A stretch of 64,000 nucleotides of DNA from Acidobacteriota bacterium (lineage in GTDB: Bacteria > Acidobacteriota > Holophagae > Acanthopleuribacterales > Acanthopleuribacteraceae), in contig JASJCB010000003.1 of NCBI GenBank assembly GCA_030066195.1, forward strand, positions 1 through 64,000, read 5' to 3'. Below, piece after piece: positions 1 to 64,000 of the stretch. Position 1 is the stretch's first letter; each line of letters opens with the position of its first letter. A program made the position numbers and the translations under genes. The notes under the pieces are model-generated. The model had not been told where the DNA came from, ran no database searches, and worked only from the letters and a program-made list of their open reading frames with translations.

Positions 1-158
1 GTTCCCGTGCCGGTAGCCGTGACCGTTAAAGACACCGAGTCGCCCGGACAGGCGGTGGTAGACTGGGGTTGCCCGGTGACGCTGAGACCGGGGCAGCCCG
101 CGATAACGGTCAACGCGGCCGGAGGCAGGAAAAACATCGCGATAAGTATGGTTCTCAT
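1..158 (-). CDS. Secreted protein with Ig-like domain start (partial, C-terminus outside window)
   Basis: Only the first 52 codons are visible. ATG at 158 follows a GGGGAG ribosome site. The N-terminus (MRTILIAMFFLPPAALTVIAG) is a Sec signal peptide. It is followed by GQPQSTTACPGDSVSLTV, a pattern typical of the first strand of bacterial immunoglobulin-like domains in secreted or adhesin-like proteins. It starts 20 bp after the stop of the upstream secreted-protein gene on the same strand, so the two probably share a transcript. Overall length and function cannot be judged. Confidence 0.6.
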   Translation of the reverse strand, partial: MRTILIAMFFLPPAALTVIAGCPGLSVTGQPQSTTACPGDSVSLTVTATGTG

Positions 159-178
159 GATGGTGCTCCCCGGCCTGA

Positions 179-1207
179 TCAGGTAAAGATGAAGTTGGTG
201 AAATCGATATCGATGGAGGGACAGTCGGGTTCCATGGAGTCGCCGTTCATGGAATCACCGTTCATGGAGTCGCCGTTCATCGAATCGTCTTCCATCGAGT
301 CGTCATCCACGGAATCGCAGGTTAAGGAACCGTCATCATGGGTCAGTTCCACATTCAGGGCGGCAATGGTAAAAGGGCTGCCGTCCGGCGAACCGATGGA
401 GATGTTGACCGTGGTTTCATCGATCATCGTATAGGTGCAGTCCATGACGACCGAGTACTCCGAGAGAAACGTGGATTCCAACACGGTGCACAGGGCGTCG
501 GCAACGTGTTCGGGATAAAACGCCGTGGTGTTGATCAGCGTTGCCTGGTATTCGAACTCGAAGGCGTTGCCGGTGGTAGCCCCGTAGGCGCGCAAGGTCA
601 TGCGCGTGCCGGAGGGACAGGTGGGGCAGCCGTCCTCATCCAGGGGAAACACGATATCCGCGCCGACCCGGCCCAGGTTCAGACTGCCCCAAACGGACAA
701 GCAATCGTCGGATTGACTGTCGGTCCAGGGAAAGCTGAAGGATTGGAAGGAGGAATAGCGCGACCCGGAAGTGCCCAACCAACTGAAGATGGGATCGATC
801 AGGGTGAGTTCCTCGGGCATGTTACCGGGCATGCTGTTGGCGCCCATCCCCAGGACAACGTGAAAGTGACCGCCCGTCATGGCGGGCGGCACGGCTGTCA
901 ACTGCGCGGTGACTTCGTTGCCGTCAAAAGCCAACGGCAGGCTGAAGGAAACCGAAGAACCGTTGACGATTCGCGCCGAAACATCGGCAATGGCGCCGCC
1001 GAAATCCGGGCCGAAGAGGTTGACGAGGTCGCCGGGCAGACCCTCGATGGGGCAGAAGCCCAGCGGGTTGATTACTCCCGCCGAGGCCATGCGAACGCGG
1101 GGCAGTCCCAGTCCGGCGGCCCCCAGTAAGCCGGTTTTCAATAAATTCCGTCGACTGACGGCGGAACGTTTGGTTTCCTGTCCGCCGGACTCATCACGCG
1201 GGATCAT
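179..1207 (-). CDS. Tat-type secreted protein with NGDSM repeat tail, unknown function
   Basis: 342 aa. I do not recognise the family. The N-terminus carries a twin-arginine-like segment (SRRNLLKTG) followed by a hydrophobic stretch (LLGAAGLGLP) and an ASA cleavage-like site, so export by Tat is likely. The mature part is beta-rich with several Cys (for example CPTCPSGTRM). The C-terminus has a low-complexity acidic tail built from five-residue units (NGDSM and variants), then a short hydrophobic-aromatic end. The start at 1207 places the twin arginine near residue 19. The next gene on the strand begins 20 bp after its stop, suggesting an operon with the Ig-like secreted protein. Function unknown. 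Confidence 0.75.
   Translation of the reverse strand: MIPRDESGGQETKRSAVSRRNLLKTGLLGAAGLGLPRVRMASAGVINPLGFCPIEGLPGDLVNLFGPDFGGAIADVSARIVNGSSVSFSLPLAFDGNEVTAQLTAVPPAMTGGHFHVVLGMGANSMPGNMPEELTLIDPIFSWLGTSGSRYSSFQSFSFPWTDSQSDDCLSVWGSLNLGRVGADIVFPLDEDGCPTCPSGTRMTLRAYGATTGNAFEFEYQATLINTTAFYPEHVADALCTVLESTFLSEYSVVMDCTYTMIDETTVNISIGSPDGSPFTIAALNVELTHDDGSLTCDSVDDDSMEDDSMNGDSMNGDSMNGDSMEPDCPSIDIDFTNFIFT
231..320 (-). repeat. Six 15-bp direct repeats coding the NGDSM tail
   Basis: Six consecutive 15-bp units of the form TYCATSGARTCNNCN lie in frame near the 3' end of the secreted-protein gene. The three central units are nearly identical. Because they are short, in-frame and near-identical, copy number could vary by slippage without breaking the reading frame. 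Confidence 0.8.
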
Positions 1208-1510
1208 AGAACACCTTCCTGATTTTGATCGTTCATCTTAAATACACTGTAAGCATGATTCTCAGAGTGCCTATTGTATCGAAGCCATGGGGTGAAAACA
1301 AACAGATTATTATGATAATTGAGCAAGCCCATGAAAACGCGACACATAGTTTTAGTGTTTTTACATAAAATCAGCATGCGGCCTGCGATACAGCATCGGC
1401 ATAGTGATATCAAGCTCTCATTTTCAAATAGAAAGGATCACGGTTTTTTGAGATACGAAAACAAAGCCGGCGCCGGCTCGCGGGATACACTTCTTATCCC
1501 GGCAAATGGT
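1208..1510. other. Intergenic region, no gene seen
   Basis: An AT-richer spacer of about 300 bp between the Tat-type protein gene start and the end of the thioredoxin-like gene, both on the minus strand. It presumably holds the promoter of the former. A short open frame on the minus strand (1204-1413) has no ribosome site or recognisable protein features and I do not call it. Confidence 0.5.
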
Positions 1511-2332
1511 TTACGGCTGAGCCAGAGCGATTTCGATGGTTTGGTCGCTGATCAGTTCCGGGTTGCCGCGCCAGATGATTTTGCCGCTCTTTACAAGCGC
1601 CGATGCGGGAATGCCCTCGACGCCGAAACGCTCGGCCATGGCGCCGCCGTATTTGGCGACCGAAAAGGTGAGACCCTTGTCGGCAATGAAACCGATGACC
1701 GAGGTAACCGTGGCCGGGTCGGCGATTTTTGTCAGGCCGATGACATTGACACCCTTCTCCAAATACTTATTGTAAAGTTTCTCCATCTTGGGCATCTCAT
1801 CCTGGCAGTGGGGACACCAGCTCTCGAAGAACACCACAAGGGTAAGGCCGGCCTGATCCATGGTGGTTTCGCCTTGGAACCAGCGCTCGATTTCCAGGAT
1901 TCCCGCATCACGGCCGATCACCTTCAGTTCGTTGGACAGCTTGCGGAAGGCCTTTGCCTTGACGACTTCGGGATATTGCTTACCCAGCGAGTCCAACCCC
2001 GCTTTGACCTGATCGAATCTCAAGGCCCCGTGCAGCCTCTGGATTTCGGCGAAGATGAGCGATGCCTTGCGGATGCGTTCTTTGGCGTCATCGGTTGCGG
2101 CAGTTTTGCCGGCGTCGGTCAAGCGCTTCTCCACGGCGGCCAGGCGGGCTTCCAAAGTAACCAGGCGTTTGGCCATGCTGACCAGCAGTTCTTCGCGCTG
2201 ATATTCGGAAAGTCCTTCCGGTTTGATACGGCCCGTGGCCAGGCCCTCGACAATCCCGGCATTATCGGACGCCTGCACCGGGCTAAACAGGATCATTGAT
2301 TGAACGAGGAATACAATTACCAAAGCTTTCAT
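1511..2332 (-). CDS. TlpA-like thioredoxin-fold protein, exported
   Basis: 273 aa from ATG 2332, chosen because GGAGG sits 5 nt upstream and a clean signal peptide follows (MKALVIVFLVQSMILFSPVQA). The first half is helical, with a coiled-coil-like segment (LVTLEARLAAVEKRLTDAG). The C-terminal half is a thioredoxin fold of the TlpA/ResA/AhpC-TSA type: FFESWCPHCQDEMPKMEKLY holds the CPHC redox motif and GVEGIPASALV carries the cis-Pro region. Expected location is the periplasm, with a thiol-disulfide role. The substrate cannot be inferred. The helical N-terminal part may be a docking domain. Longer starts upstream would destroy the signal peptide. Confidence 0.85.
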   Translation of the reverse strand: MKALVIVFLVQSMILFSPVQASDNAGIVEGLATGRIKPEGLSEYQREELLVSMAKRLVTLEARLAAVEKRLTDAGKTAATDDAKERIRKASLIFAEIQRLHGALRFDQVKAGLDSLGKQYPEVVKAKAFRKLSNELKVIGRDAGILEIERWFQGETTMDQAGLTLVVFFESWCPHCQDEMPKMEKLYNKYLEKGVNVIGLTKIADPATVTSVIGFIADKGLTFSVAKYGGAMAERFGVEGIPASALVKSGKIIWRGNPELISDQTIEIALAQP

Positions 2333-2496
2333 GCCGGCCTCCGCGAGGAAATCCCCAGTTGTGCAACATGGGTGATCGGATGCAAAGTATAGGTGCCGGG
2401 ACCAAGATCTGTCAAGGACACCCATGAATTCGGATCCGGTCTTCGATCACTGAAGAAGTCAAACCGGCGGATTGCTCTTTCAATCATTTCTCCGGC

Positions 2497-3336
2497 CTAT
2501 TGGGTGACGGGCCGAACCTGGAAAGTGCCTTCAGCCTGGGACAGCGCCTTATCATTGCGTCTAAGCACCGCGTTTTCTGAGAGCGGCGCCCACCATCGGC
2601 CCGCGTAAGTGTCCTTGAATCGCACCGGCCGGTCTCCACTGACCGTTAGTTTAAGGCCCGGAACGCCGTCACTGGTTTCCAGCAGGCCCAGCGGCATTTG
2701 GACCAACACCTCATCACCCGCTTTCAGGCGAATGGAATCCGGCAACAAGGGGCTGAGCGAGATCGAGACCTCATCGTTGCGCAGGTTCAATTGGTTGCCC
2801 TCGATCGACACCACCTTCCCGGTGATGGGCGAGAAAACCGCTTTGCCGAAGTTGGGGTCCTCGTATTTTTCCGTTCTTTCCTTGTTACTGTCGCTCTTGG
2901 GGTCCATGAAATACCAGCTGCGCGGCGTCAGGGGGTGATCGGTCCAGATCAGGGTTTGGCCGTAGTAGGGAACCACCAACTGCAGCGGATCGGATACCAG
3001 CCAATGCCTGCCGACGACCAGCAGACAGGGCAACAACAGGAGGCCCGATAACACCTGATGCTTGAGGTTGGTTTGCGTGCGCATGACATAGTAGAAGACG
3101 AAATCCAACACGGTGCCGCCGATAAAGAAGAACACCGTCACCTGGTACAGCCAGGGGCGGCCGGCCCACACGGGAACCACATTCCAAAGCACAAACCAAA
3201 GGACGGGCCAGATCCAAAACCCGTAGAAGAAACGCCGGTCCCTGTCCTTCAAGCGCACCAGTTGGAAGAATCGCCAGGGCAGGTAAACCAGAAGTACGGC
3301 ACATGCCGCCATCAGAATATTGTCGTAAGCACTCAT
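2497..3336 (-). CDS. Four-TM membrane protein with C-terminal beta domain
   Basis: 279 aa, unknown function. Four hydrophobic segments fill the N-terminal half (around residues 6-26, 39-61, 64-85 and 92-112). A soluble C-terminal part beginning with FSPITGKVVSIEGNQLNL follows. This resembles the beta-barrel start of M23/lipoyl-like domains, but the HxxxD and HxH zinc motifs of M23 peptidases are absent, so peptidase activity is not supported. It stands between the thioredoxin gene and a divergent VWA gene. Confidence 0.7.
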   Translation of the reverse strand: MSAYDNILMAACAVLLVYLPWRFFQLVRLKDRDRRFFYGFWIWPVLWFVLWNVVPVWAGRPWLYQVTVFFFIGGTVLDFVFYYVMRTQTNLKHQVLSGLLLLPCLLVVGRHWLVSDPLQLVVPYYGQTLIWTDHPLTPRSWYFMDPKSDSNKERTEKYEDPNFGKAVFSPITGKVVSIEGNQLNLRNDEVSISLSPLLPDSIRLKAGDEVLVQMPLGLLETSDGVPGLKLTVSGDRPVRFKDTYAGRWWAPLSENAVLRRNDKALSQAEGTFQVRPVTQ

Positions 3337-3589
3337 AAGGTGTTTTGGTTACCGGAAGATGAGGGGTTGCAAACCGGCGCGTGACCGGCTCCTAGTTTAA
3401 CTCTACCCGATACTGTCGCTTTGCACAAACGATCTTGAGGAAAAACCAGGGGTAATCCTATACCCATCACAACGAGATCACGTTTTTTTCGGTGGAAACG
3501 CTGAGATAAGTCCCTGATTTACGGCACTATTGGGTAAGATTAAGCCACACCGCCGCGAGTGCGTTTCAAATACTATGTGGAGGGAGATG

Positions 3590-5260
3590 ATGTCAGGACG
3601 CTTATGCCTTCTATTTTTCTTTTATCTTCCGCTGACCGCCCAAAACCATGTGGAATTGATACTGGATGCCTCGGGTTCCATGTATAACCGCATTGAAGAC
3701 GGGCGCTACCGCATCACGGCCGCCAAGGATGCTCTGCGCACCTTTATCGCCGGCCTGCCGGATACCGGGGTCAACGTAGGCCTGCGCGTATACGGCGCCG
3801 AGATAAAAGCCGGCCGTGACGGTGCATGTACCGATTCCGTTCTAAAAGTACCCGTCAAAGGCTGCGACAAAGCGGCGCTTTTACGGGTGATCGACGAGAC
3901 CAGGGCTCTGGGTTCGACTCCCATCGCCTATTCGCTGGACCAGGCAACAGCCGACTTCCCGGATTCCGGTCGGCGTCTGATCGTGCTGGTGACCGATGGT
4001 AAAGAACAATGCGACGGGGACCCGGCGGCCGTCGCGGCCAGGTTGAAAGAGAAAGGTATCGAACTGCGAATCATAGGGTTCGATTTGGACCGGTCGGCCG
4101 CGGAGGGTTTTGCGGCGTTGGCAACCTTTCAAAACGCCAGGGACGCCAAGGAACTTGCCCAAGCTCTTGGTAAGGCCGTGGAGAAAACCCTGCCGCCGCC
4201 GGAACCCCTGGGCCAGGCATCCTTGGAAGCCGTTGCCGAGGTAACGGCCGGCAGCCTTTTCGAGGTGACCTGGAAGGCGGAGCCCAAAGAACTGGATTAT
4301 ATTACGATCGTTCCCAAGGAAGCGGCGGACGGCGTATATAACAACTGGTCTTATGTGACCAAGGGCAATCCCCTGCAACTGCGGGCCCCCGGCAAACCCG
4401 GCGCTTACCAGTTGCGTTATCAATCCGACCGTGTGGCGGGCGTGGCGGCCAGACGGGCCATTACCGTCAAGGAAGCCAAAGCGGTTCTGGAAGCTCCCGA
4501 GACGGTACCGGCAGGGGCGCTGTTCACGGTCCGTTGGACCGGTCCGAACAATGATCGCGATTATATTACCCTTGTGGCGCCGGACGCACCGGACGGTTCC
4601 TACAAGGAATACGATTACACGCGCAAGGGTCGGGAACTGAACTTTCACGGTCCCATGGAGCCCGGAGCCTGGGAATTGCGCTATCAAAGCGAGTCCGTGG
4701 ACGGCGTCTTCGCGCGCTTGAAGATTCAGGTGGTTCCCAGTCAGTTTCACATGGAATACCCCGCCGAGGTGGAGGCCGGTAAACCTTTCCAGGTCAGCTG
4801 GATCGGCCCGGCGGGCAAAGGGGATTACCTGACCGTGGTGAAGCCTGATCTGCCCGATGGACAATACGGGGAATACCAATACACTCGCAAGAACCCGGTA
4901 ACGTTCAATGCTCCGGTCGGAGAAGGCAGTTACGAAATCCGTTACCAGTCGGAACGGGTGAGCGGGGTTTTCGCCAGATTCCCCCTGAAGGTAAAAGGCA
5001 TCGAGATCAAAATGGATTTCCCGAAGCGCGTCGAGGCCGGGAAGACCTTTGAGGTAACCTGGAAGGGCCCCGCCGGAAATCGCGATTACCTGACCATCGT
5101 CAAAGCCGACGCACCGGACGGACAGTACGGCGAGTACCACTACACCAGGGAAAACCCGCTTACCTTCACGGCGCCCAAGGAGGCGGGAATCTACGAGATG
5201 CGCTACCAGTCCGACCGGGTATCCGGCGTGTACGCTCGCTCTCGTTTCGAGGTCTACTGA
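3590..5260 (+). CDS. Secreted VWA-domain protein with four C-terminal beta repeats
   Basis: 556 aa. I chose ATG 3590 because GGAGGG lies 5 nt upstream and a signal peptide follows (LCLLFFFYLPLTAQ). Residues about 20-200 form a von Willebrand factor A domain with an intact MIDAS motif D26-A-S-G-S30 and a later LVTDGKE strand, so divalent-metal-dependent protein binding is expected. Residues about 205-556 hold four repeats of roughly 85 aa, each with a DYITIV or DYLTVV core, PDGxYxxYxYT, and a closing YELRYQSxxVxGVxAR strand. Repeats 3 and 4 are most alike. The likely site is periplasm or cell surface. The six-bladed propeller gene follows 100 bp downstream. Confidence 0.85.
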   Translation: MSGRLCLLFFFYLPLTAQNHVELILDASGSMYNRIEDGRYRITAAKDALRTFIAGLPDTGVNVGLRVYGAEIKAGRDGACTDSVLKVPVKGCDKAALLRVIDETRALGSTPIAYSLDQATADFPDSGRRLIVLVTDGKEQCDGDPAAVAARLKEKGIELRIIGFDLDRSAAEGFAALATFQNARDAKELAQALGKAVEKTLPPPEPLGQASLEAVAEVTAGSLFEVTWKAEPKELDYITIVPKEAADGVYNNWSYVTKGNPLQLRAPGKPGAYQLRYQSDRVAGVAARRAITVKEAKAVLEAPETVPAGALFTVRWTGPNNDRDYITLVAPDAPDGSYKEYDYTRKGRELNFHGPMEPGAWELRYQSESVDGVFARLKIQVVPSQFHMEYPAEVEAGKPFQVSWIGPAGKGDYLTVVKPDLPDGQYGEYQYTRKNPVTFNAPVGEGSYEIRYQSERVSGVFARFPLKVKGIEIKMDFPKRVEAGKTFEVTWKGPAGNRDYLTIVKADAPDGQYGEYHYTRENPLTFTAPKEAGIYEMRYQSDRVSGVYARSRFEVY

Positions 5261-5360
5261 AGATGAGACGGCGAGATCGGCAGGTGTCGGTCTCGCCTCA
5301 CCCTTCACTTTCTTCCGCCCTTTGGTCGCCTCGCCGCGTCCAATGACCGCGGAGGTTCCC

Positions 5361-6392
5361 ATGGCGCTGCTTTTCTGTGTATTTCTTGCCGGTGGTTGGA
5401 CGCTGGATACCGAGAACCTGTCCGGTTTCTTCGGGCATATGACCGGGTTGGCTCTGACCCCTGACAGCAACCTGGTCGTGCTGGATTACAGCCAAACTCG
5501 CGTCTACCTGCTGGATAAAAACGGCAAGGAAACCGGTTGGTTCGGACGGCAGGGTTCGGGTCCGGGTGAAATGACCCAACCCGAGGCGCTGCATGTTACG
5601 CCGGACGGTCCCTATATCCTGGTGGCCGATGCCGGTTCCAAGCTGGTGCATGTCTACGGCGCCGACGGTCGTTTCGTTCGCGATTTGCGCGCCGATCACA
5701 ATCTCGTCATGGCCGGAAAGTTCCTGGCCGATAACCGCGTGGCCGTCCTCCAAACCCACGATCCCCTGGTCAAGGCAAAACAAGGCGCCCGATTGGTGTT
5801 GAGCGCCTGGGACGGGTCGAGCCCTCGAACCCTGCTTCAGTTCAGCGCCGAGCAGCATATCGACACCCACATCGGTCACCACAACGGCAGCTACGCCTAT
5901 ATGGACTTTCCCTGGGACCCCAAGGTGCGCTTCACCACCTCGCCCGACGGCCGTTTTATCTTCGCGAGCCCCAACAGCCGGTTGACGGTGCGCGTGATCG
6001 ATGCGGCTGCCGGTAAAGAAGTCGGCCGCATCGAGGATAAGTTGCGCCGCCTGCCCCTGACCCGGGAACATATCGAGGCCAACCGGCAACGCTTGTCAGC
6101 CGGCGGCAAATTGATCACCGCCAAAAGCTATCGTCACGGCGACGCCCGGCCGGCTTTTCAAAAACTGCTCGCCGATCATGCCGGCCGTCTCTGGGTTTCG
6201 GAAACGCCCGTGCGTGACGCCGCCGTGCTGACTTATCGGCTTTACAAAAGAGACGGCGCCCGTTTGGGTAAGGTGTTTCTTCCCAAAGATCTGGTGATTT
6301 GGGCTGCCGATGCCGAGTACCTCTACGCAACCCGAACGACCGATGAAACCACGCATATCATCAAGCAAAAACTCGAGCCGGCGCCTTTTTAG
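5361..6392 (+). CDS. Six-bladed beta-propeller secreted protein
   Basis: 343 aa from ATG 5361, preceded by GGAGG at 5351. A short hydrophobic leader (MALLFCVFLAGGWT) is consistent with export. The body shows propeller blades of the NHL/six-bladed type: LALTPDSNLVVLDYSQTRVYLLDKNGK, then GRQGSGPGEM, the glycine-rich loop typical of this family, then HVTPDGPYILVADAGSKLVHVY. The role is probably protein or ligand binding. No catalytic motif can be seen. It probably forms a transcript with the upstream VWA gene. Confidence 0.75.
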   Translation: MALLFCVFLAGGWTLDTENLSGFFGHMTGLALTPDSNLVVLDYSQTRVYLLDKNGKETGWFGRQGSGPGEMTQPEALHVTPDGPYILVADAGSKLVHVYGADGRFVRDLRADHNLVMAGKFLADNRVAVLQTHDPLVKAKQGARLVLSAWDGSSPRTLLQFSAEQHIDTHIGHHNGSYAYMDFPWDPKVRFTTSPDGRFIFASPNSRLTVRVIDAAAGKEVGRIEDKLRRLPLTREHIEANRQRLSAGGKLITAKSYRHGDARPAFQKLLADHAGRLWVSETPVRDAAVLTYRLYKRDGARLGKVFLPKDLVIWAADAEYLYATRTTDETTHIIKQKLEPAPF

Positions 6393-6405
6393 GTTGGACA
6401 CCGGT

Positions 6406-6446
6406 CGGATCGATCGAGAAAATCGGAAGACCTCCCGATCGATCCG
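6406..6446. terminator. Bidirectional hairpin between convergent genes
   Basis: Perfect 11-bp arms (CGGATCGATCG and CGATCGATCCG) flank a 19-nt loop. It lies just after the stop of the propeller gene and just before the stop of the convergent FRIHGV-repeat gene. There is no strong U-tract, so termination is inferred from position and stem strength. Confidence 0.5.
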
Positions 6447-6456
6447 CTGATCAAAG

Positions 6457-7635
6457 CTAATCGTGGTGACGATGCCGATGGCCGTGGATGCGAAGTTCCA
6501 GCAGGCGTTCCGGGGTCAGGTTGGTTTCGCCCTTCTTTTTCATTTTGCGGATGAAGCTGCCGTTGACGCCGTGGATGCGGAAGGAAACCAGTTGGTCCGG
6601 GGTCAGGTTCTCCATGCCCTCCTCGGCCAGATCGGCAATGAAGCGACCGTTGACGCCGTGGATGCGGAACTCTACCAGGCGGGAGGGCTTCAGGTCTTCC
6701 AGGCCCGCCTCCCTCAGGTCCGCGATGAACTTGGGGTTGACGCCGTGAATGCGAAAATCCACCAGGCGTTTTACCGGCAGATCCTTGTAACCCTGCTCGT
6801 GCATGCTTTCGATGAATTTGGGGTTGACGCCGTGAATGCGGAACTCTACCAGGCGCTCCACGCTGATATCCCCGACCAGCCTTTTCATTTCGGCCACGTA
6901 CTCGGCATTGACGCCGTGGATGCGGAACTCTACCAGCCGGCCCATGGAGATCTCATTAAAACCGGCCTCGTGCATGGCCTCGACAAACCTGGCAGACACC
7001 CCGTGGATGCGGAACTCAATCAGTCGTTTGGGGCCGATTTCCTTGAAGCCCAGGTCGTGCATATCGCGGACGAATTTGGGGGAGACGCCGTGGATGCGGA
7101 AACTTACCAGTTCCTCGCCGTCTACAGTCAACCCCAAGTCCATCATATCGCGGACGAATTCCGGGGTGACCCTATGGACGCCGAAGGCAACCAGGGTGTC
7201 CAGATCCATATTATCGATCTCGTTGTCAGCCAACTCCTCGACAAAGGCAATCGTGATGTTGGACATGGCCAGGGCCATGGCCTGATCGTTATCGGGGCGA
7301 CTGTAACCCAGCGATTCCAATTCATCCGCAAATAAGTCGCTGGGCTCGAACCGGAAGGAACCCCAGCCGCGACCGCGATCGAAGATGCCGGTAAAGGTGA
7401 AGCTGCCCGCCTCGCGCTCCATGGTGAAGTCAACTTCGGTATCCCTCATTTTGCTCAGGCCGTCGGTCAGTCCCCCGAATTCCCCGTCCTTGAAACTGCG
7501 CGACCAGCGGTTGTCGTCAATTTCCAGTTCCAGACGGATGCTGTCCTGCCGCAAACGGCCTTCCCATTCACCCTCTAAGGTTTGCGCCCAAGCCGCGGGC
7601 GCCCCGATCAGTAATGTCAATAAAAAGATGCGCAT
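6457..7635 (-). CDS. Secreted FRIHGV 29-residue repeat protein
   Basis: 392 aa. ATG 7635 has AAGGAGG upstream and is followed by a Sec signal peptide (MRIFLLTLLIGAPAAWAQ). After a beta-rich N-terminal region (about 20-125) come eight to nine tandem repeats of about 29 aa with consensus LVEFRIHGVNxxFIxxMxxxG. The protein ends in a His-rich tail (HGHRHRHHD). Each unit looks like a helical hairpin. Such repeats occur in some bacterial regulatory and membrane proteins, where they are thought to bind other proteins. Function is not known, and a His-tail metal-binding role would be speculation. Convergent with the propeller gene. Confidence 0.75.
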   Translation of the reverse strand: MRIFLLTLLIGAPAAWAQTLEGEWEGRLRQDSIRLELEIDDNRWSRSFKDGEFGGLTDGLSKMRDTEVDFTMEREAGSFTFTGIFDRGRGWGSFRFEPSDLFADELESLGYSRPDNDQAMALAMSNITIAFVEELADNEIDNMDLDTLVAFGVHRVTPEFVRDMMDLGLTVDGEELVSFRIHGVSPKFVRDMHDLGFKEIGPKRLIEFRIHGVSARFVEAMHEAGFNEISMGRLVEFRIHGVNAEYVAEMKRLVGDISVERLVEFRIHGVNPKFIESMHEQGYKDLPVKRLVDFRIHGVNPKFIADLREAGLEDLKPSRLVEFRIHGVNGRFIADLAEEGMENLTPDQLVSFRIHGVNGSFIRKMKKKGETNLTPERLLELRIHGHRHRHHD

Positions 7636-7749
7636 GGAAACCTCCTTGCCCGATGCGTCGTCTTACACCATGTCCAACCGGGCTCCGAGCTAAAGGTTAC
7701 AGCAAAAAGGAAAAAGAAGCGCGGCCGGGTTCCCGGACACCGACCCGTG

Positions 7750-7755
7750 TATAAT
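7750..7755 (+). promoter_or_regulatory. Putative -10 element upstream of LolA-like gene
   Basis: A perfect TATAAT lies 50 bp before the GTG start at 7805, in the spacer between divergent genes. No convincing -35 is visible at the normal spacing, so this is tentative. Confidence 0.3.
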
Positions 7756-7804
7756 ACCTTGCGGGTCAGGCGCCCTGAATGTTTACCTTGATCGAGGTGA
7801 CGCC

Positions 7805-8593
7805 GTGAACAAACCATCCCTCTTTTTCACGCTTGCTTTGCTTGCCTTCGCCGGGCTCGCCCAAAAAGAAGACGAACCGGACAGGCGCACCCGCTTCGAT
7901 GCGGCGGCGTTGGAAGAGGGGCGCCGTATCGGAGAAGCCTTTCGCCGGGCCCTGGGTGCGGAAAAGTTAATGGATGTCGCCGACTATCAGACGATTGTGA
8001 AGGTAGAAAACAAACGAGGCCTGGCTTGGAACCTGGAAACCACCTATCACCTGGTCTCGGGAAGGTCGGTCCGCGTCAAGCGTGGTTCCGGCGAACCGAA
8101 ACATTCAGGCTTCGACGGTCATTGGGAATGGACCGACAGACCCGGGAAACACGGCGGCATGGTGCAGCGCGGCAGCGATAAGGAGCAGATCCGTTTCTGG
8201 TTGCAGGAGTTGCCGGTAATCCTGGTGAAAACCGATTATCCCATGGCCGAAATGACTGACGAAACGATCGACGGCAAGACCCATAAGGTGGTCCGGTTGC
8301 TTCACCCCAAGGACGGCAGCCTGTTGGTCGATTTATGGGTGGACGAGGACCACTTCATCCGCCGCGCCCGCTATTGGAGCCGATATCGCGCCGACAGGCC
8401 GCAACGGGCTTTCGTCTATGACCTTAGCGATTACCGTCCGATCAACGGCGTGTTATTGCCCCACCGTATGGAGTCGCGCTCGCGCTTGAAAACCCTTCGC
8501 TCGCTTGTGTTCAACCCTTCCCTTCCCAAGGATTTTTATCGAAAACCCGACGCGGCGTCCTACCTGCCGCCCTACAAAAATATCCCCGAATGA
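7805..8593 (+). CDS. LolA-like outer-membrane lipoprotein-sorting-type protein
   Basis: 262 aa. GTG start at 7805 with GAGGTG upstream and a signal peptide (SLFFTLALLAFAGLAQ). The fold pattern resembles the LolA/LolB-like half-barrel of 'outer membrane lipoprotein-sorting' proteins: an early helix (RRIGEAFRRALG), a strand series including ETTYHLVSGRSVRVKRG, then VVRLLHPKDGSLLVDLWVDEDHFIRRARYW and YRPINGVLLPHRMESRS. Members of this broad family bind lipids or lipoproteins in the periplasm. The exact role is unknown. It is alone on this strand, 16 bp from the convergent glycosylase gene. Confidence 0.65.
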   Translation: MNKPSLFFTLALLAFAGLAQKEDEPDRRTRFDAAALEEGRRIGEAFRRALGAEKLMDVADYQTIVKVENKRGLAWNLETTYHLVSGRSVRVKRGSGEPKHSGFDGHWEWTDRPGKHGGMVQRGSDKEQIRFWLQELPVILVKTDYPMAEMTDETIDGKTHKVVRLLHPKDGSLLVDLWVDEDHFIRRARYWSRYRADRPQRAFVYDLSDYRPINGVLLPHRMESRSRLKTLRSLVFNPSLPKDFYRKPDAASYLPPYKNIPE

Positions 8594-8609
8594 TCCCCGG
8601 CTCGCCGGT

Positions 8610-9755
8610 TCAGGAAACCCGGTCGGGCAACGAGAAGGTCTCCGCGCCGCAGGCTTTGGTATGGCGTTTTAAAGCCGCTTTCAAGGCGGTGCGGTTGATA
8701 CGCGTTTTGGGCTCGGACCACAGATTGTGAACCTGTAGGCAGTTGTCCTGAATCCGGCCTTCCAGCCGACCCACCAGGCGCCCTTTATGCAACAGCGGAC
8801 AGACATACCAGCCCCAGCGGCGTTGGTCAGCCGGTTTGTAGACCTCCCAGATGTATTCGAAGCCGAAGACATGCTGAATCAGTTTGCGGTCCCAAAGGAA
8901 GGGGTCCAGCGGTCCCAGGATGCGCATGTGCTGATCGGTTTCCGGCACGGGACGCTCCAGGAAATCGGCGGGAGCCCAGTATCGGCGTTTATCGCCCTCG
9001 ATTTCCACCTCCACGATCAGGCCCTCTTCGGCCAGTTCGTGCGGCAGGTCCGATTTGCGCACCTTGTCGATGGTGGACCAGTGGGGGCCGGTATTGTGAT
9101 TCAACAAACCCGCGGCTTCCACGCGTTCCAGCAGGGCGAAGCGCTGGAAATCCCCCCCCGGCTGATCGAATACGTGTTTCATGGCGCGCTCGGGGACATC
9201 GTAGACCTTTTCCCGTTTGCGCCTGCCCGCAACCACCACTTCGCAATGGGTCCAGAGGATTTCCAACGCCATGGTGGTCATTTTGCCGGTACCCTTCCAG
9301 CCGCTCCAGTCCAACGGTTCCACGGCGCCCCGGTCCTGGAATTCCTTGGGCGCAAGAGGACCGCGCTCGCGGACCTCGGCCAGCACATCGGCAATCACCT
9401 CGGCGGGGACGCGCTGCTTGTGAGTCTTCATCCGCGCCCACTTGACGGAGGGTGCGAAGTCCCGGTAATAGGGAAAGGCGTGATCCGGTAACAGGCAGCG
9501 CTCCTTGGCCCAGTGTTCAAAAGCCAGGCCGGGCACCAGAAACCGGTGCCAATCGCCGGCCTTGAAACCGCGAATGCGGGCCATGCCCACCATATCGGGA
9601 CTGGTGCCCATGGGCGAGAGCGGGTCCAATTGCAGACAGCGCAAACGACGCAACAATCCGTGCACGCCTTCTCGGGTCGGCTCGAAGCAAAATTGGTTCA
9701 GATTGTGATGGGCCGTAAGAAAGCGGGCGGCCGTTTCCCTGTCAATTCGCAACAT
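8610..9755 (-). CDS. YcaQ/AlkX-type winged-helix DNA glycosylase
   Basis: 381 aa, close to full length for the HTH_42 (YcaQ/AlkZ) family. These are winged-helix glycosylases that remove alkylated bases or unhook interstrand cross-links. The family catalytic motif sits in RRLRCLQLDPLS: Q42-L-D44 matches the QxD form of the YcaQ/AlkX branch rather than the QxQ of AlkZ. Later segments (GFEYIWEVYKPADQRRWGWYVCPLLHKGRLVGRLE) match the conserved C-terminal beta-barrel region. Likely a cytoplasmic repair enzyme, transcribed singly. Confidence 0.85.
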   Translation of the reverse strand: MLRIDRETAARFLTAHHNLNQFCFEPTREGVHGLLRRLRCLQLDPLSPMGTSPDMVGMARIRGFKAGDWHRFLVPGLAFEHWAKERCLLPDHAFPYYRDFAPSVKWARMKTHKQRVPAEVIADVLAEVRERGPLAPKEFQDRGAVEPLDWSGWKGTGKMTTMALEILWTHCEVVVAGRRKREKVYDVPERAMKHVFDQPGGDFQRFALLERVEAAGLLNHNTGPHWSTIDKVRKSDLPHELAEEGLIVEVEIEGDKRRYWAPADFLERPVPETDQHMRILGPLDPFLWDRKLIQHVFGFEYIWEVYKPADQRRWGWYVCPLLHKGRLVGRLEGRIQDNCLQVHNLWSEPKTRINRTALKAALKRHTKACGAETFSLPDRVS

Positions 9756-9874
9756 ACTTCATTATTGGCTCATCGGAAGCCGGGATGCAAGCCAAAGGCT
9801 GTAACCGAAACGGGACCTGAGCACGGACCGGTTTTGAAAATGTCAACGGATTTGGGTCAAACGTCCCATTGAAA

Positions 9875-9899
9875 GCGGCGACAGGAGACCTGTCGCCGC
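9875..9899 (-). terminator. Strong hairpin terminator after RiPP-like peptide gene
   Basis: Perfect 11-bp stem GCGGCGACAGG / CCTGTCGCCGC with a 3-nt loop. It begins 6 nt past the stop of the minus-strand peptide gene and is followed on that strand by TTTC. On the plus strand the stem is followed by GTTTGTT. Confidence 0.65.
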
Positions 9900-9905
9900 G
9901 TTTGT

Positions 9906-10091
9906 TCAGGCGCAGCCGGGTCCGGTGAAGAAACAGGGTTGCGGCTGGGTTACCGGACAGATCCAGGCCGAGGGGCAGGCATCGATCGCGCTGCAGGGGA
10001 TTTTGGTGAAGGGTGCTAATGCGCCGCCGGTGACGCTGTTCTCTTTGGTTACAAACGATTTGACTTCGATATCTTTCAGTTTCAGCTTCAT
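9906..10091 (-). CDS. Pinensin-type leader RiPP precursor peptide (orphan)
   Basis: 61 aa; ATG 10091 with GAGG 9 nt upstream. The leader KLKLKDIEVKSFVTKENSVTGG matches the pattern of pinensin-type lanthipeptide leaders (charged LKL-DxxxVxSF-T motif) and ends in a double-glycine, a usual cleavage site for C39-type exporters. The predicted core of about 38 aa has five Cys plus Ser and Thr residues and many Pro. A second gene at 19.2 kb has an almost identical leader architecture but an unrelated core. No lanthionine synthetase, dehydratase or ABC/C39 exporter lies in the window, so modifying enzymes would have to act in trans. The leader similarity is seen directly; the RiPP assignment is inference. 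Confidence 0.6.
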   Translation of the reverse strand: MKLKLKDIEVKSFVTKENSVTGGALAPFTKIPCSAIDACPSAWICPVTQPQPCFFTGPGCA

Positions 10092-10213
10092 AGAATACCT
10101 CGTCTAAGCAAAATGGGAACTTGGCTTCAATCCTTGTAAAGACTGAAACCTGTATCGAAGCATAACGCGAGTTGCAGGCAGAGGTGAATCGTTTTCTGTT
10201 TTCCGGTTAAGAG

Positions 10214-10822
10214 CAGGTGCGGATAAAGCTTGGGAAATTGCACGTCAAAGCAATTGATGGTTTGCTCACTCTGCTTCCGTGACGACGACATATTTTTGGG
10301 AGCCTTTTATCCGCACCTGGACGCCGTTTCGACGGCATCTAGTAGGTAGGACAGTTGAACTGGAAGCTGTATTGATAGGCCGTGCCATAGTAGCAATCGT
10401 GAAGGCCGTTGCATGTATCGACAGCGACTAAGAAGGGTTGGCCCTGATGGGAGGCAGGGCAACACGTTTCGCCAAGGACTAAACCGTCAAGGCAAGCATA
10501 AACGTTCCATTGAGAGAGACCGAAGCCCAAAACCAGAACCATCGTCAGGCATAAACTCATTTTTCTCAACATATATCACCTTAAATTAGAAGATTTGAGG
10601 AACTACCCTCAGTAGCAAAGCAAATGGGAGCAAGGGAAATCCAGAATCGAGGATAATTACTCGTGAAAATATATTAGAATACCTGGAGTCAATTAGGCAA
10701 GACATAATAACATTTCATTGAAAACCATCCTCAGACCAGGGTCTTCCTCCGATTCTTTTTGGAGCTTATCCGTGCCTGGTATGAGCAGATGTACATTTAA
10801 GAGCCTTTTATCCGTACCTGGG
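10214..10822. repeat. Dispersed TTATCCG repeat element, inverted and direct copies
   Basis: CAGGTGCGGATAAA at 10214-10227 is the exact reverse complement of TTTATCCGCACCTG at 10306-10319. Direct copies with small changes occur at 10766-10779 and 10801-10822. The copies at 10301 and 10801 also share the following CCGTTTC. They flank the small Cys-rich gene on both sides, so they could be ends or fragments of a mobile or REP-like element. Confidence 0.55.
10339..10572 (-). CDS. Small secreted Cys-rich protein
   Basis: 77 aa. ATG 10572 follows AAGGTGA. A signal peptide is clear (LCLTMVLVLGFGLSQWNVYA). The mature part, about 50 aa, holds six Cys (CLDG, CC, TC, DC, NC), suggesting three disulfides, and is rich in Tyr, Gly and Phe. 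I know no family for it. It lies between inverted and direct copies of the TTATCCG repeat and about 250 bp upstream of the RiPP-like peptide gene on the same strand. It could be a small toxin-like or surface protein; function unknown. Confidence 0.55.
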   Translation of the reverse strand: MLRKMSLCLTMVLVLGFGLSQWNVYACLDGLVLGETCCPASHQGQPFLVAVDTCNGLHDCYYGTAYQYSFQFNCPTY

Positions 10823-11019
10823 TTCCGTTTCCCTCCAGGTTCGAGGGCGCACCGGGACCTTCATAGACAACCTTGCCATCTCTACTTTCTTCACGAAGAC
10901 GGCCCCAAAGCATTGCCGACTTGATCATCATCGAATCCCAGGATGAGGAGATCTCGCAGGGCCGTCCCCCAAAAACCGGAAGAGCCGTAAAAATACCTTT
11001 GCGCCGACAGCCGAGCCGC
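10573..11019. other. Intergenic, AT-rich, repeat copies only
   Basis: Holds the promoter region of the small Cys-rich gene and two direct copies of the TTATCCG repeat (10766, 10801). I see no coding sequence. Base composition is more AT-rich than the surrounding genes at 10600-10720. Confidence 0.5.
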
Positions 11020-12906
11020 TTATATGTTGATACTCCGCGGGATCTGACTTGGCAAAAGGTAGGGGTATTCCGGGTAGGTTTTTTCGATCTGTTCCTCGAC
11101 GGAATTCAGATTCTCCTGGAATGAGGCAAGCGCCTTTTGAATAGCCGGATCTTTAAAATAGTTCGGCTGGTACTGTCCCAACCGCGTGTAATACAGCCCG
11201 CCCAACAGTGTTCCCGTGTTCATTTGAATCACCGCCTGGGCCTTGCGCGGCAGGATGGCCGCAACATCCTTCTCGGTATAGGTTTTGCCGGCGGCAGGCG
11301 GGGGCGCATAAGCGGCCAGGGGCATGGCAGGCGGGTAACTCATAATGCCCAATTGAGGGAAATTGACCGCGGCGTGCTGGGCGCTGCCGGTAAAGATCAC
11401 CATGGTCAGCAAGCCTTGCAGATAGCTTCGCGTTCTGATAGCGCCGTCCTGGCCGATCATCCCCACGCGGCCGCCTTCATGGGCGACCAGTTCCGCCAAC
11501 CAGTTTTGTAGGGGTTCGTCTTTGGCGGGGTCGTCCTCGTTGGGGTAACACAGTTGCAGGTAATCGGCCGTCCATTGATCGATTGCGTTCCAAACCAGCA
11601 GGGCGCAGTCGCGATAGGGATAGTAGGGCAGTGCTTGCGTGTCGTCTACGCCGCGTTGTTTCAGCCGATACGACAGGTACCCTTCTTCAAAATGACGCGT
11701 GCGTTGCCGGCAACCGGCCGCCGCCACGGCTCGGGATGCGTCGATGGTGCCGCCCATGATCTGGTCGATAATCCCCTCGGAATAGATCAGGCTGTTGGCC
11801 GCGGCGTTGTTGATCGAAAAAGTACCCTTGAAGTGGGGCAACAGGAGCCTGCCCACCGGGTGGTTTTTGCCCAACTGATTCGGCGTTGCCACGGAAAAGG
11901 GGCTGACCACCATATGCGTCCAACCCAGGTGAGCGATTGCCTCGTGGAAATTGCCGTCGGAAGCGTTGAAAAAGATCTTGGCCATTTCCCAGGCATAGGC
12001 ATCCGAGGTGCCCGGCTCTTGAGCCGGCGACCATATGGGGAAGTCGGGCCCGGGCGTTTGCCCGCACTGAACGGCCACGGGTTTCAGGCGTTTGTCGTCA
12101 CCGGATTCAGGCACGGCGAACATGGCGATGGGAGCGCCCAGGTATTTTTGCGGTCCCATGAAACTACCGGTCAAGAGGCCTTCCAAGGCGCTGTAGTTCA
12201 CCACATAGACACGGCCCTGACTCATGGCGGTCGACAGGTCATCGCAACCGCCCATGGCCTTCTTGAAGATCTTATCGGTTACGGGAAAGTTCTCCAGGGG
12301 TTGGGTCATGCGCTCCAAAACCACCGGATTAGGACCCGCCACGCGCAGGTCGGCAAAGGTTTCGTCCTTCGACCAGGTTTCGCTGACCTTGGGACGATCC
12401 AGGGTGATGAACAAATCGTCAAAAGCGGCGGGGGAAGGCATTTGCTCGAAGAACATGTCTTTGAGGAGTTGGTTTTGAAAAGCCAGAATGATATCCAGCA
12501 AAACAATGACAATATTGGTGCTCGGTTTGGTGAGTTCTACCAGCAGATGGTCTATATCCTCGATCAAGTGCGCGCCCAGTTGCTCCGCTTCCTTCGCGAT
12601 CTCCCGAAACAGGCCGGCGACTTCCAACATAAAAGCCAGGTGCGGCATTTTCCCGCGACGCTTGTCCAACTGATCCACTTTGGCGTCCAGGTCCTCGGCC
12701 TTGGCATCGTGGGCAATCGCCAGCAGGTTGACGGTGATTTTCAACTGACTGACAGCCGCCATCCCCAGCCAGGCTGCCGCGACATCCCCGGAGGGGACCT
12801 TCTGAATCATGGAGATGGGCGGCAGGTAGGCGTAATTGTACTTATAGGATGTCTTTTTATCGCTACCTTCAAAAAAATCTTCCAGGTGAGAAAATAGACC
12901 GGACAT
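11020..12906 (-). CDS. Bacterial lipoxygenase
   Basis: 628 aa from ATG 12906 (GAGGT upstream; a GTC-less longer start at 12939 lacks a site). Lipoxygenases add O2 to polyunsaturated fatty acids using a non-haem iron. All ligand positions are present: H326-LGWT-H331 (the HxxxxH pair), H511-AAV-N515, and the C-terminal Ile (PRSINI). The intervening helix NQLGKNHPVGRLLLPHF followed by INNAAANSLI matches the plant and animal LOX pattern HPxxxLLxPH. There is no PLAT/C2 domain recognisable at the N-terminus, which is instead helical. No signal peptide is evident. It lies 75 bp downstream of an ankyrin-repeat gene, so co-expression is likely. The enzyme should be active on sequence grounds; the fatty-acid substrate is unknown. 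Confidence 0.92.
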   Translation of the reverse strand: MSGLFSHLEDFFEGSDKKTSYKYNYAYLPPISMIQKVPSGDVAAAWLGMAAVSQLKITVNLLAIAHDAKAEDLDAKVDQLDKRRGKMPHLAFMLEVAGLFREIAKEAEQLGAHLIEDIDHLLVELTKPSTNIVIVLLDIILAFQNQLLKDMFFEQMPSPAAFDDLFITLDRPKVSETWSKDETFADLRVAGPNPVVLERMTQPLENFPVTDKIFKKAMGGCDDLSTAMSQGRVYVVNYSALEGLLTGSFMGPQKYLGAPIAMFAVPESGDDKRLKPVAVQCGQTPGPDFPIWSPAQEPGTSDAYAWEMAKIFFNASDGNFHEAIAHLGWTHMVVSPFSVATPNQLGKNHPVGRLLLPHFKGTFSINNAAANSLIYSEGIIDQIMGGTIDASRAVAAAGCRQRTRHFEEGYLSYRLKQRGVDDTQALPYYPYRDCALLVWNAIDQWTADYLQLCYPNEDDPAKDEPLQNWLAELVAHEGGRVGMIGQDGAIRTRSYLQGLLTMVIFTGSAQHAAVNFPQLGIMSYPPAMPLAAYAPPPAAGKTYTEKDVAAILPRKAQAVIQMNTGTLLGGLYYTRLGQYQPNYFKDPAIQKALASFQENLNSVEEQIEKTYPEYPYLLPSQIPRSINI

Positions 12907-12981
12907 GGCGACCTCATGTGTTGGATGTTGACGACTCACATGAAAACTGTCGGCATCCCTCGCCAGGGCTTGACGAACAAT

Positions 12982-13641
12982 TTAGGCGCTTGTCTCCAGC
13001 AGGTCGGCCAGGTGTTCGTGACCGAGCTCCCGGGCGTAATCGGCGGCGGTATGGCCGTCATCCGATTGCGTGGTTTTGTCGGCGCCGCGTTCCAAAAGCA
13101 GGCGAAGAACGGCCTCGTGACCGCCGGCCGCGGCGCTCATCAGGGGGGTAATGTTTTGTTGCTGCGGGGCGTTGACATCGGCGCCGGCAGCCAGGAGCGC
13201 TTCGACACATTCAAGCCGGCCGGAAGCGACCGCGCTGTTCAGCGGAAACACCTTCATGGGGTTTTGAGCCTGGATGTCCACCCGGGCGCCGGCTTCCAGC
13301 AGGCAGGTCATAACCGCCTCGCCGACGAAGAAAGAGGCCAGGTGAAGCGGTGCGAAACCATCCGGGGCGACGGCATCAGCCAATGAGGGGTCCTCGGCCA
13401 GAAGCGCCTTGACGGCCTCGACCCGGCCCAGGGAAACGGCAGAGAAAATGTCCAATTGTTCGAGCCGATCAGCCACCATGCCGGCAAGATCGGTGCGACG
13501 GTTGTAAACGGCCTGCATCAATAAGGAAACGCCTTGGGCGTCTTTGGCCCCGGCAAGCTCGGGGTTTTGGTCCAGTAATTCGCGGAAACCATCGGTGTCG
13601 CCTGAACGGATCAGGTTGACGGCTGTATCGATATGGGTCAT
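12982..13641 (-). CDS. Ankyrin-repeat protein
   Basis: 219 aa from ATG 13641, which has AAGGAG upstream. About six ankyrin repeats run through the whole protein, for example DGFAPLHLASFFVGEAVMTCLLEAGARVD, then FPLNSAVASGRLECVEALLAAGADVN, then ITPLMSAAAGGHEAVLRLLLERGADK. No signal peptide or TM is seen, so it is probably a cytoplasmic binding or inhibitor-type protein. Its position directly before the lipoxygenase gene (75 bp) suggests that it binds or regulates that enzyme, as ankyrin proteins often do next to peroxidases and catalases. That link is inference. Confidence 0.85.
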   Translation of the reverse strand: MTHIDTAVNLIRSGDTDGFRELLDQNPELAGAKDAQGVSLLMQAVYNRRTDLAGMVADRLEQLDIFSAVSLGRVEAVKALLAEDPSLADAVAPDGFAPLHLASFFVGEAVMTCLLEAGARVDIQAQNPMKVFPLNSAVASGRLECVEALLAAGADVNAPQQQNITPLMSAAAGGHEAVLRLLLERGADKTTQSDDGHTAADYARELGHEHLADLLETSA

Positions 13642-13740
13642 GGCCGTTCTCCTTGTGTCACCCGGATTCAACAATGATAGCACAACTTCAAGATGTGTGC
13701 AGCCTGATATATCAATTTCTTGACAAAATTGCACACCTGC

Positions 13741-13947
13741 GCAATCGAGTCAATCCGCCGGCTTAAGTCGATTGCACACCTGTGCAATCGAGTCAATCCG
13801 CCGGCTTGAGTCGATTGCGCACCTGTGCAATCGAGTCAATCCGCCGGCTTGGGTCCATTGCGCACCTGTGCAATCGAGTCAATCCGCCGGCTTGAGTCCA
13901 TTGCGCACCTGTGCAATCGAGCCAATCCGCCGGCTTGAGTCGATTGC
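13741..13947. repeat. Five-copy 43-bp tandem repeat with internal hairpin
   Basis: Units start at 13741, 13784, 13827, 13870 and 13913. Each holds GCAATCGAGTCAA, a TCCGCCGG centre, then CTTGAGTCGATTGC, whose ends are nearly perfect inverted repeats, plus the linker GCACCTGT. Copies differ by only one to three bases. Each unit can fold alone and neighbours could pair. A partial copy (CTTGAGTCGATTGCGTACC) lies at about 19494-19512, so the element is dispersed as well as tandem. Confidence 0.9.
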
Positions 13948-14015
13948 GCGGATGGTCATGCAAGACATTACGGGATGGGTCAAGAATGAACACCAACCCT
14001 GGACGTCCTCGAATT

Positions 14016-17000
14016 TTATTCCGGCGCCCGCGTATCTTCCCGCGTCAAGGCTGCCCCTAACCTGGCTTCGAATTCCGATTTCCAGGATCGGCATTTATCA
14101 GGGTAGTTTTGATGTAGGTGTTTGAACACATCCCGGGCCAGATCGACGCTTTTCTCAAGAACCAGGAAGGTTAGCTCACGGCACTCGGCTTTGTCCAAAA
14201 CCGCTGTCAGGGGTTCCAGCATGGGTAGCCAGTTTTGATTGAGCGTCAAGTCGGCGGCTTGACACACCGTTCGCCATTCTCGTTGAAGGTACCGCGCGGC
14301 CAGGGACGCCCGCACCAGGTCGTGGACGAAAAGCACTTGTTCGTTTCGCTGCACCAGGATCTTATTTTCAAGGAGCGCCTGCCGGATGCCGGCCGGCAGG
14401 GTTTTGGTCGGATCGAACCGATGCTCCCCGGTGCTGATCATGTGGAACGCGTGGGCCTCCAAGGTTGCCGTATAGCTGCCTTCACCGGCTTCTTGCCAAC
14501 GGTCGTAGATGGGGTCCAATACCGCGCCGAAGAGTTCCTGGTGATTGGCGGGGAATCGCCGGCGGGAGCGCCAAACCCGGATGCCCATTTCCAAGTTGTG
14601 GGGGATGCCGTACAGGGTCCACATCGAGGCGTCGAAGTCCGCGGTGATCGCCTCCGGGTCTTCGTTCTCCAGGCCTGCTTGGAGAAACGCCAGGATCTTG
14701 TCCCGCGTCAAGCGGACCAAGGGCACTTCTTGAAGTTTGAAATCGGTGTAGGTTTTTTGGGAACTCACCACGAAACAGTTCACCAGGCGGTACCGGTCAA
14801 TGAACTTACTGACGGCAAGCCGCTTGGCCGGGTCGTCGATTTCGTTCAACCCATCGAAAAAGATCAGGAAGCCGCCCTGTTTCAACAACCAGTTGTTGAG
14901 CGAGGTGTCTGTCAAGAGACCATATTTTTCCAACTGTTCCAGGACCATCTCCTCCGGTTTGGACTGCTGGTAGATCTTGAGGGGAACGAAGACGGGGACG
15001 CCTCGTTTGGGGCGGTCGATCACCCCCGCCGCGTACCGGTAGGACAAGAATTGTAGAAAGGAGGTTTTCCCAATACCGGATTGACCCTGAAGAAACAGGG
15101 CGCGGCTCCGGTCCAGATCGGCGCCGAAGCGATTAGGCAGGAAGCGATCCTCTGGAATGATAAAGCGGTCACGCCATTGGGCAAAGTCACCCTCCCCGCG
15201 TATGGCACGGTGGTACCGCTTCAGGAGGTGCCGGCGGCAGGGCGGGAAGACCGAGATGAAGAGGGGAACCAGGCCGAAGGAGCCGACCTTACGCAGGAAA
15301 GGGTTCATGAGGAGTTGGTGGCAATAGGTGACGTGGGGAGCTAGGAGTAAGATAAGGAGCAACAGCACCAACCAGAACGTCCCCCCAAGAATGGCCAGGG
15401 CTTTTCCCCTTGGCCAAATCCAGACCGGGTGAACGCCCTCATTCCAGTTTCCCCATCGATCTTTCACAAACCAGTGGAGCCTATTCCAACCCGGCTTTAA
15501 CTCAACGTTTATCCTGTCCGGATATTGCCAGGTTTTCATGTCATTTTTGTCGCGTTTAAATTGTTCCTCGCTAGTCGTAACAATTGCCACCAAGTTTGGG
15601 TTCTGAACCCTGTGCGGAAGACCTTGATAATTGAATTGCGGAACAAGAGGACCACTGAGGTTGATCTTAGGTGGAGTAAAGGAGAGAGAGGCTGCCTCGA
15701 ATATCACGAATGCATCTTCGTCTTCGGTCGTGAAGAAAACGTCGCCGCCTAAATCTTGGATACTAAACGTCCCTTTCCCCTCGGTGCCCTCAACTAAAGC
15801 GGCCTTCCCATTCGCCCACCGGTATACACCGCCGGTCGTCTGGAGCCAAACGGCGTCGCCTATCTCTTGGATAGTGTCGATCCCTTTCCCCTCGGTGCCC
15901 TCAACCAAAGTAGTCTTCCCATTTGCCCACCGGTACGCCCCCTCGTTCGTCGAGAGCCAAACGGCGTCGCCTATCTCTTGGATACTGTCGACCCCTTTCC
16001 CCTCGGTACCCTCAACCAAAGTGGTCTTCCCGTTCGCCCACCGGTACGCACCCTCGTCCGTCTGGAGCCAAACGAGGCCGCCTATCTCTTGGATACTCCC
16101 GACCCCTTTCCCCTCGGTACCCTCAACCAAAGTGGTCTTCCCATTCGCCCACCGGTACGCACCCTCGTCCGTCTGGAGCCAAACGGCGCCGCCTAACTCT
16201 TGGATTCTCCCAACCCCTTTCCCCTCGGTGCCTTCAACGAGAGTGGCTTTTCCATTCGTCCACCGAAACACACCGCCGCTCGTATAGATCCAAACGGCGT
16301 CGCCTATCTTTAGGAAACTCCTGATTTCTTTCCCCTCGGTGCCTTCAACGAGAGCGGCTTTCCCATTCGTCCACCAAAACATACCGCCGGTCGTCGGGAG
16401 CCAAACGGCGCCGCCTAACTCTTGGATACTCCCGATCCTTTTCCCCCCGGTGCCTTCAACCAAAGTGGTCTTCCCATTCGCCCACCGGTACGCACGCTTG
16501 GTCGTCCGGAGCCAAACGGCGTTGCCTGACTCTTGGATTCTCCAGAACCTATTCCCCTCGGTGCCCTCAACCAAAATGGCTTTCCCATTCGCCCACCGGT
16601 ATACACCGCCGGCCATCTGGAGCCAAACGGCGCCGCCTATCTCTTCGATTCTCCCGAACCTTTTCCCCTCGGTGCCCTCTACCAAAGTGGCCTTCCCATT
16701 CGCCCACCGGTATACACCGCCGGCCGTACGGAGCCAAACGGCGCCGCCTATCTCTTCGATTCTCCCAAACCTTTTCCCCTCGGTGCCCTCTACCAAAGTG
16801 GCCTTCCCATTCGCCCACCGGCATACACCGGCGGTCATCTGGAGCCAAACGGCGCCGCCTATCTCTTCGATTCTCCCGATCTTTTTCCCCTCGGTGCCCT
16901 CAACAATAGTGGCTTTCCCATTCGCCCACCGGTACGCACCCTCGCCCGTCGGGATCCAAACGGCGCCGCTTAACTCTTGGATTCTCTTGATATAATTCCC

Positions 17001-17432
17001 CTCAGTGCCCTTAACCAAAGTGGCTTTCCCATTCGCCCACCAGTAAACACCATCGCCCGTTTGGAGCCAAACAACGCCGCCTAACTCTTGGATATTCCCG
17101 ATCCCTTTCCCCTCGGTGCCCTCCACGAGGGTGGCCGTCCCATTCGCCCACCGGTACGCACCCTCATTCGTCCGGAGCCACACAGCGCCGCCTAACTCTT
17201 GGATAACCCTGACCACTTTCCTCTCGGTGCCCTCCACGAGGGCGGCGTTCCCATTCGCCCACCGGTACGCACCTTCATTCGTCTGGAGCCAAACGGCGCC
17301 GCCTAACTCTTGGATACTCCTAATCTCTTTCCCCTCGGTGCCGGGGATAGGAAGAAATACTTGTGCAAAAACGGAGTGTTGGAAAAGAAAGAGCCAATAA
17401 AGAAGAACCTGCAATCTTCTTACAGTTGCCAT
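14016..17432 (-). CDS. Propeller sensor-TM-NACHT NTPase fusion
   Basis: 1138 aa with a signal peptide (VLLYWLFLFQHSVFAQ). Residues about 27-555 are 14 repeats of 37 aa with consensus WLQTxEGAYRWANGKATLVEGTEGKxxxxIQELGGAV. They are regulator-propeller-like and probably form two seven-bladed propellers. A Y_Y_Y-like beta domain follows (about 580-665), then a TM segment (about 675-700) and a second hydrophobic stretch. Then comes a NACHT-type STAND NTPase: Walker A GQSGIGKTS near 783-791, Walker B FLIFFDGLNEID near 860, and a helical C-terminus. The extracellular half is the layout of hybrid two-component sensors, but NACHT replaces the kinase. ATG 17432 has GAGG upstream and overlaps the ASCH gene by 13 bp. 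A ligand-triggered effector or defence role is inference. Confidence 0.88.
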   Translation of the reverse strand: MATVRRLQVLLYWLFLFQHSVFAQVFLPIPGTEGKEIRSIQELGGAVWLQTNEGAYRWANGNAALVEGTERKVVRVIQELGGAVWLRTNEGAYRWANGTATLVEGTEGKGIGNIQELGGVVWLQTGDGVYWWANGKATLVKGTEGNYIKRIQELSGAVWIPTGEGAYRWANGKATIVEGTEGKKIGRIEEIGGAVWLQMTAGVCRWANGKATLVEGTEGKRFGRIEEIGGAVWLRTAGGVYRWANGKATLVEGTEGKRFGRIEEIGGAVWLQMAGGVYRWANGKAILVEGTEGNRFWRIQESGNAVWLRTTKRAYRWANGKTTLVEGTGGKRIGSIQELGGAVWLPTTGGMFWWTNGKAALVEGTEGKEIRSFLKIGDAVWIYTSGGVFRWTNGKATLVEGTEGKGVGRIQELGGAVWLQTDEGAYRWANGKTTLVEGTEGKGVGSIQEIGGLVWLQTDEGAYRWANGKTTLVEGTEGKGVDSIQEIGDAVWLSTNEGAYRWANGKTTLVEGTEGKGIDTIQEIGDAVWLQTTGGVYRWANGKAALVEGTEGKGTFSIQDLGGDVFFTTEDEDAFVIFEAASLSFTPPKINLSGPLVPQFNYQGLPHRVQNPNLVAIVTTSEEQFKRDKNDMKTWQYPDRINVELKPGWNRLHWFVKDRWGNWNEGVHPVWIWPRGKALAILGGTFWLVLLLLILLLAPHVTYCHQLLMNPFLRKVGSFGLVPLFISVFPPCRRHLLKRYHRAIRGEGDFAQWRDRFIIPEDRFLPNRFGADLDRSRALFLQGQSGIGKTSFLQFLSYRYAAGVIDRPKRGVPVFVPLKIYQQSKPEEMVLEQLEKYGLLTDTSLNNWLLKQGGFLIFFDGLNEIDDPAKRLAVSKFIDRYRLVNCFVVSSQKTYTDFKLQEVPLVRLTRDKILAFLQAGLENEDPEAITADFDASMWTLYGIPHNLEMGIRVWRSRRRFPANHQELFGAVLDPIYDRWQEAGEGSYTATLEAHAFHMISTGEHRFDPTKTLPAGIRQALLENKILVQRNEQVLFVHDLVRASLAARYLQREWRTVCQAADLTLNQNWLPMLEPLTAVLDKAECRELTFLVLEKSVDLARDVFKHLHQNYPDKCRSWKSEFEARLGAALTREDTRAPE
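15767..17351 (-). repeat. Fourteen 111-bp in-frame tandem repeats
   Basis: The propeller part of the NACHT gene is made of 14 units of 111 bp (37 codons) that are highly similar at DNA level as well as protein level, including runs identical over tens of bases. This points to recent duplication or gene conversion between blades. The most variable codons fall between GTEGK and IQE and after WLQT, on predicted loops. Confidence 0.85.
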
Positions 17433-17806
17433 GGGAGAACCTCATCAGGTACCACCAGGCGCAAATCCGGCCAAATCACCGCACCTCGTTTGTGATTCGA
17501 GGGAATGGGTTGTCGAAAACAAATCGGGTCTTCCAACACCCAGGCATGAGGTTTTCGGTAAGTGATCGTGGTCGGGTCCTCGACCTTGTGCTTGTCGATG
17601 TTGGCGGCCAGGTCTTCCAACGTGACGGGAAACGCGTCAACAAGCGTCGCGACCCCAAAAACCATCCCGGTCCCCGATTTGATGATGCCGATGCGGCCTC
17701 GGATGTTGCAAGAGCTACCGCGGATCTCCCAGCACTTCGGATTTTCGGGCGCCAGGATGAGCGAGCACCAGGGATCTTGAACGATGAGACCCTTTGTTAA
17801 TTCCAT
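17420..17806 (-). CDS. ASCH-domain (PUA-like) protein
   Basis: 128 aa. The opening LIVQDPWCSLILAPENPKCWEIRG, then GRIGIIKSGTGMVFGVATLVD and KPHAWVLEDP, matches the ASCH domain. This beta-barrel of the PUA superfamily is thought to bind RNA or modified nucleotides. The normal family residues K and W in the ExxxWEIRG segment are kept. Its stop lies 13 bp inside the start of the propeller-NACHT gene, so translation is probably coupled. This makes it the likely cytoplasmic partner of, or merely first gene with, that protein. Confidence 0.75.
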   Translation of the reverse strand: MELTKGLIVQDPWCSLILAPENPKCWEIRGSSCNIRGRIGIIKSGTGMVFGVATLVDAFPVTLEDLAANIDKHKVEDPTTITYRKPHAWVLEDPICFRQPIPSNHKRGAVIWPDLRLVVPDEVLPWQL

Positions 17807-17929
17807 GCTGAAGTCCTTATGCCGGCAGGGGCGCCTCGAATTTCGTTAATGATAACATCCCTGCCCCGGAAACTGCTCGCCGCCTCATGCGTGTATGATG
17901 AACCAAACCCATCAGAACCGAGGTGCTCC

Positions 17930-18076
17930 ATGGACGTACGCCCCATTCTTGAGCAAAAGAAAGTGCCGGAGCTGCGAAAGCTCGCCCGCGACCTGGAAGT
18001 TGTCGACCGACCCCGGATGAAGAAGCCAGACCTCGTCGATTCCCTTTTGGCATGCGAAGGCATTGCCGCCGCATGA
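17930..18076 (+). CDS. Small SAP/Rho-N-like helical protein
   Basis: 48 aa from ATG 17930, preceded by GAGG 5 nt upstream; the open frame further upstream lacks a site. The sequence VPELRKLARDLEVVDRPRMKKPDLVDSLL has the helix-extended loop-helix pattern of SAP and Rho N-terminal motifs, which bind nucleic acid. It is divergent from the ASCH gene. A short, basic, possibly nucleic-acid-binding protein; function unknown. Confidence 0.5.
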   Translation: MDVRPILEQKKVPELRKLARDLEVVDRPRMKKPDLVDSLLACEGIAAA

Positions 18077-18173
18077 GCGAGCAATCCTTGCGGATCTGAT
18101 CGATTGATCCCGAGTAGTAACTCCAGTTATAATGCCAAGATAATCAGTGATTCAGAACGCGAGGTCGCTTATC

Positions 18174-18808
18174 ATGACAGAAAAAGTGCGCATCCTCTCT
18201 TACGTGGTGACACATGATTCAGGCTTTGCACCCAATCCTTTCTGGGGCTACTGCACCCTTGCAGCCTGTACGCCCAATCATATGGGCGCAAAAGTGGTGC
18301 CGGACGACTGGATTGTCGGTTGGTCCAACAAGGCCACAGGGAATAAACTGATTTTTGCAATGAGAATCACCGAAATCCTTGACTTCGATGATTATTTCCA
18401 TGATCCTCGCTTCAAAAATAAAAAACCTATAATTGAAGGTGATTTGAAGGAGCGGTGCGGAGACAATATCTACTACAGAGAAAATAATAAATGGAGGAAA
18501 GTGCGGTCGGTTGGGCATGAGCATGAAGACTTCATAAAAAAGACACAAAACACCCACGGGTATTCATCAGCTCCTTCTTTTATTACTTTGGGAAAGATGC
18601 CGAAGAGGTTCCCGATACTTTTCATGACTTAATCAAACAAGGGCGAGCATACAAATACCGTAAAAATGAAAGCGCATCCGACTTCATACTCTGGCTCAAA
18701 GATAACTTCGAAATGGGTTGCCTGGGGACGCCCCGTGATTGGGAATCCTCTTGTGAGAAAAAACCGAAATCTCCGTCGGCTAAAGTAGGCTGCGGCAAGC
18801 GTTGCTAA
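18174..18808 (+). pseudogene. Nmad2-type nucleotide-modification-associated gene with -1 frameshift at A AAA AAG
   Basis: From ATG 18174 the frame reads ILSYVVTHDSGFAPNPFWGYCTLAAC, then DWIVGWSNK, FAMRITEILDFDDYFHDPRF and GDNIYYR. This is the pattern I associate with Nmad2 (nucleotide modification associated domain 2) proteins from phage and defence contexts. Frame 0 leaves the family after KK and stops at 18632. The -1 frame, entered at the run of six A before G (18536-18542), continues DTKHPRVFISSSFYYFGKDAEEVP and on to a stop at 18806-18808, giving about 211 residues. The frame-0 codons there are ATA AAA AAG, so the heptamer A AAA AAG is in the correct phase for -1 slippage. It may be a one-base deletion, an assembly error in a homopolymer, or programmed frameshifting. 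Confidence 0.7.
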
Positions 18809-19197
18809 TATACTGAAGCATCAGGTTTGGCTCGATGCGCTGCCCATCGGAGCCAGATCATGAGTGTCCCGGCCCGGCGCCCCCGGGGCGTACGCGCGCG
18901 CATCCTGCAACCCGAGGATCGCTCTCCGGGCGAGACGAGGCGATTTGAGCGCCATATCGTTAAAATTGCAACCGAGCCGGCAAGTCGTGCAGGCCCAAGG
19001 AAGGGCATGCAGGGTGCATGCGCGCCCAGGGGGTAAACCCCGCAAAAATGGTGAATAAGGGTGGCGAAAAAAATAATTACATGATAGTGTCAGGCCAAAC
19101 TTCGCCGATGAATCGGAAACATCATTCGACAGCGGCCCAAAATAGAGCGCTTGTCGAATGGGGCGGCGTTGTCAATCAACTTTTTGGAGGATAAATA
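18809..19197. other. Intergenic, GC-rich palindromic stretch, no gene seen
   Basis: About 390 bp without a convincing gene. It contains a GC-rich stretch (CGCCCCCGGGGCG around 18878-18890) with strong self-complementarity, then an A-rich segment just before the second RiPP-like peptide gene that probably holds its promoter. Short open frames exist on both strands but lack ribosome sites. Confidence 0.45.
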
Positions 19198-19344
19198 ATG
19201 CCTAAAGCGCTTAAATTGGAAGATTTGAAAGTAAAAAGTTTCAAAACGGCAACAAAGGAAGTGAAGGGCGGTGTCCCTTTTTCCTATCCCTTTAACTGCC
19301 CTACTGAATGGTGGACCAACCAGTACGTCATCTGTGCCTGTTGA
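19198..19344 (+). CDS. Second pinensin-type leader RiPP precursor peptide (orphan)
   Basis: 48 aa. ATG 19198 has GGAGG 7 nt upstream. The leader ALKLEDLKVKSFKTATKEVKGG aligns without gaps to that of the 9.9-kb peptide (LKL, D, VKSF, T, GG conserved). The predicted core after GG, about 23 aa, has three Cys (FNCPTE, CAC end) plus Ser and Thr, with the strongly aromatic centre TEWWTNQY. A shared leader with divergent cores is the hallmark of one maturation enzyme serving several precursors. No such enzyme is nearby. The peptide is short enough to be missed by standard gene callers. Confidence 0.62.
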   Translation: MPKALKLEDLKVKSFKTATKEVKGGVPFSYPFNCPTEWWTNQYVICAC

Positions 19345-19369
19345 TCTGTTGCGACCCGATAACACACCG

Positions 19370-19388
19370 GACCGGTCGCCGACCGGTC
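19370..19388 (+). terminator. Hairpin after RiPP-like gene 2
   Basis: GACCGGTC-gcc-GACCGGTC forms an 8-bp stem 25 bp past the stop of the peptide gene. No U-tract follows, so the call rests on the stem and the position. Confidence 0.35.
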
Positions 19389-19545
19389 CTTCCTTCAAAT
19401 CCCACTATGCGGCGTTTTTTGGCCCGGAGGTTCGCGGCGATCACCCGGTAGCCCCGTGGCGAAGCGTAAGTCTCGGGGTTGATAGCAGGCAGCTTGAGTC
19501 GATTGCGTACCCATGCCGGGTCGAGCGCGGCCTTTCCGGCAGGGA

Positions 19546-20499
19546 TTAAAAACCCTCGCGGTCCATGCGGAGGAGGAAGTCGGCAATGTTGGGGACCATG
19601 GAGCGGACCTCGAAGAAGCCGTCCTCGCAGGCATCCGCCAGTTCCCTGGAGTGTGGGTGGGTGTCGGTGGCGTAGATTTTGTCGAAGAGGCCGCAGTCCC
19701 TTAATTTGTTGATCGAGTTGCCGGGTAGGATGCCGTGCGTGCAGATGGCCGTCAATTTGTCCGCGCCTTCCGATTTGTAGGCCCTGGCCGCTTTGATCAG
19801 CGAGCCGCCCGTGCGGATCATGTCGTCGTAGATCACCACGTGCTTGCCCTTGACATCGGCGTTGATGCCGCGCACCTCGGTTTCGCTGCCGCTGATGCGA
19901 CGCTTGTAGACGAAGGCCGCCGGAACGCCCATCTCGTTGGCCAGGCTCTCGACCCACTTGGCGCGGCCCGCGTCCGTGGAAGCCAGGACCAGATTGTCCG
20001 GGAAAGTATCGAACTCGCTGATCAGGTCGATGATCAGCTTCTTGGAGTAGATGTGGAACGGCCGCATATGGCCCTCGAAATAGTGTTCCGTACCGGCCGT
20101 ATGCAGGTCCACCAGCACGATTTCATTGTGGGTCCGCGCCTCGGGAATGGAGGAGAGCAGCAGGGCCCTGGTTTTGGCCGTCACGATCTCGCCCGATTTA
20201 ATGGCGCGCTCCATGGTGCTGTAGCCGAAGTAGGGCACCACCACGGTAAGACTGTTGGCGCCGTAGTGGGAGATGCCGCAAGCCAGGTCGTAGAGTTCCA
20301 GGGTGTCCACATCGTTGCCGGTGCCGCCCACCAAAACGACGTCCTCGCCGCGCACCCTGCCGGTCAACCGTTGGTAGCGCTCGCCGTCGGGGAAGACGAC
20401 GCGTTCCAGCCGTCCCGCGTCGAATTCTTCACGGGCGCACAACTGGTTGCGGTAGTAATCGTAGGACGCGATTGAGTAAACCAGGTAACGATCGGTCAT
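19546..20499 (-). CDS. prs: Ribose-phosphate pyrophosphokinase (PRPP synthetase), divergent
   Basis: 317 aa, normal length. PRPP synthetase makes PRPP from ribose 5-phosphate and ATP for nucleotide, His and Trp synthesis. Motifs: VVFPDGERY near the N-terminus, VVPYFGYSTMERAIKSGE (flexible-loop region), EIVLVDLHTAGTEHYF (metal-binding DLHxxxxxxYF), and VVIYDDMIRTGGSLIKAA (PRPP-binding loop). The sequence diverges from canonical class I enzymes, for example YGYxRQDR is replaced by YFGYSTMER, so it may be a distinct subfamily or a paralogue. ATG 20499 has GGAGGAG upstream. Confidence 0.85.
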   Translation of the reverse strand: MTDRYLVYSIASYDYYRNQLCAREEFDAGRLERVVFPDGERYQRLTGRVRGEDVVLVGGTGNDVDTLELYDLACGISHYGANSLTVVVPYFGYSTMERAIKSGEIVTAKTRALLLSSIPEARTHNEIVLVDLHTAGTEHYFEGHMRPFHIYSKKLIIDLISEFDTFPDNLVLASTDAGRAKWVESLANEMGVPAAFVYKRRISGSETEVRGINADVKGKHVVIYDDMIRTGGSLIKAARAYKSEGADKLTAICTHGILPGNSINKLRDCGLFDKIYATDTHPHSRELADACEDGFFEVRSMVPNIADFLLRMDREGF

Positions 20500-20618
20500 G
20501 CCAACTCCTCCACTCGGATCGTACGAAATTCGTTACTTCCATCATGTCGGCATCTTTCAACTTTACTTCACCCATTAGTTTTTCAGAGCGCCAAACAGGG
20601 TGAATCCAACGGGACAAG

Positions 20619-21446
20619 CTACCAGTTCAAGGACTCGGGATGTTTTTGAAAAAGTACTTCAAAGTCCGGCAAGGCTCGCCTGGACCGCTTGATTTCAATC
20701 CACACCGATCTATGGTCCATGGCTTTGAACTCGTCGATATCTCGCGTTACGTCCTTGCCTTCCTCGATCATGGCAATGATTTCTCCGAGTCTGGTCTTAA
20801 AGTTGCGGTAGGCCTGTTTCCTGGCTAGAGGAAGATGACCCGCGGTTCCCGACTCCAGCTTCAGGTCGGAGATCGTACGCTCGGCCCGAAGGTAGCGAAG
20901 GCGTTCTTCTCGATCCTCGCTGTCTTTACGTCCCTTGGGCAACATCAGAAAGGTGCCCAGCACATCGATACGCATGAATTCCATGGGGTCTTCCCGACGT
21001 GGGTCAATGAACAGCGGTTCCCCCTTTAACGGCGGAACGACGGGAGCATTACGCGCCCTGGTGATGAGAACCGGTTCCTCGGTGTCGGGCTTGAAAACAG
21101 AGAACTTGTTACTCTTGGCCACATTGCAGGGACCGCAGGCATACAGGTAATTTTCCCAAACAAAGGCTGATTCCGGGTAGAGATCCTTGGGCTTGATATG
21201 CTCGATCTCATCGGCCAGGGAATCTTCACAATAGGCGCATCGGCGCGCCCCCCGGCACATCTCGGTCAGGGTTGCTCCGATATGATCGAAACAAGGTTTC
21301 CTTGCGGGACTGTTCTTGTTTTTCCAAATAGTTTTGGCTCGAGCGACTTGCTCGGCGTACGACGGCTCACCGTTGACATCGTCCTGCAACTCTTTCAGAC
21401 AACCGGTTGCGTCGGGAGAAAGGTCTCGATTCGGCAGCGGAATCAT
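20619..21446 (-). CDS. ptuB: Septu defence HNH nuclease PtuB
   Basis: 275 aa. The HNH core is complete: CAYCEDSLADEIEHIKPK, then WENYLYACGPCNVAKSNKF, giving two CxxC zinc knuckles, the catalytic EIEH segment and the closing CNxxKS. This is the usual form of PtuB, the nuclease subunit of the Septu anti-phage system. Its start overlaps the stop of the ATPase gene by 4 bp (ATGA), so the two are translationally coupled. No reverse transcriptase is present, so this is stand-alone Septu rather than a retron that carries PtuAB. Confidence 0.82.
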   Translation of the reverse strand: MIPLPNRDLSPDATGCLKELQDDVNGEPSYAEQVARAKTIWKNKNSPARKPCFDHIGATLTEMCRGARRCAYCEDSLADEIEHIKPKDLYPESAFVWENYLYACGPCNVAKSNKFSVFKPDTEEPVLITRARNAPVVPPLKGEPLFIDPRREDPMEFMRIDVLGTFLMLPKGRKDSEDREERLRYLRAERTISDLKLESGTAGHLPLARKQAYRNFKTRLGEIIAMIEEGKDVTRDIDEFKAMDHRSVWIEIKRSRRALPDFEVLFQKHPESLNW

Positions 21447-22774
21447 GAGGCAAACCCTGGATTGGGTTCGGTGGCGAAGATCTTGCGCAATCGGTCTTGC
21501 TCACTTTTTTCCATTTCAGTCAAATCTACTTCCAGGGACTTCAGGTTCAATTCGGCAAGTCGGCGCAGCTTGGCTTCCGATTCGGGAGAACGGGTGTTGT
21601 TACTCCCGAACAAGCCGGTGCTATAGGCATCCAAAATATTCCCGTAAATCAACCGGTCCAGTTCCCCACCGGTCACCTGACGTACTCCTTCATCAGTTCC
21701 CGGCGCGCCTAATTTCCAAACCGTTCCCACCTCTGCCGCTTGACAGACGAAAGTACTATGCGTAGTGACGATGAATTGGATCTTAGGGAAGTGTCGGCGG
21801 AACCAACGACCGATTTTCTGCTGCCAGGTCGGATGCAGGTGGACATCGATTTCATCGATCAGGACCACTCCGGGGACCCGGACCCTGGTGGGGTCATTGG
21901 GATCGAATAGTTGCTCAGCGCCGTAACAAATTTCCAGTTGGCGCAATAACTCGAAGGTCAGGCTTAAAACGGAGCGGTAGCCGTCACTCAGATCGACAAC
22001 GGGCAAAGTGCAGCCGTTGCCGTCGACGAACTCCACCCGATCGGACGTCACCTGTTTGAGTTTGACCCGATTGGGGAGAAACTCGCTGTCATTGATGAAG
22101 GTAATGATACCGGTCAAAAACCGATCCACGGTTTCGCTTTCGTCGATTCCCCTGCTGCGGTAGTCCAATAAGCGGTGGTTCAGACTCATCAGCCAGGTCA
22201 GGGATTCGGTCAAAGCGACATCCTCACCGAAGATGGAAAGATGGGGCGCCAACTTGGGGAATTGATAGAACAGTTTTTCATATTCGCGGTTACCACCGCT
22301 GAACCGGCGGAAGGGACCGAATGAAGCCGAGAACCATCCTTTACCGGTACCCCATATGTGCCGATCAGGTTCCGGGCGGTACTTCTTTTTGGTGCTCATG
22401 TTGGTACGACCCGGGATACGCTTTAAAACACCGGATGAAGGAAAATGTGTAAAGGAAATCCCGGCTTCCAGCTCTTGCTTCCAAACTGTTTTCCCGCTCT
22501 TTGCGTATTTGTCGAAACCACGTTCCGGTGTAATGATGATCTCACAGGAACCGTAGGGTTGACCTTGAGTGAGCCAGGTATTGAGATCCTGGCGAATGGC
22601 CATGCTTTCCACCGGACCCACCAGCGTCATGGCCAGCATGCCCATGATGCTGGACTTACCGGATCCGTTGACGCCGAGGATGACATGCCATCCGGCCGCC
22701 TGTTCGGGCTGGATGCGCCAAGAGAAGCTTTTTATAGAGCGTATATTCTGGATCTCGATTCCCAGCAGATACAT
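21443..22774 (-). CDS. ptuA: Septu defence ATPase PtuA
   Basis: 443 aa AAA/SMC-like ATPase. Walker A is GVNGSGKSS (about 34-42), the ABC-signature-like region is DLSDGYRSVLSL, Walker B is GVVLIDEIDVHLHPTWQQKI, and the H-switch is FIVTTHSTFV. A long insertion with basic residues (RTNMSTKKKYRPEPDRHIWG) lies between Walker A and the signature. PtuA binds ATP, oligomerises with PtuB and keeps the nuclease inactive until infection changes nucleotide levels. GAGG lies upstream of ATG 22774. First gene of the pair. Confidence 0.82.
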   Translation of the reverse strand: MYLLGIEIQNIRSIKSFSWRIQPEQAAGWHVILGVNGSGKSSIMGMLAMTLVGPVESMAIRQDLNTWLTQGQPYGSCEIIITPERGFDKYAKSGKTVWKQELEAGISFTHFPSSGVLKRIPGRTNMSTKKKYRPEPDRHIWGTGKGWFSASFGPFRRFSGGNREYEKLFYQFPKLAPHLSIFGEDVALTESLTWLMSLNHRLLDYRSRGIDESETVDRFLTGIITFINDSEFLPNRVKLKQVTSDRVEFVDGNGCTLPVVDLSDGYRSVLSLTFELLRQLEICYGAEQLFDPNDPTRVRVPGVVLIDEIDVHLHPTWQQKIGRWFRRHFPKIQFIVTTHSTFVCQAAEVGTVWKLGAPGTDEGVRQVTGGELDRLIYGNILDAYSTGLFGSNNTRSPESEAKLRRLAELNLKSLEVDLTEMEKSEQDRLRKIFATEPNPGFAS

Positions 22775-22903
22775 GCATCACACCTCAATGAAGTCAGCAT
22801 GAGTCTAGCATAGATCGTTTCCAGGCGACACCTGCCGGTTACAAATCATGGTTTGAATAAACGCCTTGCTTGATAGCCGCCCGATAGAATCGGTCAGGGT
22901 CCT

Positions 22904-24850
22904 TTATCGACCGGAAACGACGCCGTAGATTTGTCGCTCCAACTCATCGATCGAGGGATAGCTGGGAAAGCGGGCGCCCAGAATCTGGGCCCGGTCGGGA
23001 AGGGGCCTGGCCGCCGCCTTGTGAAGGATGATCTCGATGATGCGGCGCATGGCCTGTGCCGGTTTCTCCTCTTTCACCACGCGGCGCGGGTCGAACGAGC
23101 GCGTGTCCAGCCTCAGGACGGCATGCGCGGGCTTGTCCTGATTGGGGTCGTCGGCCATCAGGTCCATGACCAGGTAGGGTTTGCCGTCGATCGGTCGAAC
23201 GGCAGCCGCGGTCATTGCCTTGATTTTGGCGAAACCCACCACCATCTCGCGACCGTCCGCCAGCTTGATGCGCGGGCCCTCATCCGTCAGTGCGCGCATT
23301 TGGGCCCGCGTCACGCGCAAGGTGCGGATCATGGTATTCGAGTAGGGATCTTCCATCATGGTCTGTCCGCGCACCGGTTTGCTCAATTCAATGGTCTCGC
23401 TTCGTTCCTTTGCCGCGGGCGCCAACAAGGTCGCGTCCTTTTCCAACTCATCGAGTCGCGCCTTTTCCTCGTCGGCCAGGTCGCCGCGACGGCGCAAGAC
23501 CGCGATGCCTTCCAGGGCGGCTTGGGGATCGGTCAGCGAGGCGGTTTCCACCAGGTTGATCATGACGCGGATATCGGCGGTCTGCCCCTGGTGGCGGAAG
23601 GTATAGCGCAGCACCTCCCGCGTCTCGTCTTGAAATTCGATCGAAAGCAGGCCATGGGTCAGGTCAGCCACCCTGGCCGGAACGATATTATCGCCGGGGA
23701 AAGCCCTGGTGTACTCCGTCCAATGGTAGACGGCGTTTTCGTAGTTGCCTTGCTCCACCAGGTGATGGATCAGGTCTTTGCCGGCCGCCTCGGCCTCCGA
23801 CTCGCGCTGCATGCGCACCGATTGGTCCCAAAACTGAAGTTGGAAATCGCGATCCTTGGGGAATCTGGTCCAGGCCTCGCGCAGAAGGTTGAATGCGTCT
23901 TCCGTTTTATTGGCCGCCAGCGCGTCGTCGATCTTGATATGCAATTGTTGATCCTCGGGCAGTTTTTCGAACGGGCTTTGGTAAAGCAGGGGCTCCAGCT
24001 TGAAGATGCGAATCACGCCGGCAACGACCGCGCCGAAGGCAAAACCCCAGAGATTGATGACATAGGGCAGATAACCGGACACCGGGTATTCGTTGAAATG
24101 TACCGTGCGCACGTACTGAATGCCGAAGTTGATCAGGTACCAGGCCGGGAACAGGACGCCGGGGCTGATCAGCAGGTCCGGGTTGCCGGGCAGGTGGATC
24201 AGGATCTTGAAGCGGATGCGATTGGTTGGATAACGCACCGTGTAGGCGCCGATCACGGCCGAAACCGCGCCGGAAACGCCGATCACCCCCTGCCAACTGT
24301 CGGGATAGGTTATCATGAACAGGACACCCGCGCCGACGCCGCCCAGCACCCAGAAGACAGCGAAGAAGGGCCGCCCCCACCTGTCTTCCAAATGGGGACC
24401 CGTGATGTACAGAAAAAACAGGTTGATCAGCAACCCGATCAAACCCGGCTGCACGAACATATAGGTTACCAGGCCCCAGGGCGAAGGGTCGTAGGGAACC
24501 AGGCCCAGGCGCGTCACCAGCCGTTGATTGAAAGACTTCATGCCCTCGGCCACAAGGCTGTTCAGCCTTTGCTGTTCCCGATTCCGCACATCGGCATTAT
24601 CCGGCATCAATTCCAATTCGCCGGCGACCCAGTAGCTCAGTTGCTCGTAAATATGTTCGAAGTGAGCATCGTCAGACTTCAGGTAGGGCCGAAAGGCGCG
24701 ATATTCCAGCGCGAGCCTGAAGGCGTCCAGGTTCGGCTCGCTGAACGGCAGCCGGATCATGTACAAGCCCAACAGCACGGCTATAATGCCCAGCGTTACA
24801 ACCGGCCTGCGTCTCAGGGATGTATTCTCCGGGCCCGTGGGTAGGAACAT
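22904..24850 (-). CDS. Rhomboid-fold protein, probably inactive
   Basis: 648 aa. The N-terminal 290 residues hold six or seven TM segments in rhomboid order: FFLYITGPHLEDRWGR (TM2/L1), GVSG with S193 in TM4, and INLWGFAFG in TM6. Active rhomboids have AHxxGFxxG there; N266 stands in place of the catalytic His, and the usual HxxxN of TM2 is also incomplete (LLINLF). The Ser is kept but the dyad is broken, so a pseudoprotease is likely. Residues 300-648 are soluble and helical, TPR-like (AFNLLREAWTRFPKDRDFQLQFWDQS), then a beta domain. ATG 24850 has AGGAGG upstream and follows arsC by 12 bp. Confidence 0.8.
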   Translation of the reverse strand: MFLPTGPENTSLRRRPVVTLGIIAVLLGLYMIRLPFSEPNLDAFRLALEYRAFRPYLKSDDAHFEHIYEQLSYWVAGELELMPDNADVRNREQQRLNSLVAEGMKSFNQRLVTRLGLVPYDPSPWGLVTYMFVQPGLIGLLINLFFLYITGPHLEDRWGRPFFAVFWVLGGVGAGVLFMITYPDSWQGVIGVSGAVSAVIGAYTVRYPTNRIRFKILIHLPGNPDLLISPGVLFPAWYLINFGIQYVRTVHFNEYPVSGYLPYVINLWGFAFGAVVAGVIRIFKLEPLLYQSPFEKLPEDQQLHIKIDDALAANKTEDAFNLLREAWTRFPKDRDFQLQFWDQSVRMQRESEAEAAGKDLIHHLVEQGNYENAVYHWTEYTRAFPGDNIVPARVADLTHGLLSIEFQDETREVLRYTFRHQGQTADIRVMINLVETASLTDPQAALEGIAVLRRRGDLADEEKARLDELEKDATLLAPAAKERSETIELSKPVRGQTMMEDPYSNTMIRTLRVTRAQMRALTDEGPRIKLADGREMVVGFAKIKAMTAAAVRPIDGKPYLVMDLMADDPNQDKPAHAVLRLDTRSFDPRRVVKEEKPAQAMRRIIEIILHKAAARPLPDRAQILGARFPSYPSIDELERQIYGVVSGR

Positions 24851-24862
24851 GCGGCGGACCTC

Positions 24863-25222
24863 CTAGAGGATGTCCAGAACATCTTCCGGGGGGCGCCCCA
24901 TGGCCACCTGGTTGCCGTGCACCACGATGGGTCGTTCGATCAGTTTGGGATTGTCGGCCAACAGCTTGAACCATTCTGCCTCGGAACGCTCGTCCTTTTT
25001 GTTCAAGCCCAATTCCTTGAACAAGGCTTCCTTGGTGCGGGTGATCTCCAGGGCGGTTTTTCCCATGGCGCGGGCCATGGAGGACAGTCGTTCCGCGGAA
25101 GGGGGATCTTCCAGGTAGAGGACGATTTCCGGTTCGTGTCCGCTGCGTTTGATCAGGTCCAGGGTTTGGCGGCTTTTGCTGCAACGGGGGTTGTGGTAGA
25201 TGGTGACCGGTTTGTCTGTCAT
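24863..25222 (-). CDS. arsC: ArsC-family arsenate reductase (glutaredoxin type)
   Basis: 119 aa from ATG 25222, chosen for AAGGAG upstream. IYHNPRCSKSRQTLDLI carries the catalytic Cys14 in the NPxCxxSR motif. IVLYLEDPPS and ERPIVVHGNQVAMGRPPE match the rest of the ArsC/Spx fold, including the conserved RP. Reduces arsenate with glutathione/glutaredoxin in known members, but no other ars gene lies near, so an ArsC-like redox protein with another role (YffB-like) is possible. Sits between FAH and rhomboid genes in one run on the minus strand. Confidence 0.8.
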   Translation of the reverse strand: MTDKPVTIYHNPRCSKSRQTLDLIKRSGHEPEIVLYLEDPPSAERLSSMARAMGKTALEITRTKEALFKELGLNKKDERSEAEWFKLLADNPKLIERPIVVHGNQVAMGRPPEDVLDIL

Positions 25223-25273
25223 GGGCGGACTCCTTCTCATTTCATCGATCGTAAATTGTATGAACACAACTTC

Positions 25274-25912
25274 CTAAATCTTCACGGTAACGGTTTGATC
25301 GGTTGCCAGTTGCGGACAGGTAACCCGCACCGTATCTCCGTTGTTGACCGGTCCCACCCCCGCCGGGGTGCCCGTATAGACGAGGTCGCCCTCGTGCAGG
25401 TCGAAGGTCCGGTTGATAAAGGCAAGGATGTCATTGAAACTATGGATCATACGGCTGCTGTCCCCTTGTTGGCGGGGTTTACCGTTGACCCGTAATTCGA
25501 AGGTAAAGTCGCCGTTGGGATCGGCCGGTTCGGTGGGGAAGACCCAGGCCGCGTGGCGGAAGTTCTTGGCGCGATGCCAGGGGAGTTTGTTCTGCTTGTA
25601 GCGGGTCTGTAGGTGGCGGGCGGTGAAATCGATACCCATGAAAACATGACTCACACAGTCCAGGTTTCGGTATTTGCCCATGGGAACATCGCGACCCAAA
25701 CGCAGCACCAACTCGGCCTCGTGATGAATGACGCCCAGGCTGTCGGGGAAGTGTACGGCGTCGGCAGAGGTCAGGCAGGCCGGGCTTTTGGCGAAGACCA
25801 CCGGCTCCTTTTCAAGGCGGCTGCCCATTTCTTCTACGTGTTTGGTATAGTTCAGGCCCACCGCGTGGATATTACGGGTTTTTCTAAAAAGCTCAGTCAC
25901 AGCATCCCTCAT
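25274..25912 (-). CDS. Fumarylacetoacetate hydrolase family protein
   Basis: 212 aa, the size of the YcgM/FAHD1 acylpyruvase-oxaloacetate decarboxylase branch. Seen: HAVGLNYTKHVEEMG, VVFAKSPACL, HHEAELVLRLGRDV (the metal-binding EAE), GIDFTARHLQ, AKNFRHAAWVFP, and the closing GDLVYTGTPAGVGPV. It should bind a divalent metal and cleave a C-C bond of a small dicarbonyl. The start codon overlaps the stop of the J-domain gene (ATGA), so they are translated together. Confidence 0.88.
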   Translation of the reverse strand: MRDAVTELFRKTRNIHAVGLNYTKHVEEMGSRLEKEPVVFAKSPACLTSADAVHFPDSLGVIHHEAELVLRLGRDVPMGKYRNLDCVSHVFMGIDFTARHLQTRYKQNKLPWHRAKNFRHAAWVFPTEPADPNGDFTFELRVNGKPRQQGDSSRMIHSFNDILAFINRTFDLHEGDLVYTGTPAGVGPVNNGDTVRVTCPQLATDQTVTVKI

Positions 25913-26526
25913 TTGCGGCCGGATTCACGGCATAGACGTTCATATTCTGCAATCAACTGCCGGGTTACGGCGGGGTCGCCGCCGATGTCCGGGTGGTTCT
26001 TCTTCATTAAGAAACGATAGCGGGCCTTGATCTCTTCCCACTGCATCAGGATATTGACGCCCAATAGCTCGGAGGTCAAGCCCAAACCCTTTTTCTTGAT
26101 CACCTTAACGCGTTTAGCCTCGCCGTAGCGCTGTCGGGCGTCGAAGTTGGACAGCCATTCCAGTTGCATGCGTTCGGGCAGGCTGGAAGCATAAAGCAGG
26201 CTCTCGAAGTCGGCGAATTTGCGGTCCCAGTCGTCCAGCTTCTCGCGTTCCACCCGGCCGCGCAGGAAGTTGAAGCGGCGCGGGAACTCGGCGCAAAGGA
26301 AGGATTGCATGAAACCCCAGGCGCGATTGCGTTTATCGGCGAGGCCCTCCACCCTGTCGGGATTGAAGAAGTAGAATTGCAGCCGTAGCAGCAAACGCTC
26401 GGTCAGATCGGCATCCAGGTTCCACTGTTCGGGAAATTGCCTGAAGCCGAACAGCAGACGCTTGGAAAAGACAGACCAATCCTCAGGGGTAATGCGATCG
26501 GCAACCAGTTCGTAGCAAGGGTCCAT
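25909..26526 (-). CDS. C-terminal J-domain protein
   Basis: 205 aa from ATG 26526; a longer start at 26631 is possible, neither with a strong ribosome site. The last 70 residues form a J-domain with the HPD motif (FLMKKNHPDIGGDPAVTRQLIAEYERL), which stimulates DnaK-type ATPases. The first two thirds are helical with no recognised domain (LLFGFRQFPEQWNL; RRFNFLRGRVEREKLDDWDRKF). J-domains at the C-terminus suggest a specialised co-chaperone. It overlaps the FAH gene by 4 bp. Confidence 0.72.
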   Translation of the reverse strand: MDPCYELVADRITPEDWSVFSKRLLFGFRQFPEQWNLDADLTERLLLRLQFYFFNPDRVEGLADKRNRAWGFMQSFLCAEFPRRFNFLRGRVEREKLDDWDRKFADFESLLYASSLPERMQLEWLSNFDARQRYGEAKRVKVIKKKGLGLTSELLGVNILMQWEEIKARYRFLMKKNHPDIGGDPAVTRQLIAEYERLCRESGRK

Positions 26527-26840
26527 TTTAAACTCGCCGTTGAATGATGGAAGACCACGCGGGTCCCCCTGTATTATTCGGCGCAAGGGCACGATTGGTT
26601 TACCCGGTCGCGGCAGCCCCTGAGTGAGCATTCGTTCATTTTTTCTCTATTCGCTCTCGGCCCGTCGGAACCAATGGTTTAGCCGATGCCGCAATACGGC
26701 ATTTTTCGGTTCGAAACGGTGCACGATGCTTGACACCCATGCCGGTGCTCTTTATGATGGTTGCTTGGGTCCGCACCAATCTTGGGCATCTCGTTTCAAC
26801 CAAAGCCCTCAGTTCACTTATTCAAAGGATGGTTTCGATT
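26527..26840. other. Divergent intergenic region
   Basis: About 314 bp between the J-domain gene (minus) and the Fe-S oxidoreductase gene (plus). It must hold both promoters. I see no RNA gene or clear operator. Upstream starts for both genes lie inside it and cannot be fully excluded. Confidence 0.45.
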
Positions 26841-28895
26841 ATGAACGGCATTCTTTTCAGTATTATCGTTGTGCTTTCTTTCGCCGGTTTCTTCTATTTC
26901 ACGACACGCAAGATTCGCATTATGAAGAGTTTGCAGCCGGATAACCGGTTAAACGACATCGGCGCCCGCATCAAGCGCGTGATCACCATGGGCTTCCTGC
27001 AATCCCGTATGATCAAGGGCGACTGGAAACCGGGCATCATGCACACCATTATCTTCTACGGCTTCACCATCCTCCTGATTCGCAAGATTCAGCTGTTCAT
27101 CATTGCCTTCAACGAGACGTTTGCCTACCCCACCCTGGCCGGTGAGATCTACGCCTCCATCAAAGACCTGACCGAACTGGCGGTGATCGCGGCCGTCTGC
27201 TACGCCTTCTATCGCCGCTTCGTCATCAAACCCAACCGTTTCGAACCCAACCGCGAGGCCATACTGGTCCTGTCCCTGATCATGACGATCATGGTCACCG
27301 ATTTTCTCTACGACGGCTTTAAATTCGCCCTGCTGGAGAATAACTACTTCCAAGAAGCTTCGGAGGAAACCCTGGCCATGCTTCAGGGCGAGAAGAAGTT
27401 CGCCTTCGTCGGCGGCACCCTGGGCTCCATCTTTGCCGGGCTGGGTCTCCACTGGCTGGAACTGGGTTATCACCTGTTCTACTGGGTGCAAATTCTCACC
27501 GTCTTCGGGTTTCTGGTCCTGATCCCCATGGGCGAGCATTTCCACATCGTAACCGCCCTGCCCACTTTGTTCTTCGGTGAAAAGTCCCCGCTGAACAAGG
27601 TGCCCAAGGTGGACCTGGAAGCCCTGATGGACGAGGATGACGAAAGCGAGGAGGAACCGAAGGTAGGCATCGCCACGGCCAAGGACCTCATCTGGAAGGA
27701 CGCGCTGGATGTGTTCACCTGTACCGAGTGCGGGCGTTGCAAAGAAGCCTGCCCCACCTTCCTCACCGACAAGCCTCTCAGCCTGAAATGGGTCAACGAC
27801 AGCCTCAAGCACCATCTCATCGAGCAACGGGATACCCTGGCCAAAACCGTCGAGGAAATCGAAGAAGAGGAACTGCTGCCGCCGCTGGTGGGCGATATCA
27901 TCAGCGAGGATACTCTCTGGGCCTGCACGACCTGCGGTTACTGTGAGTCCTCCTGCCCCTTGGAACTGGAGCACCTGGGCAAGTTCTACAGGATGCGCCA
28001 GAACCGCGTGATGATGGAAGGCGAAGTGCCGGAGGAGTTGCAGGGCGCTTTCGACAACTACGAAAACTGCTCCAACGCCTGGGGCCTGAACCCCGACACA
28101 CGCGGCGAATGGGCCGAGGACCAGGACGTGCCGCTGGTGGAAGACGCCGAGCAGGTAAAGGAACTGGACTACCTGTTCTACGTGGGTTCGGCCCAGTCTT
28201 TCGACAGCCGAAACCAGAAAGTGGCCCGTTCCTTCGTAAAGATCATGAAGGCGGCGGGTGTGAAATTCGCCATCCTGGGCGCCGAGGAAGGCAGCACCGG
28301 CGAGTGCGTGCGCCGCGCCGGCAACGAAATGCTGTTCCAGGAACTGGCCGGAACCCTTGTGGAAACCCTCAACGAATACGAGGTCAAGAAGATCGTCACC
28401 TGCGATCCCCATGCCTATAACTCGCTGAAAAACGAGTACCCCGAATTCGGCGGTAACTACGAGGTGATCCACCACACGCAACTCATCGACAAGCTGTTGG
28501 CAGAGGGCAAGATCAAGGTAGGCGCCGATTTCGAGCGCGTCATCTATCACGAACCCTGCTACCTGGGTCGCCACAACGACGAATACCAGGCCCCGCGCAA
28601 CATCATCGACCGCGTCACCAAAGACACGCCGTTCGAATTCGCCATGAGCCGCGAGAAGTCCATGTGCTGCGGCGCGGGCGGCGGCCGCATGTGGATGGAA
28701 GAGACCATCGGCAGCCGCATCAACGTAACCCGTGTGGAACAGGCCCTGGAACACAACCCCAAGGTCATCGCCACGGCCTGCCCCTACTGCACCATCATGA
28801 TCGAGGACGGCGTCACCTACAAAAACAAGGAAGAAGAAATTCAAACCAAAGACATCGCCGAACTGGTCGCCGACGCCCTGGTTATGGAGGTTTAA
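26841..28895 (+). CDS. Membrane Fe-S oxidoreductase, ETF:menaquinone oxidoreductase (EMO)/HdrD-like
   Basis: 684 aa from ATG 26841 (AAGGAT upstream). Five or six TM segments with His residues (TIIFYGF, LHWLELGYHLFYWVQ, GEHFHIV) form a cytochrome-b-like membrane part. Two 4Fe-4S motifs follow: CTECGRCKEACP near residue 293 and CTTCGYCESSCP near 361. Then come two CCG-type domains. The second is intact (HEPCYLGRHND, MCCGAGGGRMW, ACPYC); the first has lost its usual Cys (VGSAQSFD, CDPHAYN). This layout is known for proteins that pass electrons from ETF, and so from acyl-CoA dehydrogenases, to menaquinone. No ETF gene lies adjacent. Confidence 0.85.
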   Translation: MNGILFSIIVVLSFAGFFYFTTRKIRIMKSLQPDNRLNDIGARIKRVITMGFLQSRMIKGDWKPGIMHTIIFYGFTILLIRKIQLFIIAFNETFAYPTLAGEIYASIKDLTELAVIAAVCYAFYRRFVIKPNRFEPNREAILVLSLIMTIMVTDFLYDGFKFALLENNYFQEASEETLAMLQGEKKFAFVGGTLGSIFAGLGLHWLELGYHLFYWVQILTVFGFLVLIPMGEHFHIVTALPTLFFGEKSPLNKVPKVDLEALMDEDDESEEEPKVGIATAKDLIWKDALDVFTCTECGRCKEACPTFLTDKPLSLKWVNDSLKHHLIEQRDTLAKTVEEIEEEELLPPLVGDIISEDTLWACTTCGYCESSCPLELEHLGKFYRMRQNRVMMEGEVPEELQGAFDNYENCSNAWGLNPDTRGEWAEDQDVPLVEDAEQVKELDYLFYVGSAQSFDSRNQKVARSFVKIMKAAGVKFAILGAEEGSTGECVRRAGNEMLFQELAGTLVETLNEYEVKKIVTCDPHAYNSLKNEYPEFGGNYEVIHHTQLIDKLLAEGKIKVGADFERVIYHEPCYLGRHNDEYQAPRNIIDRVTKDTPFEFAMSREKSMCCGAGGGRMWMEETIGSRINVTRVEQALEHNPKVIATACPYCTIMIEDGVTYKNKEEEIQTKDIAELVADALVMEV

Positions 28896-28920
28896 CAAGC
28901 TGCAAGCTGCAAGCTTCAAG

Positions 28921-28946
28921 GGTGGGACTGTGGTCCCATCCTTTTG
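28921..28946 (+). terminator. Rho-independent terminator of the Fe-S oxidoreductase gene
   Basis: GGTGGGAC-tgtg-GTCCCATC forms an 8-bp stem with one G-U pair, followed by CTTTTGG, 25 bp past the stop codon. Just before it are three short CAAGCTG/CAAGCTT repeats. Confidence 0.7.
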
Positions 28947-29285
28947 GTCTGTCACGCCCTTTGTTTGGCGTTCAAGTTATAAGCCCGTCTTCCTCATTGA
29001 GTTAGATCTCGTAGTTTGCTTAGATCCAGAATCTTCAGAACTCGAAGACCGGTAAGATACCCCTCTTTTAACCCCGGAGTATCGACGATACCAAGATCTT
29101 ATCGTGCGCTTGTATGCCGGGTCCAAATGCACTTTTTTTAAGGGCTTTGGCAACTGAGAAAACCGTATTGAACCGGGTCTCTCATGAAAGGACCCGCCCG
29201 ATCGGGAGCCGTAGCCCTGCTTTCCCATCAGGCCAAATGGAAAGACCGAAGGTAGTCGGACACTGTCCAACTGCCGCTGCTTGTT
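28947..29285. other. Spacer upstream of the tubulin-like operon
   Basis: About 340 bp with no convincing gene. A minus-strand open frame of 135 codons (28977-29384) exists but is Ser/Arg-rich, has no ribosome site or family features, and overlaps the operon promoter, so I do not call it. The region is a possible regulatory leader. Confidence 0.4.
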
Positions 29286-29297
29286 GTACAGCTGTAC
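29286..29297. promoter_or_regulatory. Perfect 12-bp palindrome, possible activator site
   Basis: GTACAGCTGTAC is a perfect palindrome centred about 86 bp before the start point predicted from the -24/-12 element. That is within the normal range for enhancer-binding-protein sites. Only one copy is seen and the binding protein is unproven. Confidence 0.35.
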
Positions 29298-29351
29298 GCA
29301 AGAATCGTTGACTTGAAACTGTAATATCCACGCTTCAAAAAACTTAACGCC

Positions 29352-29367
29352 TGGCCCTCTTTTTGCT
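29352..29367 (+). promoter_or_regulatory. Sigma-54-type -24/-12 promoter of the tubulin-like operon
   Basis: TGGCCCTCTTTTTGCT matches the consensus TGGCACGNNNNTTGCW, with GG at 29353-29354 and GC at 29365-29366 in exact spacing. It lies 34 bp before the ATG of the first operon gene, so transcription should start near 29378, just ahead of the ribosome site GGAGG (29391). An enhancer-binding-protein-like regulator is encoded at the far end of the cluster. Confidence 0.55.
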
Positions 29368-29400
29368 TGGAGGCAATTGCTCATCTTATAGGAGGCGTTT

Positions 29401-31266
29401 ATGCAGATAACGCTAAAAAAAATAAGACGGTCAATGCTTTACCTTGCTCTCTTTGCCACGGTATTTCCAGTCTTTTGCCAAGACCCTCCCGCGCAAGGCG
29501 GGGATCAGGCGCCCCTGCCCAAGAAAGAGGTCTATCTTTACCTGGACAACTCGTTGACCATTGTCAATACGAACGAAAACCGTGCAAGTAAGCAGTTGGC
29601 GGAAATGCTACGCAGCGCCCTGAGTTTGGACGCCGGTCTTTTGCAAACCAATGATCGCATTTCCATTTTCAATTTCGGCGAGGCCATCCAAACCAAAGCC
29701 GATGGGGTACGCGCCTCGGAGGACAGTTGGGGTTCTGCTATCGACGAGTTCGAGGAGCCGCGCAGGGGCGACCTGAAAACCAGGCTGGACCAGGTTTTTC
29801 AAAGCATTGAAAACATTGCCAACCCGGAGACGTCCAGCGCCGTTGACGACATTAAAATCTTCGTGATCGCCGGCGATTTCGTGCACGATCCATACAATGA
29901 AATTATCCAAAACCTAAGCCGGGTTCGCGGTGAAATCGAAAACTCTATTTCAAGGCTTGCACGATCGGCGGGTTCCACCTTTACCGGTACCAATCCCCGC
30001 TGTTTCATGTTTCTGCTGAATGTCAAGCCCGACATGAGTAGAAAAAGTCCGGATTACCGGACCGCATTCAATACCCTCTCCGGGCATGCGGTTACCCTGC
30101 TCAAGGAGCGATTGAGTGCCAAGGAGCGCAGCAGTAATACCGGCGGGCGCCAGTTTGCCGAATATGTTTCACGCAGCTTGACCAGATGGGTAGAGGTAAA
30201 ACTGGAAAAGTTTGTGGCAAGTGGCGAGGAATTCCCAGATTTTGAATTGGATATCATTAACCCCAACTGGTTTCCCGTAGAACTCACCTCTTTAAAAGTC
30301 AACGTGAATGAGCAGGGATTGCCGTATGACCCCGATTGGCTCCCCGATCCCATCACCCTATCTCCAGGCTCTAATCTGCATACCATTAATACATTCAACT
30401 TGCGAAATGACTTCAAGAGAAAAACGCTTTTTTTGACACCGGAACAAAGTATCGAGCCATTTACTCCACCTGTGGTTTCCGAGATAGACAATATACCTAT
30501 TTCGCGATTGACCATCCACAAAGCAAAACCTTTCCTTTTCGATTTTTTGAATTTCAAAAAAGTCCTCGTACTGAGAACCCGGGTCAGCATAACCGGCTCG
30601 GATTTCGAAACAACTGAGTTACAGTTTATCCTGAGGGCCAAAAGGGAAGACTTGAAGCAGGCGACCGCCACCAATCTCACACCTGACCCTATTCGGGTGT
30701 CAACGACCGGAGGGAATGGAGAGGCAGAGGTCGATCTGACCTATCGCGAGTCCTTCGAGTACTACGATATTCAGGGCTATGAACTTCTCGTTCAGCAACT
30801 TGTTCAGGGCAAGGTGCTGTTGGAAACCAAGCGCGATCTTGAAATCGACGCCCCGCTTGCCTATCGTATCCATTATGTTGGCAGTGCCTTGGCCCTGTTG
30901 GTCCTCATCGTATTTTTCATACCTACCGTGACAGGGCCCAAACCCGTTCGCTTTTTTCGAGACCGTCTTTTCTACGTGGCCTTGTTTTTATTTGCCGGAT
31001 GTGTGGTAGGTCCGCTGATCAGCGTCAATGCCATCGAACGTTGGGGACCCTATCTGCTCAGTGCCCCCCTCGGCTTTGCCGCTTTGTGCCTCGTTTTCAA
31101 ACTCCAAGTCATGCATTTCGAACGCGACCTGGCGGTATTCCGCCAAAAGAAATCAGACATACCCGTCGAACGCTTCATTTCCAGAAAGATAACGCGCGCC
31201 TTGTTCTTCTCGCTCATTGTCGGCGTGATTTGCTTCGTCTTAGTCTACCTGAACTTGTATACCTAG
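29401..31266 (+). CDS. VWA-like four-TM membrane protein, first gene of tubulin-like operon
   Basis: 621 aa; GGAGG lies 7 nt before ATG 29401. Signal peptide (MLYLALFATVFPVFC). A VWA-like domain follows directly: KEVYLYLDNSLTIVN carries a MIDAS-like D-N-S-L-T, then DRISIFNFG and DDIKIFVIAGDFVHDPYNE. A central beta-rich part lies near residues 260-480. The C-terminus has four TM segments (IHYVGSALALLVLIVFFIP; FYVALFLFAGCVVGPLI; LLSAPLGFAALCLVF; ALFFSLIVGVICFVLVYL). The VWA part should face the periplasm. It is 9 bp before the first tubulin-like gene and has a paralogue at 35769 before the second. Probably the membrane partner of the adjacent tubulin-like protein. Confidence 0.8.
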   Translation: MQITLKKIRRSMLYLALFATVFPVFCQDPPAQGGDQAPLPKKEVYLYLDNSLTIVNTNENRASKQLAEMLRSALSLDAGLLQTNDRISIFNFGEAIQTKADGVRASEDSWGSAIDEFEEPRRGDLKTRLDQVFQSIENIANPETSSAVDDIKIFVIAGDFVHDPYNEIIQNLSRVRGEIENSISRLARSAGSTFTGTNPRCFMFLLNVKPDMSRKSPDYRTAFNTLSGHAVTLLKERLSAKERSSNTGGRQFAEYVSRSLTRWVEVKLEKFVASGEEFPDFELDIINPNWFPVELTSLKVNVNEQGLPYDPDWLPDPITLSPGSNLHTINTFNLRNDFKRKTLFLTPEQSIEPFTPPVVSEIDNIPISRLTIHKAKPFLFDFLNFKKVLVLRTRVSITGSDFETTELQFILRAKREDLKQATATNLTPDPIRVSTTGGNGEAEVDLTYRESFEYYDIQGYELLVQQLVQGKVLLETKRDLEIDAPLAYRIHYVGSALALLVLIVFFIPTVTGPKPVRFFRDRLFYVALFLFAGCVVGPLISVNAIERWGPYLLSAPLGFAALCLVFKLQVMHFERDLAVFRQKKSDIPVERFISRKITRALFFSLIVGVICFVLVYLNLYT

Positions 31267-31275
31267 AGGTGTCCT

Positions 31276-34200
31276 ATGAGTAACAAATACTTTCCCGCGC
31301 TGATCATCGCGGCCGGAGGAACCGGCATCAAGGTGGGCCGTAATCTGCAATCGCTTGCCGATTCCGGTTTGGATGACGATCTCAAGCAGCGCCTGGATAA
31401 CGGCTCGATCCAAATCGTAGGCATCGATACGGACAAGAAGAGCAATGACGAAGTAACTGCCATCGATCCTTTTCTCCTGGATGGAAAGGATACCCCGGAA
31501 GGTGAACGGGAGAAAATTCCCAGCCGCTTGTCCCGTTTACCGCGCAACTGGCTGCATTTGGACCGGGCTTCCCTGAACCACGCAATCGAAAGGGTTCACG
31601 AGGTCATCAGCCCCGGTGATGTACCCCATGATGAGGAACAAAAGTTTCACGAGCCGTTGGCCACCATTCGGCGTTGGTTCCCCCTTAAGAACGAAAAAAC
31701 CGGTGATCAAATCACCAAGGGCCACTCGAAGCTTTCCGGGGCCGCCCAATGGCGCCCCCTGGGAAGGCTTTCCCTTTTCCTCAATGCGCAACGCATCTTC
31801 GAGACCTTGCATCGTGCTTTCAAGATTGTGCAACAATCCGATCCCGAGAAGGGTCCCGTCAGGGCCTATATCGTATGTTCACTGGCGGGCGGCACCGGTA
31901 GCGGCATGTTTTGGGATCTGGCTTTCATGCTGCAAATGATCGATCCCAGCACGCAAACCAGTGGGATGTTCCTCTTGGGCGACCCCTTTGAGGGTGTCGA
32001 TGAAGCCGGTCGCATTTACCCCAACATCTATGCCGCGTTGAAGGAAATCGCCACCTTTAAGAACTGGCGTGAACCGCTTTCCGTCAAGTACCCCATCTCC
32101 CGGGGCAGAACGTTCAAAGGGCAGGCCCAGGGCGCGCTTGCCTTTGATATGGTCTATTTGTACCAATCCTTTCCTCCCGGGCCGGATATCACGGACGTGG
32201 CCAAGGGAACCATCGAAGCCACCTGCTATCGCATGGCGCAAAACCTGCTCAGCTTGCAGCGGGTGGATGTTCACGCCGAATTGGATGTAGGCGCCAACAA
32301 TATCGATTCCGATGCCACTTCCATGACCTCACAACTGGAAAGCACCTACTGCTTCTCAACCACCGGCGCAACCATGTTCCACATGCAGGATCCCGATGAA
32401 ATCGCCAATTACATCCGCTACCAGCTAATCCGTGCTGTGCGACCGGAGCGGTATGAGAAACCCAACCCCCTCAACAAAGATGAACTGGCGGCCATGTTAC
32501 CGGAGGGTAGTTTGGCAGCGGACACCCTGCAAGGTTTTCGCAATGGTTTACTCAGTCAAACAGAAGAAGAAGGTCCGGAACTATTATCGGAAAAACTGCG
32601 GAAGTTCGATGCGGCCACTACCGAAGACGAACAAGACAAGCCAAGCAGCGTCAAAGAAGTATTCGATGCCCTTGGTGATGAATTAAGAGAACAACTGGAC
32701 AAGGTACTCAAGTCCGGTGAGGACAAACTGTCTCTGGGCAGCGTGGATGACGAAATACGTCAGAGATTTGAAGCCGCCATGGCAGACCTGGTGGAGCGCT
32801 TGAAGGAAAGCGTGGAAAGGGTCAAAAAAACCGACCGCCCACTTGACGCCGAAGCCGCGAGAGCCGTGGAAGCCTTCAAGCAAGAACTGGACAAGGAATT
32901 ACCCGCCTCCGATGAGGAACAAACAATCGAAATCAAGGTCAAGGCCCCCGAAGGGGCGGCCAAGATTCGCAATGTTCAAAAGGAAACGCAAGAAAAACCC
33001 CTGGCTGATCTTTCCTTGTGGGAGAAGTTAATCAATTCCTTTTGGGATTGGCTGGGGCGACGCAATTGGTCCAATGATTTCAATTACCGTGAATTGCGTC
33101 GCTATCTTGGCGACCTCAAACAAAATGTGGACGCGCAGGCAAAACTCACCCGCAAAAAAATCGAACCCGTGTTAAACCGGGTTTGGAATCGCTATCGCGT
33201 TGAGATGCAGCGCTTGTTGGACGACCTGCTTGGGAATTCCCGCTCTATTTTGGATGTCAGTGTGGTTCGAATGAGCGAGGATGAAAAGATCCAGGCAGCC
33301 TTCGAGATACCCATCCGCACGGAGTTGAACTTCAGCAAAGATCAGATGAACGAACTGCTGCGTTCTATTCTCCCGCCCACCGATGATTTGGATCAGTGGC
33401 TCGAGGAGCACACCGACGGGGTTCTTTCAGCCCTCAAGAAACATTATCCCGACCAAAGCCGACAGGACACATTTGTTCCTCAAATCGAACCCAAACAGGT
33501 ACGACAGGCATTGGAGGTTTTAGCACGAGACCTCCGACAGCAGTTTTTATCCAACCCGAACCAACTCTCTCCCCAACTCCTGGTTCACTTTATCAAACAA
33601 TGTCTGCCCGAGATCGATTTTGACTCCGGTGAAAGCGCACGCCAGAAGATCCTCACCGCGGGGGATGCCGCTCGTGAAGTGGTGCGCTATTGGAGCAACC
33701 TGGGCAACTTGATTCTGCAACAAGCAGGTGGTGAGGACGCCCTTCGCAAAAGGCTGTTGCGTTGCAAGTCCAAACTATTTGCCAGCGGCATCATCGAAAA
33801 CAAGCTGAACAAAAAGCACCTGGCTGTCTTGCCTTTCAGCAAGTCCAGCCGGCACTACACGGATCAGGACAAGAAACGCATCAAAGAAACCTTCGATGTG
33901 GTTTCTCAAGAAGTCATGCATACCAGTTCTGTGGTCATTTACGAGACGACCGAGAGCCCGATTATCTTCTTTAACGACCTGTTCCGGTCCGCCGAAGAAA
34001 TTGAACGCATTCGGGATTATTACAATTCCTATAGTTCTTATTCCGAGGATGGGAATACAACATTCTTTCACATAGACCGGGGCATGGCGGGCATTTCCGA
34101 TATTGTGGGCGATGCGATCGAAGTTCAACCGGTACGTTGCGGCAACCCAACCTGTACCGCCGACCTGAGAATGACGCCGCGGACGCTGCTGGTTTGTCCC

Positions 34201-35754
34201 GGGTGTAGTAAACCCATCTGGAATCGATGCGGCAACCGCAAATGCTATGCCGACAACCTGAGGGAGCAGATTCAGGAAACCTTCACCAGCAAGGGTAAGC
34301 AGCGCTTCCCCTACGACTGCCCGGTTTGTGACAACGAACTCAAAACCTACTGGTGGAAATGTCCGGACCCGGACCACGCCAAAAAGATACCCGCGGATAA
34401 GGAGACCTGTCCTCAATGCCTCATCGAGTTTCAGCTGGGAAAACGCAACCATAAAGAGGTCCATCGGCGTCCGGATCTCAGGGATTTGGAGTGCCCCGGC
34501 TGTATCCATTTGGAACCGGATTCGGATCACCGGATCAAAATTCCCCATGCATTGGCTCCTTTTTATGAGAAAGGCGTCAACGGACATGACAGCTTACACT
34601 TCCGTGAGTTGGTTGAAAAATACCATGCCGATCCCAAGTACGGCGTCAACGCCCACCACTGTGCCAATTCCAGTGAGGAACATTTCCTCTTCCCAACTTG
34701 CCCCAGGGATCGCGGTAATAAAGACAAAGTACACCATCTATATGAAAACGACGCCGGTCGCTTTGTCTGCACCCGGCACCCTGACCTGCGTTTTTTCGAA
34801 TGTAATTACTGCCGCTATCCGTTGGAAGAAGGCGTTAATTACACCAATGGCTGCCCGCGATGCCTAAGGCCGGTCAAGCACTGCGATTTCTGCAGCGAAA
34901 AGTTCAATCGGCTCTATACGCCCATCAAGGACTCCGATCCTGCGCGTTGCCCCAACTGTACAAACTTGATGCAACGTAATGAAATGATTGACCAGGAAGA
35001 AACGATGAGCGGTTTGGACGAACCTGCATTCTGCGCTAATTTGTTCTCATGCCCGGCCGGTTCCCAGCCCTGGGTAACCTCCTCCGACTACCATTTGGAA
35101 GAATGCCGATCCTGCTCGGAACCCGTCTCACCCTTGATGCCGAAAAGCGATTTAAAGCAGTTGGTGGATGATTGTCCACTGTGCTCCCTGGTCTTGAGTC
35201 CGATACCGGTTAACGGCAAGAAAGAGTATCTTTCCGGCAAGATGATCGGAGATAAATTCATAGTGGGCTTATCAACAGATCAGCCGATCAACCTCGATCG
35301 GATTTGTATTATTTGCGGCTCTCAGACGGGCTACATTCTGAATTGGATGCTCCAAGACGGCTATTTGCTGAACGAAAAACACCCGCGTCAGGAGGTTATC
35401 AAGACCGAACCCGAAAAGTTGCCCAAAAAGTTGGATACCTCTGTTTTGAAATCAGCTCTTGAAGAGCATCCCTACAAGAAACCCGAACTGTACTTTCACG
35501 ACGCCCTGGAAATGCTGACTATTTTCAGGGAAGAACCGGACGACTACAAGGCTTTCCTGAAACTGAAACGGGCTTTGGGCTTGGAAGCCTTGCTCAGCAC
35601 CGACCCGCATCATCAGGAAAGTCTCCTGGATGCTTTTGAGAAGGGATCGCGTGCCGGCTTGACCCTGCGCAAGCGAATGGCAAGCTTGTGGCAATACCAA
35701 CAGGAACTGAAAACCCGAACACAGCAATGGGTTCGCAAACCGGACAGAAAGTAA
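31276..35754 (+). CDS. Giant tubulin-like protein 1 with C-terminal zinc-knuckle array
   Basis: 1492 aa. The N-terminal 400 residues look like the bacterial tubulin-like family (Tubulin_2 type): ALIIAAGGTGIKVGRNL at 8-24 and the nucleotide-loop motif SLAGGTGSGMFWDLAF, GGTGSG at 205-210, equal to the GGGTGSG of FtsZ/tubulin. I cannot find a clear T7 catalytic loop. A helical, coiled-coil-like middle (about 410-620: LREQLDKVLKSGEDKLS; LVERLKESVERVKK) follows. A shared segment LQQAGGEDALRKRLLRCKSKLF lies near 820. From about residue 954 to 1360 there are some ten CxxC pairs (CGNPTC, CPGC, CGNRKC, CPVC, CPQC, CPRC, CDFC, CPNC, CPLC, CIIC), a zinc-ribbon array. No TM. It should bind GTP or ATP; function unknown. 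Confidence 0.8.
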   Translation: MSNKYFPALIIAAGGTGIKVGRNLQSLADSGLDDDLKQRLDNGSIQIVGIDTDKKSNDEVTAIDPFLLDGKDTPEGEREKIPSRLSRLPRNWLHLDRASLNHAIERVHEVISPGDVPHDEEQKFHEPLATIRRWFPLKNEKTGDQITKGHSKLSGAAQWRPLGRLSLFLNAQRIFETLHRAFKIVQQSDPEKGPVRAYIVCSLAGGTGSGMFWDLAFMLQMIDPSTQTSGMFLLGDPFEGVDEAGRIYPNIYAALKEIATFKNWREPLSVKYPISRGRTFKGQAQGALAFDMVYLYQSFPPGPDITDVAKGTIEATCYRMAQNLLSLQRVDVHAELDVGANNIDSDATSMTSQLESTYCFSTTGATMFHMQDPDEIANYIRYQLIRAVRPERYEKPNPLNKDELAAMLPEGSLAADTLQGFRNGLLSQTEEEGPELLSEKLRKFDAATTEDEQDKPSSVKEVFDALGDELREQLDKVLKSGEDKLSLGSVDDEIRQRFEAAMADLVERLKESVERVKKTDRPLDAEAARAVEAFKQELDKELPASDEEQTIEIKVKAPEGAAKIRNVQKETQEKPLADLSLWEKLINSFWDWLGRRNWSNDFNYRELRRYLGDLKQNVDAQAKLTRKKIEPVLNRVWNRYRVEMQRLLDDLLGNSRSILDVSVVRMSEDEKIQAAFEIPIRTELNFSKDQMNELLRSILPPTDDLDQWLEEHTDGVLSALKKHYPDQSRQDTFVPQIEPKQVRQALEVLARDLRQQFLSNPNQLSPQLLVHFIKQCLPEIDFDSGESARQKILTAGDAAREVVRYWSNLGNLILQQAGGEDALRKRLLRCKSKLFASGIIENKLNKKHLAVLPFSKSSRHYTDQDKKRIKETFDVVSQEVMHTSSVVIYETTESPIIFFNDLFRSAEEIERIRDYYNSYSSYSEDGNTTFFHIDRGMAGISDIVGDAIEVQPVRCGNPTCTADLRMTPRTLLVCPGCSKPIWNRCGNRKCYADNLREQIQETFTSKGKQRFPYDCPVCDNELKTYWWKCPDPDHAKKIPADKETCPQCLIEFQLGKRNHKEVHRRPDLRDLECPGCIHLEPDSDHRIKIPHALAPFYEKGVNGHDSLHFRELVEKYHADPKYGVNAHHCANSSEEHFLFPTCPRDRGNKDKVHHLYENDAGRFVCTRHPDLRFFECNYCRYPLEEGVNYTNGCPRCLRPVKHCDFCSEKFNRLYTPIKDSDPARCPNCTNLMQRNEMIDQEETMSGLDEPAFCANLFSCPAGSQPWVTSSDYHLEECRSCSEPVSPLMPKSDLKQLVDDCPLCSLVLSPIPVNGKKEYLSGKMIGDKFIVGLSTDQPINLDRICIICGSQTGYILNWMLQDGYLLNEKHPRQEVIKTEPEKLPKKLDTSVLKSALEEHPYKKPELYFHDALEMLTIFREEPDDYKAFLKLKRALGLEALLSTDPHHQESLLDAFEKGSRAGLTLRKRMASLWQYQQELKTRTQQWVRKPDRK

Positions 35755-35768
35755 GACGAGGTAAGCAC

Positions 35769-37640
35769 ATGGCCTGGTTCAGACAATTTTGGATCGCAAT
35801 TCTGTTACCTCTCTTACTTTCAGGGACAACCGGATTCGGCTATGTGCAACCAACGGCCGGCGATGGTCAACCCGGCCTGTTTGACGAAGTGTCGATCTCT
35901 ATCTACTTTGACTATTCCTCTTCCTTCGTCGACAAGCACCGGGAGGAACTGGCTTCCCTCAACAACTCGCTTGACGGCTTGCTGAGAGGGATGTTCGAAC
36001 GAGACCTGGAAAATGTGGTTGTATATTATTTTGACGGCAACATCGCAACAAGTTCCAAATCATTGAACTCAGTCGGTGACCTGGATGGTTTTGCCTTTCC
36101 CACCGGGGCCAATACCAACATCGGCGGCTACGAGACCAATCTGGTGAGAGTATTCCGCCAAATAAGCAGAAAAACCTCGTTCAACCATATTTCCCTGGTC
36201 ATTAGCGACTTTGTTCATGAAGAGGTCAATTGTTCCAATAGGGCCCAACGCTCTACCAATTGTAACCGGGAGAAAGGCCCGGAAGACCAAACGGGCTGCT
36301 GCCTGGAAGAGAATCGGGCTAGTTTCCTGCATTATCTGGATGACGCCGTCTCCGAACTCGGCGATACCATGATCTTTTTAATCGATCTTGATTGGGTACC
36401 CCCAAAAAGTGTGCGTGGCCGTTTTATTGAGACGATCCCCCTGGCTTCCGATATCCAACAGAAGCTGTCCGGCCCGGGTTTCATCAGGACCATCAGAGCG
36501 GGAGAACTTTCCTACGGTAGGTTCGCACGTGATTTTATGAACCTGAAACGCGAAAAAGTAGAAACGGTAGGCGCCTTTTTCACGGGGGGCAACAAGGAAC
36601 AAATTGCCATCACCCTCAAAGGTAGTGGTCTTCATATCGATGATATTTCCGGTTTGAAAGTCAAGTCGAACAATCTCAATGAACGGGATTTATCGGGGTA
36701 CATGCTTCTGGGTAACTTACCTTTGGGCGACCTTTTGGTTCTGATCGACAATCCGGGTTCCGTCAATCTGCGGAGAGGTGAATCTATCATGCTCAAGGTG
36801 GTTTACGGAGATGGTTTCGAATCGAAGTGGACCCCTTCCATGGTGCTTGAGGATACCGGTTACGTAGTCACTTACAACAAGGTCACCCTGTTACCCAATG
36901 TCAGTGGTAAAGAATACGGCTACCAGGTTCGGATAATGCAGGAAGGCAGCGCAGGTCAAAGACTGGAGGGCCGGCTTTTCGACGATGAAAACTTGATCGG
37001 GACATTGGATCGGCGCAATGGCGTCAACCCCGTCCAGTTGTGGACCGTACTCGACCCGGATGTCAACGGCATCGGTAACAAGGTAGCCTTCGGGCTTCAA
37101 TATCGTTTGGAAAATGCCTCGAAACACATCATCCGGGTTGGCTCCTTCGAACGGAACAATGCCTACGACGGCTTTCGAAACTTCACCCTGAAATGGTCAC
37201 TTTACTCCACCGTGTTCATCATGCTCATATTCACGATCATCGATCGCTTGAAGATCAAAACACCAAGAAGGTTCAGCGATTATTGGGGACTGCTGCTGCC
37301 TAACGCCGGGATTGTCGCCGGCTGTATGCCCAGCTACTTCTTCTCCTTTATCAATACATACCTGTATTACGACGGCGCCTGGATGAAACCGACGTCATCC
37401 CTTTTTTTACATCTGATGTTTGCCTTGGGCGGTTCCTCTCTGTTGACCGCGTTATGCAGCAACCTCGCCCGCATGGCAGCACAGCGCCGGTTCGACCGTC
37501 ATGATTGGGGCAAAATTTCAGGACAGACGACACCGGAAGCCTATGCCGACAAGCTCACCTTCAGGACCAAGACCTTCGTTTCACTTTTCTGGTTCGGCTT
37601 CTCGATACTCTTCTTTCTTCTGCTGCAACCGTATATCTAG
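35769..37640 (+). CDS. VWA four-TM membrane protein 2
   Basis: 623 aa from ATG 35769 (GAGG upstream, 14 bp after the previous stop). Signal peptide FWIAILLPLLLSGTTGFG. The VWA domain has a perfect MIDAS (VSISIYFDYSSSFVDKH: DxSxS), then FNHISLVISDFVHEEVN. A Cys-containing insert follows (CSNRAQRSTNCN, CC). Four C-terminal TM segments match the layout of the first VWA protein, for example STVFIMLIFTIID and VSLFWFGFSILFFLLLQ, although sequence identity is low. Gene order VWA-tubulin, VWA-tubulin suggests that each pair was duplicated as a module. Confidence 0.8.
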   Translation: MAWFRQFWIAILLPLLLSGTTGFGYVQPTAGDGQPGLFDEVSISIYFDYSSSFVDKHREELASLNNSLDGLLRGMFERDLENVVVYYFDGNIATSSKSLNSVGDLDGFAFPTGANTNIGGYETNLVRVFRQISRKTSFNHISLVISDFVHEEVNCSNRAQRSTNCNREKGPEDQTGCCLEENRASFLHYLDDAVSELGDTMIFLIDLDWVPPKSVRGRFIETIPLASDIQQKLSGPGFIRTIRAGELSYGRFARDFMNLKREKVETVGAFFTGGNKEQIAITLKGSGLHIDDISGLKVKSNNLNERDLSGYMLLGNLPLGDLLVLIDNPGSVNLRRGESIMLKVVYGDGFESKWTPSMVLEDTGYVVTYNKVTLLPNVSGKEYGYQVRIMQEGSAGQRLEGRLFDDENLIGTLDRRNGVNPVQLWTVLDPDVNGIGNKVAFGLQYRLENASKHIIRVGSFERNNAYDGFRNFTLKWSLYSTVFIMLIFTIIDRLKIKTPRRFSDYWGLLLPNAGIVAGCMPSYFFSFINTYLYYDGAWMKPTSSLFLHLMFALGGSSLLTALCSNLARMAAQRRFDRHDWGKISGQTTPEAYADKLTFRTKTFVSLFWFGFSILFFLLLQPYI

Positions 37641-37649
37641 GGGCTGATT

Positions 37650-40600
37650 ATGTCTAAAAAAAATCCGCAATTCAAACCGGCTCTTCTCATCGGTGCGGGC
37701 GGTACCGGCGTTAAGGTGCTGCGCTATGTCAAAAGCCTTGCCGAGGAGGGTATCGAACCACAACTGAAAAAAATGATGGATTGTAACTACCTAAGCATGG
37801 TGGCCTTGGACACCGATCATAAAAGCAACGACAAAGAGCAGGCCGTCGATACGAATATGGCTAATCACAGTTGCGAGAACGGGGAGAGCGCCGAACGTCT
37901 ACCTTCAAAGCTGCATCTGATTGATGAAACCTGGGTTCACCTGGACCGCCGCCCGCTCAACCGCGCGGTGTCCACCTTAAACCGCTACCAGTCAGCCAAC
38001 AGTCTCGAAGACACTGAGGATTTTCCCTTAAAGACGATTAGTAAATGGTTCCCTAAAAAACTGCCTAATGGAGACTCTATTACCCTGGGTCATTCCAAAC
38101 TGTCAGGAGCGGCGCAGTGGAGACCGTTGGGAAGATTGGCCTTTTTCCTGAACGCCTCGCGGATATACAACGCCTTGTTTACCGAATTAAACAATGTATC
38201 CCAATCGGCTCCCGAAAACGAAACCGTGAACGCCTACATCATCTGCTCGCTCGCGGGCGGTACGGGAGGCGGCATTTTTTGGGATCTGGCCTTCTTTCTT
38301 CAAATGATCGCCCCGGGAACCAAAACCTCGGGCTTGTTTCTGCTTGGTGACCCCTTCGAATCGGTAGACGAGGCAGGCCGTATTTTCCCCAATATTTATG
38401 GGGCATTGAAAGAAATTTATTATTACAAAAACTGGCAGCGTGAATTCCGGGTCGACTATCCCATTGGTGATGGAAAATTTTTCGATAGTGCCAAAAACGG
38501 CTTGATTCCCTTCGATATCACCTACCTTTTCCAATCTTTTCCGCCCGGATTCGGGGTGGCCGATCGTTCCTCGGCAACCATAGATTACACCTGCTTTCGC
38601 ATGGCCCATAACCTGCTGTCACACATTCGTCATGATATTCACCGCGTTTTGGATGTGGGCGCCAATAATATCGACTCCGATACAACCTCCATGGCCTCAC
38701 AACCCAAAAAAGGGTTCTGTTATTCCACCTCGGCCAGCGTCTCGTTCCCACTTCACGATGTTGCCCATATGGGGCCCTACTTCAAGTGCGAACTGGTCCG
38801 TCACTATCAGAATCAGATCAACACCCGGTTGGAGGCGGCGCCCAAAGCAATTGAAAAAGATCAGTTCCCTGAAAAATCGGTTCCAACCTTCCAATCCTGG
38901 CAAGATCATTTTTTCAAAGAACACCAGGGACTACTACCCGGTATGAAGGACCTGCTGGAAAAAATCGACTACACCTTGGCCAGGCTGAGAAGCATGCCTG
39001 ACGCCAACCCCTACAACCTGATCCATAAAAACGTGGGTCAGCGTTTGAGGACCGCTATCGAGACGATAGACTTGGAACATGAAACTCTAGAGCTGGAAGG
39101 TGTTTGGGGCAGAGTGGAGAAGGTGATTTCGCAAGCCGCAAAGGAACTTTCGACGGCTTGGGAAAAAGAGAAAGCTACCTTGGTCGGGGAGACGGAAATC
39201 CTGGAAGATGAATACTTGAAAATGTTTGAAGGTTGGCTTTCGCATCTGCAGGAAGCGCCCATCGATGAAATGTTGTCAACAACCTCCTGCCGGATACCGA
39301 TGCCCGCCGGCAGCCACTCTTTTCTCGACCCCTTGCGCAAGGATGCCGCTGCCGGTCAGGCCGATGAGGACGGAACCGCCAGTGGGGCCGAAGACGATCA
39401 GCAAGCCGGTTTCGCTCACAAGTTGGCGGACAAAACCGGCAAACCGGTTCGGTTGCAAATAAGGAAAAGAAGCCAATGGGTCATTGACCAGGATCGCATT
39501 CAACGCGCCTATCACGCCATCTCGAAAACGTTTTTGGAAAGCTTGAAACAGCGTCTTGCAACCCAGGTCTATGATCGCGGCGCAGCGGAGATCACCTACC
39601 TCCTGGCTTGTGCCTGGAATGAACAAAGACGCCAATTCCTTGAAAACTGCCGGGAACTTATCGAGAAAAAAAAGACCGACCTGGAGAAACACAAACGCGA
39701 TATCCAACGCTACGAACAGTTCAAGCGCACCTTGACCGAGTATCTGACGGGAAATCAGGAAGAAAAACCTGAAAACTTTCAGGTCTTTTTGGGCCAGATG
39801 GCTCCTTCTGCAGAAATGCGCCGGAACGATTGGTTCCGGCCCCGCGCCACACAACTGCTGAACCGCCTGGCCAAAAACCTGAAATATGACTTTTCCGATC
39901 ATGAGAAGTTGCAAATTCCCGATCTGGACCTGGATCTTGATGAAATGATCTCTCGCCTGAAGAAATTATGCCGGCAGTTGGAGGAACACAGTAATTTCGG
40001 CACGACTGACTATAATAAGGATTATTTTCAGGAATTTCTCAAGGACTGTGTGTTTAAGGAGGACATTGCAAATGTGGAAGATGGACCGGCCTTTATAAAA
40101 CGCCTCGAGATCATCGTCGACAGCATTGTCGACTACTGGTCGGCCTATGCCCACAACATCATGATGCAAGCAGGTGGTGAAGATGCCTTCTTGGAGCGCT
40201 TATACCGCTGCCGTCCCAATATTTTCGCGGGCGGCGTGCGTGAAAATTCCATCAACAAAAAGCACCTGGTGCTCTTTCCCTTTACCGGGGAAATGTCTGA
40301 TGAAGACCACAAGGAGTTCGAGAATCTATTCAAACGGATCAGTCAAAGAGTATTCCACGTAGGGCCGACTATCGTAGCGGAACCCACGAGAACACCGATT
40401 ATCTACTACGAAGACCTTTTCCGCGGCGCCGATGAAATTGCAAGAATTGAAGACTATTATCATGCTTACGAACATGAAAACCGGCTCCGCAAAGCTTTTT
40501 TTCATATACACCCGGATGCCTCGGACTTCCCGGAAATCATCAAGGAACCCTCAGCCGCCCACATTTCTTGCGGCAACCCTGGTTGCGACAATAATATCAA

Positions 40601-42314
40601 GCATGAGGATCGGACCCTGAAAATATGCCCCGGCTGTAAAAACCCGATTTGGAATCGTTGCGGCAATTCGGAATGCCCTGCTGACAATCTTCGAGAACTG
40701 ATCTTTTCCGAAAGCGCGGGAAACGAATGCGGCCACAAGAACTATATTCCGCACAACTGCCCCAAATGCCGCCGTAAACTGCTGAACTGGTGGTGGGTCT
40801 GTGAGGAGAAAGACCACAACCGGCCCAACCCCATGGACAAAATATCGTGCACCACTTGCGTGAAAGAGTACCACGAGGGGAAGCGCAACCTTGACGATAT
40901 CAGGCGCCGGCCCGACAGCCGCGATTTTAATTGCCATGGATGCGAGAGCAAGCCCGGCCACTGTTGCCCGGTGAAAGTGCCGGCTTCCCTGAAGCGGTTC
41001 TATTTGGAAGGCGTTAACGGCCACGACGGTATCTTGTTTGCCGAACTCATCGCCAGGTGTAGGCAAAACGGATATGAGATCGGTCATTACCAATGTGAGA
41101 AGGGATATTACAGGCATTTCATTTTTCCCACCTGTCCGGAAGGCCGCAACCAGGAAAACAAACGCCACCACCTTTACAAAACCCAGAAAGGCGTCTGGTC
41201 TTGCACCGATCACACCTTACTTGAATTCTCCACCTGCGGCGAATGTGGTTATCCCATCTGTCTCGACTTTGATAAGGCCGGTTGCCCCCGCTGTTTGAAA
41301 AAGGTTCGCGATTGTTTCTATTGCACCGAAAAAACCGGTAGTCACCGATTGCCCGTGGAAGGATCGGACCCGGAACGGTGCTCTTATTGCTTCAATCTGA
41401 TGAACGGCTTCGAGTCGGATTTTCTTCTACCCGACATTACCGCGAACCTGAAGGAGCCGGCGATCTGTCCCAATATTTTTCACTGCAAGGCCGCGGCACA
41501 TCCCCATGAGACCTCTTCCAAGCATGATTTGGGTCATTGTAAGGTTTGTGAAGAAGCCGTTTTGTTGCCGCGGCATTATTTCTTACACGAACTGGACCGC
41601 TGTCCGTTCTGTCGCATCTCATTCGGCCGTAACAGTCATTCCGGCATCAGAAAAATCGATGAGGACCCATTCGATGTGATCCGATATTGCATGGAAGTTT
41701 TATGCAAGACAATTAAGGACGAACGGCCTATTGCCCGCTGCGTCATTTGCGGTATTCATCCCATCGACTTCACTTCATGGTTCATCAACACACACCTGGC
41801 GGAAGACTGGAAAGACCTGAAGCCACCCTACAAAGAGTCTCTAGAGCCCAAAAAAGATGAATTTTTGAGATGGGTGGCTGAGCTCAATCCAGGTATTGAA
41901 GAATATGCCTTGGAGGTATTGCACTTCACCGGGGATACTGCTCTGGAACACTACCGGAAAAAGACTTTACCTGAAATCGATTGGAACGTAGGCATGAAGA
42001 TCTTCAAAACGCTGCTCCAAAAACGAGAGGATGTAGATGCTGCTTTGCACCTGAATAAATTATTCAGTCCACCGGACAAGCGCGAACCCTCGGTTGTAGA
42101 AGACTTGATGAAACTCTTCGTGCCGAAATCGGCAGTTTACCGCATCGTCTCCAAACGCCTGGTCGGCCTTCTGAGAGAACTGAGAAAGTTCTCCTCGGAT
42201 CGATCGGATTGGTCAGGTCAGGGCACCGACATCTATCAAAGCAGGGCAAGTTATGACAAGACCACTCCCGATAACGACGGCGACCAGAAAAAACCGAAAG
42301 AAGATGGAGCGTAA
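37650..42314 (+). CDS. Giant tubulin-like protein 2 with C-terminal zinc-knuckle array
   Basis: 1554 aa, the largest protein in the window, starting 9 bp after the VWA gene. N-terminus: ALLIGAGGTGVKVLRYVKSL and SLAGGTGGGIFWDLAF (GGTGGG at 203-208), then LLGDPFESVDEAGRIFPNIYGALKEI, nearly identical to the same stretch in paralogue 1. The middle is helical with strong coiled-coil character (ELIEKKKTDLEKHKRDIQRYEQFKR). MMQAGGEDAFLERLYRCRPNIFAGG is the shared pre-array segment. The C-terminal third has the same CxxC order as paralogue 1 (CGNPGC, CPGC, CGNSEC, CPKC, CTTC, CGEC, CPRC, CFYC, CSYC, CKVC, CPFC, CVIC). Likely a filament-forming or NTP-switch scaffold. Confidence 0.8.
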   Translation: MSKKNPQFKPALLIGAGGTGVKVLRYVKSLAEEGIEPQLKKMMDCNYLSMVALDTDHKSNDKEQAVDTNMANHSCENGESAERLPSKLHLIDETWVHLDRRPLNRAVSTLNRYQSANSLEDTEDFPLKTISKWFPKKLPNGDSITLGHSKLSGAAQWRPLGRLAFFLNASRIYNALFTELNNVSQSAPENETVNAYIICSLAGGTGGGIFWDLAFFLQMIAPGTKTSGLFLLGDPFESVDEAGRIFPNIYGALKEIYYYKNWQREFRVDYPIGDGKFFDSAKNGLIPFDITYLFQSFPPGFGVADRSSATIDYTCFRMAHNLLSHIRHDIHRVLDVGANNIDSDTTSMASQPKKGFCYSTSASVSFPLHDVAHMGPYFKCELVRHYQNQINTRLEAAPKAIEKDQFPEKSVPTFQSWQDHFFKEHQGLLPGMKDLLEKIDYTLARLRSMPDANPYNLIHKNVGQRLRTAIETIDLEHETLELEGVWGRVEKVISQAAKELSTAWEKEKATLVGETEILEDEYLKMFEGWLSHLQEAPIDEMLSTTSCRIPMPAGSHSFLDPLRKDAAAGQADEDGTASGAEDDQQAGFAHKLADKTGKPVRLQIRKRSQWVIDQDRIQRAYHAISKTFLESLKQRLATQVYDRGAAEITYLLACAWNEQRRQFLENCRELIEKKKTDLEKHKRDIQRYEQFKRTLTEYLTGNQEEKPENFQVFLGQMAPSAEMRRNDWFRPRATQLLNRLAKNLKYDFSDHEKLQIPDLDLDLDEMISRLKKLCRQLEEHSNFGTTDYNKDYFQEFLKDCVFKEDIANVEDGPAFIKRLEIIVDSIVDYWSAYAHNIMMQAGGEDAFLERLYRCRPNIFAGGVRENSINKKHLVLFPFTGEMSDEDHKEFENLFKRISQRVFHVGPTIVAEPTRTPIIYYEDLFRGADEIARIEDYYHAYEHENRLRKAFFHIHPDASDFPEIIKEPSAAHISCGNPGCDNNIKHEDRTLKICPGCKNPIWNRCGNSECPADNLRELIFSESAGNECGHKNYIPHNCPKCRRKLLNWWWVCEEKDHNRPNPMDKISCTTCVKEYHEGKRNLDDIRRRPDSRDFNCHGCESKPGHCCPVKVPASLKRFYLEGVNGHDGILFAELIARCRQNGYEIGHYQCEKGYYRHFIFPTCPEGRNQENKRHHLYKTQKGVWSCTDHTLLEFSTCGECGYPICLDFDKAGCPRCLKKVRDCFYCTEKTGSHRLPVEGSDPERCSYCFNLMNGFESDFLLPDITANLKEPAICPNIFHCKAAAHPHETSSKHDLGHCKVCEEAVLLPRHYFLHELDRCPFCRISFGRNSHSGIRKIDEDPFDVIRYCMEVLCKTIKDERPIARCVICGIHPIDFTSWFINTHLAEDWKDLKPPYKESLEPKKDEFLRWVAELNPGIEEYALEVLHFTGDTALEHYRKKTLPEIDWNVGMKIFKTLLQKREDVDAALHLNKLFSPPDKREPSVVEDLMKLFVPKSAVYRIVSKRLVGLLRELRKFSSDRSDWSGQGTDIYQSRASYDKTTPDNDGDQKKPKEDGA

Positions 42315-42317
42315 TCT

Positions 42318-45300
42318 ATGAACACGAATTACCACCCCGCATTATTTATCGGCGCCGGCGGCACGGGAGTCCGGGTGCTTCGCTTCGTGCAGTCCATAGC
42401 GGGTCAGGGTTTGGAGCCGGGCTTGGAGCACATGCTGTCTTGTCACCTGATTCGCATGGTCGGCATTGATACGGATCAGGAGGTCAACGCTGTTGAAGAG
42501 AGTATTTCGCCTAATTTGTGCCGCATGTCTTGCGAACAGAGAAAAAGTTCGGAAAAGGTGCCCGAGCGTTTGCTGAAGCTGGAAAAAGTGCTTTATTGCG
42601 ATCCTCGTGCGGTGACCAAGGCCGTCAACAAAATGGTGGTTGGTAATGACGACGGCAAAGAAGACGAAGCCGCAAACATGAGCTTCGTTAAAAAATGGTT
42701 TCCGAAAGCTGGAGGCGGCATCCCGCCCGGGTTGGCCACGCCCTGGGCACAGTTGCGCCCCTTGGGTCGCCTGGCGCTCTTTCTTCAGGCACAGTATCTT
42801 TTCGAGGAATTGCGAAAGTCTTATCAAGCAGTCAGACAATTGGCCCCCGGCTCCGGACCCGTGGATGTCCATATTGTGTGCTCCCTGGGTGGTGGAACCG
42901 GAAGCGGCATGTTCTGGGATCTTGCTTTCTTCATCCGAAAAATTGACCGCGATGCCAGAATCACCGGTCTGTTCGTTTTAACTGAACCCTTCGAAGGCTT
43001 CAATCACACCGGACGCCTCTACCCCAATGTTTACGCCGCGTTGAAGGAACTCCACTATTTTAAAAACTGGATCAAACCCCTCAGTGTGGAATACCCTATT
43101 GAAGGCAACCTGGTTTTTCAGGGAAAGGAGCATGATGTTCCGGCTTTCGATCGCGTTTTCCTATTTGGTGGTTTCCCCGCGGGCTTCGAGGTTGAAAATC
43201 GCGATACAGCAACCATTGACGTTACCTGCTTTCGTCTCGCTCAAAACCTCCTTGCTTATCAGCGAATGGATCTGAGGCGGACGATTTCAGGTAGTCATGG
43301 TCCCGACACAGCTGCCATCCCGGGCAGCTTGGAGCGCTCCTATTGTTTCGGCGCAAGCACCGCGGTCCCTTTTTATTCGGAGCCCTCGATCGATCTTGCC
43401 GGGAATGTATTCCAAAATCTACTGAAAACGGCTGTTGAAAAAGCCGACCGGGAGACAACAACCGAAGCACCTCCCCAAGACCTTCCCCCGATCGAATTGG
43501 ACGATGTTTTAAAAGCGTTCCATTTGGAGACGGTCGTGGGGAACGCCCCATTCGCCACCCCCAACTTGAAACCGGAACCGGTTACCTCTTGGATCGGCGA
43601 TTTGGAGCATCTTGAGGTAGACCTGGACTCCGAAAAAAGGAAGCTGAGTGTCCAGGAAATGATCGATCATTACATCCCTACCGTTTTCAGGGATATGGTT
43701 GAGCGCTACGAGGAGGGAGATGGGGTTCCCCTTGACGGTTTGCAGTCGGCCTATGAAGCCCTGATTGAAACAATACTGAAAACTACGGATCCGTCATCAA
43801 CCGGAAGTCTTGCTTCGCTCAGACAGGAAAACCGGGTCTTGTCGCCCGAAGCACGTAGTGCCTTGCGCCGAATCATTGACGACATCGGTCATGCCGAGGA
43901 AAGAGCTGTACCCATTACCTGTCCTTGTCCGCAGGGAGTCGAGGATCTCTTCCTTAAACCAGATGATGTTCCTCGAAGACAGTATTATTCCACGCTAAGA
44001 GACCGTTTCCAGTTTTTCCTGCAAAACTTGAAAAATGAATTGCGAAATTTGCCCAATCTCCAGGACGGAGTGGTGAAGCCTCATATTTACAAGTTTTGGA
44101 AACGGATCTATCCCGAATCCTGGAAAGCACTGCGGTCGTTGCTCGAGGAGCAAGAACAGAAACCCACCGTCGCGGCCGCGAGTTCGGCCGGCAGTTTGGA
44201 TGCGCCAACCTTACAATCCCAAGCTGCCGTCATCGAACCGCCCGACCCGGAAAGCTTGCAAAGTGCACTCTCTTTATGGCTTCCCACCAGGCGAACACTG
44301 GACCATTGGCTTCAAGAGAGAGCGCAAATGCTTGCAAATACCTTCATCGATGCGGGTCAGAGAGATCATCGATTCGAGGTTCAAGGCTTGATCGACCAAC
44401 TGAAACCCCTCGTTCTCCAGATTCAAGACCACCTCGACCAGGGTAGCGGGAAACGGGCGTTACCTCTATTGCGACAATGGCTGGAGCAGTTATTAGATCC
44501 TCATCATCTCTCTCCGGCCGGTGCGGACCGTAGCGCGCGAACGGCCGCATGGGCGGCCCTGTCCCGGAAGGTCATCGATCAGTTACTTGGCGGAGCCCAT
44601 CCCGATAACGCCTATGGCGGCGATCTGGTGGAGCGTCTGTATCGTGCCAGGTCCCATGTATTTGACGACGGTCTGGTTGAAAACCTGATCAACTACCAGG
44701 CGCTCGCCCTGCACCCGTTTTCCAGCCAGGTGTCTCGGGAAAGCTCCGAACGCTTTTCACGAACTCTCGGCGCCTCCGGTCAAAGAGTCTTTGGCCGTTT
44801 ACCTCAGGTGAGCTTTCAGACTACCCCTATTCCCGTCCTGTTTTTTGTCGATATGTACCGATCCGCGGAAGAAATTTACCGCATCAGTGACTACTTTGCC
44901 GCCTATGAGCGGGAGAGCCGCGACTCTCGCGCTTTATTCCATATCGACAGACAGATCGCCGAATTTCCTGAAATCCTGAGTTTGTACCGCGAGGCTACCG
45001 TATTCTGCGGCAATCCAGGCTGTAGTACCAACCTGAAAGGCCTTCCCCGTTCGGTTCGTTTTTGCCCGGGCTGCAATCAGGCCATTCTCAATTTTTGTGG
45101 CAATAAAGATTGTCACGCCGTCAACGTGGCCGAATTGATCGATCACGAGCGGGCCGCGCGTCGCGCCGCCGGCTTGAAAGACAGTATTCCCCATACATGC
45201 CCCGCCTGTTCCAAAAAATTACTGAACTACTGGTGGCAATGTCCCCACCACGGTGAACCCAATCCTATCGACAAGGTGTCTTGTAAAAAGTGCCTTGAGG

Positions 45301-46556
45301 AATACCATCAGGGCATACGCCCGCTCAAAGAGATCACCAGCCGGCCCGATCACCGTTATCAACTGTGCCACGGTTGCCTAACCCTGGAAAAAGACCCACG
45401 CTTCTGTGTGCAGATTCCTCCCGAATTGGCTCCCTTTTACCGCAACGGTGTCAATGGTCATGAAACACGAGTGTTTTTGGGTCTCCTGCAAAAATACAAC
45501 ATACAACGAGATCGGTTGAAACTGGCGTCTTATCTCTGCACCAATGCGTGGTGTGAACATTTCCTTTTTCCAACCTGTCCTATCGATCATAACAGTAGAC
45601 AGCATCGGCATCACCTCTACAAAACCTCCGAGGGCCGGTTCTGCTGTACCCGCCATCCGGAAATCCGTTTTCATTCCTGTTACCAATGCGGCTACCCCGT
45701 TGAGGCTGAAAAGTATGAGCAGAGTTGCCCGCGCTGTATGGCGGAGCTGATGCATTGCCATTACTGTAGTGATATTTATGGCCGGCTTTACCCGCCGCTG
45801 GGTGGTAAAAAACCGGCGCGTTGCCCCCATTGCACTAACTTGATGACCATGAAACTGGATCCCAGCCTGCACACGGTGGAAGACGGCCTGAACCAGGCGG
45901 GCTTCTGTCCCAATATTTACGGTTGTGAAGCGGGCGCCCACCCCTGGGATACTGCCTGCGAGCATGTGGATGAACTGTGCGCCGTGTGCCCGCGACCCGG
46001 AGCCATGCGCCTACCACGCGAGGTTTTGGAGAAAGCCGTGGAAGACTGTCCTTTGTGTTTGTTAACGTTGTCGCCGATTCCCGCCGGGCTTCGGCGCCAA
46101 CCCATGGAACCGGAATCTGTTCTCAGCCGGTTCTCCCAGCGACCCTACGACAAACGCGGCTGTCGTATTTGCGGTTGTAAACCCGATCTGTTATTGGATT
46201 GGATCAGCCGCGACGAGAAATCCGCGGAAGCAGAAGACAAGAAAACCGCACCGTCTGAATACCAACTTCCCTCCATCCATTTCAAGCATGCCCTGGCAGT
46301 GCTTCGCGCTTTCAGGACTGTTCGGGACCCCGCGACAACCTATCGCATGGTGGCCGGCCATCTTCACGAAATGTCGCATAAGGGATCGCCCATGACCTCA
46401 TGGGAAAGTCTTCTGTCTATTTTTCCCGAGTCAAGCAAGCTGCAACAAGTGGTTCATATTCGTATTCAGACGCTTTTGGATGAACATGAGAAACACCTGA
46501 CTCAATTCAGGCACTGGCACCAGCCCGGTGAGAAACGCATCAAGACCATCTTATGA
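42318..46556 (+). CDS. Giant tubulin-like protein 3 with C-terminal zinc-knuckle array
   Basis: 1412 aa, only 3 bp after the previous stop. It has the most canonical loop of the three: ALFIGAGGTGVRVLRF and SLGGGTGSGMFWDLAF (GGGTGSG at 191-197). LTEPFEGFNHTGRLYPNVYAALKEL matches the other two paralogues. The middle is shorter, with Pro- and Ala-rich linkers. The pre-array segment is changed: GGDLVERLYRARSHVFDDG, lacking the QAGGEDA core. The C-terminal array keeps CGNPGC, CPGC, CGNKDC, CPAC, CKKC, CHGC, CYQC, CPRC, CHYC, CPHC, CPLC and CRIC. It has no VWA gene of its own and is followed by three small membrane-protein genes. It may be the partner or cap of the other two. Confidence 0.8.
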   Translation: MNTNYHPALFIGAGGTGVRVLRFVQSIAGQGLEPGLEHMLSCHLIRMVGIDTDQEVNAVEESISPNLCRMSCEQRKSSEKVPERLLKLEKVLYCDPRAVTKAVNKMVVGNDDGKEDEAANMSFVKKWFPKAGGGIPPGLATPWAQLRPLGRLALFLQAQYLFEELRKSYQAVRQLAPGSGPVDVHIVCSLGGGTGSGMFWDLAFFIRKIDRDARITGLFVLTEPFEGFNHTGRLYPNVYAALKELHYFKNWIKPLSVEYPIEGNLVFQGKEHDVPAFDRVFLFGGFPAGFEVENRDTATIDVTCFRLAQNLLAYQRMDLRRTISGSHGPDTAAIPGSLERSYCFGASTAVPFYSEPSIDLAGNVFQNLLKTAVEKADRETTTEAPPQDLPPIELDDVLKAFHLETVVGNAPFATPNLKPEPVTSWIGDLEHLEVDLDSEKRKLSVQEMIDHYIPTVFRDMVERYEEGDGVPLDGLQSAYEALIETILKTTDPSSTGSLASLRQENRVLSPEARSALRRIIDDIGHAEERAVPITCPCPQGVEDLFLKPDDVPRRQYYSTLRDRFQFFLQNLKNELRNLPNLQDGVVKPHIYKFWKRIYPESWKALRSLLEEQEQKPTVAAASSAGSLDAPTLQSQAAVIEPPDPESLQSALSLWLPTRRTLDHWLQERAQMLANTFIDAGQRDHRFEVQGLIDQLKPLVLQIQDHLDQGSGKRALPLLRQWLEQLLDPHHLSPAGADRSARTAAWAALSRKVIDQLLGGAHPDNAYGGDLVERLYRARSHVFDDGLVENLINYQALALHPFSSQVSRESSERFSRTLGASGQRVFGRLPQVSFQTTPIPVLFFVDMYRSAEEIYRISDYFAAYERESRDSRALFHIDRQIAEFPEILSLYREATVFCGNPGCSTNLKGLPRSVRFCPGCNQAILNFCGNKDCHAVNVAELIDHERAARRAAGLKDSIPHTCPACSKKLLNYWWQCPHHGEPNPIDKVSCKKCLEEYHQGIRPLKEITSRPDHRYQLCHGCLTLEKDPRFCVQIPPELAPFYRNGVNGHETRVFLGLLQKYNIQRDRLKLASYLCTNAWCEHFLFPTCPIDHNSRQHRHHLYKTSEGRFCCTRHPEIRFHSCYQCGYPVEAEKYEQSCPRCMAELMHCHYCSDIYGRLYPPLGGKKPARCPHCTNLMTMKLDPSLHTVEDGLNQAGFCPNIYGCEAGAHPWDTACEHVDELCAVCPRPGAMRLPREVLEKAVEDCPLCLLTLSPIPAGLRRQPMEPESVLSRFSQRPYDKRGCRICGCKPDLLLDWISRDEKSAEAEDKKTAPSEYQLPSIHFKHALAVLRAFRTVRDPATTYRMVAGHLHEMSHKGSPMTSWESLLSIFPESSKLQQVVHIRIQTLLDEHEKHLTQFRHWHQPGEKRIKTIL

Positions 46557-46595
46557 GCAAACGGAACCCTTGACTATGTGTTTGGAGGTAAATCG

Positions 46596-46991
46596 ATGAG
46601 GACAACATCCCGGCTGCAAGACAAAACTTATATCGATCGGACCCCAACCATGGACAACACCAAATTCTGGGTAGTGCTCGCCCTCTTTTCCACGCTGTTT
46701 TTTTTGCGTATCAACCTGCCGCCAAATGATATTCGCGGCTTTACAAGCTATCAGGTGGAACAAACCTTCCTGGCCAGGCCTACCCAAACCTGGTTCGATA
46801 ATATCAACGCCGCGATCAATGCTATTGTGCGCTTCATCAACCAATTGATGATGAATTACCAATTATCCCAATACAATGCTCAATGGGACTACACGGACTT
46901 TATTTTGTTCAAGTACGCCGGCTCGGAAAAGTTGGATATGCGGATGATAGCGCTCCCGTTTACCTGGTGGCATCGCCTGGAGGAGGAGTGA
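46596..46991 (+). CDS. Small membrane protein of tubulin-like operon
   Basis: 131 aa from ATG 46596, preceded by GGAGG; it starts 39 bp after tubulin-like gene 3. One N-terminal TM segment (FWVVLALFSTLFFLRI) and a helical, aromatic-rich C-terminus (WFDNINAAINAIVRFINQLMMNYQLSQYNAQWDYTDF). No family recognised. Its stop directly abuts the start of the next gene, so the two are co-translated. Probably an accessory membrane anchor. Confidence 0.7.
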   Translation: MRTTSRLQDKTYIDRTPTMDNTKFWVVLALFSTLFFLRINLPPNDIRGFTSYQVEQTFLARPTQTWFDNINAAINAIVRFINQLMMNYQLSQYNAQWDYTDFILFKYAGSEKLDMRMIALPFTWWHRLEEE

Positions 46992-47507
46992 ATGCGGAGC
47001 GAATCTCGGATGGCGTCCAGCGATGTCCGCTATCACCCCCCTTTGTTTTCACCCATGTCCTTTCTCGGAGGTTTTCTTGCGGGCATGATCTGCATGGGGC
47101 TTTTGATCATGGTGATTGGGAAAGTCAGTGGCTCGGGTTCACGTGAATCCCCCTCAGAGGACCGTTCGCAAGCGGCAAGTATAGAGAACTGGAGTATTCC
47201 CCTCATCGCGCAAAAATACAAGAATCATGCCCTAGCGGGGATTTGGCAGAACGTTGACAAGAAATACCGGGTCACGATCAGCTTTCACCCGAATGGGGGC
47301 GGCAATTGGGGTGGATACCCTTGCCGGTGGAGGGAAGTAGAGGACAAATTAATCACGGTTGAAATCAATCGGTCCAATAAACGGTGGTCAAGGGCCGATA
47401 TCCTGTTAACCCAAAAAGATGGCAATTGGATCGCCAGGGTTACCGAAGGTGGTGGTTTCTTCGAGCTCACGAAGATTAGCGGAGATACTTCCGGGACCAA
47501 GGAGTAA
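46992..47507 (+). CDS. TM-anchored beta-barrel-like protein of tubulin-like operon
   Basis: 171 aa; ATG 46992 follows the previous stop with no gap. One TM segment (FLGGFLAGMICMGLLIMVIGKV) after a short cytoplasmic end, then a polar linker and a compact beta domain of about 90 aa (GIWQNVDKKYRVTISFHPNGGGNWGGYPCRWREVEDKLITVEI). This resembles small lipocalin-like 'GxW...' domains that bind ligands or report cell-wall state. Family not certain. Confidence 0.65.
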   Translation: MRSESRMASSDVRYHPPLFSPMSFLGGFLAGMICMGLLIMVIGKVSGSGSRESPSEDRSQAASIENWSIPLIAQKYKNHALAGIWQNVDKKYRVTISFHPNGGGNWGGYPCRWREVEDKLITVEINRSNKRWSRADILLTQKDGNWIARVTEGGGFFELTKISGDTSGTKE

Positions 47508-47511
47508 TGAT

Positions 47512-47703
47512 ATGACCTACATCGCCCTCGGTATTCTCTTTCTTGTATTGCTGGTTATTTTGTCCCTGTTCAAGAAGATGGTCAAAATGGCGCTCAAAGC
47601 CGGCTTCGGCGCCCTGTTCTGCGGTGTCGCCGGCTATTTGATCGCCGGCTTGATGGGTCTGGCCGTGGGCGCTGCCTTGGGTTTGCTATTCGCCTTTGCC
47701 TGA
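47512..47703 (+). CDS. 63-aa double-TM hydrophobic protein
   Basis: 63 aa from ATG 47512, with GGAG upstream. Two hydrophobic helices (ALGILFLVLLVILSLF; ALFCGVAGYLIAGLMGLAVGAALGLLFAF) separated by a Lys-rich turn. Small glycine-zipper-like membrane protein, the last gene of the operon. Its 3' end overlaps the convergent gene by 18 bp. Confidence 0.6.
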   Translation: MTYIALGILFLVLLVILSLFKKMVKMALKAGFGALFCGVAGYLIAGLMGLAVGAALGLLFAFA

Positions 47704-49173
47704 TTCTTGAGTGGGATCGGTCTCTGTTAAACCCTCCAGGCAACAGTGGCAATCCCCGGGTTCTTCCACTTCCGGCAATAAATTAACCATATTGGATAGG
47801 GAGCCGGGGTCATTGACAAATGCGTCCCAGGCGCTTGAGGTTTCCGCACTTACATTGGGGTTCAAGGTCAACTCGCCAATATTCAAAGGTGCATAGATCG
47901 CCATTTTTTTGTCTTTGAACCAAACTTTGGTGTGCAAAAAAGGAATTTGACTCAAAATGACCTTGATACAAGCAACATCATCTTCCAAATCTAAAGAGAA
48001 AGCCACCCTGGTCCGTGCGCTCAAGATACTATCCAGGACTTCTACTAAGTCTCGAATAATTGGAACTTTCTCAACCTTTTCAATCCACCCGATAAGATCG
48101 ACGCCCAAACCTTCTGCAAGGCCGAGGAAGAACTCTTTCAGGTTGACAGTCAATAATCCATCGAAGGCCAATTGCCCTGTCAGGAAATCGGCATCAAATA
48201 CCAGCTCTTTGAATTCAACTCCCAAGGCTTTTCGTTTCCAAACCCTGACCTCCTGCCCCTCTAATTGAAGGCGTGTACCCTCCCAATGAAAATTGAGATT
48301 GCTTTCTTCATGACCCACCTTAAAGCCTGCATCCACTAAATCAAACTGTGGTTTCGGCGTGTCGAGCCGCATACTTGCGGTGCCTGACATTTCCAACTTG
48401 GACATAAAGATGGCTTGATCCTTCACCCAATCCGGTAACGGGAGTTTTTGCAGAAACGCAAACGGCTCTACTTCCAGCCTTTTGGATAACCCCAGCTTTT
48501 TGACCTCCAATAAGGAAAAGTCATTCACGTGGAACGAGGTGATGCCGCTCTTACTGAAGAAGAGAGGGAAACCTCCCGTCATTTCAGCATCTGACACCCT
48601 TATGGTGTGATCATCAAAAAACACCTTGCCTGATATGATCACGGTTTGATCTCTGCCCAATTTGAGTATTGTCGGTTCACCCATAGATTCAGCGGACAGA
48701 GGATTAAAGCCATGGATATTCAAGGGAATAGATTGAGGAAAAAATTCGGACGAGTCGAATGCGGCCGGGTGTTCAAACGATTTGCAATCACCCTCAAGAT
48801 CTTGTCCCATCCCTCGCAGCCTCACTTGTTTCAAGCGCAAATCTTTGCGCGAAAGGGTATAGCGGAAAAAGGCCTCCTGCTTTTCGTAATCCGAGATTAA
48901 GGGCTCCCAACCCCCGTGCTTCAGAGCTTCGATACGGGCCATGGCTTTTTTCCCAAGCTTGTGTTGAACAAATATGCTCTCTTCCTGAAACCGAGCCCAT
49001 GCGCCAAACGCCGCATAAGGTTTCAGGTCTTCCAAGCGCTGGTGACCATACAACCACCAACCCGTTCCACACGTTAAAAAGACAAGAAAAGCAACAATGG
49101 CAACCCATTGCCACGATCTGATGTCATCCAAAAAAGAGGGCGGAGGCGGAGGCGGAACCCGTCTTTTTTTCAT
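47686..49173 (-). CDS. Large single-TM protein convergent to tubulin-like operon, AsmA-like in appearance
   Basis: 495 aa, not recognised. A short basic, Pro-rich N-terminus (KKRRVPPPPPPS) is followed by one TM (WVAIVAFLVFLTCGTGWWLY), then about 450 extracytoplasmic residues rich in beta-strand patterns with repeated amphipathic stretches (VIISGKVFFDDHTIRVSDAEMTGGFPLFF; LTGQLAFDGLLTVNLKEFF). These are reminiscent of AsmA-like bridging or lipid-handling proteins. The C-terminus is acidic with CHCC. It sits 12 bp downstream of the AAA+ regulator gene, so they form a two-gene operon facing the tubulin-like cluster. Confidence 0.55.
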   Translation of the reverse strand: MKKRRVPPPPPPSFLDDIRSWQWVAIVAFLVFLTCGTGWWLYGHQRLEDLKPYAAFGAWARFQEESIFVQHKLGKKAMARIEALKHGGWEPLISDYEKQEAFFRYTLSRKDLRLKQVRLRGMGQDLEGDCKSFEHPAAFDSSEFFPQSIPLNIHGFNPLSAESMGEPTILKLGRDQTVIISGKVFFDDHTIRVSDAEMTGGFPLFFSKSGITSFHVNDFSLLEVKKLGLSKRLEVEPFAFLQKLPLPDWVKDQAIFMSKLEMSGTASMRLDTPKPQFDLVDAGFKVGHEESNLNFHWEGTRLQLEGQEVRVWKRKALGVEFKELVFDADFLTGQLAFDGLLTVNLKEFFLGLAEGLGVDLIGWIEKVEKVPIIRDLVEVLDSILSARTRVAFSLDLEDDVACIKVILSQIPFLHTKVWFKDKKMAIYAPLNIGELTLNPNVSAETSSAWDAFVNDPGSLSNMVNLLPEVEEPGDCHCCLEGLTETDPTQESGKGE

Positions 49174-49185
49174 CGGCGTCCTCTC

Positions 49186-50181
49186 CTAAGCCTTGGGCTG
49201 CCGCCACCCGTTTTGTCTGATCCGCTTATATATGGTGGTTCGTGACAGGGTGGTGATACGACTGGTTAAACTGATATTCCAACGCGTTGAATAAAGAACT
49301 TTTCGCAATTGTTCATCGGTATCTACCGAGTGGGTCTCGAATTTATATTCCTCGTCGAATAAAACCGCGGAAGCCTGCTCTAGGGTGATAGGTTTTCGAT
49401 CACCATCACAAAACAAAGCGATATTTTCGACAGCAGACCGCAAATCACGAACGTTTCCATTCCAGTTCATCGATGTAAAAAGATTATGGACATCATTGTG
49501 GAAAAACCACCTGTGATCTTCTTCGGAGCGATCACGTTGGTTTTGAAAATCTTCAAGGAATTTGCCCGCGAGATCGCGAAGATCTTCAGGACGTTCACGA
49601 AGAGGAGGAATCGTCAGTCGCCATCTTCTCAGTCGGTAATAAAGATCTCTTAGAAACAGGCCTTGCTTCATAAGGGCGTCCAAATTTTTATTGGAGGTCG
49701 CAATAATACGAACATCGACAACGATCGGGGTTCCCGGCTCCCCCAGACGGGTAAAAGTGCCGTCATCCAGAAAACGGAGCAACTTGCCCTGCATCGCGGG
49801 ACTGAGCAAATCGATGTCGTTGAGAACCAAAGTTCCACCGTTGGTTTCCGCCAAGAGACCTTTTTGAAAAGTCAAAGAACTTGTATAGGCATCCTTTGAA
49901 TGCCCAAATAATGCGGACTCAAGCATAGCCGGGCTCCATTCACCACACCCGTAATCCATAAACCGGTGACCCTTTCGGTCAGATATCTCATGAAGCTCTC
50001 CGGCCAGGTGAGTTTTTCCAGTTCCCGTTTCACCTTGTATCAGAACAGGACCTTCCTCTTTGGCAATCAGCTTTGCCCGACGCATCAAACTCCTCATTGC
50101 TCGGGATCTGATCAAAAACTCCGGGTTTGCTTGAGAATTATTCAGATGGTCATGGTTCAGACGTTCTCTCTTTCGGGGCAT
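49186..50181 (-). CDS. Enhancer-binding-protein-like AAA+ regulator with altered GAFTGA and Walker B
   Basis: 331 aa from ATG 50181 (AAGGAG upstream). Walker A is G50ETGTGKT57. The sigma-54-contact loop reads DAYTSS (97-102) instead of GAFTGA. The Walker B acidic pair reads N121-D122 in GGTLVLNDIDLL instead of DE. Sensor and arginine-finger regions (LRDLYYRLRRWRLTIPPLRERPEDL) are kept. The C-terminus is a Fis-type HTH (LSRTTIYKRIRQNGW). There is no N-terminal receiver or GAF domain. T100, the key Thr of the loop, is retained, so weak activation of sigma-54 is not excluded. The likely target is the -24/-12 element before the tubulin-like operon. Confidence 0.82.
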   Translation of the reverse strand: MPRKRERLNHDHLNNSQANPEFLIRSRAMRSLMRRAKLIAKEEGPVLIQGETGTGKTHLAGELHEISDRKGHRFMDYGCGEWSPAMLESALFGHSKDAYTSSLTFQKGLLAETNGGTLVLNDIDLLSPAMQGKLLRFLDDGTFTRLGEPGTPIVVDVRIIATSNKNLDALMKQGLFLRDLYYRLRRWRLTIPPLRERPEDLRDLAGKFLEDFQNQRDRSEEDHRWFFHNDVHNLFTSMNWNGNVRDLRSAVENIALFCDGDRKPITLEQASAVLFDEEYKFETHSVDTDEQLRKVLYSTRWNISLTSRITTLSRTTIYKRIRQNGWRQPKA

Positions 50182-51147
50182 AATCCGACTCCTTAAAAGA
50201 TACAACACGAGCGATTTGTTTTCACACTAGGGTGCACGATGCGTGCCGTTACTGAGAATATTGTCTTTAGGGCGGATGATCCTTGTTTCACTGTACAGGG
50301 CCGATGTTCATTTGAACAATGAGCAATATTTTTCGATGCATCCTTAGAACGTACAAATGATAGAGGGCCGCCCTCACATAAACGTGCGGAAAAAAGTAGG
50401 CAAAAAGATCACGAAATTTCACAGGTGACCATTTTTATGTCGATATGCTGAGCCGTTAATATGTGGAGGTTCTCCTTAGTGGCTGCGGCTAATGAGTATG
50501 AGGCCCGTCCTTATTGAAAAAGAACTCGGTTGCAGTGGAGAGAAATGCTTCCCTTCTCAAGGACAGTCCCTACCATTTTCCCATTTGAGAGAAACCTTGT
50601 CTAATTCATGAGAGCCGACAGTCGCGGTATCAACTGCGTGTGATAAAGGGCCCCTGCTAACAGGAAAGCCTCTTGGCGGCGTTTGGCTCCTGAAGGTCCG
50701 CTATACCGGAGAAACTTGCGGGTTATTTAAATTTTCACTGTCCCGGACATTCTTTTGAAGGCCGTGAGGCCTTTGTTTATGGGGCTTTCGTGGGGTCGGC
50801 CGTGTAAACTCTTAGAAACATGCGGGTAGAATATGTAACAGGTGCAAGTAAGCTATTGCCGGCCGGCTCAGCATTTGGTAGATTTAACTAGCTTGCCGAC
50901 AACCAATTAGCGATATTTCGCCAATAGGAGGCGGCATCCGCCCATATCGGGCATCTTTTTCCGAATTTTTAGACTTGCCGTTGGGCACGGTGAACCTTCG
51001 GCGTGCGCTGGTAAGGGAACTTCTCAGCGGTCCCGAATAAATCACCACCCGGCGCATATTTTGTAAAAAAAACCCGGGTGCGCTTTAATATTCGGAATAA
51101 AGTGACGATAGGGTAGTGTGGCCGAAGCTGGAAGTGGAGGTTTTCCA
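50182..51147. other. 966-bp gene-free region
   Basis: No reading frame with a ribosome site or family features on either strand, and no rRNA, tRNA, tmRNA, RNase P or 6S signature that I recognise. A hairpin AAGGCC-gtga-GGCCTT at 50758-50773, followed by TGTTTAT, looks like a small terminator on the plus strand, so an unrecognised small RNA upstream of it is possible. The promoters for the HU-like gene (plus) and the AAA+ regulator (minus) should also lie here. Confidence 0.5.
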
Positions 51148-51417
51148 ATGATTAAAATAGACATCGCCGAACAGATTGCAGAACGGGTGGAGATCCCTAG
51201 AGTCACCGCCCTGCAAGCAGTCGATGTCATTTTGGACGAAATGAAGAATTCACTTGTCCGGGGAGAACGCATCGAAATTAGAGGATTCGGTGTCTTCCAG
51301 AAGAAACTTCGCAAGAAGAGCGTCGGACGGGATATTCAACGAGCCAAGACGATCGAGATTCCGGAAACGAACACCATCAAGTTCAAGCCCGGCATCGACA
51401 TGCGTGTCATCGACTAA
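51148..51417 (+). CDS. HU/IHF-family DNA-binding protein
   Basis: 89 aa from ATG 51148, which has GGAGG upstream. IDIAEQIAERVEIPRVTALQAVDVILDEMKNSL, then ERIEIRGFGVFQKKLRKKSVGRD, then a C-terminal KFKPGI match the two-helix plus beta-arm layout of HU/IHF, including the GFGxF turn. The usual RNP tip of the arm (GRNPxTG) is changed to GRDIQRA, so DNA bending may differ. Nucleoid or architectural protein. Followed by a hairpin terminator. Confidence 0.85.
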   Translation: MIKIDIAEQIAERVEIPRVTALQAVDVILDEMKNSLVRGERIEIRGFGVFQKKLRKKSVGRDIQRAKTIEIPETNTIKFKPGIDMRVID

Positions 51418-51433
51418 CGACAACTCATGGTAC

Positions 51434-51453
51434 CGGGAGGCGTCTGCCTCCCG
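51434..51453 (+). terminator. Hairpin terminator after HU-like gene
   Basis: CGGGAGGC-gtct-GCCTCCCG, a perfect 8-bp stem 16 bp past the stop codon. It lies between convergent genes and may serve both. No long U-tract. Confidence 0.5.
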
Positions 51454-51484
51454 CCCATCTCCAGATCTTATAAGTAAGCGCGCC

Positions 51485-52231
51485 CTATTTTACGCGAGAC
51501 CGGTAGCTTGCGTTCATCAGGATATGTGCGGCGCCGGCCACATTGAGGCTTTCCACGGCGTCGCTGACCTCGATGCGAATGCTGGTCGTCAGGCATGCGG
51601 CCATGGTTTCGCTGAGGCCGCGTCCCTCATTACCCATGGTCAGGATAAAATGCTCCGGCCATTGAAAACGCCCCAGTTCCACTGCGCCTTGCATGCCCGT
51701 GCCGAGAACGGGCAACGCGGTATCCAGCCGCTCGTCCACCAGGTGTTGGGCCATATGGAACACGCTGCCCGCCGAGGCGCGAACGGCTGCATGATTATAG
51801 GGATAGACACAAGGCTTGTGCCACAAAACGCCGTCGAACCCAAACGCTGCCGCCGCACGCACCAATGCCCCGGCGTTACCGGGTTCCTGAATCTGATCCA
51901 GTAACAGGTATCGCCCGGGTTCCGGCCTGACCAGGTCCGTCATTTCCGGGGCGGGAAAGGTCGCCAAAACCGAACGGCCGCTACGCGTGGGCGAGACAGC
52001 CCGGTACAGGTCTTTGTGGATGTGAAAACAGGGCATGTCGTACGGGACCAGCTCGGGATCCTCGGTCCAAATGGAAGCCGGTTTGAGCCCCGCGCGCAAG
52101 GCCTCATCGATCAACTTGATCCCTTCCACCATGATCAGCGGCTCGCCGAAGCCGGGCTTCAGGGTTCGCAAACGCTTGAAGCCCGGATTCGACCGGCCCG
52201 CAACGGCGGTTACTCGTCCTCGGGAAACCAC
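51485..52231 (-). CDS. SpoU/TrmH-family RNA 2'-O-methyltransferase
   Basis: 248 aa. The three knotted-methyltransferase motifs are present: YLLLDQIQEPGNAGALVRAA (motif 1, NxGxxxR type), FILTMGNEGRGLS (motif 2) and ESLNVAGAAHILM (motif 3). The N-terminal SpoU substrate-binding part (NPGFKRLRTLKPGFGEPLIMVEGIKLIDEAL) is included only if translation begins at the GTG at 52231, which overlaps the upstream gene by 22 bp. It methylates a tRNA or rRNA ribose using AdoMet; the target is unknown. Confidence 0.85.
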   Translation of the reverse strand: MVSRGRVTAVAGRSNPGFKRLRTLKPGFGEPLIMVEGIKLIDEALRAGLKPASIWTEDPELVPYDMPCFHIHKDLYRAVSPTRSGRSVLATFPAPEMTDLVRPEPGRYLLLDQIQEPGNAGALVRAAAAFGFDGVLWHKPCVYPYNHAAVRASAGSVFHMAQHLVDERLDTALPVLGTGMQGAVELGRFQWPEHFILTMGNEGRGLSETMAACLTTSIRIEVSDAVESLNVAGAAHILMNASYRSRVK

Positions 52232-52500
52232 TGTTGTAATTGCTGAACGATCTGCCGGGCCTGCTTGGCAGAGCTGATGTTGAACTTGCTTTGACTGCTG
52301 TAGCGGCCTTTTTGCTTACGGTAACGTTGAACGCGAACCTTGGGATCGGTCCAACCCTCGCCCTTGCGTTCGCGGTACTTGTACATAATCGTTGCCCAAG
52401 CACCCTTGGTCAGTACGTATTTGTCGAGTTGTTCCACGGTTAATTGGCCGTCTTCTTCCCACTCACAGGTGAGATCATCGACGGTCATCTCATGATCCAT
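52210..52500 (-). CDS. Conserved hypothetical protein (LDKYVLTKGAWATIMYKY type)
   Basis: 96 aa from ATG 52500, with AAGGAG 9 nt upstream. The core LDKYVLTKGAWATIMYKYRERK, then VRVQRYRKQKGRYSSQSKFNISSAKQARQIV, is a pattern I know from conserved uncharacterised proteins in several bacterial phyla. Small, charged, probably cytoplasmic; the basic second half could bind nucleic acid. Overlaps the start of the SpoU methyltransferase gene, so coupled translation is likely. Confidence 0.7.
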   Translation of the reverse strand: MDHEMTVDDLTCEWEEDGQLTVEQLDKYVLTKGAWATIMYKYRERKGEGWTDPKVRVQRYRKQKGRYSSQSKFNISSAKQARQIVQQLQQWFPEDE

Positions 52501-52713
52501 ATCCGTCTTCTCCTTAAAACCAGTCAAACTCCCTAAGCAGCACAGAGAATAATCGATTTTCGGCCGATTGTTAATCGGAAAAACAAAAAAAAATGCTGCC
52601 GGCTGTAAATCTCTTCAGTTTCCGGCTTCGATCCTCTTATCGAGAGACAGTCCCAGCGCCCTGGGATTTAACCCTCATTGAAATCATGAGCAGAATACGC
52701 TTTCAACGCCGAA

Positions 52714-53784
52714 CTAAACATGCAGCTTTTCGCGCAGGTGAGCGCCGCGCTTGGCGACAGGCGTGGCCAACTGACCGCAGGCCGCGCCCACATCCCGGCC
52801 CTTGGACCAGCGAACCGTGTTCAAGATCCCCGATTTGTTCAATGCCTGCCGGAAACGTTCGATGGTCTCCAAATCGGGCTGTTTGTAATCCAGGCCCTCC
52901 ATTTCGTTGAAGGGGATGATATTGACCTTGCAGCGGATGTTGCTGACCAGGCGCACCAATCGGCGGGCATCTGCCGGGGTGTCGTTGACGCCTTCCAATA
53001 AAACGTATTCAAAGGTGATACGATCGCGCTGAGAGATAGGCAGGCGTTTACAGGCGTCGATCAACTCGCGAATGTTCCACTTCAGGTTCACAGGCATGAT
53101 TTCGTTGCGCACCTCATCGGTGGTGGCATTCAGTGAGACGGCAATCCGCGGCAACTTGGGGTACTCCCCCAATTTTTCCAGGTTGCGCACATGACCCGAG
53201 GTAGACACGGTAATACGCTTGGGCGATAGGTCGAAACCCAGCTTATGGGTGAAGATATCCAGCGCCTTGATCAGGTTTTGCAGGTTCAGCAGGGGTTCGC
53301 CCATGCCCATCATCACCAGGTTGAAGGGGCCGTCCACCGCTTTCTCTTGAGTTATTACGGCGGCCTGGCCGACGATTTCACCCGGGCTCAGGTTGCGGAT
53401 GAAACCCATTTGCGCGGTCATGCAAAAGCTGCAATCCTGGGCGCACCCCACCTGGGAGGAAAGGCACAGGGTGATCCCCTTTTCCATGGGCATGTAGACC
53501 GCTTCCACCTGACGCCCCTCGCCGGCGTCAAAGACATACTTCACGGAGCCGTCGCTGGACACATGCCGGGCCGCAACCCTGGGCGGTTCAATAACATAAC
53601 CGGCTTCCAATCTGGCTCGTAGATCCTTGGAAAGATTGGTCATGGCCTGGATTTCGGTAACCTTGTGCGCATACAACCAGGCATAGATTTGCTTGGCTCG
53701 AAAGGGCTTCTCACCCTCGGCGATCAAGACTTCCTGTAATTCTTCCAGGGACAGGCCGTAAAGATTTTTCTTAGGGGTTGCCAT
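52714..53784 (-). CDS. rlmN: 23S rRNA (adenine2503-C2)-methyltransferase RlmN
   Basis: 356 aa, normal length. Radical SAM motif CAQDCSFC (CxxxCxxC) with FCMTAQMGFIRNLSPGEIVGQ around it. MGMGEPLLNLQNLIKAL, ITVSTSGHVRNLEKL, and a late Cys in GAACGQLA (the catalytic Cys region) are all as in RlmN. It methylates A2503 of 23S rRNA and A37 of some tRNAs by a two-step radical mechanism. It overlaps the preceding small gene by 14 bp. Confidence 0.95.
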   Translation of the reverse strand: MATPKKNLYGLSLEELQEVLIAEGEKPFRAKQIYAWLYAHKVTEIQAMTNLSKDLRARLEAGYVIEPPRVAARHVSSDGSVKYVFDAGEGRQVEAVYMPMEKGITLCLSSQVGCAQDCSFCMTAQMGFIRNLSPGEIVGQAAVITQEKAVDGPFNLVMMGMGEPLLNLQNLIKALDIFTHKLGFDLSPKRITVSTSGHVRNLEKLGEYPKLPRIAVSLNATTDEVRNEIMPVNLKWNIRELIDACKRLPISQRDRITFEYVLLEGVNDTPADARRLVRLVSNIRCKVNIIPFNEMEGLDYKQPDLETIERFRQALNKSGILNTVRWSKGRDVGAACGQLATPVAKRGAHLREKLHV

Positions 53785-54067
53785 CGACCTGTATCTTCAA
53801 ACTGGAGAGAAACTCTTCATCGTAATCATTGAAGCTGAGATCGTCGATCTCGGCCTGCTCCTCGGGCCTGCGTAGAAAGAGACGGCCGTCGGTGTCGTTG
53901 TCGCGGCGGTCCAGCGCAATATTGGCTTCCATGATCAGGTAGATATCGTAACCGCTGCCCTTGATGCGATCGGTAATCGATTTGATCTGGGTATCTTTGG
54001 TTAGCGCTTGATGAAGCGCCATTCCCAGGTCTTTCAGTAATCCTTTCATTTCATCGTTGAGTTCCAT
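53771..54067 (-). CDS. Small conserved acidic protein upstream of rlmN
   Basis: 98 aa from ATG 54067 (CAGGAG upstream; longer frame lacks a site). Helical N-terminus (MKGLLKDLGMALHQALTKDTQIKSITDRI), then GYDIYLIMEANIALDRRD and an acidic end (EIDDLSFNDYDEEFLSSLKI). I do not recognise a domain, though similar short proteins precede RNA-enzyme genes in other bacteria. Overlap with rlmN suggests coupled expression. Confidence 0.65.
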   Translation of the reverse strand: MELNDEMKGLLKDLGMALHQALTKDTQIKSITDRIKGSGYDIYLIMEANIALDRRDNDTDGRLFLRRPEEQAEIDDLSFNDYDEEFLSSLKIQVDGNP

Positions 54068-54528
54068 AACAGGCTCCTGAAAGATACCGGGATACCGGAT
54101 CTTGGAAAAACCAGTCCGGCCTATACAAAGTAAAGCACTTTTTACCCGCCGTGTCCACCCTGCAAGCAGCAATTCTCCTCACGAAACACGGGGTGGAAGC
54201 GGCATAAACCACTAATAGTACAACAGGAAGGGAGCGGCATCCCATTCCCGCAAAATTCAACATTCGTCAGGTCGGTCGGCCGATTGAATCGCTGATGAGA
54301 ACCGGGGAATCAAGAAAAGCCGAATTTCGACTGAACAATGCCGGCCATGCTGCGCCGTAGGGAAATTGCCCGTTTGAACACGGCTACAGGCCGGGAAATA
54401 TGGTCTCCCCTCCCCTACCAACCGGGCTTGAGGTAACGGCAGCGGGCGGCCACATCCTGATCGCCGGGTAAGGTGAAACTGAGCGAGAGATCATCCTCCT
54501 ACGCCGGGAGAAAACCTTCCAGGTAGTC
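54068..54528. other. Intergenic region with coding-like remnant after methyltransferase stop
   Basis: No intact gene. On the minus strand the frame of the m5U methyltransferase continues past its TAG (54529-54531) as DYLEGFLPA, TAG, then EDDLSLSFTLPGDQDVAARC and on to a third TAG at 54415-54417. The peptide looks protein-like, so this could be a remnant of a decayed 3' extension or small gene. The rest holds the promoter region of the 98-aa gene. Confidence 0.35.
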
Positions 54529-55767
54529 CTACTGCCTTCTTTCCAGTATCACCGATGTTTCCAGGCGCAAGGTCCCCGGGTTGACATTCATGGCCAGGAC
54601 CGGTGAAGCAAGGCTGTAGACGCTTTTTAAAGCGGCCAGGTCGCGGCTGAAGGAGGCCGTGTCACAGGAGAAATAGAGCAGAGCTTTCGGACCGGCGGCT
54701 CTCAGGTGGGCGCGTAACGGCTTGGACAGGCCCTCGCGCGGCGGGTCCAGAACGGCAGCGTCGCAGCGGCTCACATTCAAGCGTTTCTTTTTCAAGGCGT
54801 CTTCCGCCGTGCCGCACCAGGTGACGGCGTTCAGCCCGGCCAGGCGTAGACCACGCTCCAGTTGGGCGTAAGCGGTGGGTTCGGGTTCGGTGGCCAGGAT
54901 TTGGAAGCCGTCAAGACAGGATGATAGGAACCCGGCGCCCGCGTGGACGTCCCAAATGCGCTTGGGCTTGTACCGGTTGAGAAAACGGCCGACCCAATCC
55001 CAGAAAATCGGCCAGCTTGCCGGGTTGCTTTGAAAAAAGCTGGTAGCGGGCAGGTTCACGCGCACATCGTGCCACTGGTGCGTTACGGTTGGATTGCCGA
55101 TGGTTTTGGCGCCCTTGCCGCCGATCTCCAGGCATACGCCTTTCAGGTCGTTACAGACCGGATCGGTTTTTCCGCGAAACTTACCTCGGAAGGTGAACAC
55201 CGGGTGCTCACCCGCGGCATCGGCGGCAAAGAAGATATGGCCGCTGAACGCCATCACGCCGCTCAGTTCCTTCAGACGCGGCAGCAGATCGCGTACGGAG
55301 CCTGGGATGACCAAACATTCCGGCACTTCCGTGACCTCCCATTCAGCGCGGCCCTTGAAGCCGAGTCCACCCGCCTCGTTGACGTGGAATTTACCGCGGG
55401 CGCGGGAGCCTTCCATGGGAAAGTCAATCGGTTCGATTTCCACGTCCTTCAACCCGCCCACGCGACGCAGGTTATCGGCCAGGAAGGTGACCTTCAGCTT
55501 GAGTTCCCGGTCGCGACGAGCGTGCAGCAGGCCGCAACCGCCGCAACTGCCCGCATGCGGACACGGCGGCGTTGCACGCGAGGGTCCGTCCAGCAGGCGC
55601 CGGGCCTTGCCGGCGATCAGGGCGCCCTTACGCCGTTGCAGGTTGGAAACCCGCCATTGCTCACCCGGCAACGCGCCGGGCACGAAGACCAGTTCGCCGG
55701 AAGCAAGGCGAGCCATGCCGTGCCCGTTGTTGAGCAACTTTTCTACTCCGACCGTTTCCTCCGGCAT
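54529..55767 (-). CDS. TrmA/RlmD-type RNA m5U methyltransferase with Fe-S cluster motif
   Basis: 412 aa from ATG 55767, whose A is the last base of the ruvC stop (TGATG), so translation is coupled. An N-terminal TRAM-like barrel (VEKLLNNGHGMARLASGELVFVPGALPGE) is followed by the 4Fe-4S motif CPHAGSCGGCGLLH, then the SAM-binding Rossmann core (IWDVHAGAGFLS). VLDPPREGLSKPL and the catalytic Cys in LLYFSCDTASFSRDL complete the family pattern. Methylates uridine C5 in rRNA or tRNA; the exact site (RlmD, RlmC or TrmA-like) cannot be told. Confidence 0.88.
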   Translation of the reverse strand: MPEETVGVEKLLNNGHGMARLASGELVFVPGALPGEQWRVSNLQRRKGALIAGKARRLLDGPSRATPPCPHAGSCGGCGLLHARRDRELKLKVTFLADNLRRVGGLKDVEIEPIDFPMEGSRARGKFHVNEAGGLGFKGRAEWEVTEVPECLVIPGSVRDLLPRLKELSGVMAFSGHIFFAADAAGEHPVFTFRGKFRGKTDPVCNDLKGVCLEIGGKGAKTIGNPTVTHQWHDVRVNLPATSFFQSNPASWPIFWDWVGRFLNRYKPKRIWDVHAGAGFLSSCLDGFQILATEPEPTAYAQLERGLRLAGLNAVTWCGTAEDALKKKRLNVSRCDAAVLDPPREGLSKPLRAHLRAAGPKALLYFSCDTASFSRDLAALKSVYSLASPVLAMNVNPGTLRLETSVILERRQ

Positions 55768-56270
55768 CAAACGCCCCCGTGAAACCTTTGTCGGGCCAGC
55801 ATGGGCGCATGGTGGGCGTGGCAAATGGCAATAGCCAGGGCGTCGGCAACATCGTGCGGTTTGGGGACCTGTTGCAGGCTGAGCAGGATGCGCACCATTT
55901 CCTGGACCTGGCTTTTCTCAGCTTTGCCGTAACCGGTCACCGACTTCTTGACCTCGCCGGGCGAGTATTCGTGCACATCCAATTCGTAACGTCCGGCCAG
56001 GGAGAGGATGACGCCGCGCACATAACCCAGCCGAATGGTGGAGTTGAAGTTGGGCCCGTGAAATACCTTTTCAACCGCCAATACGTCGGGCTTGAAGGCC
56101 TCGATGCGTTCCTTGAGGGCTTCATAAAGGGCATGCAGCCGCGCCGGGATTTCGCCGATCTTTTTGAGACGGACGGGGCCCGCATCCAACAGCCGTATGC
56201 GGTTCCCCTCCACTTTCAGGATCCCGTAACCCGTGATTTGTGAGCCCGGGTCCACGCCGAGAATAATCAC
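55767..56270 (-). CDS. ruvC: Crossover junction endodeoxyribonuclease RuvC
   Basis: 167 aa, normal size. ILGVDPGSQITGYGILKVEGN carries catalytic D7; DVLAVEKVFHGPNFNSTIRLG carries E67; and the last motif KPHDVADALAIAICHAH gives the C-terminal acidic pair. RuvC cuts Holliday junctions. Overlaps yebC by 4 bp upstream and the m5U methyltransferase by 1 bp downstream; the yebC-ruvC order is a common arrangement. ruvA and ruvB are not in the window. Confidence 0.95.
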   Translation of the reverse strand: MIILGVDPGSQITGYGILKVEGNRIRLLDAGPVRLKKIGEIPARLHALYEALKERIEAFKPDVLAVEKVFHGPNFNSTIRLGYVRGVILSLAGRYELDVHEYSPGEVKKSVTGYGKAEKSQVQEMVRILLSLQQVPKPHDVADALAIAICHAHHAPMLARQRFHGGV

Positions 56271-57007
56271 GACGCCAGTTCGGCCTCGTCGAAGTCGGCG
56301 TTGTTGAAGACGTTTTGCACGTCGTCCTGGTCGTCCAGCATTTCCATCAGGCGCATGACCTTGGTCAGGGTATCGCCGCTGATGGTGATTTCCGTGGTGG
56401 GAATCATGACCAGTTTGGCGGACTCGTATTCCAGGCCTTGTTCTTCCAGGGCTTTGGCAACCGTATGCAGTTCGTCCGAGGCGGTGGTAACGCCCCAGAA
56501 ATCGCCCGCGTCCTCTAGGTCCTCAGCACCGGCCTCCAGGATGATGTCGGTCATATCGTCCTCGGTTTTATCACCCTTGGGAACCGAAATATAACCCGTG
56601 CGTTGGAACTGCCAAGCCACGGAACCGGATTCACCCAGGTTGCCGCCGCATTTGGAAAAGATGTGCCGCAGTTCGGGAACCGTACGGTTTTTATTGTCGG
56701 TCATGGCTTCGACAAGAAAGGCCACGCCGCCGGCGCCGTAACCCTCATAGGTCAATTCTTCCATGGCGCCGGTATCGCCGCCGCCCGCGCCTTTATCGAT
56801 CGCCCGTTTTACGTTGTCGTTGGGCATACTGTTCTTGCGGGCTTCCTGGATGGCCGCGCGCAATCGGGGATTGGCGTCCGGGTCGGGGCCTCCCATTCGG
56901 GCGGAAACCGTAATTTCGCGACCCAGTTTGGTAAACAACTTCGCCCGCTTGGCATCCTCGCGCCCCTTGCGGTGCTGAATATTCGCCCATTTACTATGGC
57001 CCGCCAT
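56267..57007 (-). CDS. yebC: YebC/PmpR-family protein
   Basis: 246 aa from ATG 57007 (GAGGAT upstream). Opens with the family hallmark AGHSKWANIQHRKGREDAKRAKLFTKL, followed by DPDANPRLRAAIQEARKNSMPNDNVKRAIDKG and TYEGYGAGGVAFLVE. YebC proteins were annotated as transcription regulators and are now also linked to translation of proline-rich stretches. Cytoplasmic. First gene of the yebC-ruvC-methyltransferase operon. Confidence 0.95.
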   Translation of the reverse strand: MAGHSKWANIQHRKGREDAKRAKLFTKLGREITVSARMGGPDPDANPRLRAAIQEARKNSMPNDNVKRAIDKGAGGGDTGAMEELTYEGYGAGGVAFLVEAMTDNKNRTVPELRHIFSKCGGNLGESGSVAWQFQRTGYISVPKGDKTEDDMTDIILEAGAEDLEDAGDFWGVTTASDELHTVAKALEEQGLEYESAKLVMIPTTEITISGDTLTKVMRLMEMLDDQDDVQNVFNNADFDEAELAS

Positions 57008-57189
57008 TGCTATCCTCACTTCCTACATAATCGATGATTTCCCCGTAAGTCGAACACGGATGGGGACTCAAACCGGATATTCTAGCTCAATAACGTCGGC
57101 GAGACAAATTCCTAATCGACTTGGTCGAGGTTCGGTTCCAATAGAAATCGTGACCCGGTATTTGATCATTCCTTGGAGTGCTCGCCTGC

Positions 57190-58179
57190 TCACTCTTTGG
57201 GAATGGCCGCAACATTGACCGGATAGTAGGTGTGTTCTCCCAGGAAACGCTCCAGCGGCATGCCCATGGCCTCAGCGGGGAGGAGTTGGTCCATGGTCGG
57301 GTAGGCCAATAAGCGGTGCGTTTGCCGCAATAGGGCAAGCGCTTCCTCTGCTAACTCAAGGTCGGTGTTGTAGACCTGGGCGTTTGCGAGCGGGTGTTCC
57401 AGGAATAGGAGAGGACGGTGTGCGGCAATCGTTCTTTCGGCGCCCAGAATGACCTCGCCGTCCACCCCTTCCACGTCGATTTTGATGACCGCCGGTACGA
57501 CCTTTTCTTCCCTACAGAAATCATCGATGGAGGTACACGGCACCCGGACCGGATCGACCTTGTCCCTGGCGACCATACTGGTGTTGTTGGTGCCGACCGG
57601 ATAGATGACGGCCGTTCCCGAGGTTCGAGAAACCGCTTTCATGATGACAGAGATGTTGTTGAGGCCGCACACTGTTCCGTGGATGGCCCGTTCCATTTCC
57701 GGGTTGGCCTCGAAGATATGGACATGCTCGCAAAAACCCGCCAGCATCGCACCGGTCAGGCCGGTGTTCCCCCCGATATCCAGGGCAATGCCCCTACCGT
57801 TCAACCAGGTCTTGCAAAAGTGCAGGAAGGTAGGGGTTTCGTAGGTGGCGTAGATGGTCCTGATATTGAAAGGCAACCCGATGCGCACGCCTCTATCTAC
57901 CAGGCCTTCCATCACCTCGTCAATAACCCGGGTGATGAAGACATAGTCGCCGGGACCCAACAAGGGCAACGCCTCTTCCCAATAGCGAAAGCTGTAAGCG
58001 CTGTCCGCATGCCGTTCATCAACGCGCTTTTCGGTCAGGAAACCATAGAAACGGGTAGGAAAACGCGCGCAAAGCATGGGGTGCAGCTTGTCTCTGATGT
58101 CGTCGTTTCCGAAGATGAAAAAACGCTTCCGGTCCTCCAGTTGGTCGAAATCCACGGGATTTTCCAGGTTGGGGTTCAT
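57190..58179 (-). CDS. FkbM-family methyltransferase
   Basis: 329 aa from ATG 58179 (AAGGAG upstream). The N-terminal 110 residues are an unassigned alpha-beta part (RFFIFGNDDIRDKLHPML). The C-terminal part is the FkbM SAM fold: GIALDIGGNTGLTGAMLAGF (motif I), VHIFEANPEMERAI (acidic end of strand 2), VPCTSIDDFC and VIKIDVEGVDGEVILGAERTI. FkbM enzymes O-methylate sugars or polyketide-like products. It lies 41 bp downstream of the radical SAM-glycosyltransferase gene in the same operon. Confidence 0.88.
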   Translation of the reverse strand: MNPNLENPVDFDQLEDRKRFFIFGNDDIRDKLHPMLCARFPTRFYGFLTEKRVDERHADSAYSFRYWEEALPLLGPGDYVFITRVIDEVMEGLVDRGVRIGLPFNIRTIYATYETPTFLHFCKTWLNGRGIALDIGGNTGLTGAMLAGFCEHVHIFEANPEMERAIHGTVCGLNNISVIMKAVSRTSGTAVIYPVGTNNTSMVARDKVDPVRVPCTSIDDFCREEKVVPAVIKIDVEGVDGEVILGAERTIAAHRPLLFLEHPLANAQVYNTDLELAEEALALLRQTHRLLAYPTMDQLLPAEAMGMPLERFLGEHTYYPVNVAAIPKE

Positions 58180-58220
58180 CAAGGGGTCTCCTTATTCGAG
58201 GAAGGTCTGCCCGTGTCCGC

Positions 58221-61184
58221 TCATGAATTCCCGGTCTTTCGGGAAAGCTGATCCAAAAACGCGGCAAAGCGCGGGATCTGGTCGAAGGCGTTGAAGCGGG
58301 ACCGCTCGCGGCGCATGGTTTCGTGGATGGTCTTCCAGTCCAGGCGGTCGAAAATGGCGGCCAGGTTGTCGACCTCGCCTATGTCCAGGGGGATGCAGCA
58401 GCCCTTGGGATAGACCTCGTCCATCACCTTGATCTGGCGGCTGATGAACACGGGCAGGCCCGCGGCGCCGTAAGTCATGGAGGAAGTGGACACCCCGTTG
58501 GGTACAAACAAGGTGTAGAGTTCCCGGATGGTGCGGTCTTCCACCTGGCTGATCAGCCGGGCGAAGATGGTTGCCTCGTCGCCCACCAGCCAACCGCCGT
58601 CGTAGCGGCTCATGTGGTGCACCAATGCGCGCTGGTCCCAAATGGCCTTTTCGATGTGAAAATAAGCCTGTTCCCCTGCCGGTAACGACTCCCGGAAGGC
58701 CCGCACATTGGGATGATCGGAATAGTAGTGGAAATGAATCTTCTGCCTCAGGATGGAACGGATGGAATCGCGGGTTTCAATGCGGTTGGGTTCGTAGACC
58801 TCGCCCAGGAAAGAAGTGACACCGACCAGGTGACGCTCGCCGTCGTCCTCGGACAAGCGTCTGAGCGGCGCCTCGGGCGGCAGACTGTAGCGGTAGAAAC
58901 TGATCACGGGCTTATGCTTGATCAGGGTGTTGCGCAGGTACTCGGCAATATGGTCGGACTTGCTGGTCAGCGCCACGGCATCGGTCACGTCGAACAACAC
59001 CTTGTAAAGCGCAAAAGCCTCGGCGCTTCGGTCCATATTCAGGCAGATGGGCTTGATGATGTCGTACATGCCCATGATCACCGGCCGAGCGGCCAGCGCC
59101 GTCATGGCGGCGGCGTTACCGTAGGTGATGAGGCACTTGCGGGCATCCCAGCCGGCGTTGTAGAAGAAATCGTAGTAGATGAAGAACAGCCCCTTTTGCA
59201 GATGGGTGAGGATGTAGAGCTGCTCGTAGGGCGAGACCAAGGCATTGCGAAACACGGCGCATTGTTCGTCGTGGCCGCTGCGATCCACGTTTTCCATTTT
59301 GTCGAATAGAGAGATCACGAATACGTCGTAACCGGCGTTTTCCAGGGCCAGAAAGGTGGGCTCGGCGGTGGCCAGCAACTTGGCGCCCAATACCACAACG
59401 GGGTTGTTCGCGGCCTCGATCTCACTTAGGATGCGCTTGGCCCGGGCCAGCCCGCTCCGTTGAAATTGCAAGGAAGAAATACGGGCGCTCACTTGGGAGA
59501 TGAGAATGGTTTTCTCAGGCGGCAGGATGTTCAGGAAGATGGGTTCGATATCCGGCGTATTGGTGGTCAGCAGAAAAGCGTCCAGGTCGTCCGCCTTTTC
59601 CATCAAGCTGTCGATGGTCAGCACGGTTTGGCCGTGATGGGTTTGCCCGGCTTTGAAGTTGTCCCCCACCAGAACCTCGTCAAAGCGTTCCTGGAACCAG
59701 TTCAGATTCTCCAATACGATTTTGGTTGCCGGGGCCAGGCCGATCTTTCTTACGGGGCGGCCGAACGCCTTGTCAATGACATCTTCCTCGCGAAAATCGG
59801 TGAAAAGACGGTGGCTCACCGCATGCGCCGCTTCGGCCCGCAGGTGACACAGATGTGTCACCTCTCCGACCAGTTTGTGCACGAATGCCGTTTTCTCGTC
59901 GCCGGTTAACCCCTGTTTACCGGCCGCGCGGTGCAGGATATCCTCCAGCGTCTGCTGGTAACGCTCGTCTAATTCAGCCGTGGAGAATGAACCCGGCGGG
60001 GCGGGGTCGGGATATTCATCGACAATGCGTTGCCAGATCCTGGGAGATGCATCCGGCCGTTCGTAATAGGGGATATCGCAGCCCGCACAAAGGGGTAGGT
60101 CTTCCACGTTGCCGGAAATGAAGGTCTCGAGGATATTCTGAAAGGGCGCCTGCTTGCGGATGTCCGCGATACCGGCCCGATTGATATCGCCGATCAGCAG
60201 GTCGCCGTTGGGGTCAAGACAACCACAGGCGGTGACGCGGCCGTCCGCATAGATGCCGGGCCCGTTCTTCAGCACGCGGCAAAGACCCGGCCTCCCGGTA
60301 GGCACCTTGAAATTGGAGGTGACCCGCGTCGACCCCACCGCGCCTGTTTCGATATTACCGCCGAAGTTGTGGGGTAACTGTATGACGATCTGCCGGCCGG
60401 CGCCGCCCACACCGATCGAACTCAGGTAAGCACGGGTCCTGGCGATAAAGGTGTTGGGATCCACAACGCCTTCCAGTTCAACCGCGTAACAACCGTTGAT
60501 GACCAGGGTGGTGTCGGCTTCGGCACGATTCAATTCCGCGGCCAGTTCTTGCAGATTTCGGGTAACCTGTTCCCATTTAGCTCCGGCGTAGACCTGTTCG
60601 TAGACGGTTTTGTTATAGCCGGCAAAGGAAAACTGTATATTGTGGATACCGCCGCGCGCCAAACGTTGGATGCGCTTCGTGGTAAGCGGCGTACCGTTGG
60701 TGGAAACCATGGTCCAAAAGCCCTCGGCAACCGAACGCTCCAGCATGTCGTTGATCTTGGGATGCAAAAAAGGCTCGCCCTGTGCATTGCCGAAAACCAC
60801 CTTGCGAACCCCGGCCCGCTTTGCATCAGCGAGTATGTGTTCGAACAGGGCCGTTTCCATCAGGCCCGTGTTGCTCTTCCAGGTCTGCCAACTGCACATG
60901 ACACACTGCAGGTTGCAGCGCCTGGATACCTGGATGTGAACCTCGCGGGGGACAAAATCTCGAGCCTGCATTTCTTTCAATTCCAGAGCATTGAAAGCGT
61001 CGATTTCGCTATCGTTGCGCGGCAGGCTGCGGCCGCTGAACACGATGTCGCCGTCTACCGCTTCGTTTTCCGCAACGGGGGGGCCGGAATGGTTGGCAGG
61101 AGAATCGCTCATAGTTTGACATGCTCCACAAATGCCGGCCGAACCGGCGGCACGAGAATCGATCGGCTTTGCCGATTCTTCCAT
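58221..61184 (-). CDS. Radical SAM-SPASM protein fused to glycosyltransferase-like region
   Basis: 987 aa. Start uncertain: 61184 keeps 24 more residues, 61112 also possible; neither has a strong ribosome site. C90-NLQ-C94-VM-C97 is the radical SAM CxxxCxxC motif, followed by FGNAQGEPFLHP. A SPASM-like Cys set lies near 297-370 (GLCRVLKNG, ACGCLDPNGDLLIGDI, LCAGCDIPYYE) for extra Fe-S clusters. From about 440 the protein has alpha-beta segments and a GT-B-like end (FFIYYDFFYNAG; LYTLFVPNGVSTSSMTYGAAGLPVFIS). Combining a radical enzyme with a glycosyltransferase-like half in one chain is uncommon. Gene neighbours are FkbM and an NHL-propeller protein. Confidence 0.8.
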   Translation of the reverse strand: MEESAKPIDSRAAGSAGICGACQTMSDSPANHSGPPVAENEAVDGDIVFSGRSLPRNDSEIDAFNALELKEMQARDFVPREVHIQVSRRCNLQCVMCSWQTWKSNTGLMETALFEHILADAKRAGVRKVVFGNAQGEPFLHPKINDMLERSVAEGFWTMVSTNGTPLTTKRIQRLARGGIHNIQFSFAGYNKTVYEQVYAGAKWEQVTRNLQELAAELNRAEADTTLVINGCYAVELEGVVDPNTFIARTRAYLSSIGVGGAGRQIVIQLPHNFGGNIETGAVGSTRVTSNFKVPTGRPGLCRVLKNGPGIYADGRVTACGCLDPNGDLLIGDINRAGIADIRKQAPFQNILETFISGNVEDLPLCAGCDIPYYERPDASPRIWQRIVDEYPDPAPPGSFSTAELDERYQQTLEDILHRAAGKQGLTGDEKTAFVHKLVGEVTHLCHLRAEAAHAVSHRLFTDFREEDVIDKAFGRPVRKIGLAPATKIVLENLNWFQERFDEVLVGDNFKAGQTHHGQTVLTIDSLMEKADDLDAFLLTTNTPDIEPIFLNILPPEKTILISQVSARISSLQFQRSGLARAKRILSEIEAANNPVVVLGAKLLATAEPTFLALENAGYDVFVISLFDKMENVDRSGHDEQCAVFRNALVSPYEQLYILTHLQKGLFFIYYDFFYNAGWDARKCLITYGNAAAMTALAARPVIMGMYDIIKPICLNMDRSAEAFALYKVLFDVTDAVALTSKSDHIAEYLRNTLIKHKPVISFYRYSLPPEAPLRRLSEDDGERHLVGVTSFLGEVYEPNRIETRDSIRSILRQKIHFHYYSDHPNVRAFRESLPAGEQAYFHIEKAIWDQRALVHHMSRYDGGWLVGDEATIFARLISQVEDRTIRELYTLFVPNGVSTSSMTYGAAGLPVFISRQIKVMDEVYPKGCCIPLDIGEVDNLAAIFDRLDWKTIHETMRRERSRFNAFDQIPRFAAFLDQLSRKTGNS

Positions 61185-61208
61185 GTTTCCGATTCCAGGT
61201 ACAGCCTT

Positions 61209-64000
61209 TTATGGCGCAATATCACCCCCTTCCTCAGTACCGGGATTGAGAGGAGGAAGGGGTTGATAGACATGGAAGAGATGGTCGTGGAACACGAAGA
61301 ACATGGGGGTCAGATTTTGAGATTGCGCCACCCAAAAATGCGCTATATGTTCCGGGCCGATGCGGCCTGCCTTGGGCAGGGGGTTCCGCTCCACGCGCAG
61401 GTAGTGATCGACGACCTCGGTGAAGGACGGATGCTCGGGGCTGAAACGTTTACCGTTCCATCGCAATGACGCCTGCTTGGGCAAGGCGGTCCGGGCTGCT
61501 TCATAGGCGTCCTGCCGGGCCGGCTTCCTCAGGGTCAGCGCCAGTTCCATTTGATTGGCCTCGAAAGACCAGGTTTTTTCTTGTCGCTTGAAGGCGTCCA
61601 GCGCTTCTTGATCCCTGCCCATGACGCGGTAGAGGATACCCAGGTGGTAATCGGTCATGGGCAACTCGCCGGGCTCCAGTTTTTTAAACAACTCTTCGGC
61701 GACATCGAAATGCCGCGCCGTACGATGGGAAATGGCAAGGTAAAGGGCGGCAAGATGTTCGGGAAAGTCTCCGGGAGGATGTTCGAAAAGGTCGATGCCG
61801 GCCTGCCATTCGCAGCGATAAAGATGAATGATGCCCCTTGTCAACGTCAGCGGCCAAAAGTCGAGGTTCGCGTTCCGGCACGCGGCAGCCGCCTTATCCA
61901 ATTCGCCCCGGTTGGCGAAGATTTTGGCGCGGGTGTTGTCATACTCGGGGTGACCCTTGATCTTCTCCAACAGATTCAGGGCCTCTTCCACGTCGCCGTC
62001 GTTTAAAACCAGGTTGTAGGCGCGCTGCACCACCACCGCAACATAGTTGGGATGGAAACCGGCCGGTTCGTCCTCTTTTTGGGTTAGTTGCAGTGCCTCC
62101 AAGCGGTTCACATGCTCCCAGTCGGGAAAGCGGGCACGCATCATGGGCGAGTTCAGATAAACGCTCTGGGGATGCCACAGGGGACCCGTCGGTATCTCCT
62201 CGAAAAGTGAGGTCCAATTACCGCTCTGACCTTCCTTCAGGAAATAGAGGAACCGGCCCGAGACCTGGAGCGGCGTTCCGGCGATCTTGTAGAGGCGACC
62301 CTCGCGGCGGTAGGTCGGCTCCCACGGCGCACAAAGGTGCCAAGCCAGTTGGCGCGCCTTGAGTTTCTTACGCTCGATCCTATTCCCCGCGGTCAACAGT
62401 TTCGCGGCGGCTCGGGCGGCTCCTTCCCAAGCGGGGCCGAACCGGGTCAATGCTTCCGCGGGATCTTTCGGAAAGGGAAAACGGGCCGGGTCCATGCGAT
62501 GAAGGCAATTGAGCAGATGGGGTTCGAAGAAACAGAAATTATTGACATAGGCGGCGCAAAAAAAGCCGGCCGGGCTTTGCGCGGTCATAGCCCCTTCAAT
62601 TCCCAAATGACCCAGGCAGTGGAAGAAACGCCGGAAGATCCGGAACAGGTGCAGCGCCATGCGGTCAACATGGAACAGGCAACCGTCCAGGCGGCGAACG
62701 GCGGGGCCGTCAACCTCGTCATGGGCTTCCTGAAGCAAGCTGAGCGCGTCGGCCTGGAGCCGTTGCCGGTAATCATAGAGTTCGGCAAAGGCATATCGGA
62801 TGCGGGCCGCGACCTGATCACAGAAGGTCAGCCGCTGTTCGGTCGAACAGCCGTGCAACAGGGAGGGCAAACAATCGATGAGCCGGTTATTGGTCTGCGC
62901 CGGACTTTCTAAATAGCGCTCCATCGAGTCCAGGGTGCGCCTGCCTTCCGCATTCACCAGTTCGGGAGGTAATCGGTTGGCCAGTAAGCAATAAAGATAA
63001 AGAGGTTTGCAGCTTTCGGTGCGGAAGCGCACCCTCGGGTTCAACAGGGCATCGGCCAATGGGAAGAAGTCCGGCAGCCGGCTGAATAGTTGTTCGGTCA
63101 AGGTTTCGGGCCGGTCGGCAGAGAGTTGGGACAAGGCGCCCGCGGCTTCCAAATGCCGTCGGCGGGTTTCAGGGTCCATCGGAGTGATTCTTAGAACGGC
63201 GTCCGCAACCGTTTCGTTTAAGAAGGCTTCCGGGCGGAGCATGGGTACCGTTGCCTGCTCGACGCCGAAAAGCCAGAGCCGGCCCGCCCGGCCGAAAACT
63301 GTCGTGTTGGGTTCGATGCTGAAGAGGGGCGCTGTTTGAAAATTGCCGAAGTTGAGCAGGGTCGCTTCCCCGGCTTGCCGGTCGAAGAGCACGGCCATGT
63401 GGTCCGATGCGACAATGATGGTGTGATCGGCCTTCGCAATTTTCAAGCGAAAATCGTCAATCAGTCGGGGACTGATACGGACGATCTTGTCCATGTCGCG
63501 AACAAAGACCGTGTCGCCGCTTCGGAAGATTTGCCGGGGGTAATAAAACGGTAGGCCGGTGACACACTTCCGCTCCGGGTCGTTGACGATCACTTCGTCA
63601 TTATTCAGGCTGCCGCCCAGGTAGATCCTGACAAGCTCGCCGCCGGCCGGTTCAAAGCACTGCACCCGGTGGTTGTCGGAGTCGACCACCCACAGCAGAC
63701 CGTCCGGGCCGACAACCGCATCCAGGGGCGTTATGAACCGGCCTTCCTCGCTGCCGGGACCCCCGATGGTGAATTGCAAACGACCCTCGGTATCGAAGAC
63801 CTGAACGCGGTGGTTCCATGAATCGGTCACGAACAACTGACCCTCGTGCAACGCCAATCCGGTTGGATAGTGGAAGCAGCCTGCTTCCGAACCTGGTTTA
63901 CCGAACTCGGCGATCTTGTTGCCCTGAGGTCCGAATTTACCGATGCGATGGTTGAACTCGTCGGCCAGGAAGATGTTCCCCTCCGTGTCGACGGCCAGAT
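61209..64000 (-). CDS. NHL-propeller and TPR protein (partial, N-terminus outside window)
   Basis: The frame is open to the window edge, and the DNA between 63858 and 64000 still encodes NHL blades (NIFLADEFNHRIGKF, then GCFHYPTGLAL), so the true start lies beyond. More than 920 residues are visible. NHL repeats (LFVTDSWNHRVQVFDTEG; LLWVVDSDNHRVQCF) form the N-terminal propeller. A long helical middle and a TPR C-terminus (ALNLLEKIKGHPEYDNTRAKIF; YHLGILYRVMGRDQEALDAFKRQEK) follow. Probably a protein-binding scaffold, first of the three genes in the operon (24 bp to the radical SAM gene). Confidence 0.78.
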   Translation of the reverse strand, partial: LAVDTEGNIFLADEFNHRIGKFGPQGNKIAEFGKPGSEAGCFHYPTGLALHEGQLFVTDSWNHRVQVFDTEGRLQFTIGGPGSEEGRFITPLDAVVGPDGLLWVVDSDNHRVQCFEPAGGELVRIYLGGSLNNDEVIVNDPERKCVTGLPFYYPRQIFRSGDTVFVRDMDKIVRISPRLIDDFRLKIAKADHTIIVASDHMAVLFDRQAGEATLLNFGNFQTAPLFSIEPNTTVFGRAGRLWLFGVEQATVPMLRPEAFLNETVADAVLRITPMDPETRRRHLEAAGALSQLSADRPETLTEQLFSRLPDFFPLADALLNPRVRFRTESCKPLYLYCLLANRLPPELVNAEGRRTLDSMERYLESPAQTNNRLIDCLPSLLHGCSTEQRLTFCDQVAARIRYAFAELYDYRQRLQADALSLLQEAHDEVDGPAVRRLDGCLFHVDRMALHLFRIFRRFFHCLGHLGIEGAMTAQSPAGFFCAAYVNNFCFFEPHLLNCLHRMDPARFPFPKDPAEALTRFGPAWEGAARAAAKLLTAGNRIERKKLKARQLAWHLCAPWEPTYRREGRLYKIAGTPLQVSGRFLYFLKEGQSGNWTSLFEEIPTGPLWHPQSVYLNSPMMRARFPDWEHVNRLEALQLTQKEDEPAGFHPNYVAVVVQRAYNLVLNDGDVEEALNLLEKIKGHPEYDNTRAKIFANRGELDKAAAACRNANLDFWPLTLTRGIIHLYRCEWQAGIDLFEHPPGDFPEHLAALYLAISHRTARHFDVAEELFKKLEPGELPMTDYHLGILYRVMGRDQEALDAFKRQEKTWSFEANQMELALTLRKPARQDAYEAARTALPKQASLRWNGKRFSPEHPSFTEVVDHYLRVERNPLPKAGRIGPEHIAHFWVAQSQNLTPMFFVFHDHLFHVYQPLPPLNPGTEEGGDIAP

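Follow-up and report, generated by a model that had tools for sequence, protein, structure and literature searches.

Organization of the locus

The window, i.e., the whole stretch of DNA analyzed here, comprised 64,000 nt of contig JASJCB010000003.1 (GCA_030066195.1) from an Acidobacteriota bacterium of the Acanthopleuribacteraceae, and all coordinates are window positions. Eight genes formed a real operon in the order V1, T1, V2, T2, T3, m1, m2 and m3, all on the forward strand (Table 1), and its gene order, strand and coordinates agreed with the original prediction. The gaps of 0 to 39 bp given there were correct at the upper end only: with likely start codons, the successive gaps from V1 to m3 were 9, -28, 9, 3, 39, 0 and 4 bp. 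The start of V2 is probably 35727 or 35769 and not 35688, and m1 and m3 probably start at 46596 and 47512, respectively. The operon is part of a low-GC3 island (29401-51417), in which GC3 was 0.46-0.65 versus 0.67-0.84 in most flanking genes. A convergent gene for a 495-aa protein had a low GC3 like the operon and was not found at other loci with cysteine arrays; it is a putative cassette member only. An Rfam search gave no match, and hits of a sigma70 promoter scan were no more common than expected by chance.

Table 1. Predicted features of the VWA-tubulin locus, in window positions
Feature	Position	Strand	Evidence or remark
Sigma54-like -24/-12 promoter site TGGCCCTCTTTTTGCT, beginning 49 nt ahead of the V1 ATG	29352..29367	+	consensus 10/12
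V1: signal peptide, periplasmic VWA (D-N-S-L-T), beta-rich region, 4 TM helices	29401..31266	+	
T1: Tubulin_2/FtsZl1 protein, 1492 aa	31276..35754	+	Pfam PF13809 E 9e-32; AF2 model matches FtsZ/TubZ/tubulin
T1 C-terminal cysteine array, 11 CxxC pairs (predicted zinc ribbons)	34132..35319	+	
V2: VWA (D-Y-S-S-S), 3-4 TM helices, diverged V1 duplicate	35727..37640	+	
T2: Tubulin_2/FtsZl1 protein, 1554 aa	37650..42314	+	Pfam E 2e-37
T2 C-terminal cysteine array, 11 CxxC pairs	40563..41753	+	
T3: Tubulin_2/FtsZl1 protein, 1412 aa	42318..46556	+	Pfam E 3.7e-30
T3 C-terminal cysteine array, 11 CxxC pairs	45000..46175	+	
m1: small protein, one TM segment	46596..46991	+	absent from other array loci
m2: small protein, one TM segment	46992..47507	+	
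m3: about 63 aa, three hydrophobic segments	47512..47703	+	
495-aa protein, one TM segment, convergent with operon	47686..49173	-	
Sensor-less sigma54 activator (AAA+ and HTH only; DAYTSS instead of GAFTGA)	49186..50208	-	PF00158 E 1.3e-47
Sigma54-like site CGGCACGCATCGTGCA upstream of the regulator	50233..50248	-	consensus 10/12

Tubulin-like proteins and their VWA partners

T1, T2 and T3 scored 111, 130 and 106 bits against Tubulin_2, for which the curated cut-off is 27, and with the E-values listed in Table 1 this likeness is not due to chance. The three proteins were 34-35% identical to each other along their whole length and had in common GGTG, DTD, GGTG[S/G]G and PFE...GR..PN.Y.ALKE motifs. 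Thus, both Pfam and the whole-length alignment bore out the earlier claim of three large tubulin-like proteins with shared motifs; of the C-terminal array of about ten CxxC pairs, the identical order held, and the count was 11 in each protein. Of 12 homologues with an array or close to the array branch, 11 had the GTP-binding loops T1 (GGTG) and T4 (GGTG[S/G/A]G), and the twelfth had GGSGSG. An AF2 model of the T1 protein (mean pLDDT 62, core 82-94) had top PDB matches that were nearly all FtsZ, TubZ or tubulin, as the original prediction had proposed for the N-terminal part, with E-values of only about 1e-3 and low TM-scores. A tubulin-profile sequence search of solved structures found no significant match, and Pfam is stronger evidence for the tubulin/FtsZ fold than the structure model. 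The middle region weakly resembled helical proteins. Together, sequence features support T1-T3 as predicted cytoplasmic nucleotide-binding proteins of the tubulin type, with long, possibly helical middles and arrays of 11 CxxC pairs, which may bind zinc judging by CxxC spacing alone. According to passages of Makarova and Koonin (2010, PMC2875224), T6-H7 elements for FtsZ-type polymerization are not identifiable in FtsZl1, and filaments of T1-T3 are therefore not assured.

V1 and V2 had no Pfam VWA match, and a VWA-profile sequence search of solved structures found no significant match. The predicted VWA fold was supported by a D-x-S-x-S/T motif and a second (A/S)DF strand, both conserved, and by a low-confidence model of V1, for which the best PDB matches, with E-values between about 1e-5 and 1e-4, were integrin I domains and complement factor B. 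The metal motif was DYSSS in V2 and DNSLT in V1, in which the final T represents a relaxed form; most homologues had D-x-S-x-T. Four clear TM segments were predicted in V1, and three clear ones plus a weak one in V2, which supports the proposed membrane coupling of the VWA partners. Both proteins look like secreted VWA domains with about four TM anchors and short charged cytoplasmic loops, for example residues 571-600 of V1. V1 appeared orthologue-like to the VWA partner in proteobacterial loci, and V2 matched V1 with a BLASTP E-value of 0.001 (22% identity over the VWA part). T1-T3 formed one clade (support 100/99), and comparison of the genes supports a tripling of the tubulin gene and a doubling of the VWA gene in this genome.

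Zinc-array loci and their sigma54 activator

Hosts of the zinc-array branch were this acidobacterial genome (1 of 396 Acidobacteriota), scattered Azospirillaceae (7 of 82) and one Pseudomonadales MAG. Carriers of the cassette among Azospirillum include A. soli and A. brasilense MTCC4039. Nine array loci, including that in the window, were compared. The VWA-tubulin pair, for which a neighborhood survey had been suggested, recurred at array loci across two phyla; the VWA partner, represented here by V1 and V2, was also present at other array loci. A divergent nSTAND5 NTPase gene adjoined the activator gene in four of the nine loci and was the sole above-cut-off copy in three of those four genomes. 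The window had no nSTAND5 gene beside the activator, and its copy of the cassette adjoined neither an nSTAND nor a recognized effector; a NACHT gene and the two genes of a Septu pair were located 7-15 kb away. PADLOC 2.0 gave no match at E 1 for the eight operon proteins, and no relatives were found in phage and viral collections or viral contigs.

The sigma54 activator and promoter sites, which the original prediction had missed, are the best lead at this locus. The activator gene follows the operon at a distance of about 1.5 kb, on the opposite strand, and likely starts with the ATG at 50181. Its product resembles PspF-type activators in having AAA+ and HTH domains and no N-terminal sensor domain, with only about 30-40 residues ahead of AAA+; it differs from them in belonging to a separate clade and in its loop, DAYTS[S/A] and variants versus GAFTGA/GSFTGA. 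No PspA-like gene was recognized at the window locus. The activator adjoined the array tubulin in eight of nine array loci, and in eight of nine array genomes the best activator match was the gene beside this tubulin (177-805 bits, all other activators scoring 168 or less). The activators of array loci formed one clade (support 100/100) with a variant GAFTGA loop, and among 82 Azospirillaceae genomes all six copies of this clade occurred in array genomes (P = 2e-8). Best-match adjacency, a single clade and co-occurrence with the array indicate that the activator is dedicated to the cassette; its contact with sigma54 is not certain because the GAFTGA loop is changed. The remaining locus (G427/L047) had neither activator nor sigma54-like site: a candidate there is no orthologue, as it lacked the Walker A motif, which reduced the count from nine to eight.

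Sites comparable to TGGCCCTCTTTTTGCT preceded the VWA gene in seven other regulator-bearing loci (Fisher P = 3e-4), several of them being individually weak (per-locus background 0.02-0.2). CGGCACGCATCGTGCA is a weak candidate for a site of autoregulation of the regulator. A candidate operator motif common to the V1 and regulator promoters was a 10-mer only and unconvincing. As judged from these elements, the cassette appears to be inducible and under its own sigma54 switch.

Related systems and possible function

Operons of FtsZl1 and vWA genes were reported by Makarova and Koonin (2010, PMC2875224). The operons described in its passages share with the window the tubulin family, a vWA gene, TM-rich neighbors and a long region behind the GTPase domain, helical in FtsZl1 and possibly so here, but the window has no recognized kinase, P-loop GTPase or OmpA partner. 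Beyond these operons, it has the 11-CxxC array, the tripled tubulin and the dedicated sigma54 activator; those passages make no mention of either the array or the activator. Kaur et al. (2020, PMC7159879) described conflict loci that combine two tubulin genes with two vWA genes; one of these vWA proteins is extracellular and has several TM helices, and partners of the STAND and calcineurin types are among the topics of that study. As in the window, these GAP1-N2/DO-GTPase systems have tubulin paralogues next to a pair of vWA genes, of which one codes for an extracellular protein with a membrane anchor, and vWA is fused to beta-rich regions. However, DO-GTPase or GAP1 had no Pfam match among 30 window proteins, operon included, and GAP1-M (PF20014), found in a C. 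glutamicum control, had no match anywhere in this genome, the assembly of which is 92% complete; the window has a zinc array and a sigma54 activator instead. A Thermaceae plasmid cassette (vWA, Tubulin_2, an unknown gene and BrxL) is similar in having vWA directly ahead of Tubulin_2 and an accessory location, whereas its tubulin is about 905 aa long and lacks the cysteine array, its partner is BrxL, and no activator of the window clade was seen. The description of an undescribed system was thus only partly right: no experimentally assigned function for FtsZl1/Tubulin_2 proteins was given in the papers found, but the composition was already described in 2010 and 2020. New here are the rare zinc-array branch, its dedicated activator, the sigma54-like sites and the nSTAND5 link.

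Several roles could be considered. In housekeeping membrane remodeling or vesicle biogenesis, a tubulin polymer would deform the inner membrane at VWA sites and would have no part in conflict. Membrane-anchored VWA partners, three extra small membrane proteins and the remodeling proposed for FtsZl1 in passages of Makarova and Koonin (2010, PMC2875224) are in line with this role. Yet the cassette is rare and patchy, sits in a compositional island, seems inducible and has nSTAND5 as a neighbor at four loci; these features suit an accessory function better than a housekeeping one and make remodeling rather unlikely. Surface structures are often under sigma54 control, and a VWA protein that also has TM helices and a beta-rich region recalls surface-assembly factors, which would suit an assembly or secretion device in which VWA captures periplasmic substrates or pilus-like parts and the tubulin array is a cytoplasmic energizer or sorting platform. 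No secretin, pilin, transport ATPase or outer-membrane gene was present at the window or common to the other loci, and we consider such a device improbable. An RtcR/CARF-type defence locus responding to a nucleotide signal is suggested by the 248-bit score of the regulator against PADLOC RtcR_PspF2. This match was rejected as a link to defence, as ordinary sigma54 activators of the same genomes reach 290-358 bits; moreover, a CARF domain is missing from the window regulator, and the stretch of about 0.9 kb upstream of it holds no plausible gene, which leaves this reading of the locus highly improbable.

We tentatively favor, at somewhat less than even chances, a horizontally acquired, sigma54-inducible VWA-tubulin cassette that is a zinc-array variant of FtsZl1 (Tubulin_2) systems and acts in conflict or envelope stress. 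Its parts and regulation are well supported; its function is what we infer. A signal would free the activator, the VWA domains of V1 and V2 would bind a periplasmic or envelope ligand via metal, and the cytoplasmic loops of V1 and V2 may serve to nucleate a GTP-driven tubulin scaffold at the inner membrane or to hold it there. Zinc would be bound by the cysteine arrays, which would provide a docking surface for protein or nucleic acid. The scaffold might then sequester a threat or open the membrane, most likely in response to conflict or envelope stress, with lineage-specific helpers such as nSTAND5 NTPases in Azospirillaceae and perhaps m1-m3 here. Of the NTP-driven scaffold coupled to VWA that was originally proposed for conflict, envelope or secretion, the folds and membrane coupling stood, and the role is still conjectural. 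A more specific version, that this is an unrecognized immune or envelope-defence system in which the dedicated sigma54 switch induces a membrane-anchored VWA receptor and a zinc-ribbon tubulin polymerizing at the inner membrane, a STAND NTPase being an optional sensor or effector, seems doubtful.

FtsZl1/Tubulin_2 proteins are widespread in bacteria and archaea. The zinc-array branch offers a handle on them, with a dedicated switch, a predicted promoter and a minimal two-gene core, and some of its hosts, Azospirillum among them, are amenable to culture and manipulation. The role and timing of FtsZl1 tubulins thereby become directly testable, and the nSTAND5 link provides a first hypothesis, conflict or immunity.

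Operon architecture and protein features

The eight same-strand genes were found in the order originally noted: V1, T1, V2, T2, T3, m1, m2 and m3 (V, VWA membrane proteins; T, large Tubulin_2/FtsZl1 proteins; m, small membrane proteins). T1, T2 and T3 are the only Tubulin_2 genes in the 11.6 Mb assembly, in which the window lies on contig C133, and scored 111, 130 and 106 bits, respectively (cut-off 27 bits). Full-length identity of T2 and T3 to T1 was 34–35%. These proteins formed one clade (support 100/99), which places the triplication within this lineage. The C-terminal cysteine array, originally counted as about ten CxxC pairs, has 11 in the last third of each protein, and more than 20 cysteines were invariant between T1–T3 and Proteobacteria homologues. 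The T1-loop GGTG, DTD and T4 GGTG[S/G/A]G motifs were conserved almost throughout. A model of T1 residues 1–460 matched FtsZ, TubZ and tubulin structures, with E values of only ~1e-3, in line with the predicted tubulin-like N-terminal domain.

V1 combines a signal peptide and a VWA-type fold with a beta-rich region and four TM helices, and loop charges predict that loop 571–600 is cytoplasmic. Its model matched the integrin I domain and factor B. Because confidence in this model was low (mean pLDDT 45) and Pfam VWA models did not match V1, the VWA assignment rests jointly on fold match, motifs and conservation. Relative to other loci, V1 is the orthologue-like partner and V2 a diverged copy.

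Coordinates of features in the window and in compared loci (L-numbers)
Feature	Location	Strand	Remark
Operon V1 to m3	29401-47703	+	gaps -28 to 39 bp
-24/-12-like site upstream of V1	29352-29367		
Sigma54 activator	49186-50208	-	
Activator's own -24/-12-like site	50248-50233		weaker
Short HU/IHF-like-looking gene	51118-51417	+	
Septu-type pair	20619-22774	-	4 bp overlap
NACHT-domain protein	14016-17432	-	1138 aa
Bacterial lipoxygenase	11020-12939	-	adjoins ankyrin-repeat protein
nSTAND5 NTPases divergent from activator	L011 2016-4832; L048 15278-18007; L010 2560-4596; L045 15441-17201	-; +; -; +	
Apparently split VWA genes	L009 7125-9967; L048 9849-13988		two reading frames
Tubulin_2 genes without array, genome G002	L049 6673-9882; L050 2-3997	-; -	
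Thermaceae plasmid cassettes	L023 5721-14137; L032 7047-15117; L033 6781-16212		

Distribution and acquisition

Full-length zinc-array homologues, each preceded by a VWA-TM gene, were found in a Pseudomonadales MAG (L009), a Rhodospirillales MAG (L010), Azospirillum griseum (L011), A. soli (L012), the A. brasilense MTCC4039 megaplasmid (L022) and three further Azospirillaceae genomes (L045, L047, L048). The VWA gene appeared split at two loci (frameshift, sequencing error or natural split). By genome-wide pattern scan, in which members with a differing T4 loop can be missed, and targeted searches, the zinc-array branch is rare: it occurred in 1 of 396 Acidobacteriota (the source genome) and 7 of 82 Azospirillaceae, with one strong match among 369 genomes from the L009 class; of 385 sampled genomes from the Azospirillum class, one carried the array and another matched in part. 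A same-family genome, G002, carried two other Tubulin_2 genes lacking the array and non-orthologous to the operon.

GC3 was 0.46–0.65 for genes at 29401–51417 versus 0.67–0.84 in most flanking genes; therefore operon and activator look like one block acquired together. The HU/IHF-like-looking gene lies at the block's edge, beside ~0.9 kb with no plausible gene. The Septu pair (GC3 0.63) is another low patch.

A sigma54 activator as dedicated switch

All-against-all neighbourhood comparison placed a 340–365 aa sigma54-interaction protein beside the VWA-tubulin pair. With the L045 activator as query, the adjoining activator was the best match in 8 of 9 array genomes (177–805 bits, 805 being the self match), and every other activator in these genomes scored at most 168 bits. 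Seven array-linked activators formed one clade (100/100) against 16 from the same genomes. Where read, the loop was GAFTGA or GSFTGA in the outgroup and DAYTSS, DAYTSA, DAYTGA, GAFTSA or GAYTNA in the clade. The clade occurred in 6 of 82 Azospirillaceae genomes, and all six carry the array (P = 2e-8 by a hypergeometric test that takes no account of relatedness). A -24/-12-like site also preceded the VWA gene in the seven other activator-bearing loci and was perfect in L009 (12/12); some sites were individually weak, with a combined Fisher P of 3e-4 across nine loci. These data support the activator as a dedicated switch of the cassette.

Neighbours, known systems and possible role

An nSTAND5 NTPase was divergent from the activator at 4 of 9 loci (genomes G411, G412, G445, G489), two of the four being fused to a calcineurin-like phosphoesterase; the window activator had no such neighbour. 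In G412, G445 and G489 it was the genome's sole above-cut-off copy, the chance of its lying within 3 kb being ~1 in 1000 in each. Elsewhere in the window are a Septu-type anti-phage pair (PADLOC; PtuA ATPase, E 2.8e-148; PtuB HNH nuclease, E 2.2e-89), a NACHT-domain protein (Pfam E 1.5e-6; no PADLOC match) that is a possible STAND-type defence gene, and a lipoxygenase (Pfam E 1.8e-51).

The original interpretation, possible NTP-driven scaffolds or filaments coupled to periplasm-sensing VWA proteins, was supported in part: the tubulin fold, VWA fold and membrane coupling held up, but not the label of a candidate undescribed system, VWA-tubulin operons having been reported. Makarova & Koonin (2010; PMC2875224) described the FtsZl1 family, together with its TM-rich operons and the vWA partner that it usually has, and proposed membrane remodelling. 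Conflict systems centred on GTPases, in which two tubulin genes occur with two vWA genes, were described by Kaur et al. (2020; PMC7159879). The window differs from these: GAP1-M was absent from the whole genome and DO-GTPase from the scanned window genes, so the operon falls outside that group. It is a variant within a known family of functionally uncharacterised systems. Among papers found, largely outside subscription journals, none reported a sigma54 activator or zinc array with these tubulins. Separately, three Thermaceae plasmids carried vWA, a short Tubulin_2, a ~680-aa unknown protein and BrxL; helicase and nuclease genes lie close by, and the set is a candidate defence cassette that includes a tubulin. 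A 2026 BREX survey (PMC12839542) does not mention tubulin.

The components, topology prediction, dedicated switch and acquisition as a block are supported. A signal would free the activator, and sigma54 polymerase would allow VWA and tubulin to be made. The VWA domain would face the periplasm, its protein's cytoplasmic loops holding tubulin, which would assemble with GTP, and the cysteine array may bind zinc and a partner. Because of the patchy distribution, inducible switch and nSTAND5 neighbours, we favour, from sequence, a putative role in conflict or envelope defence over housekeeping.
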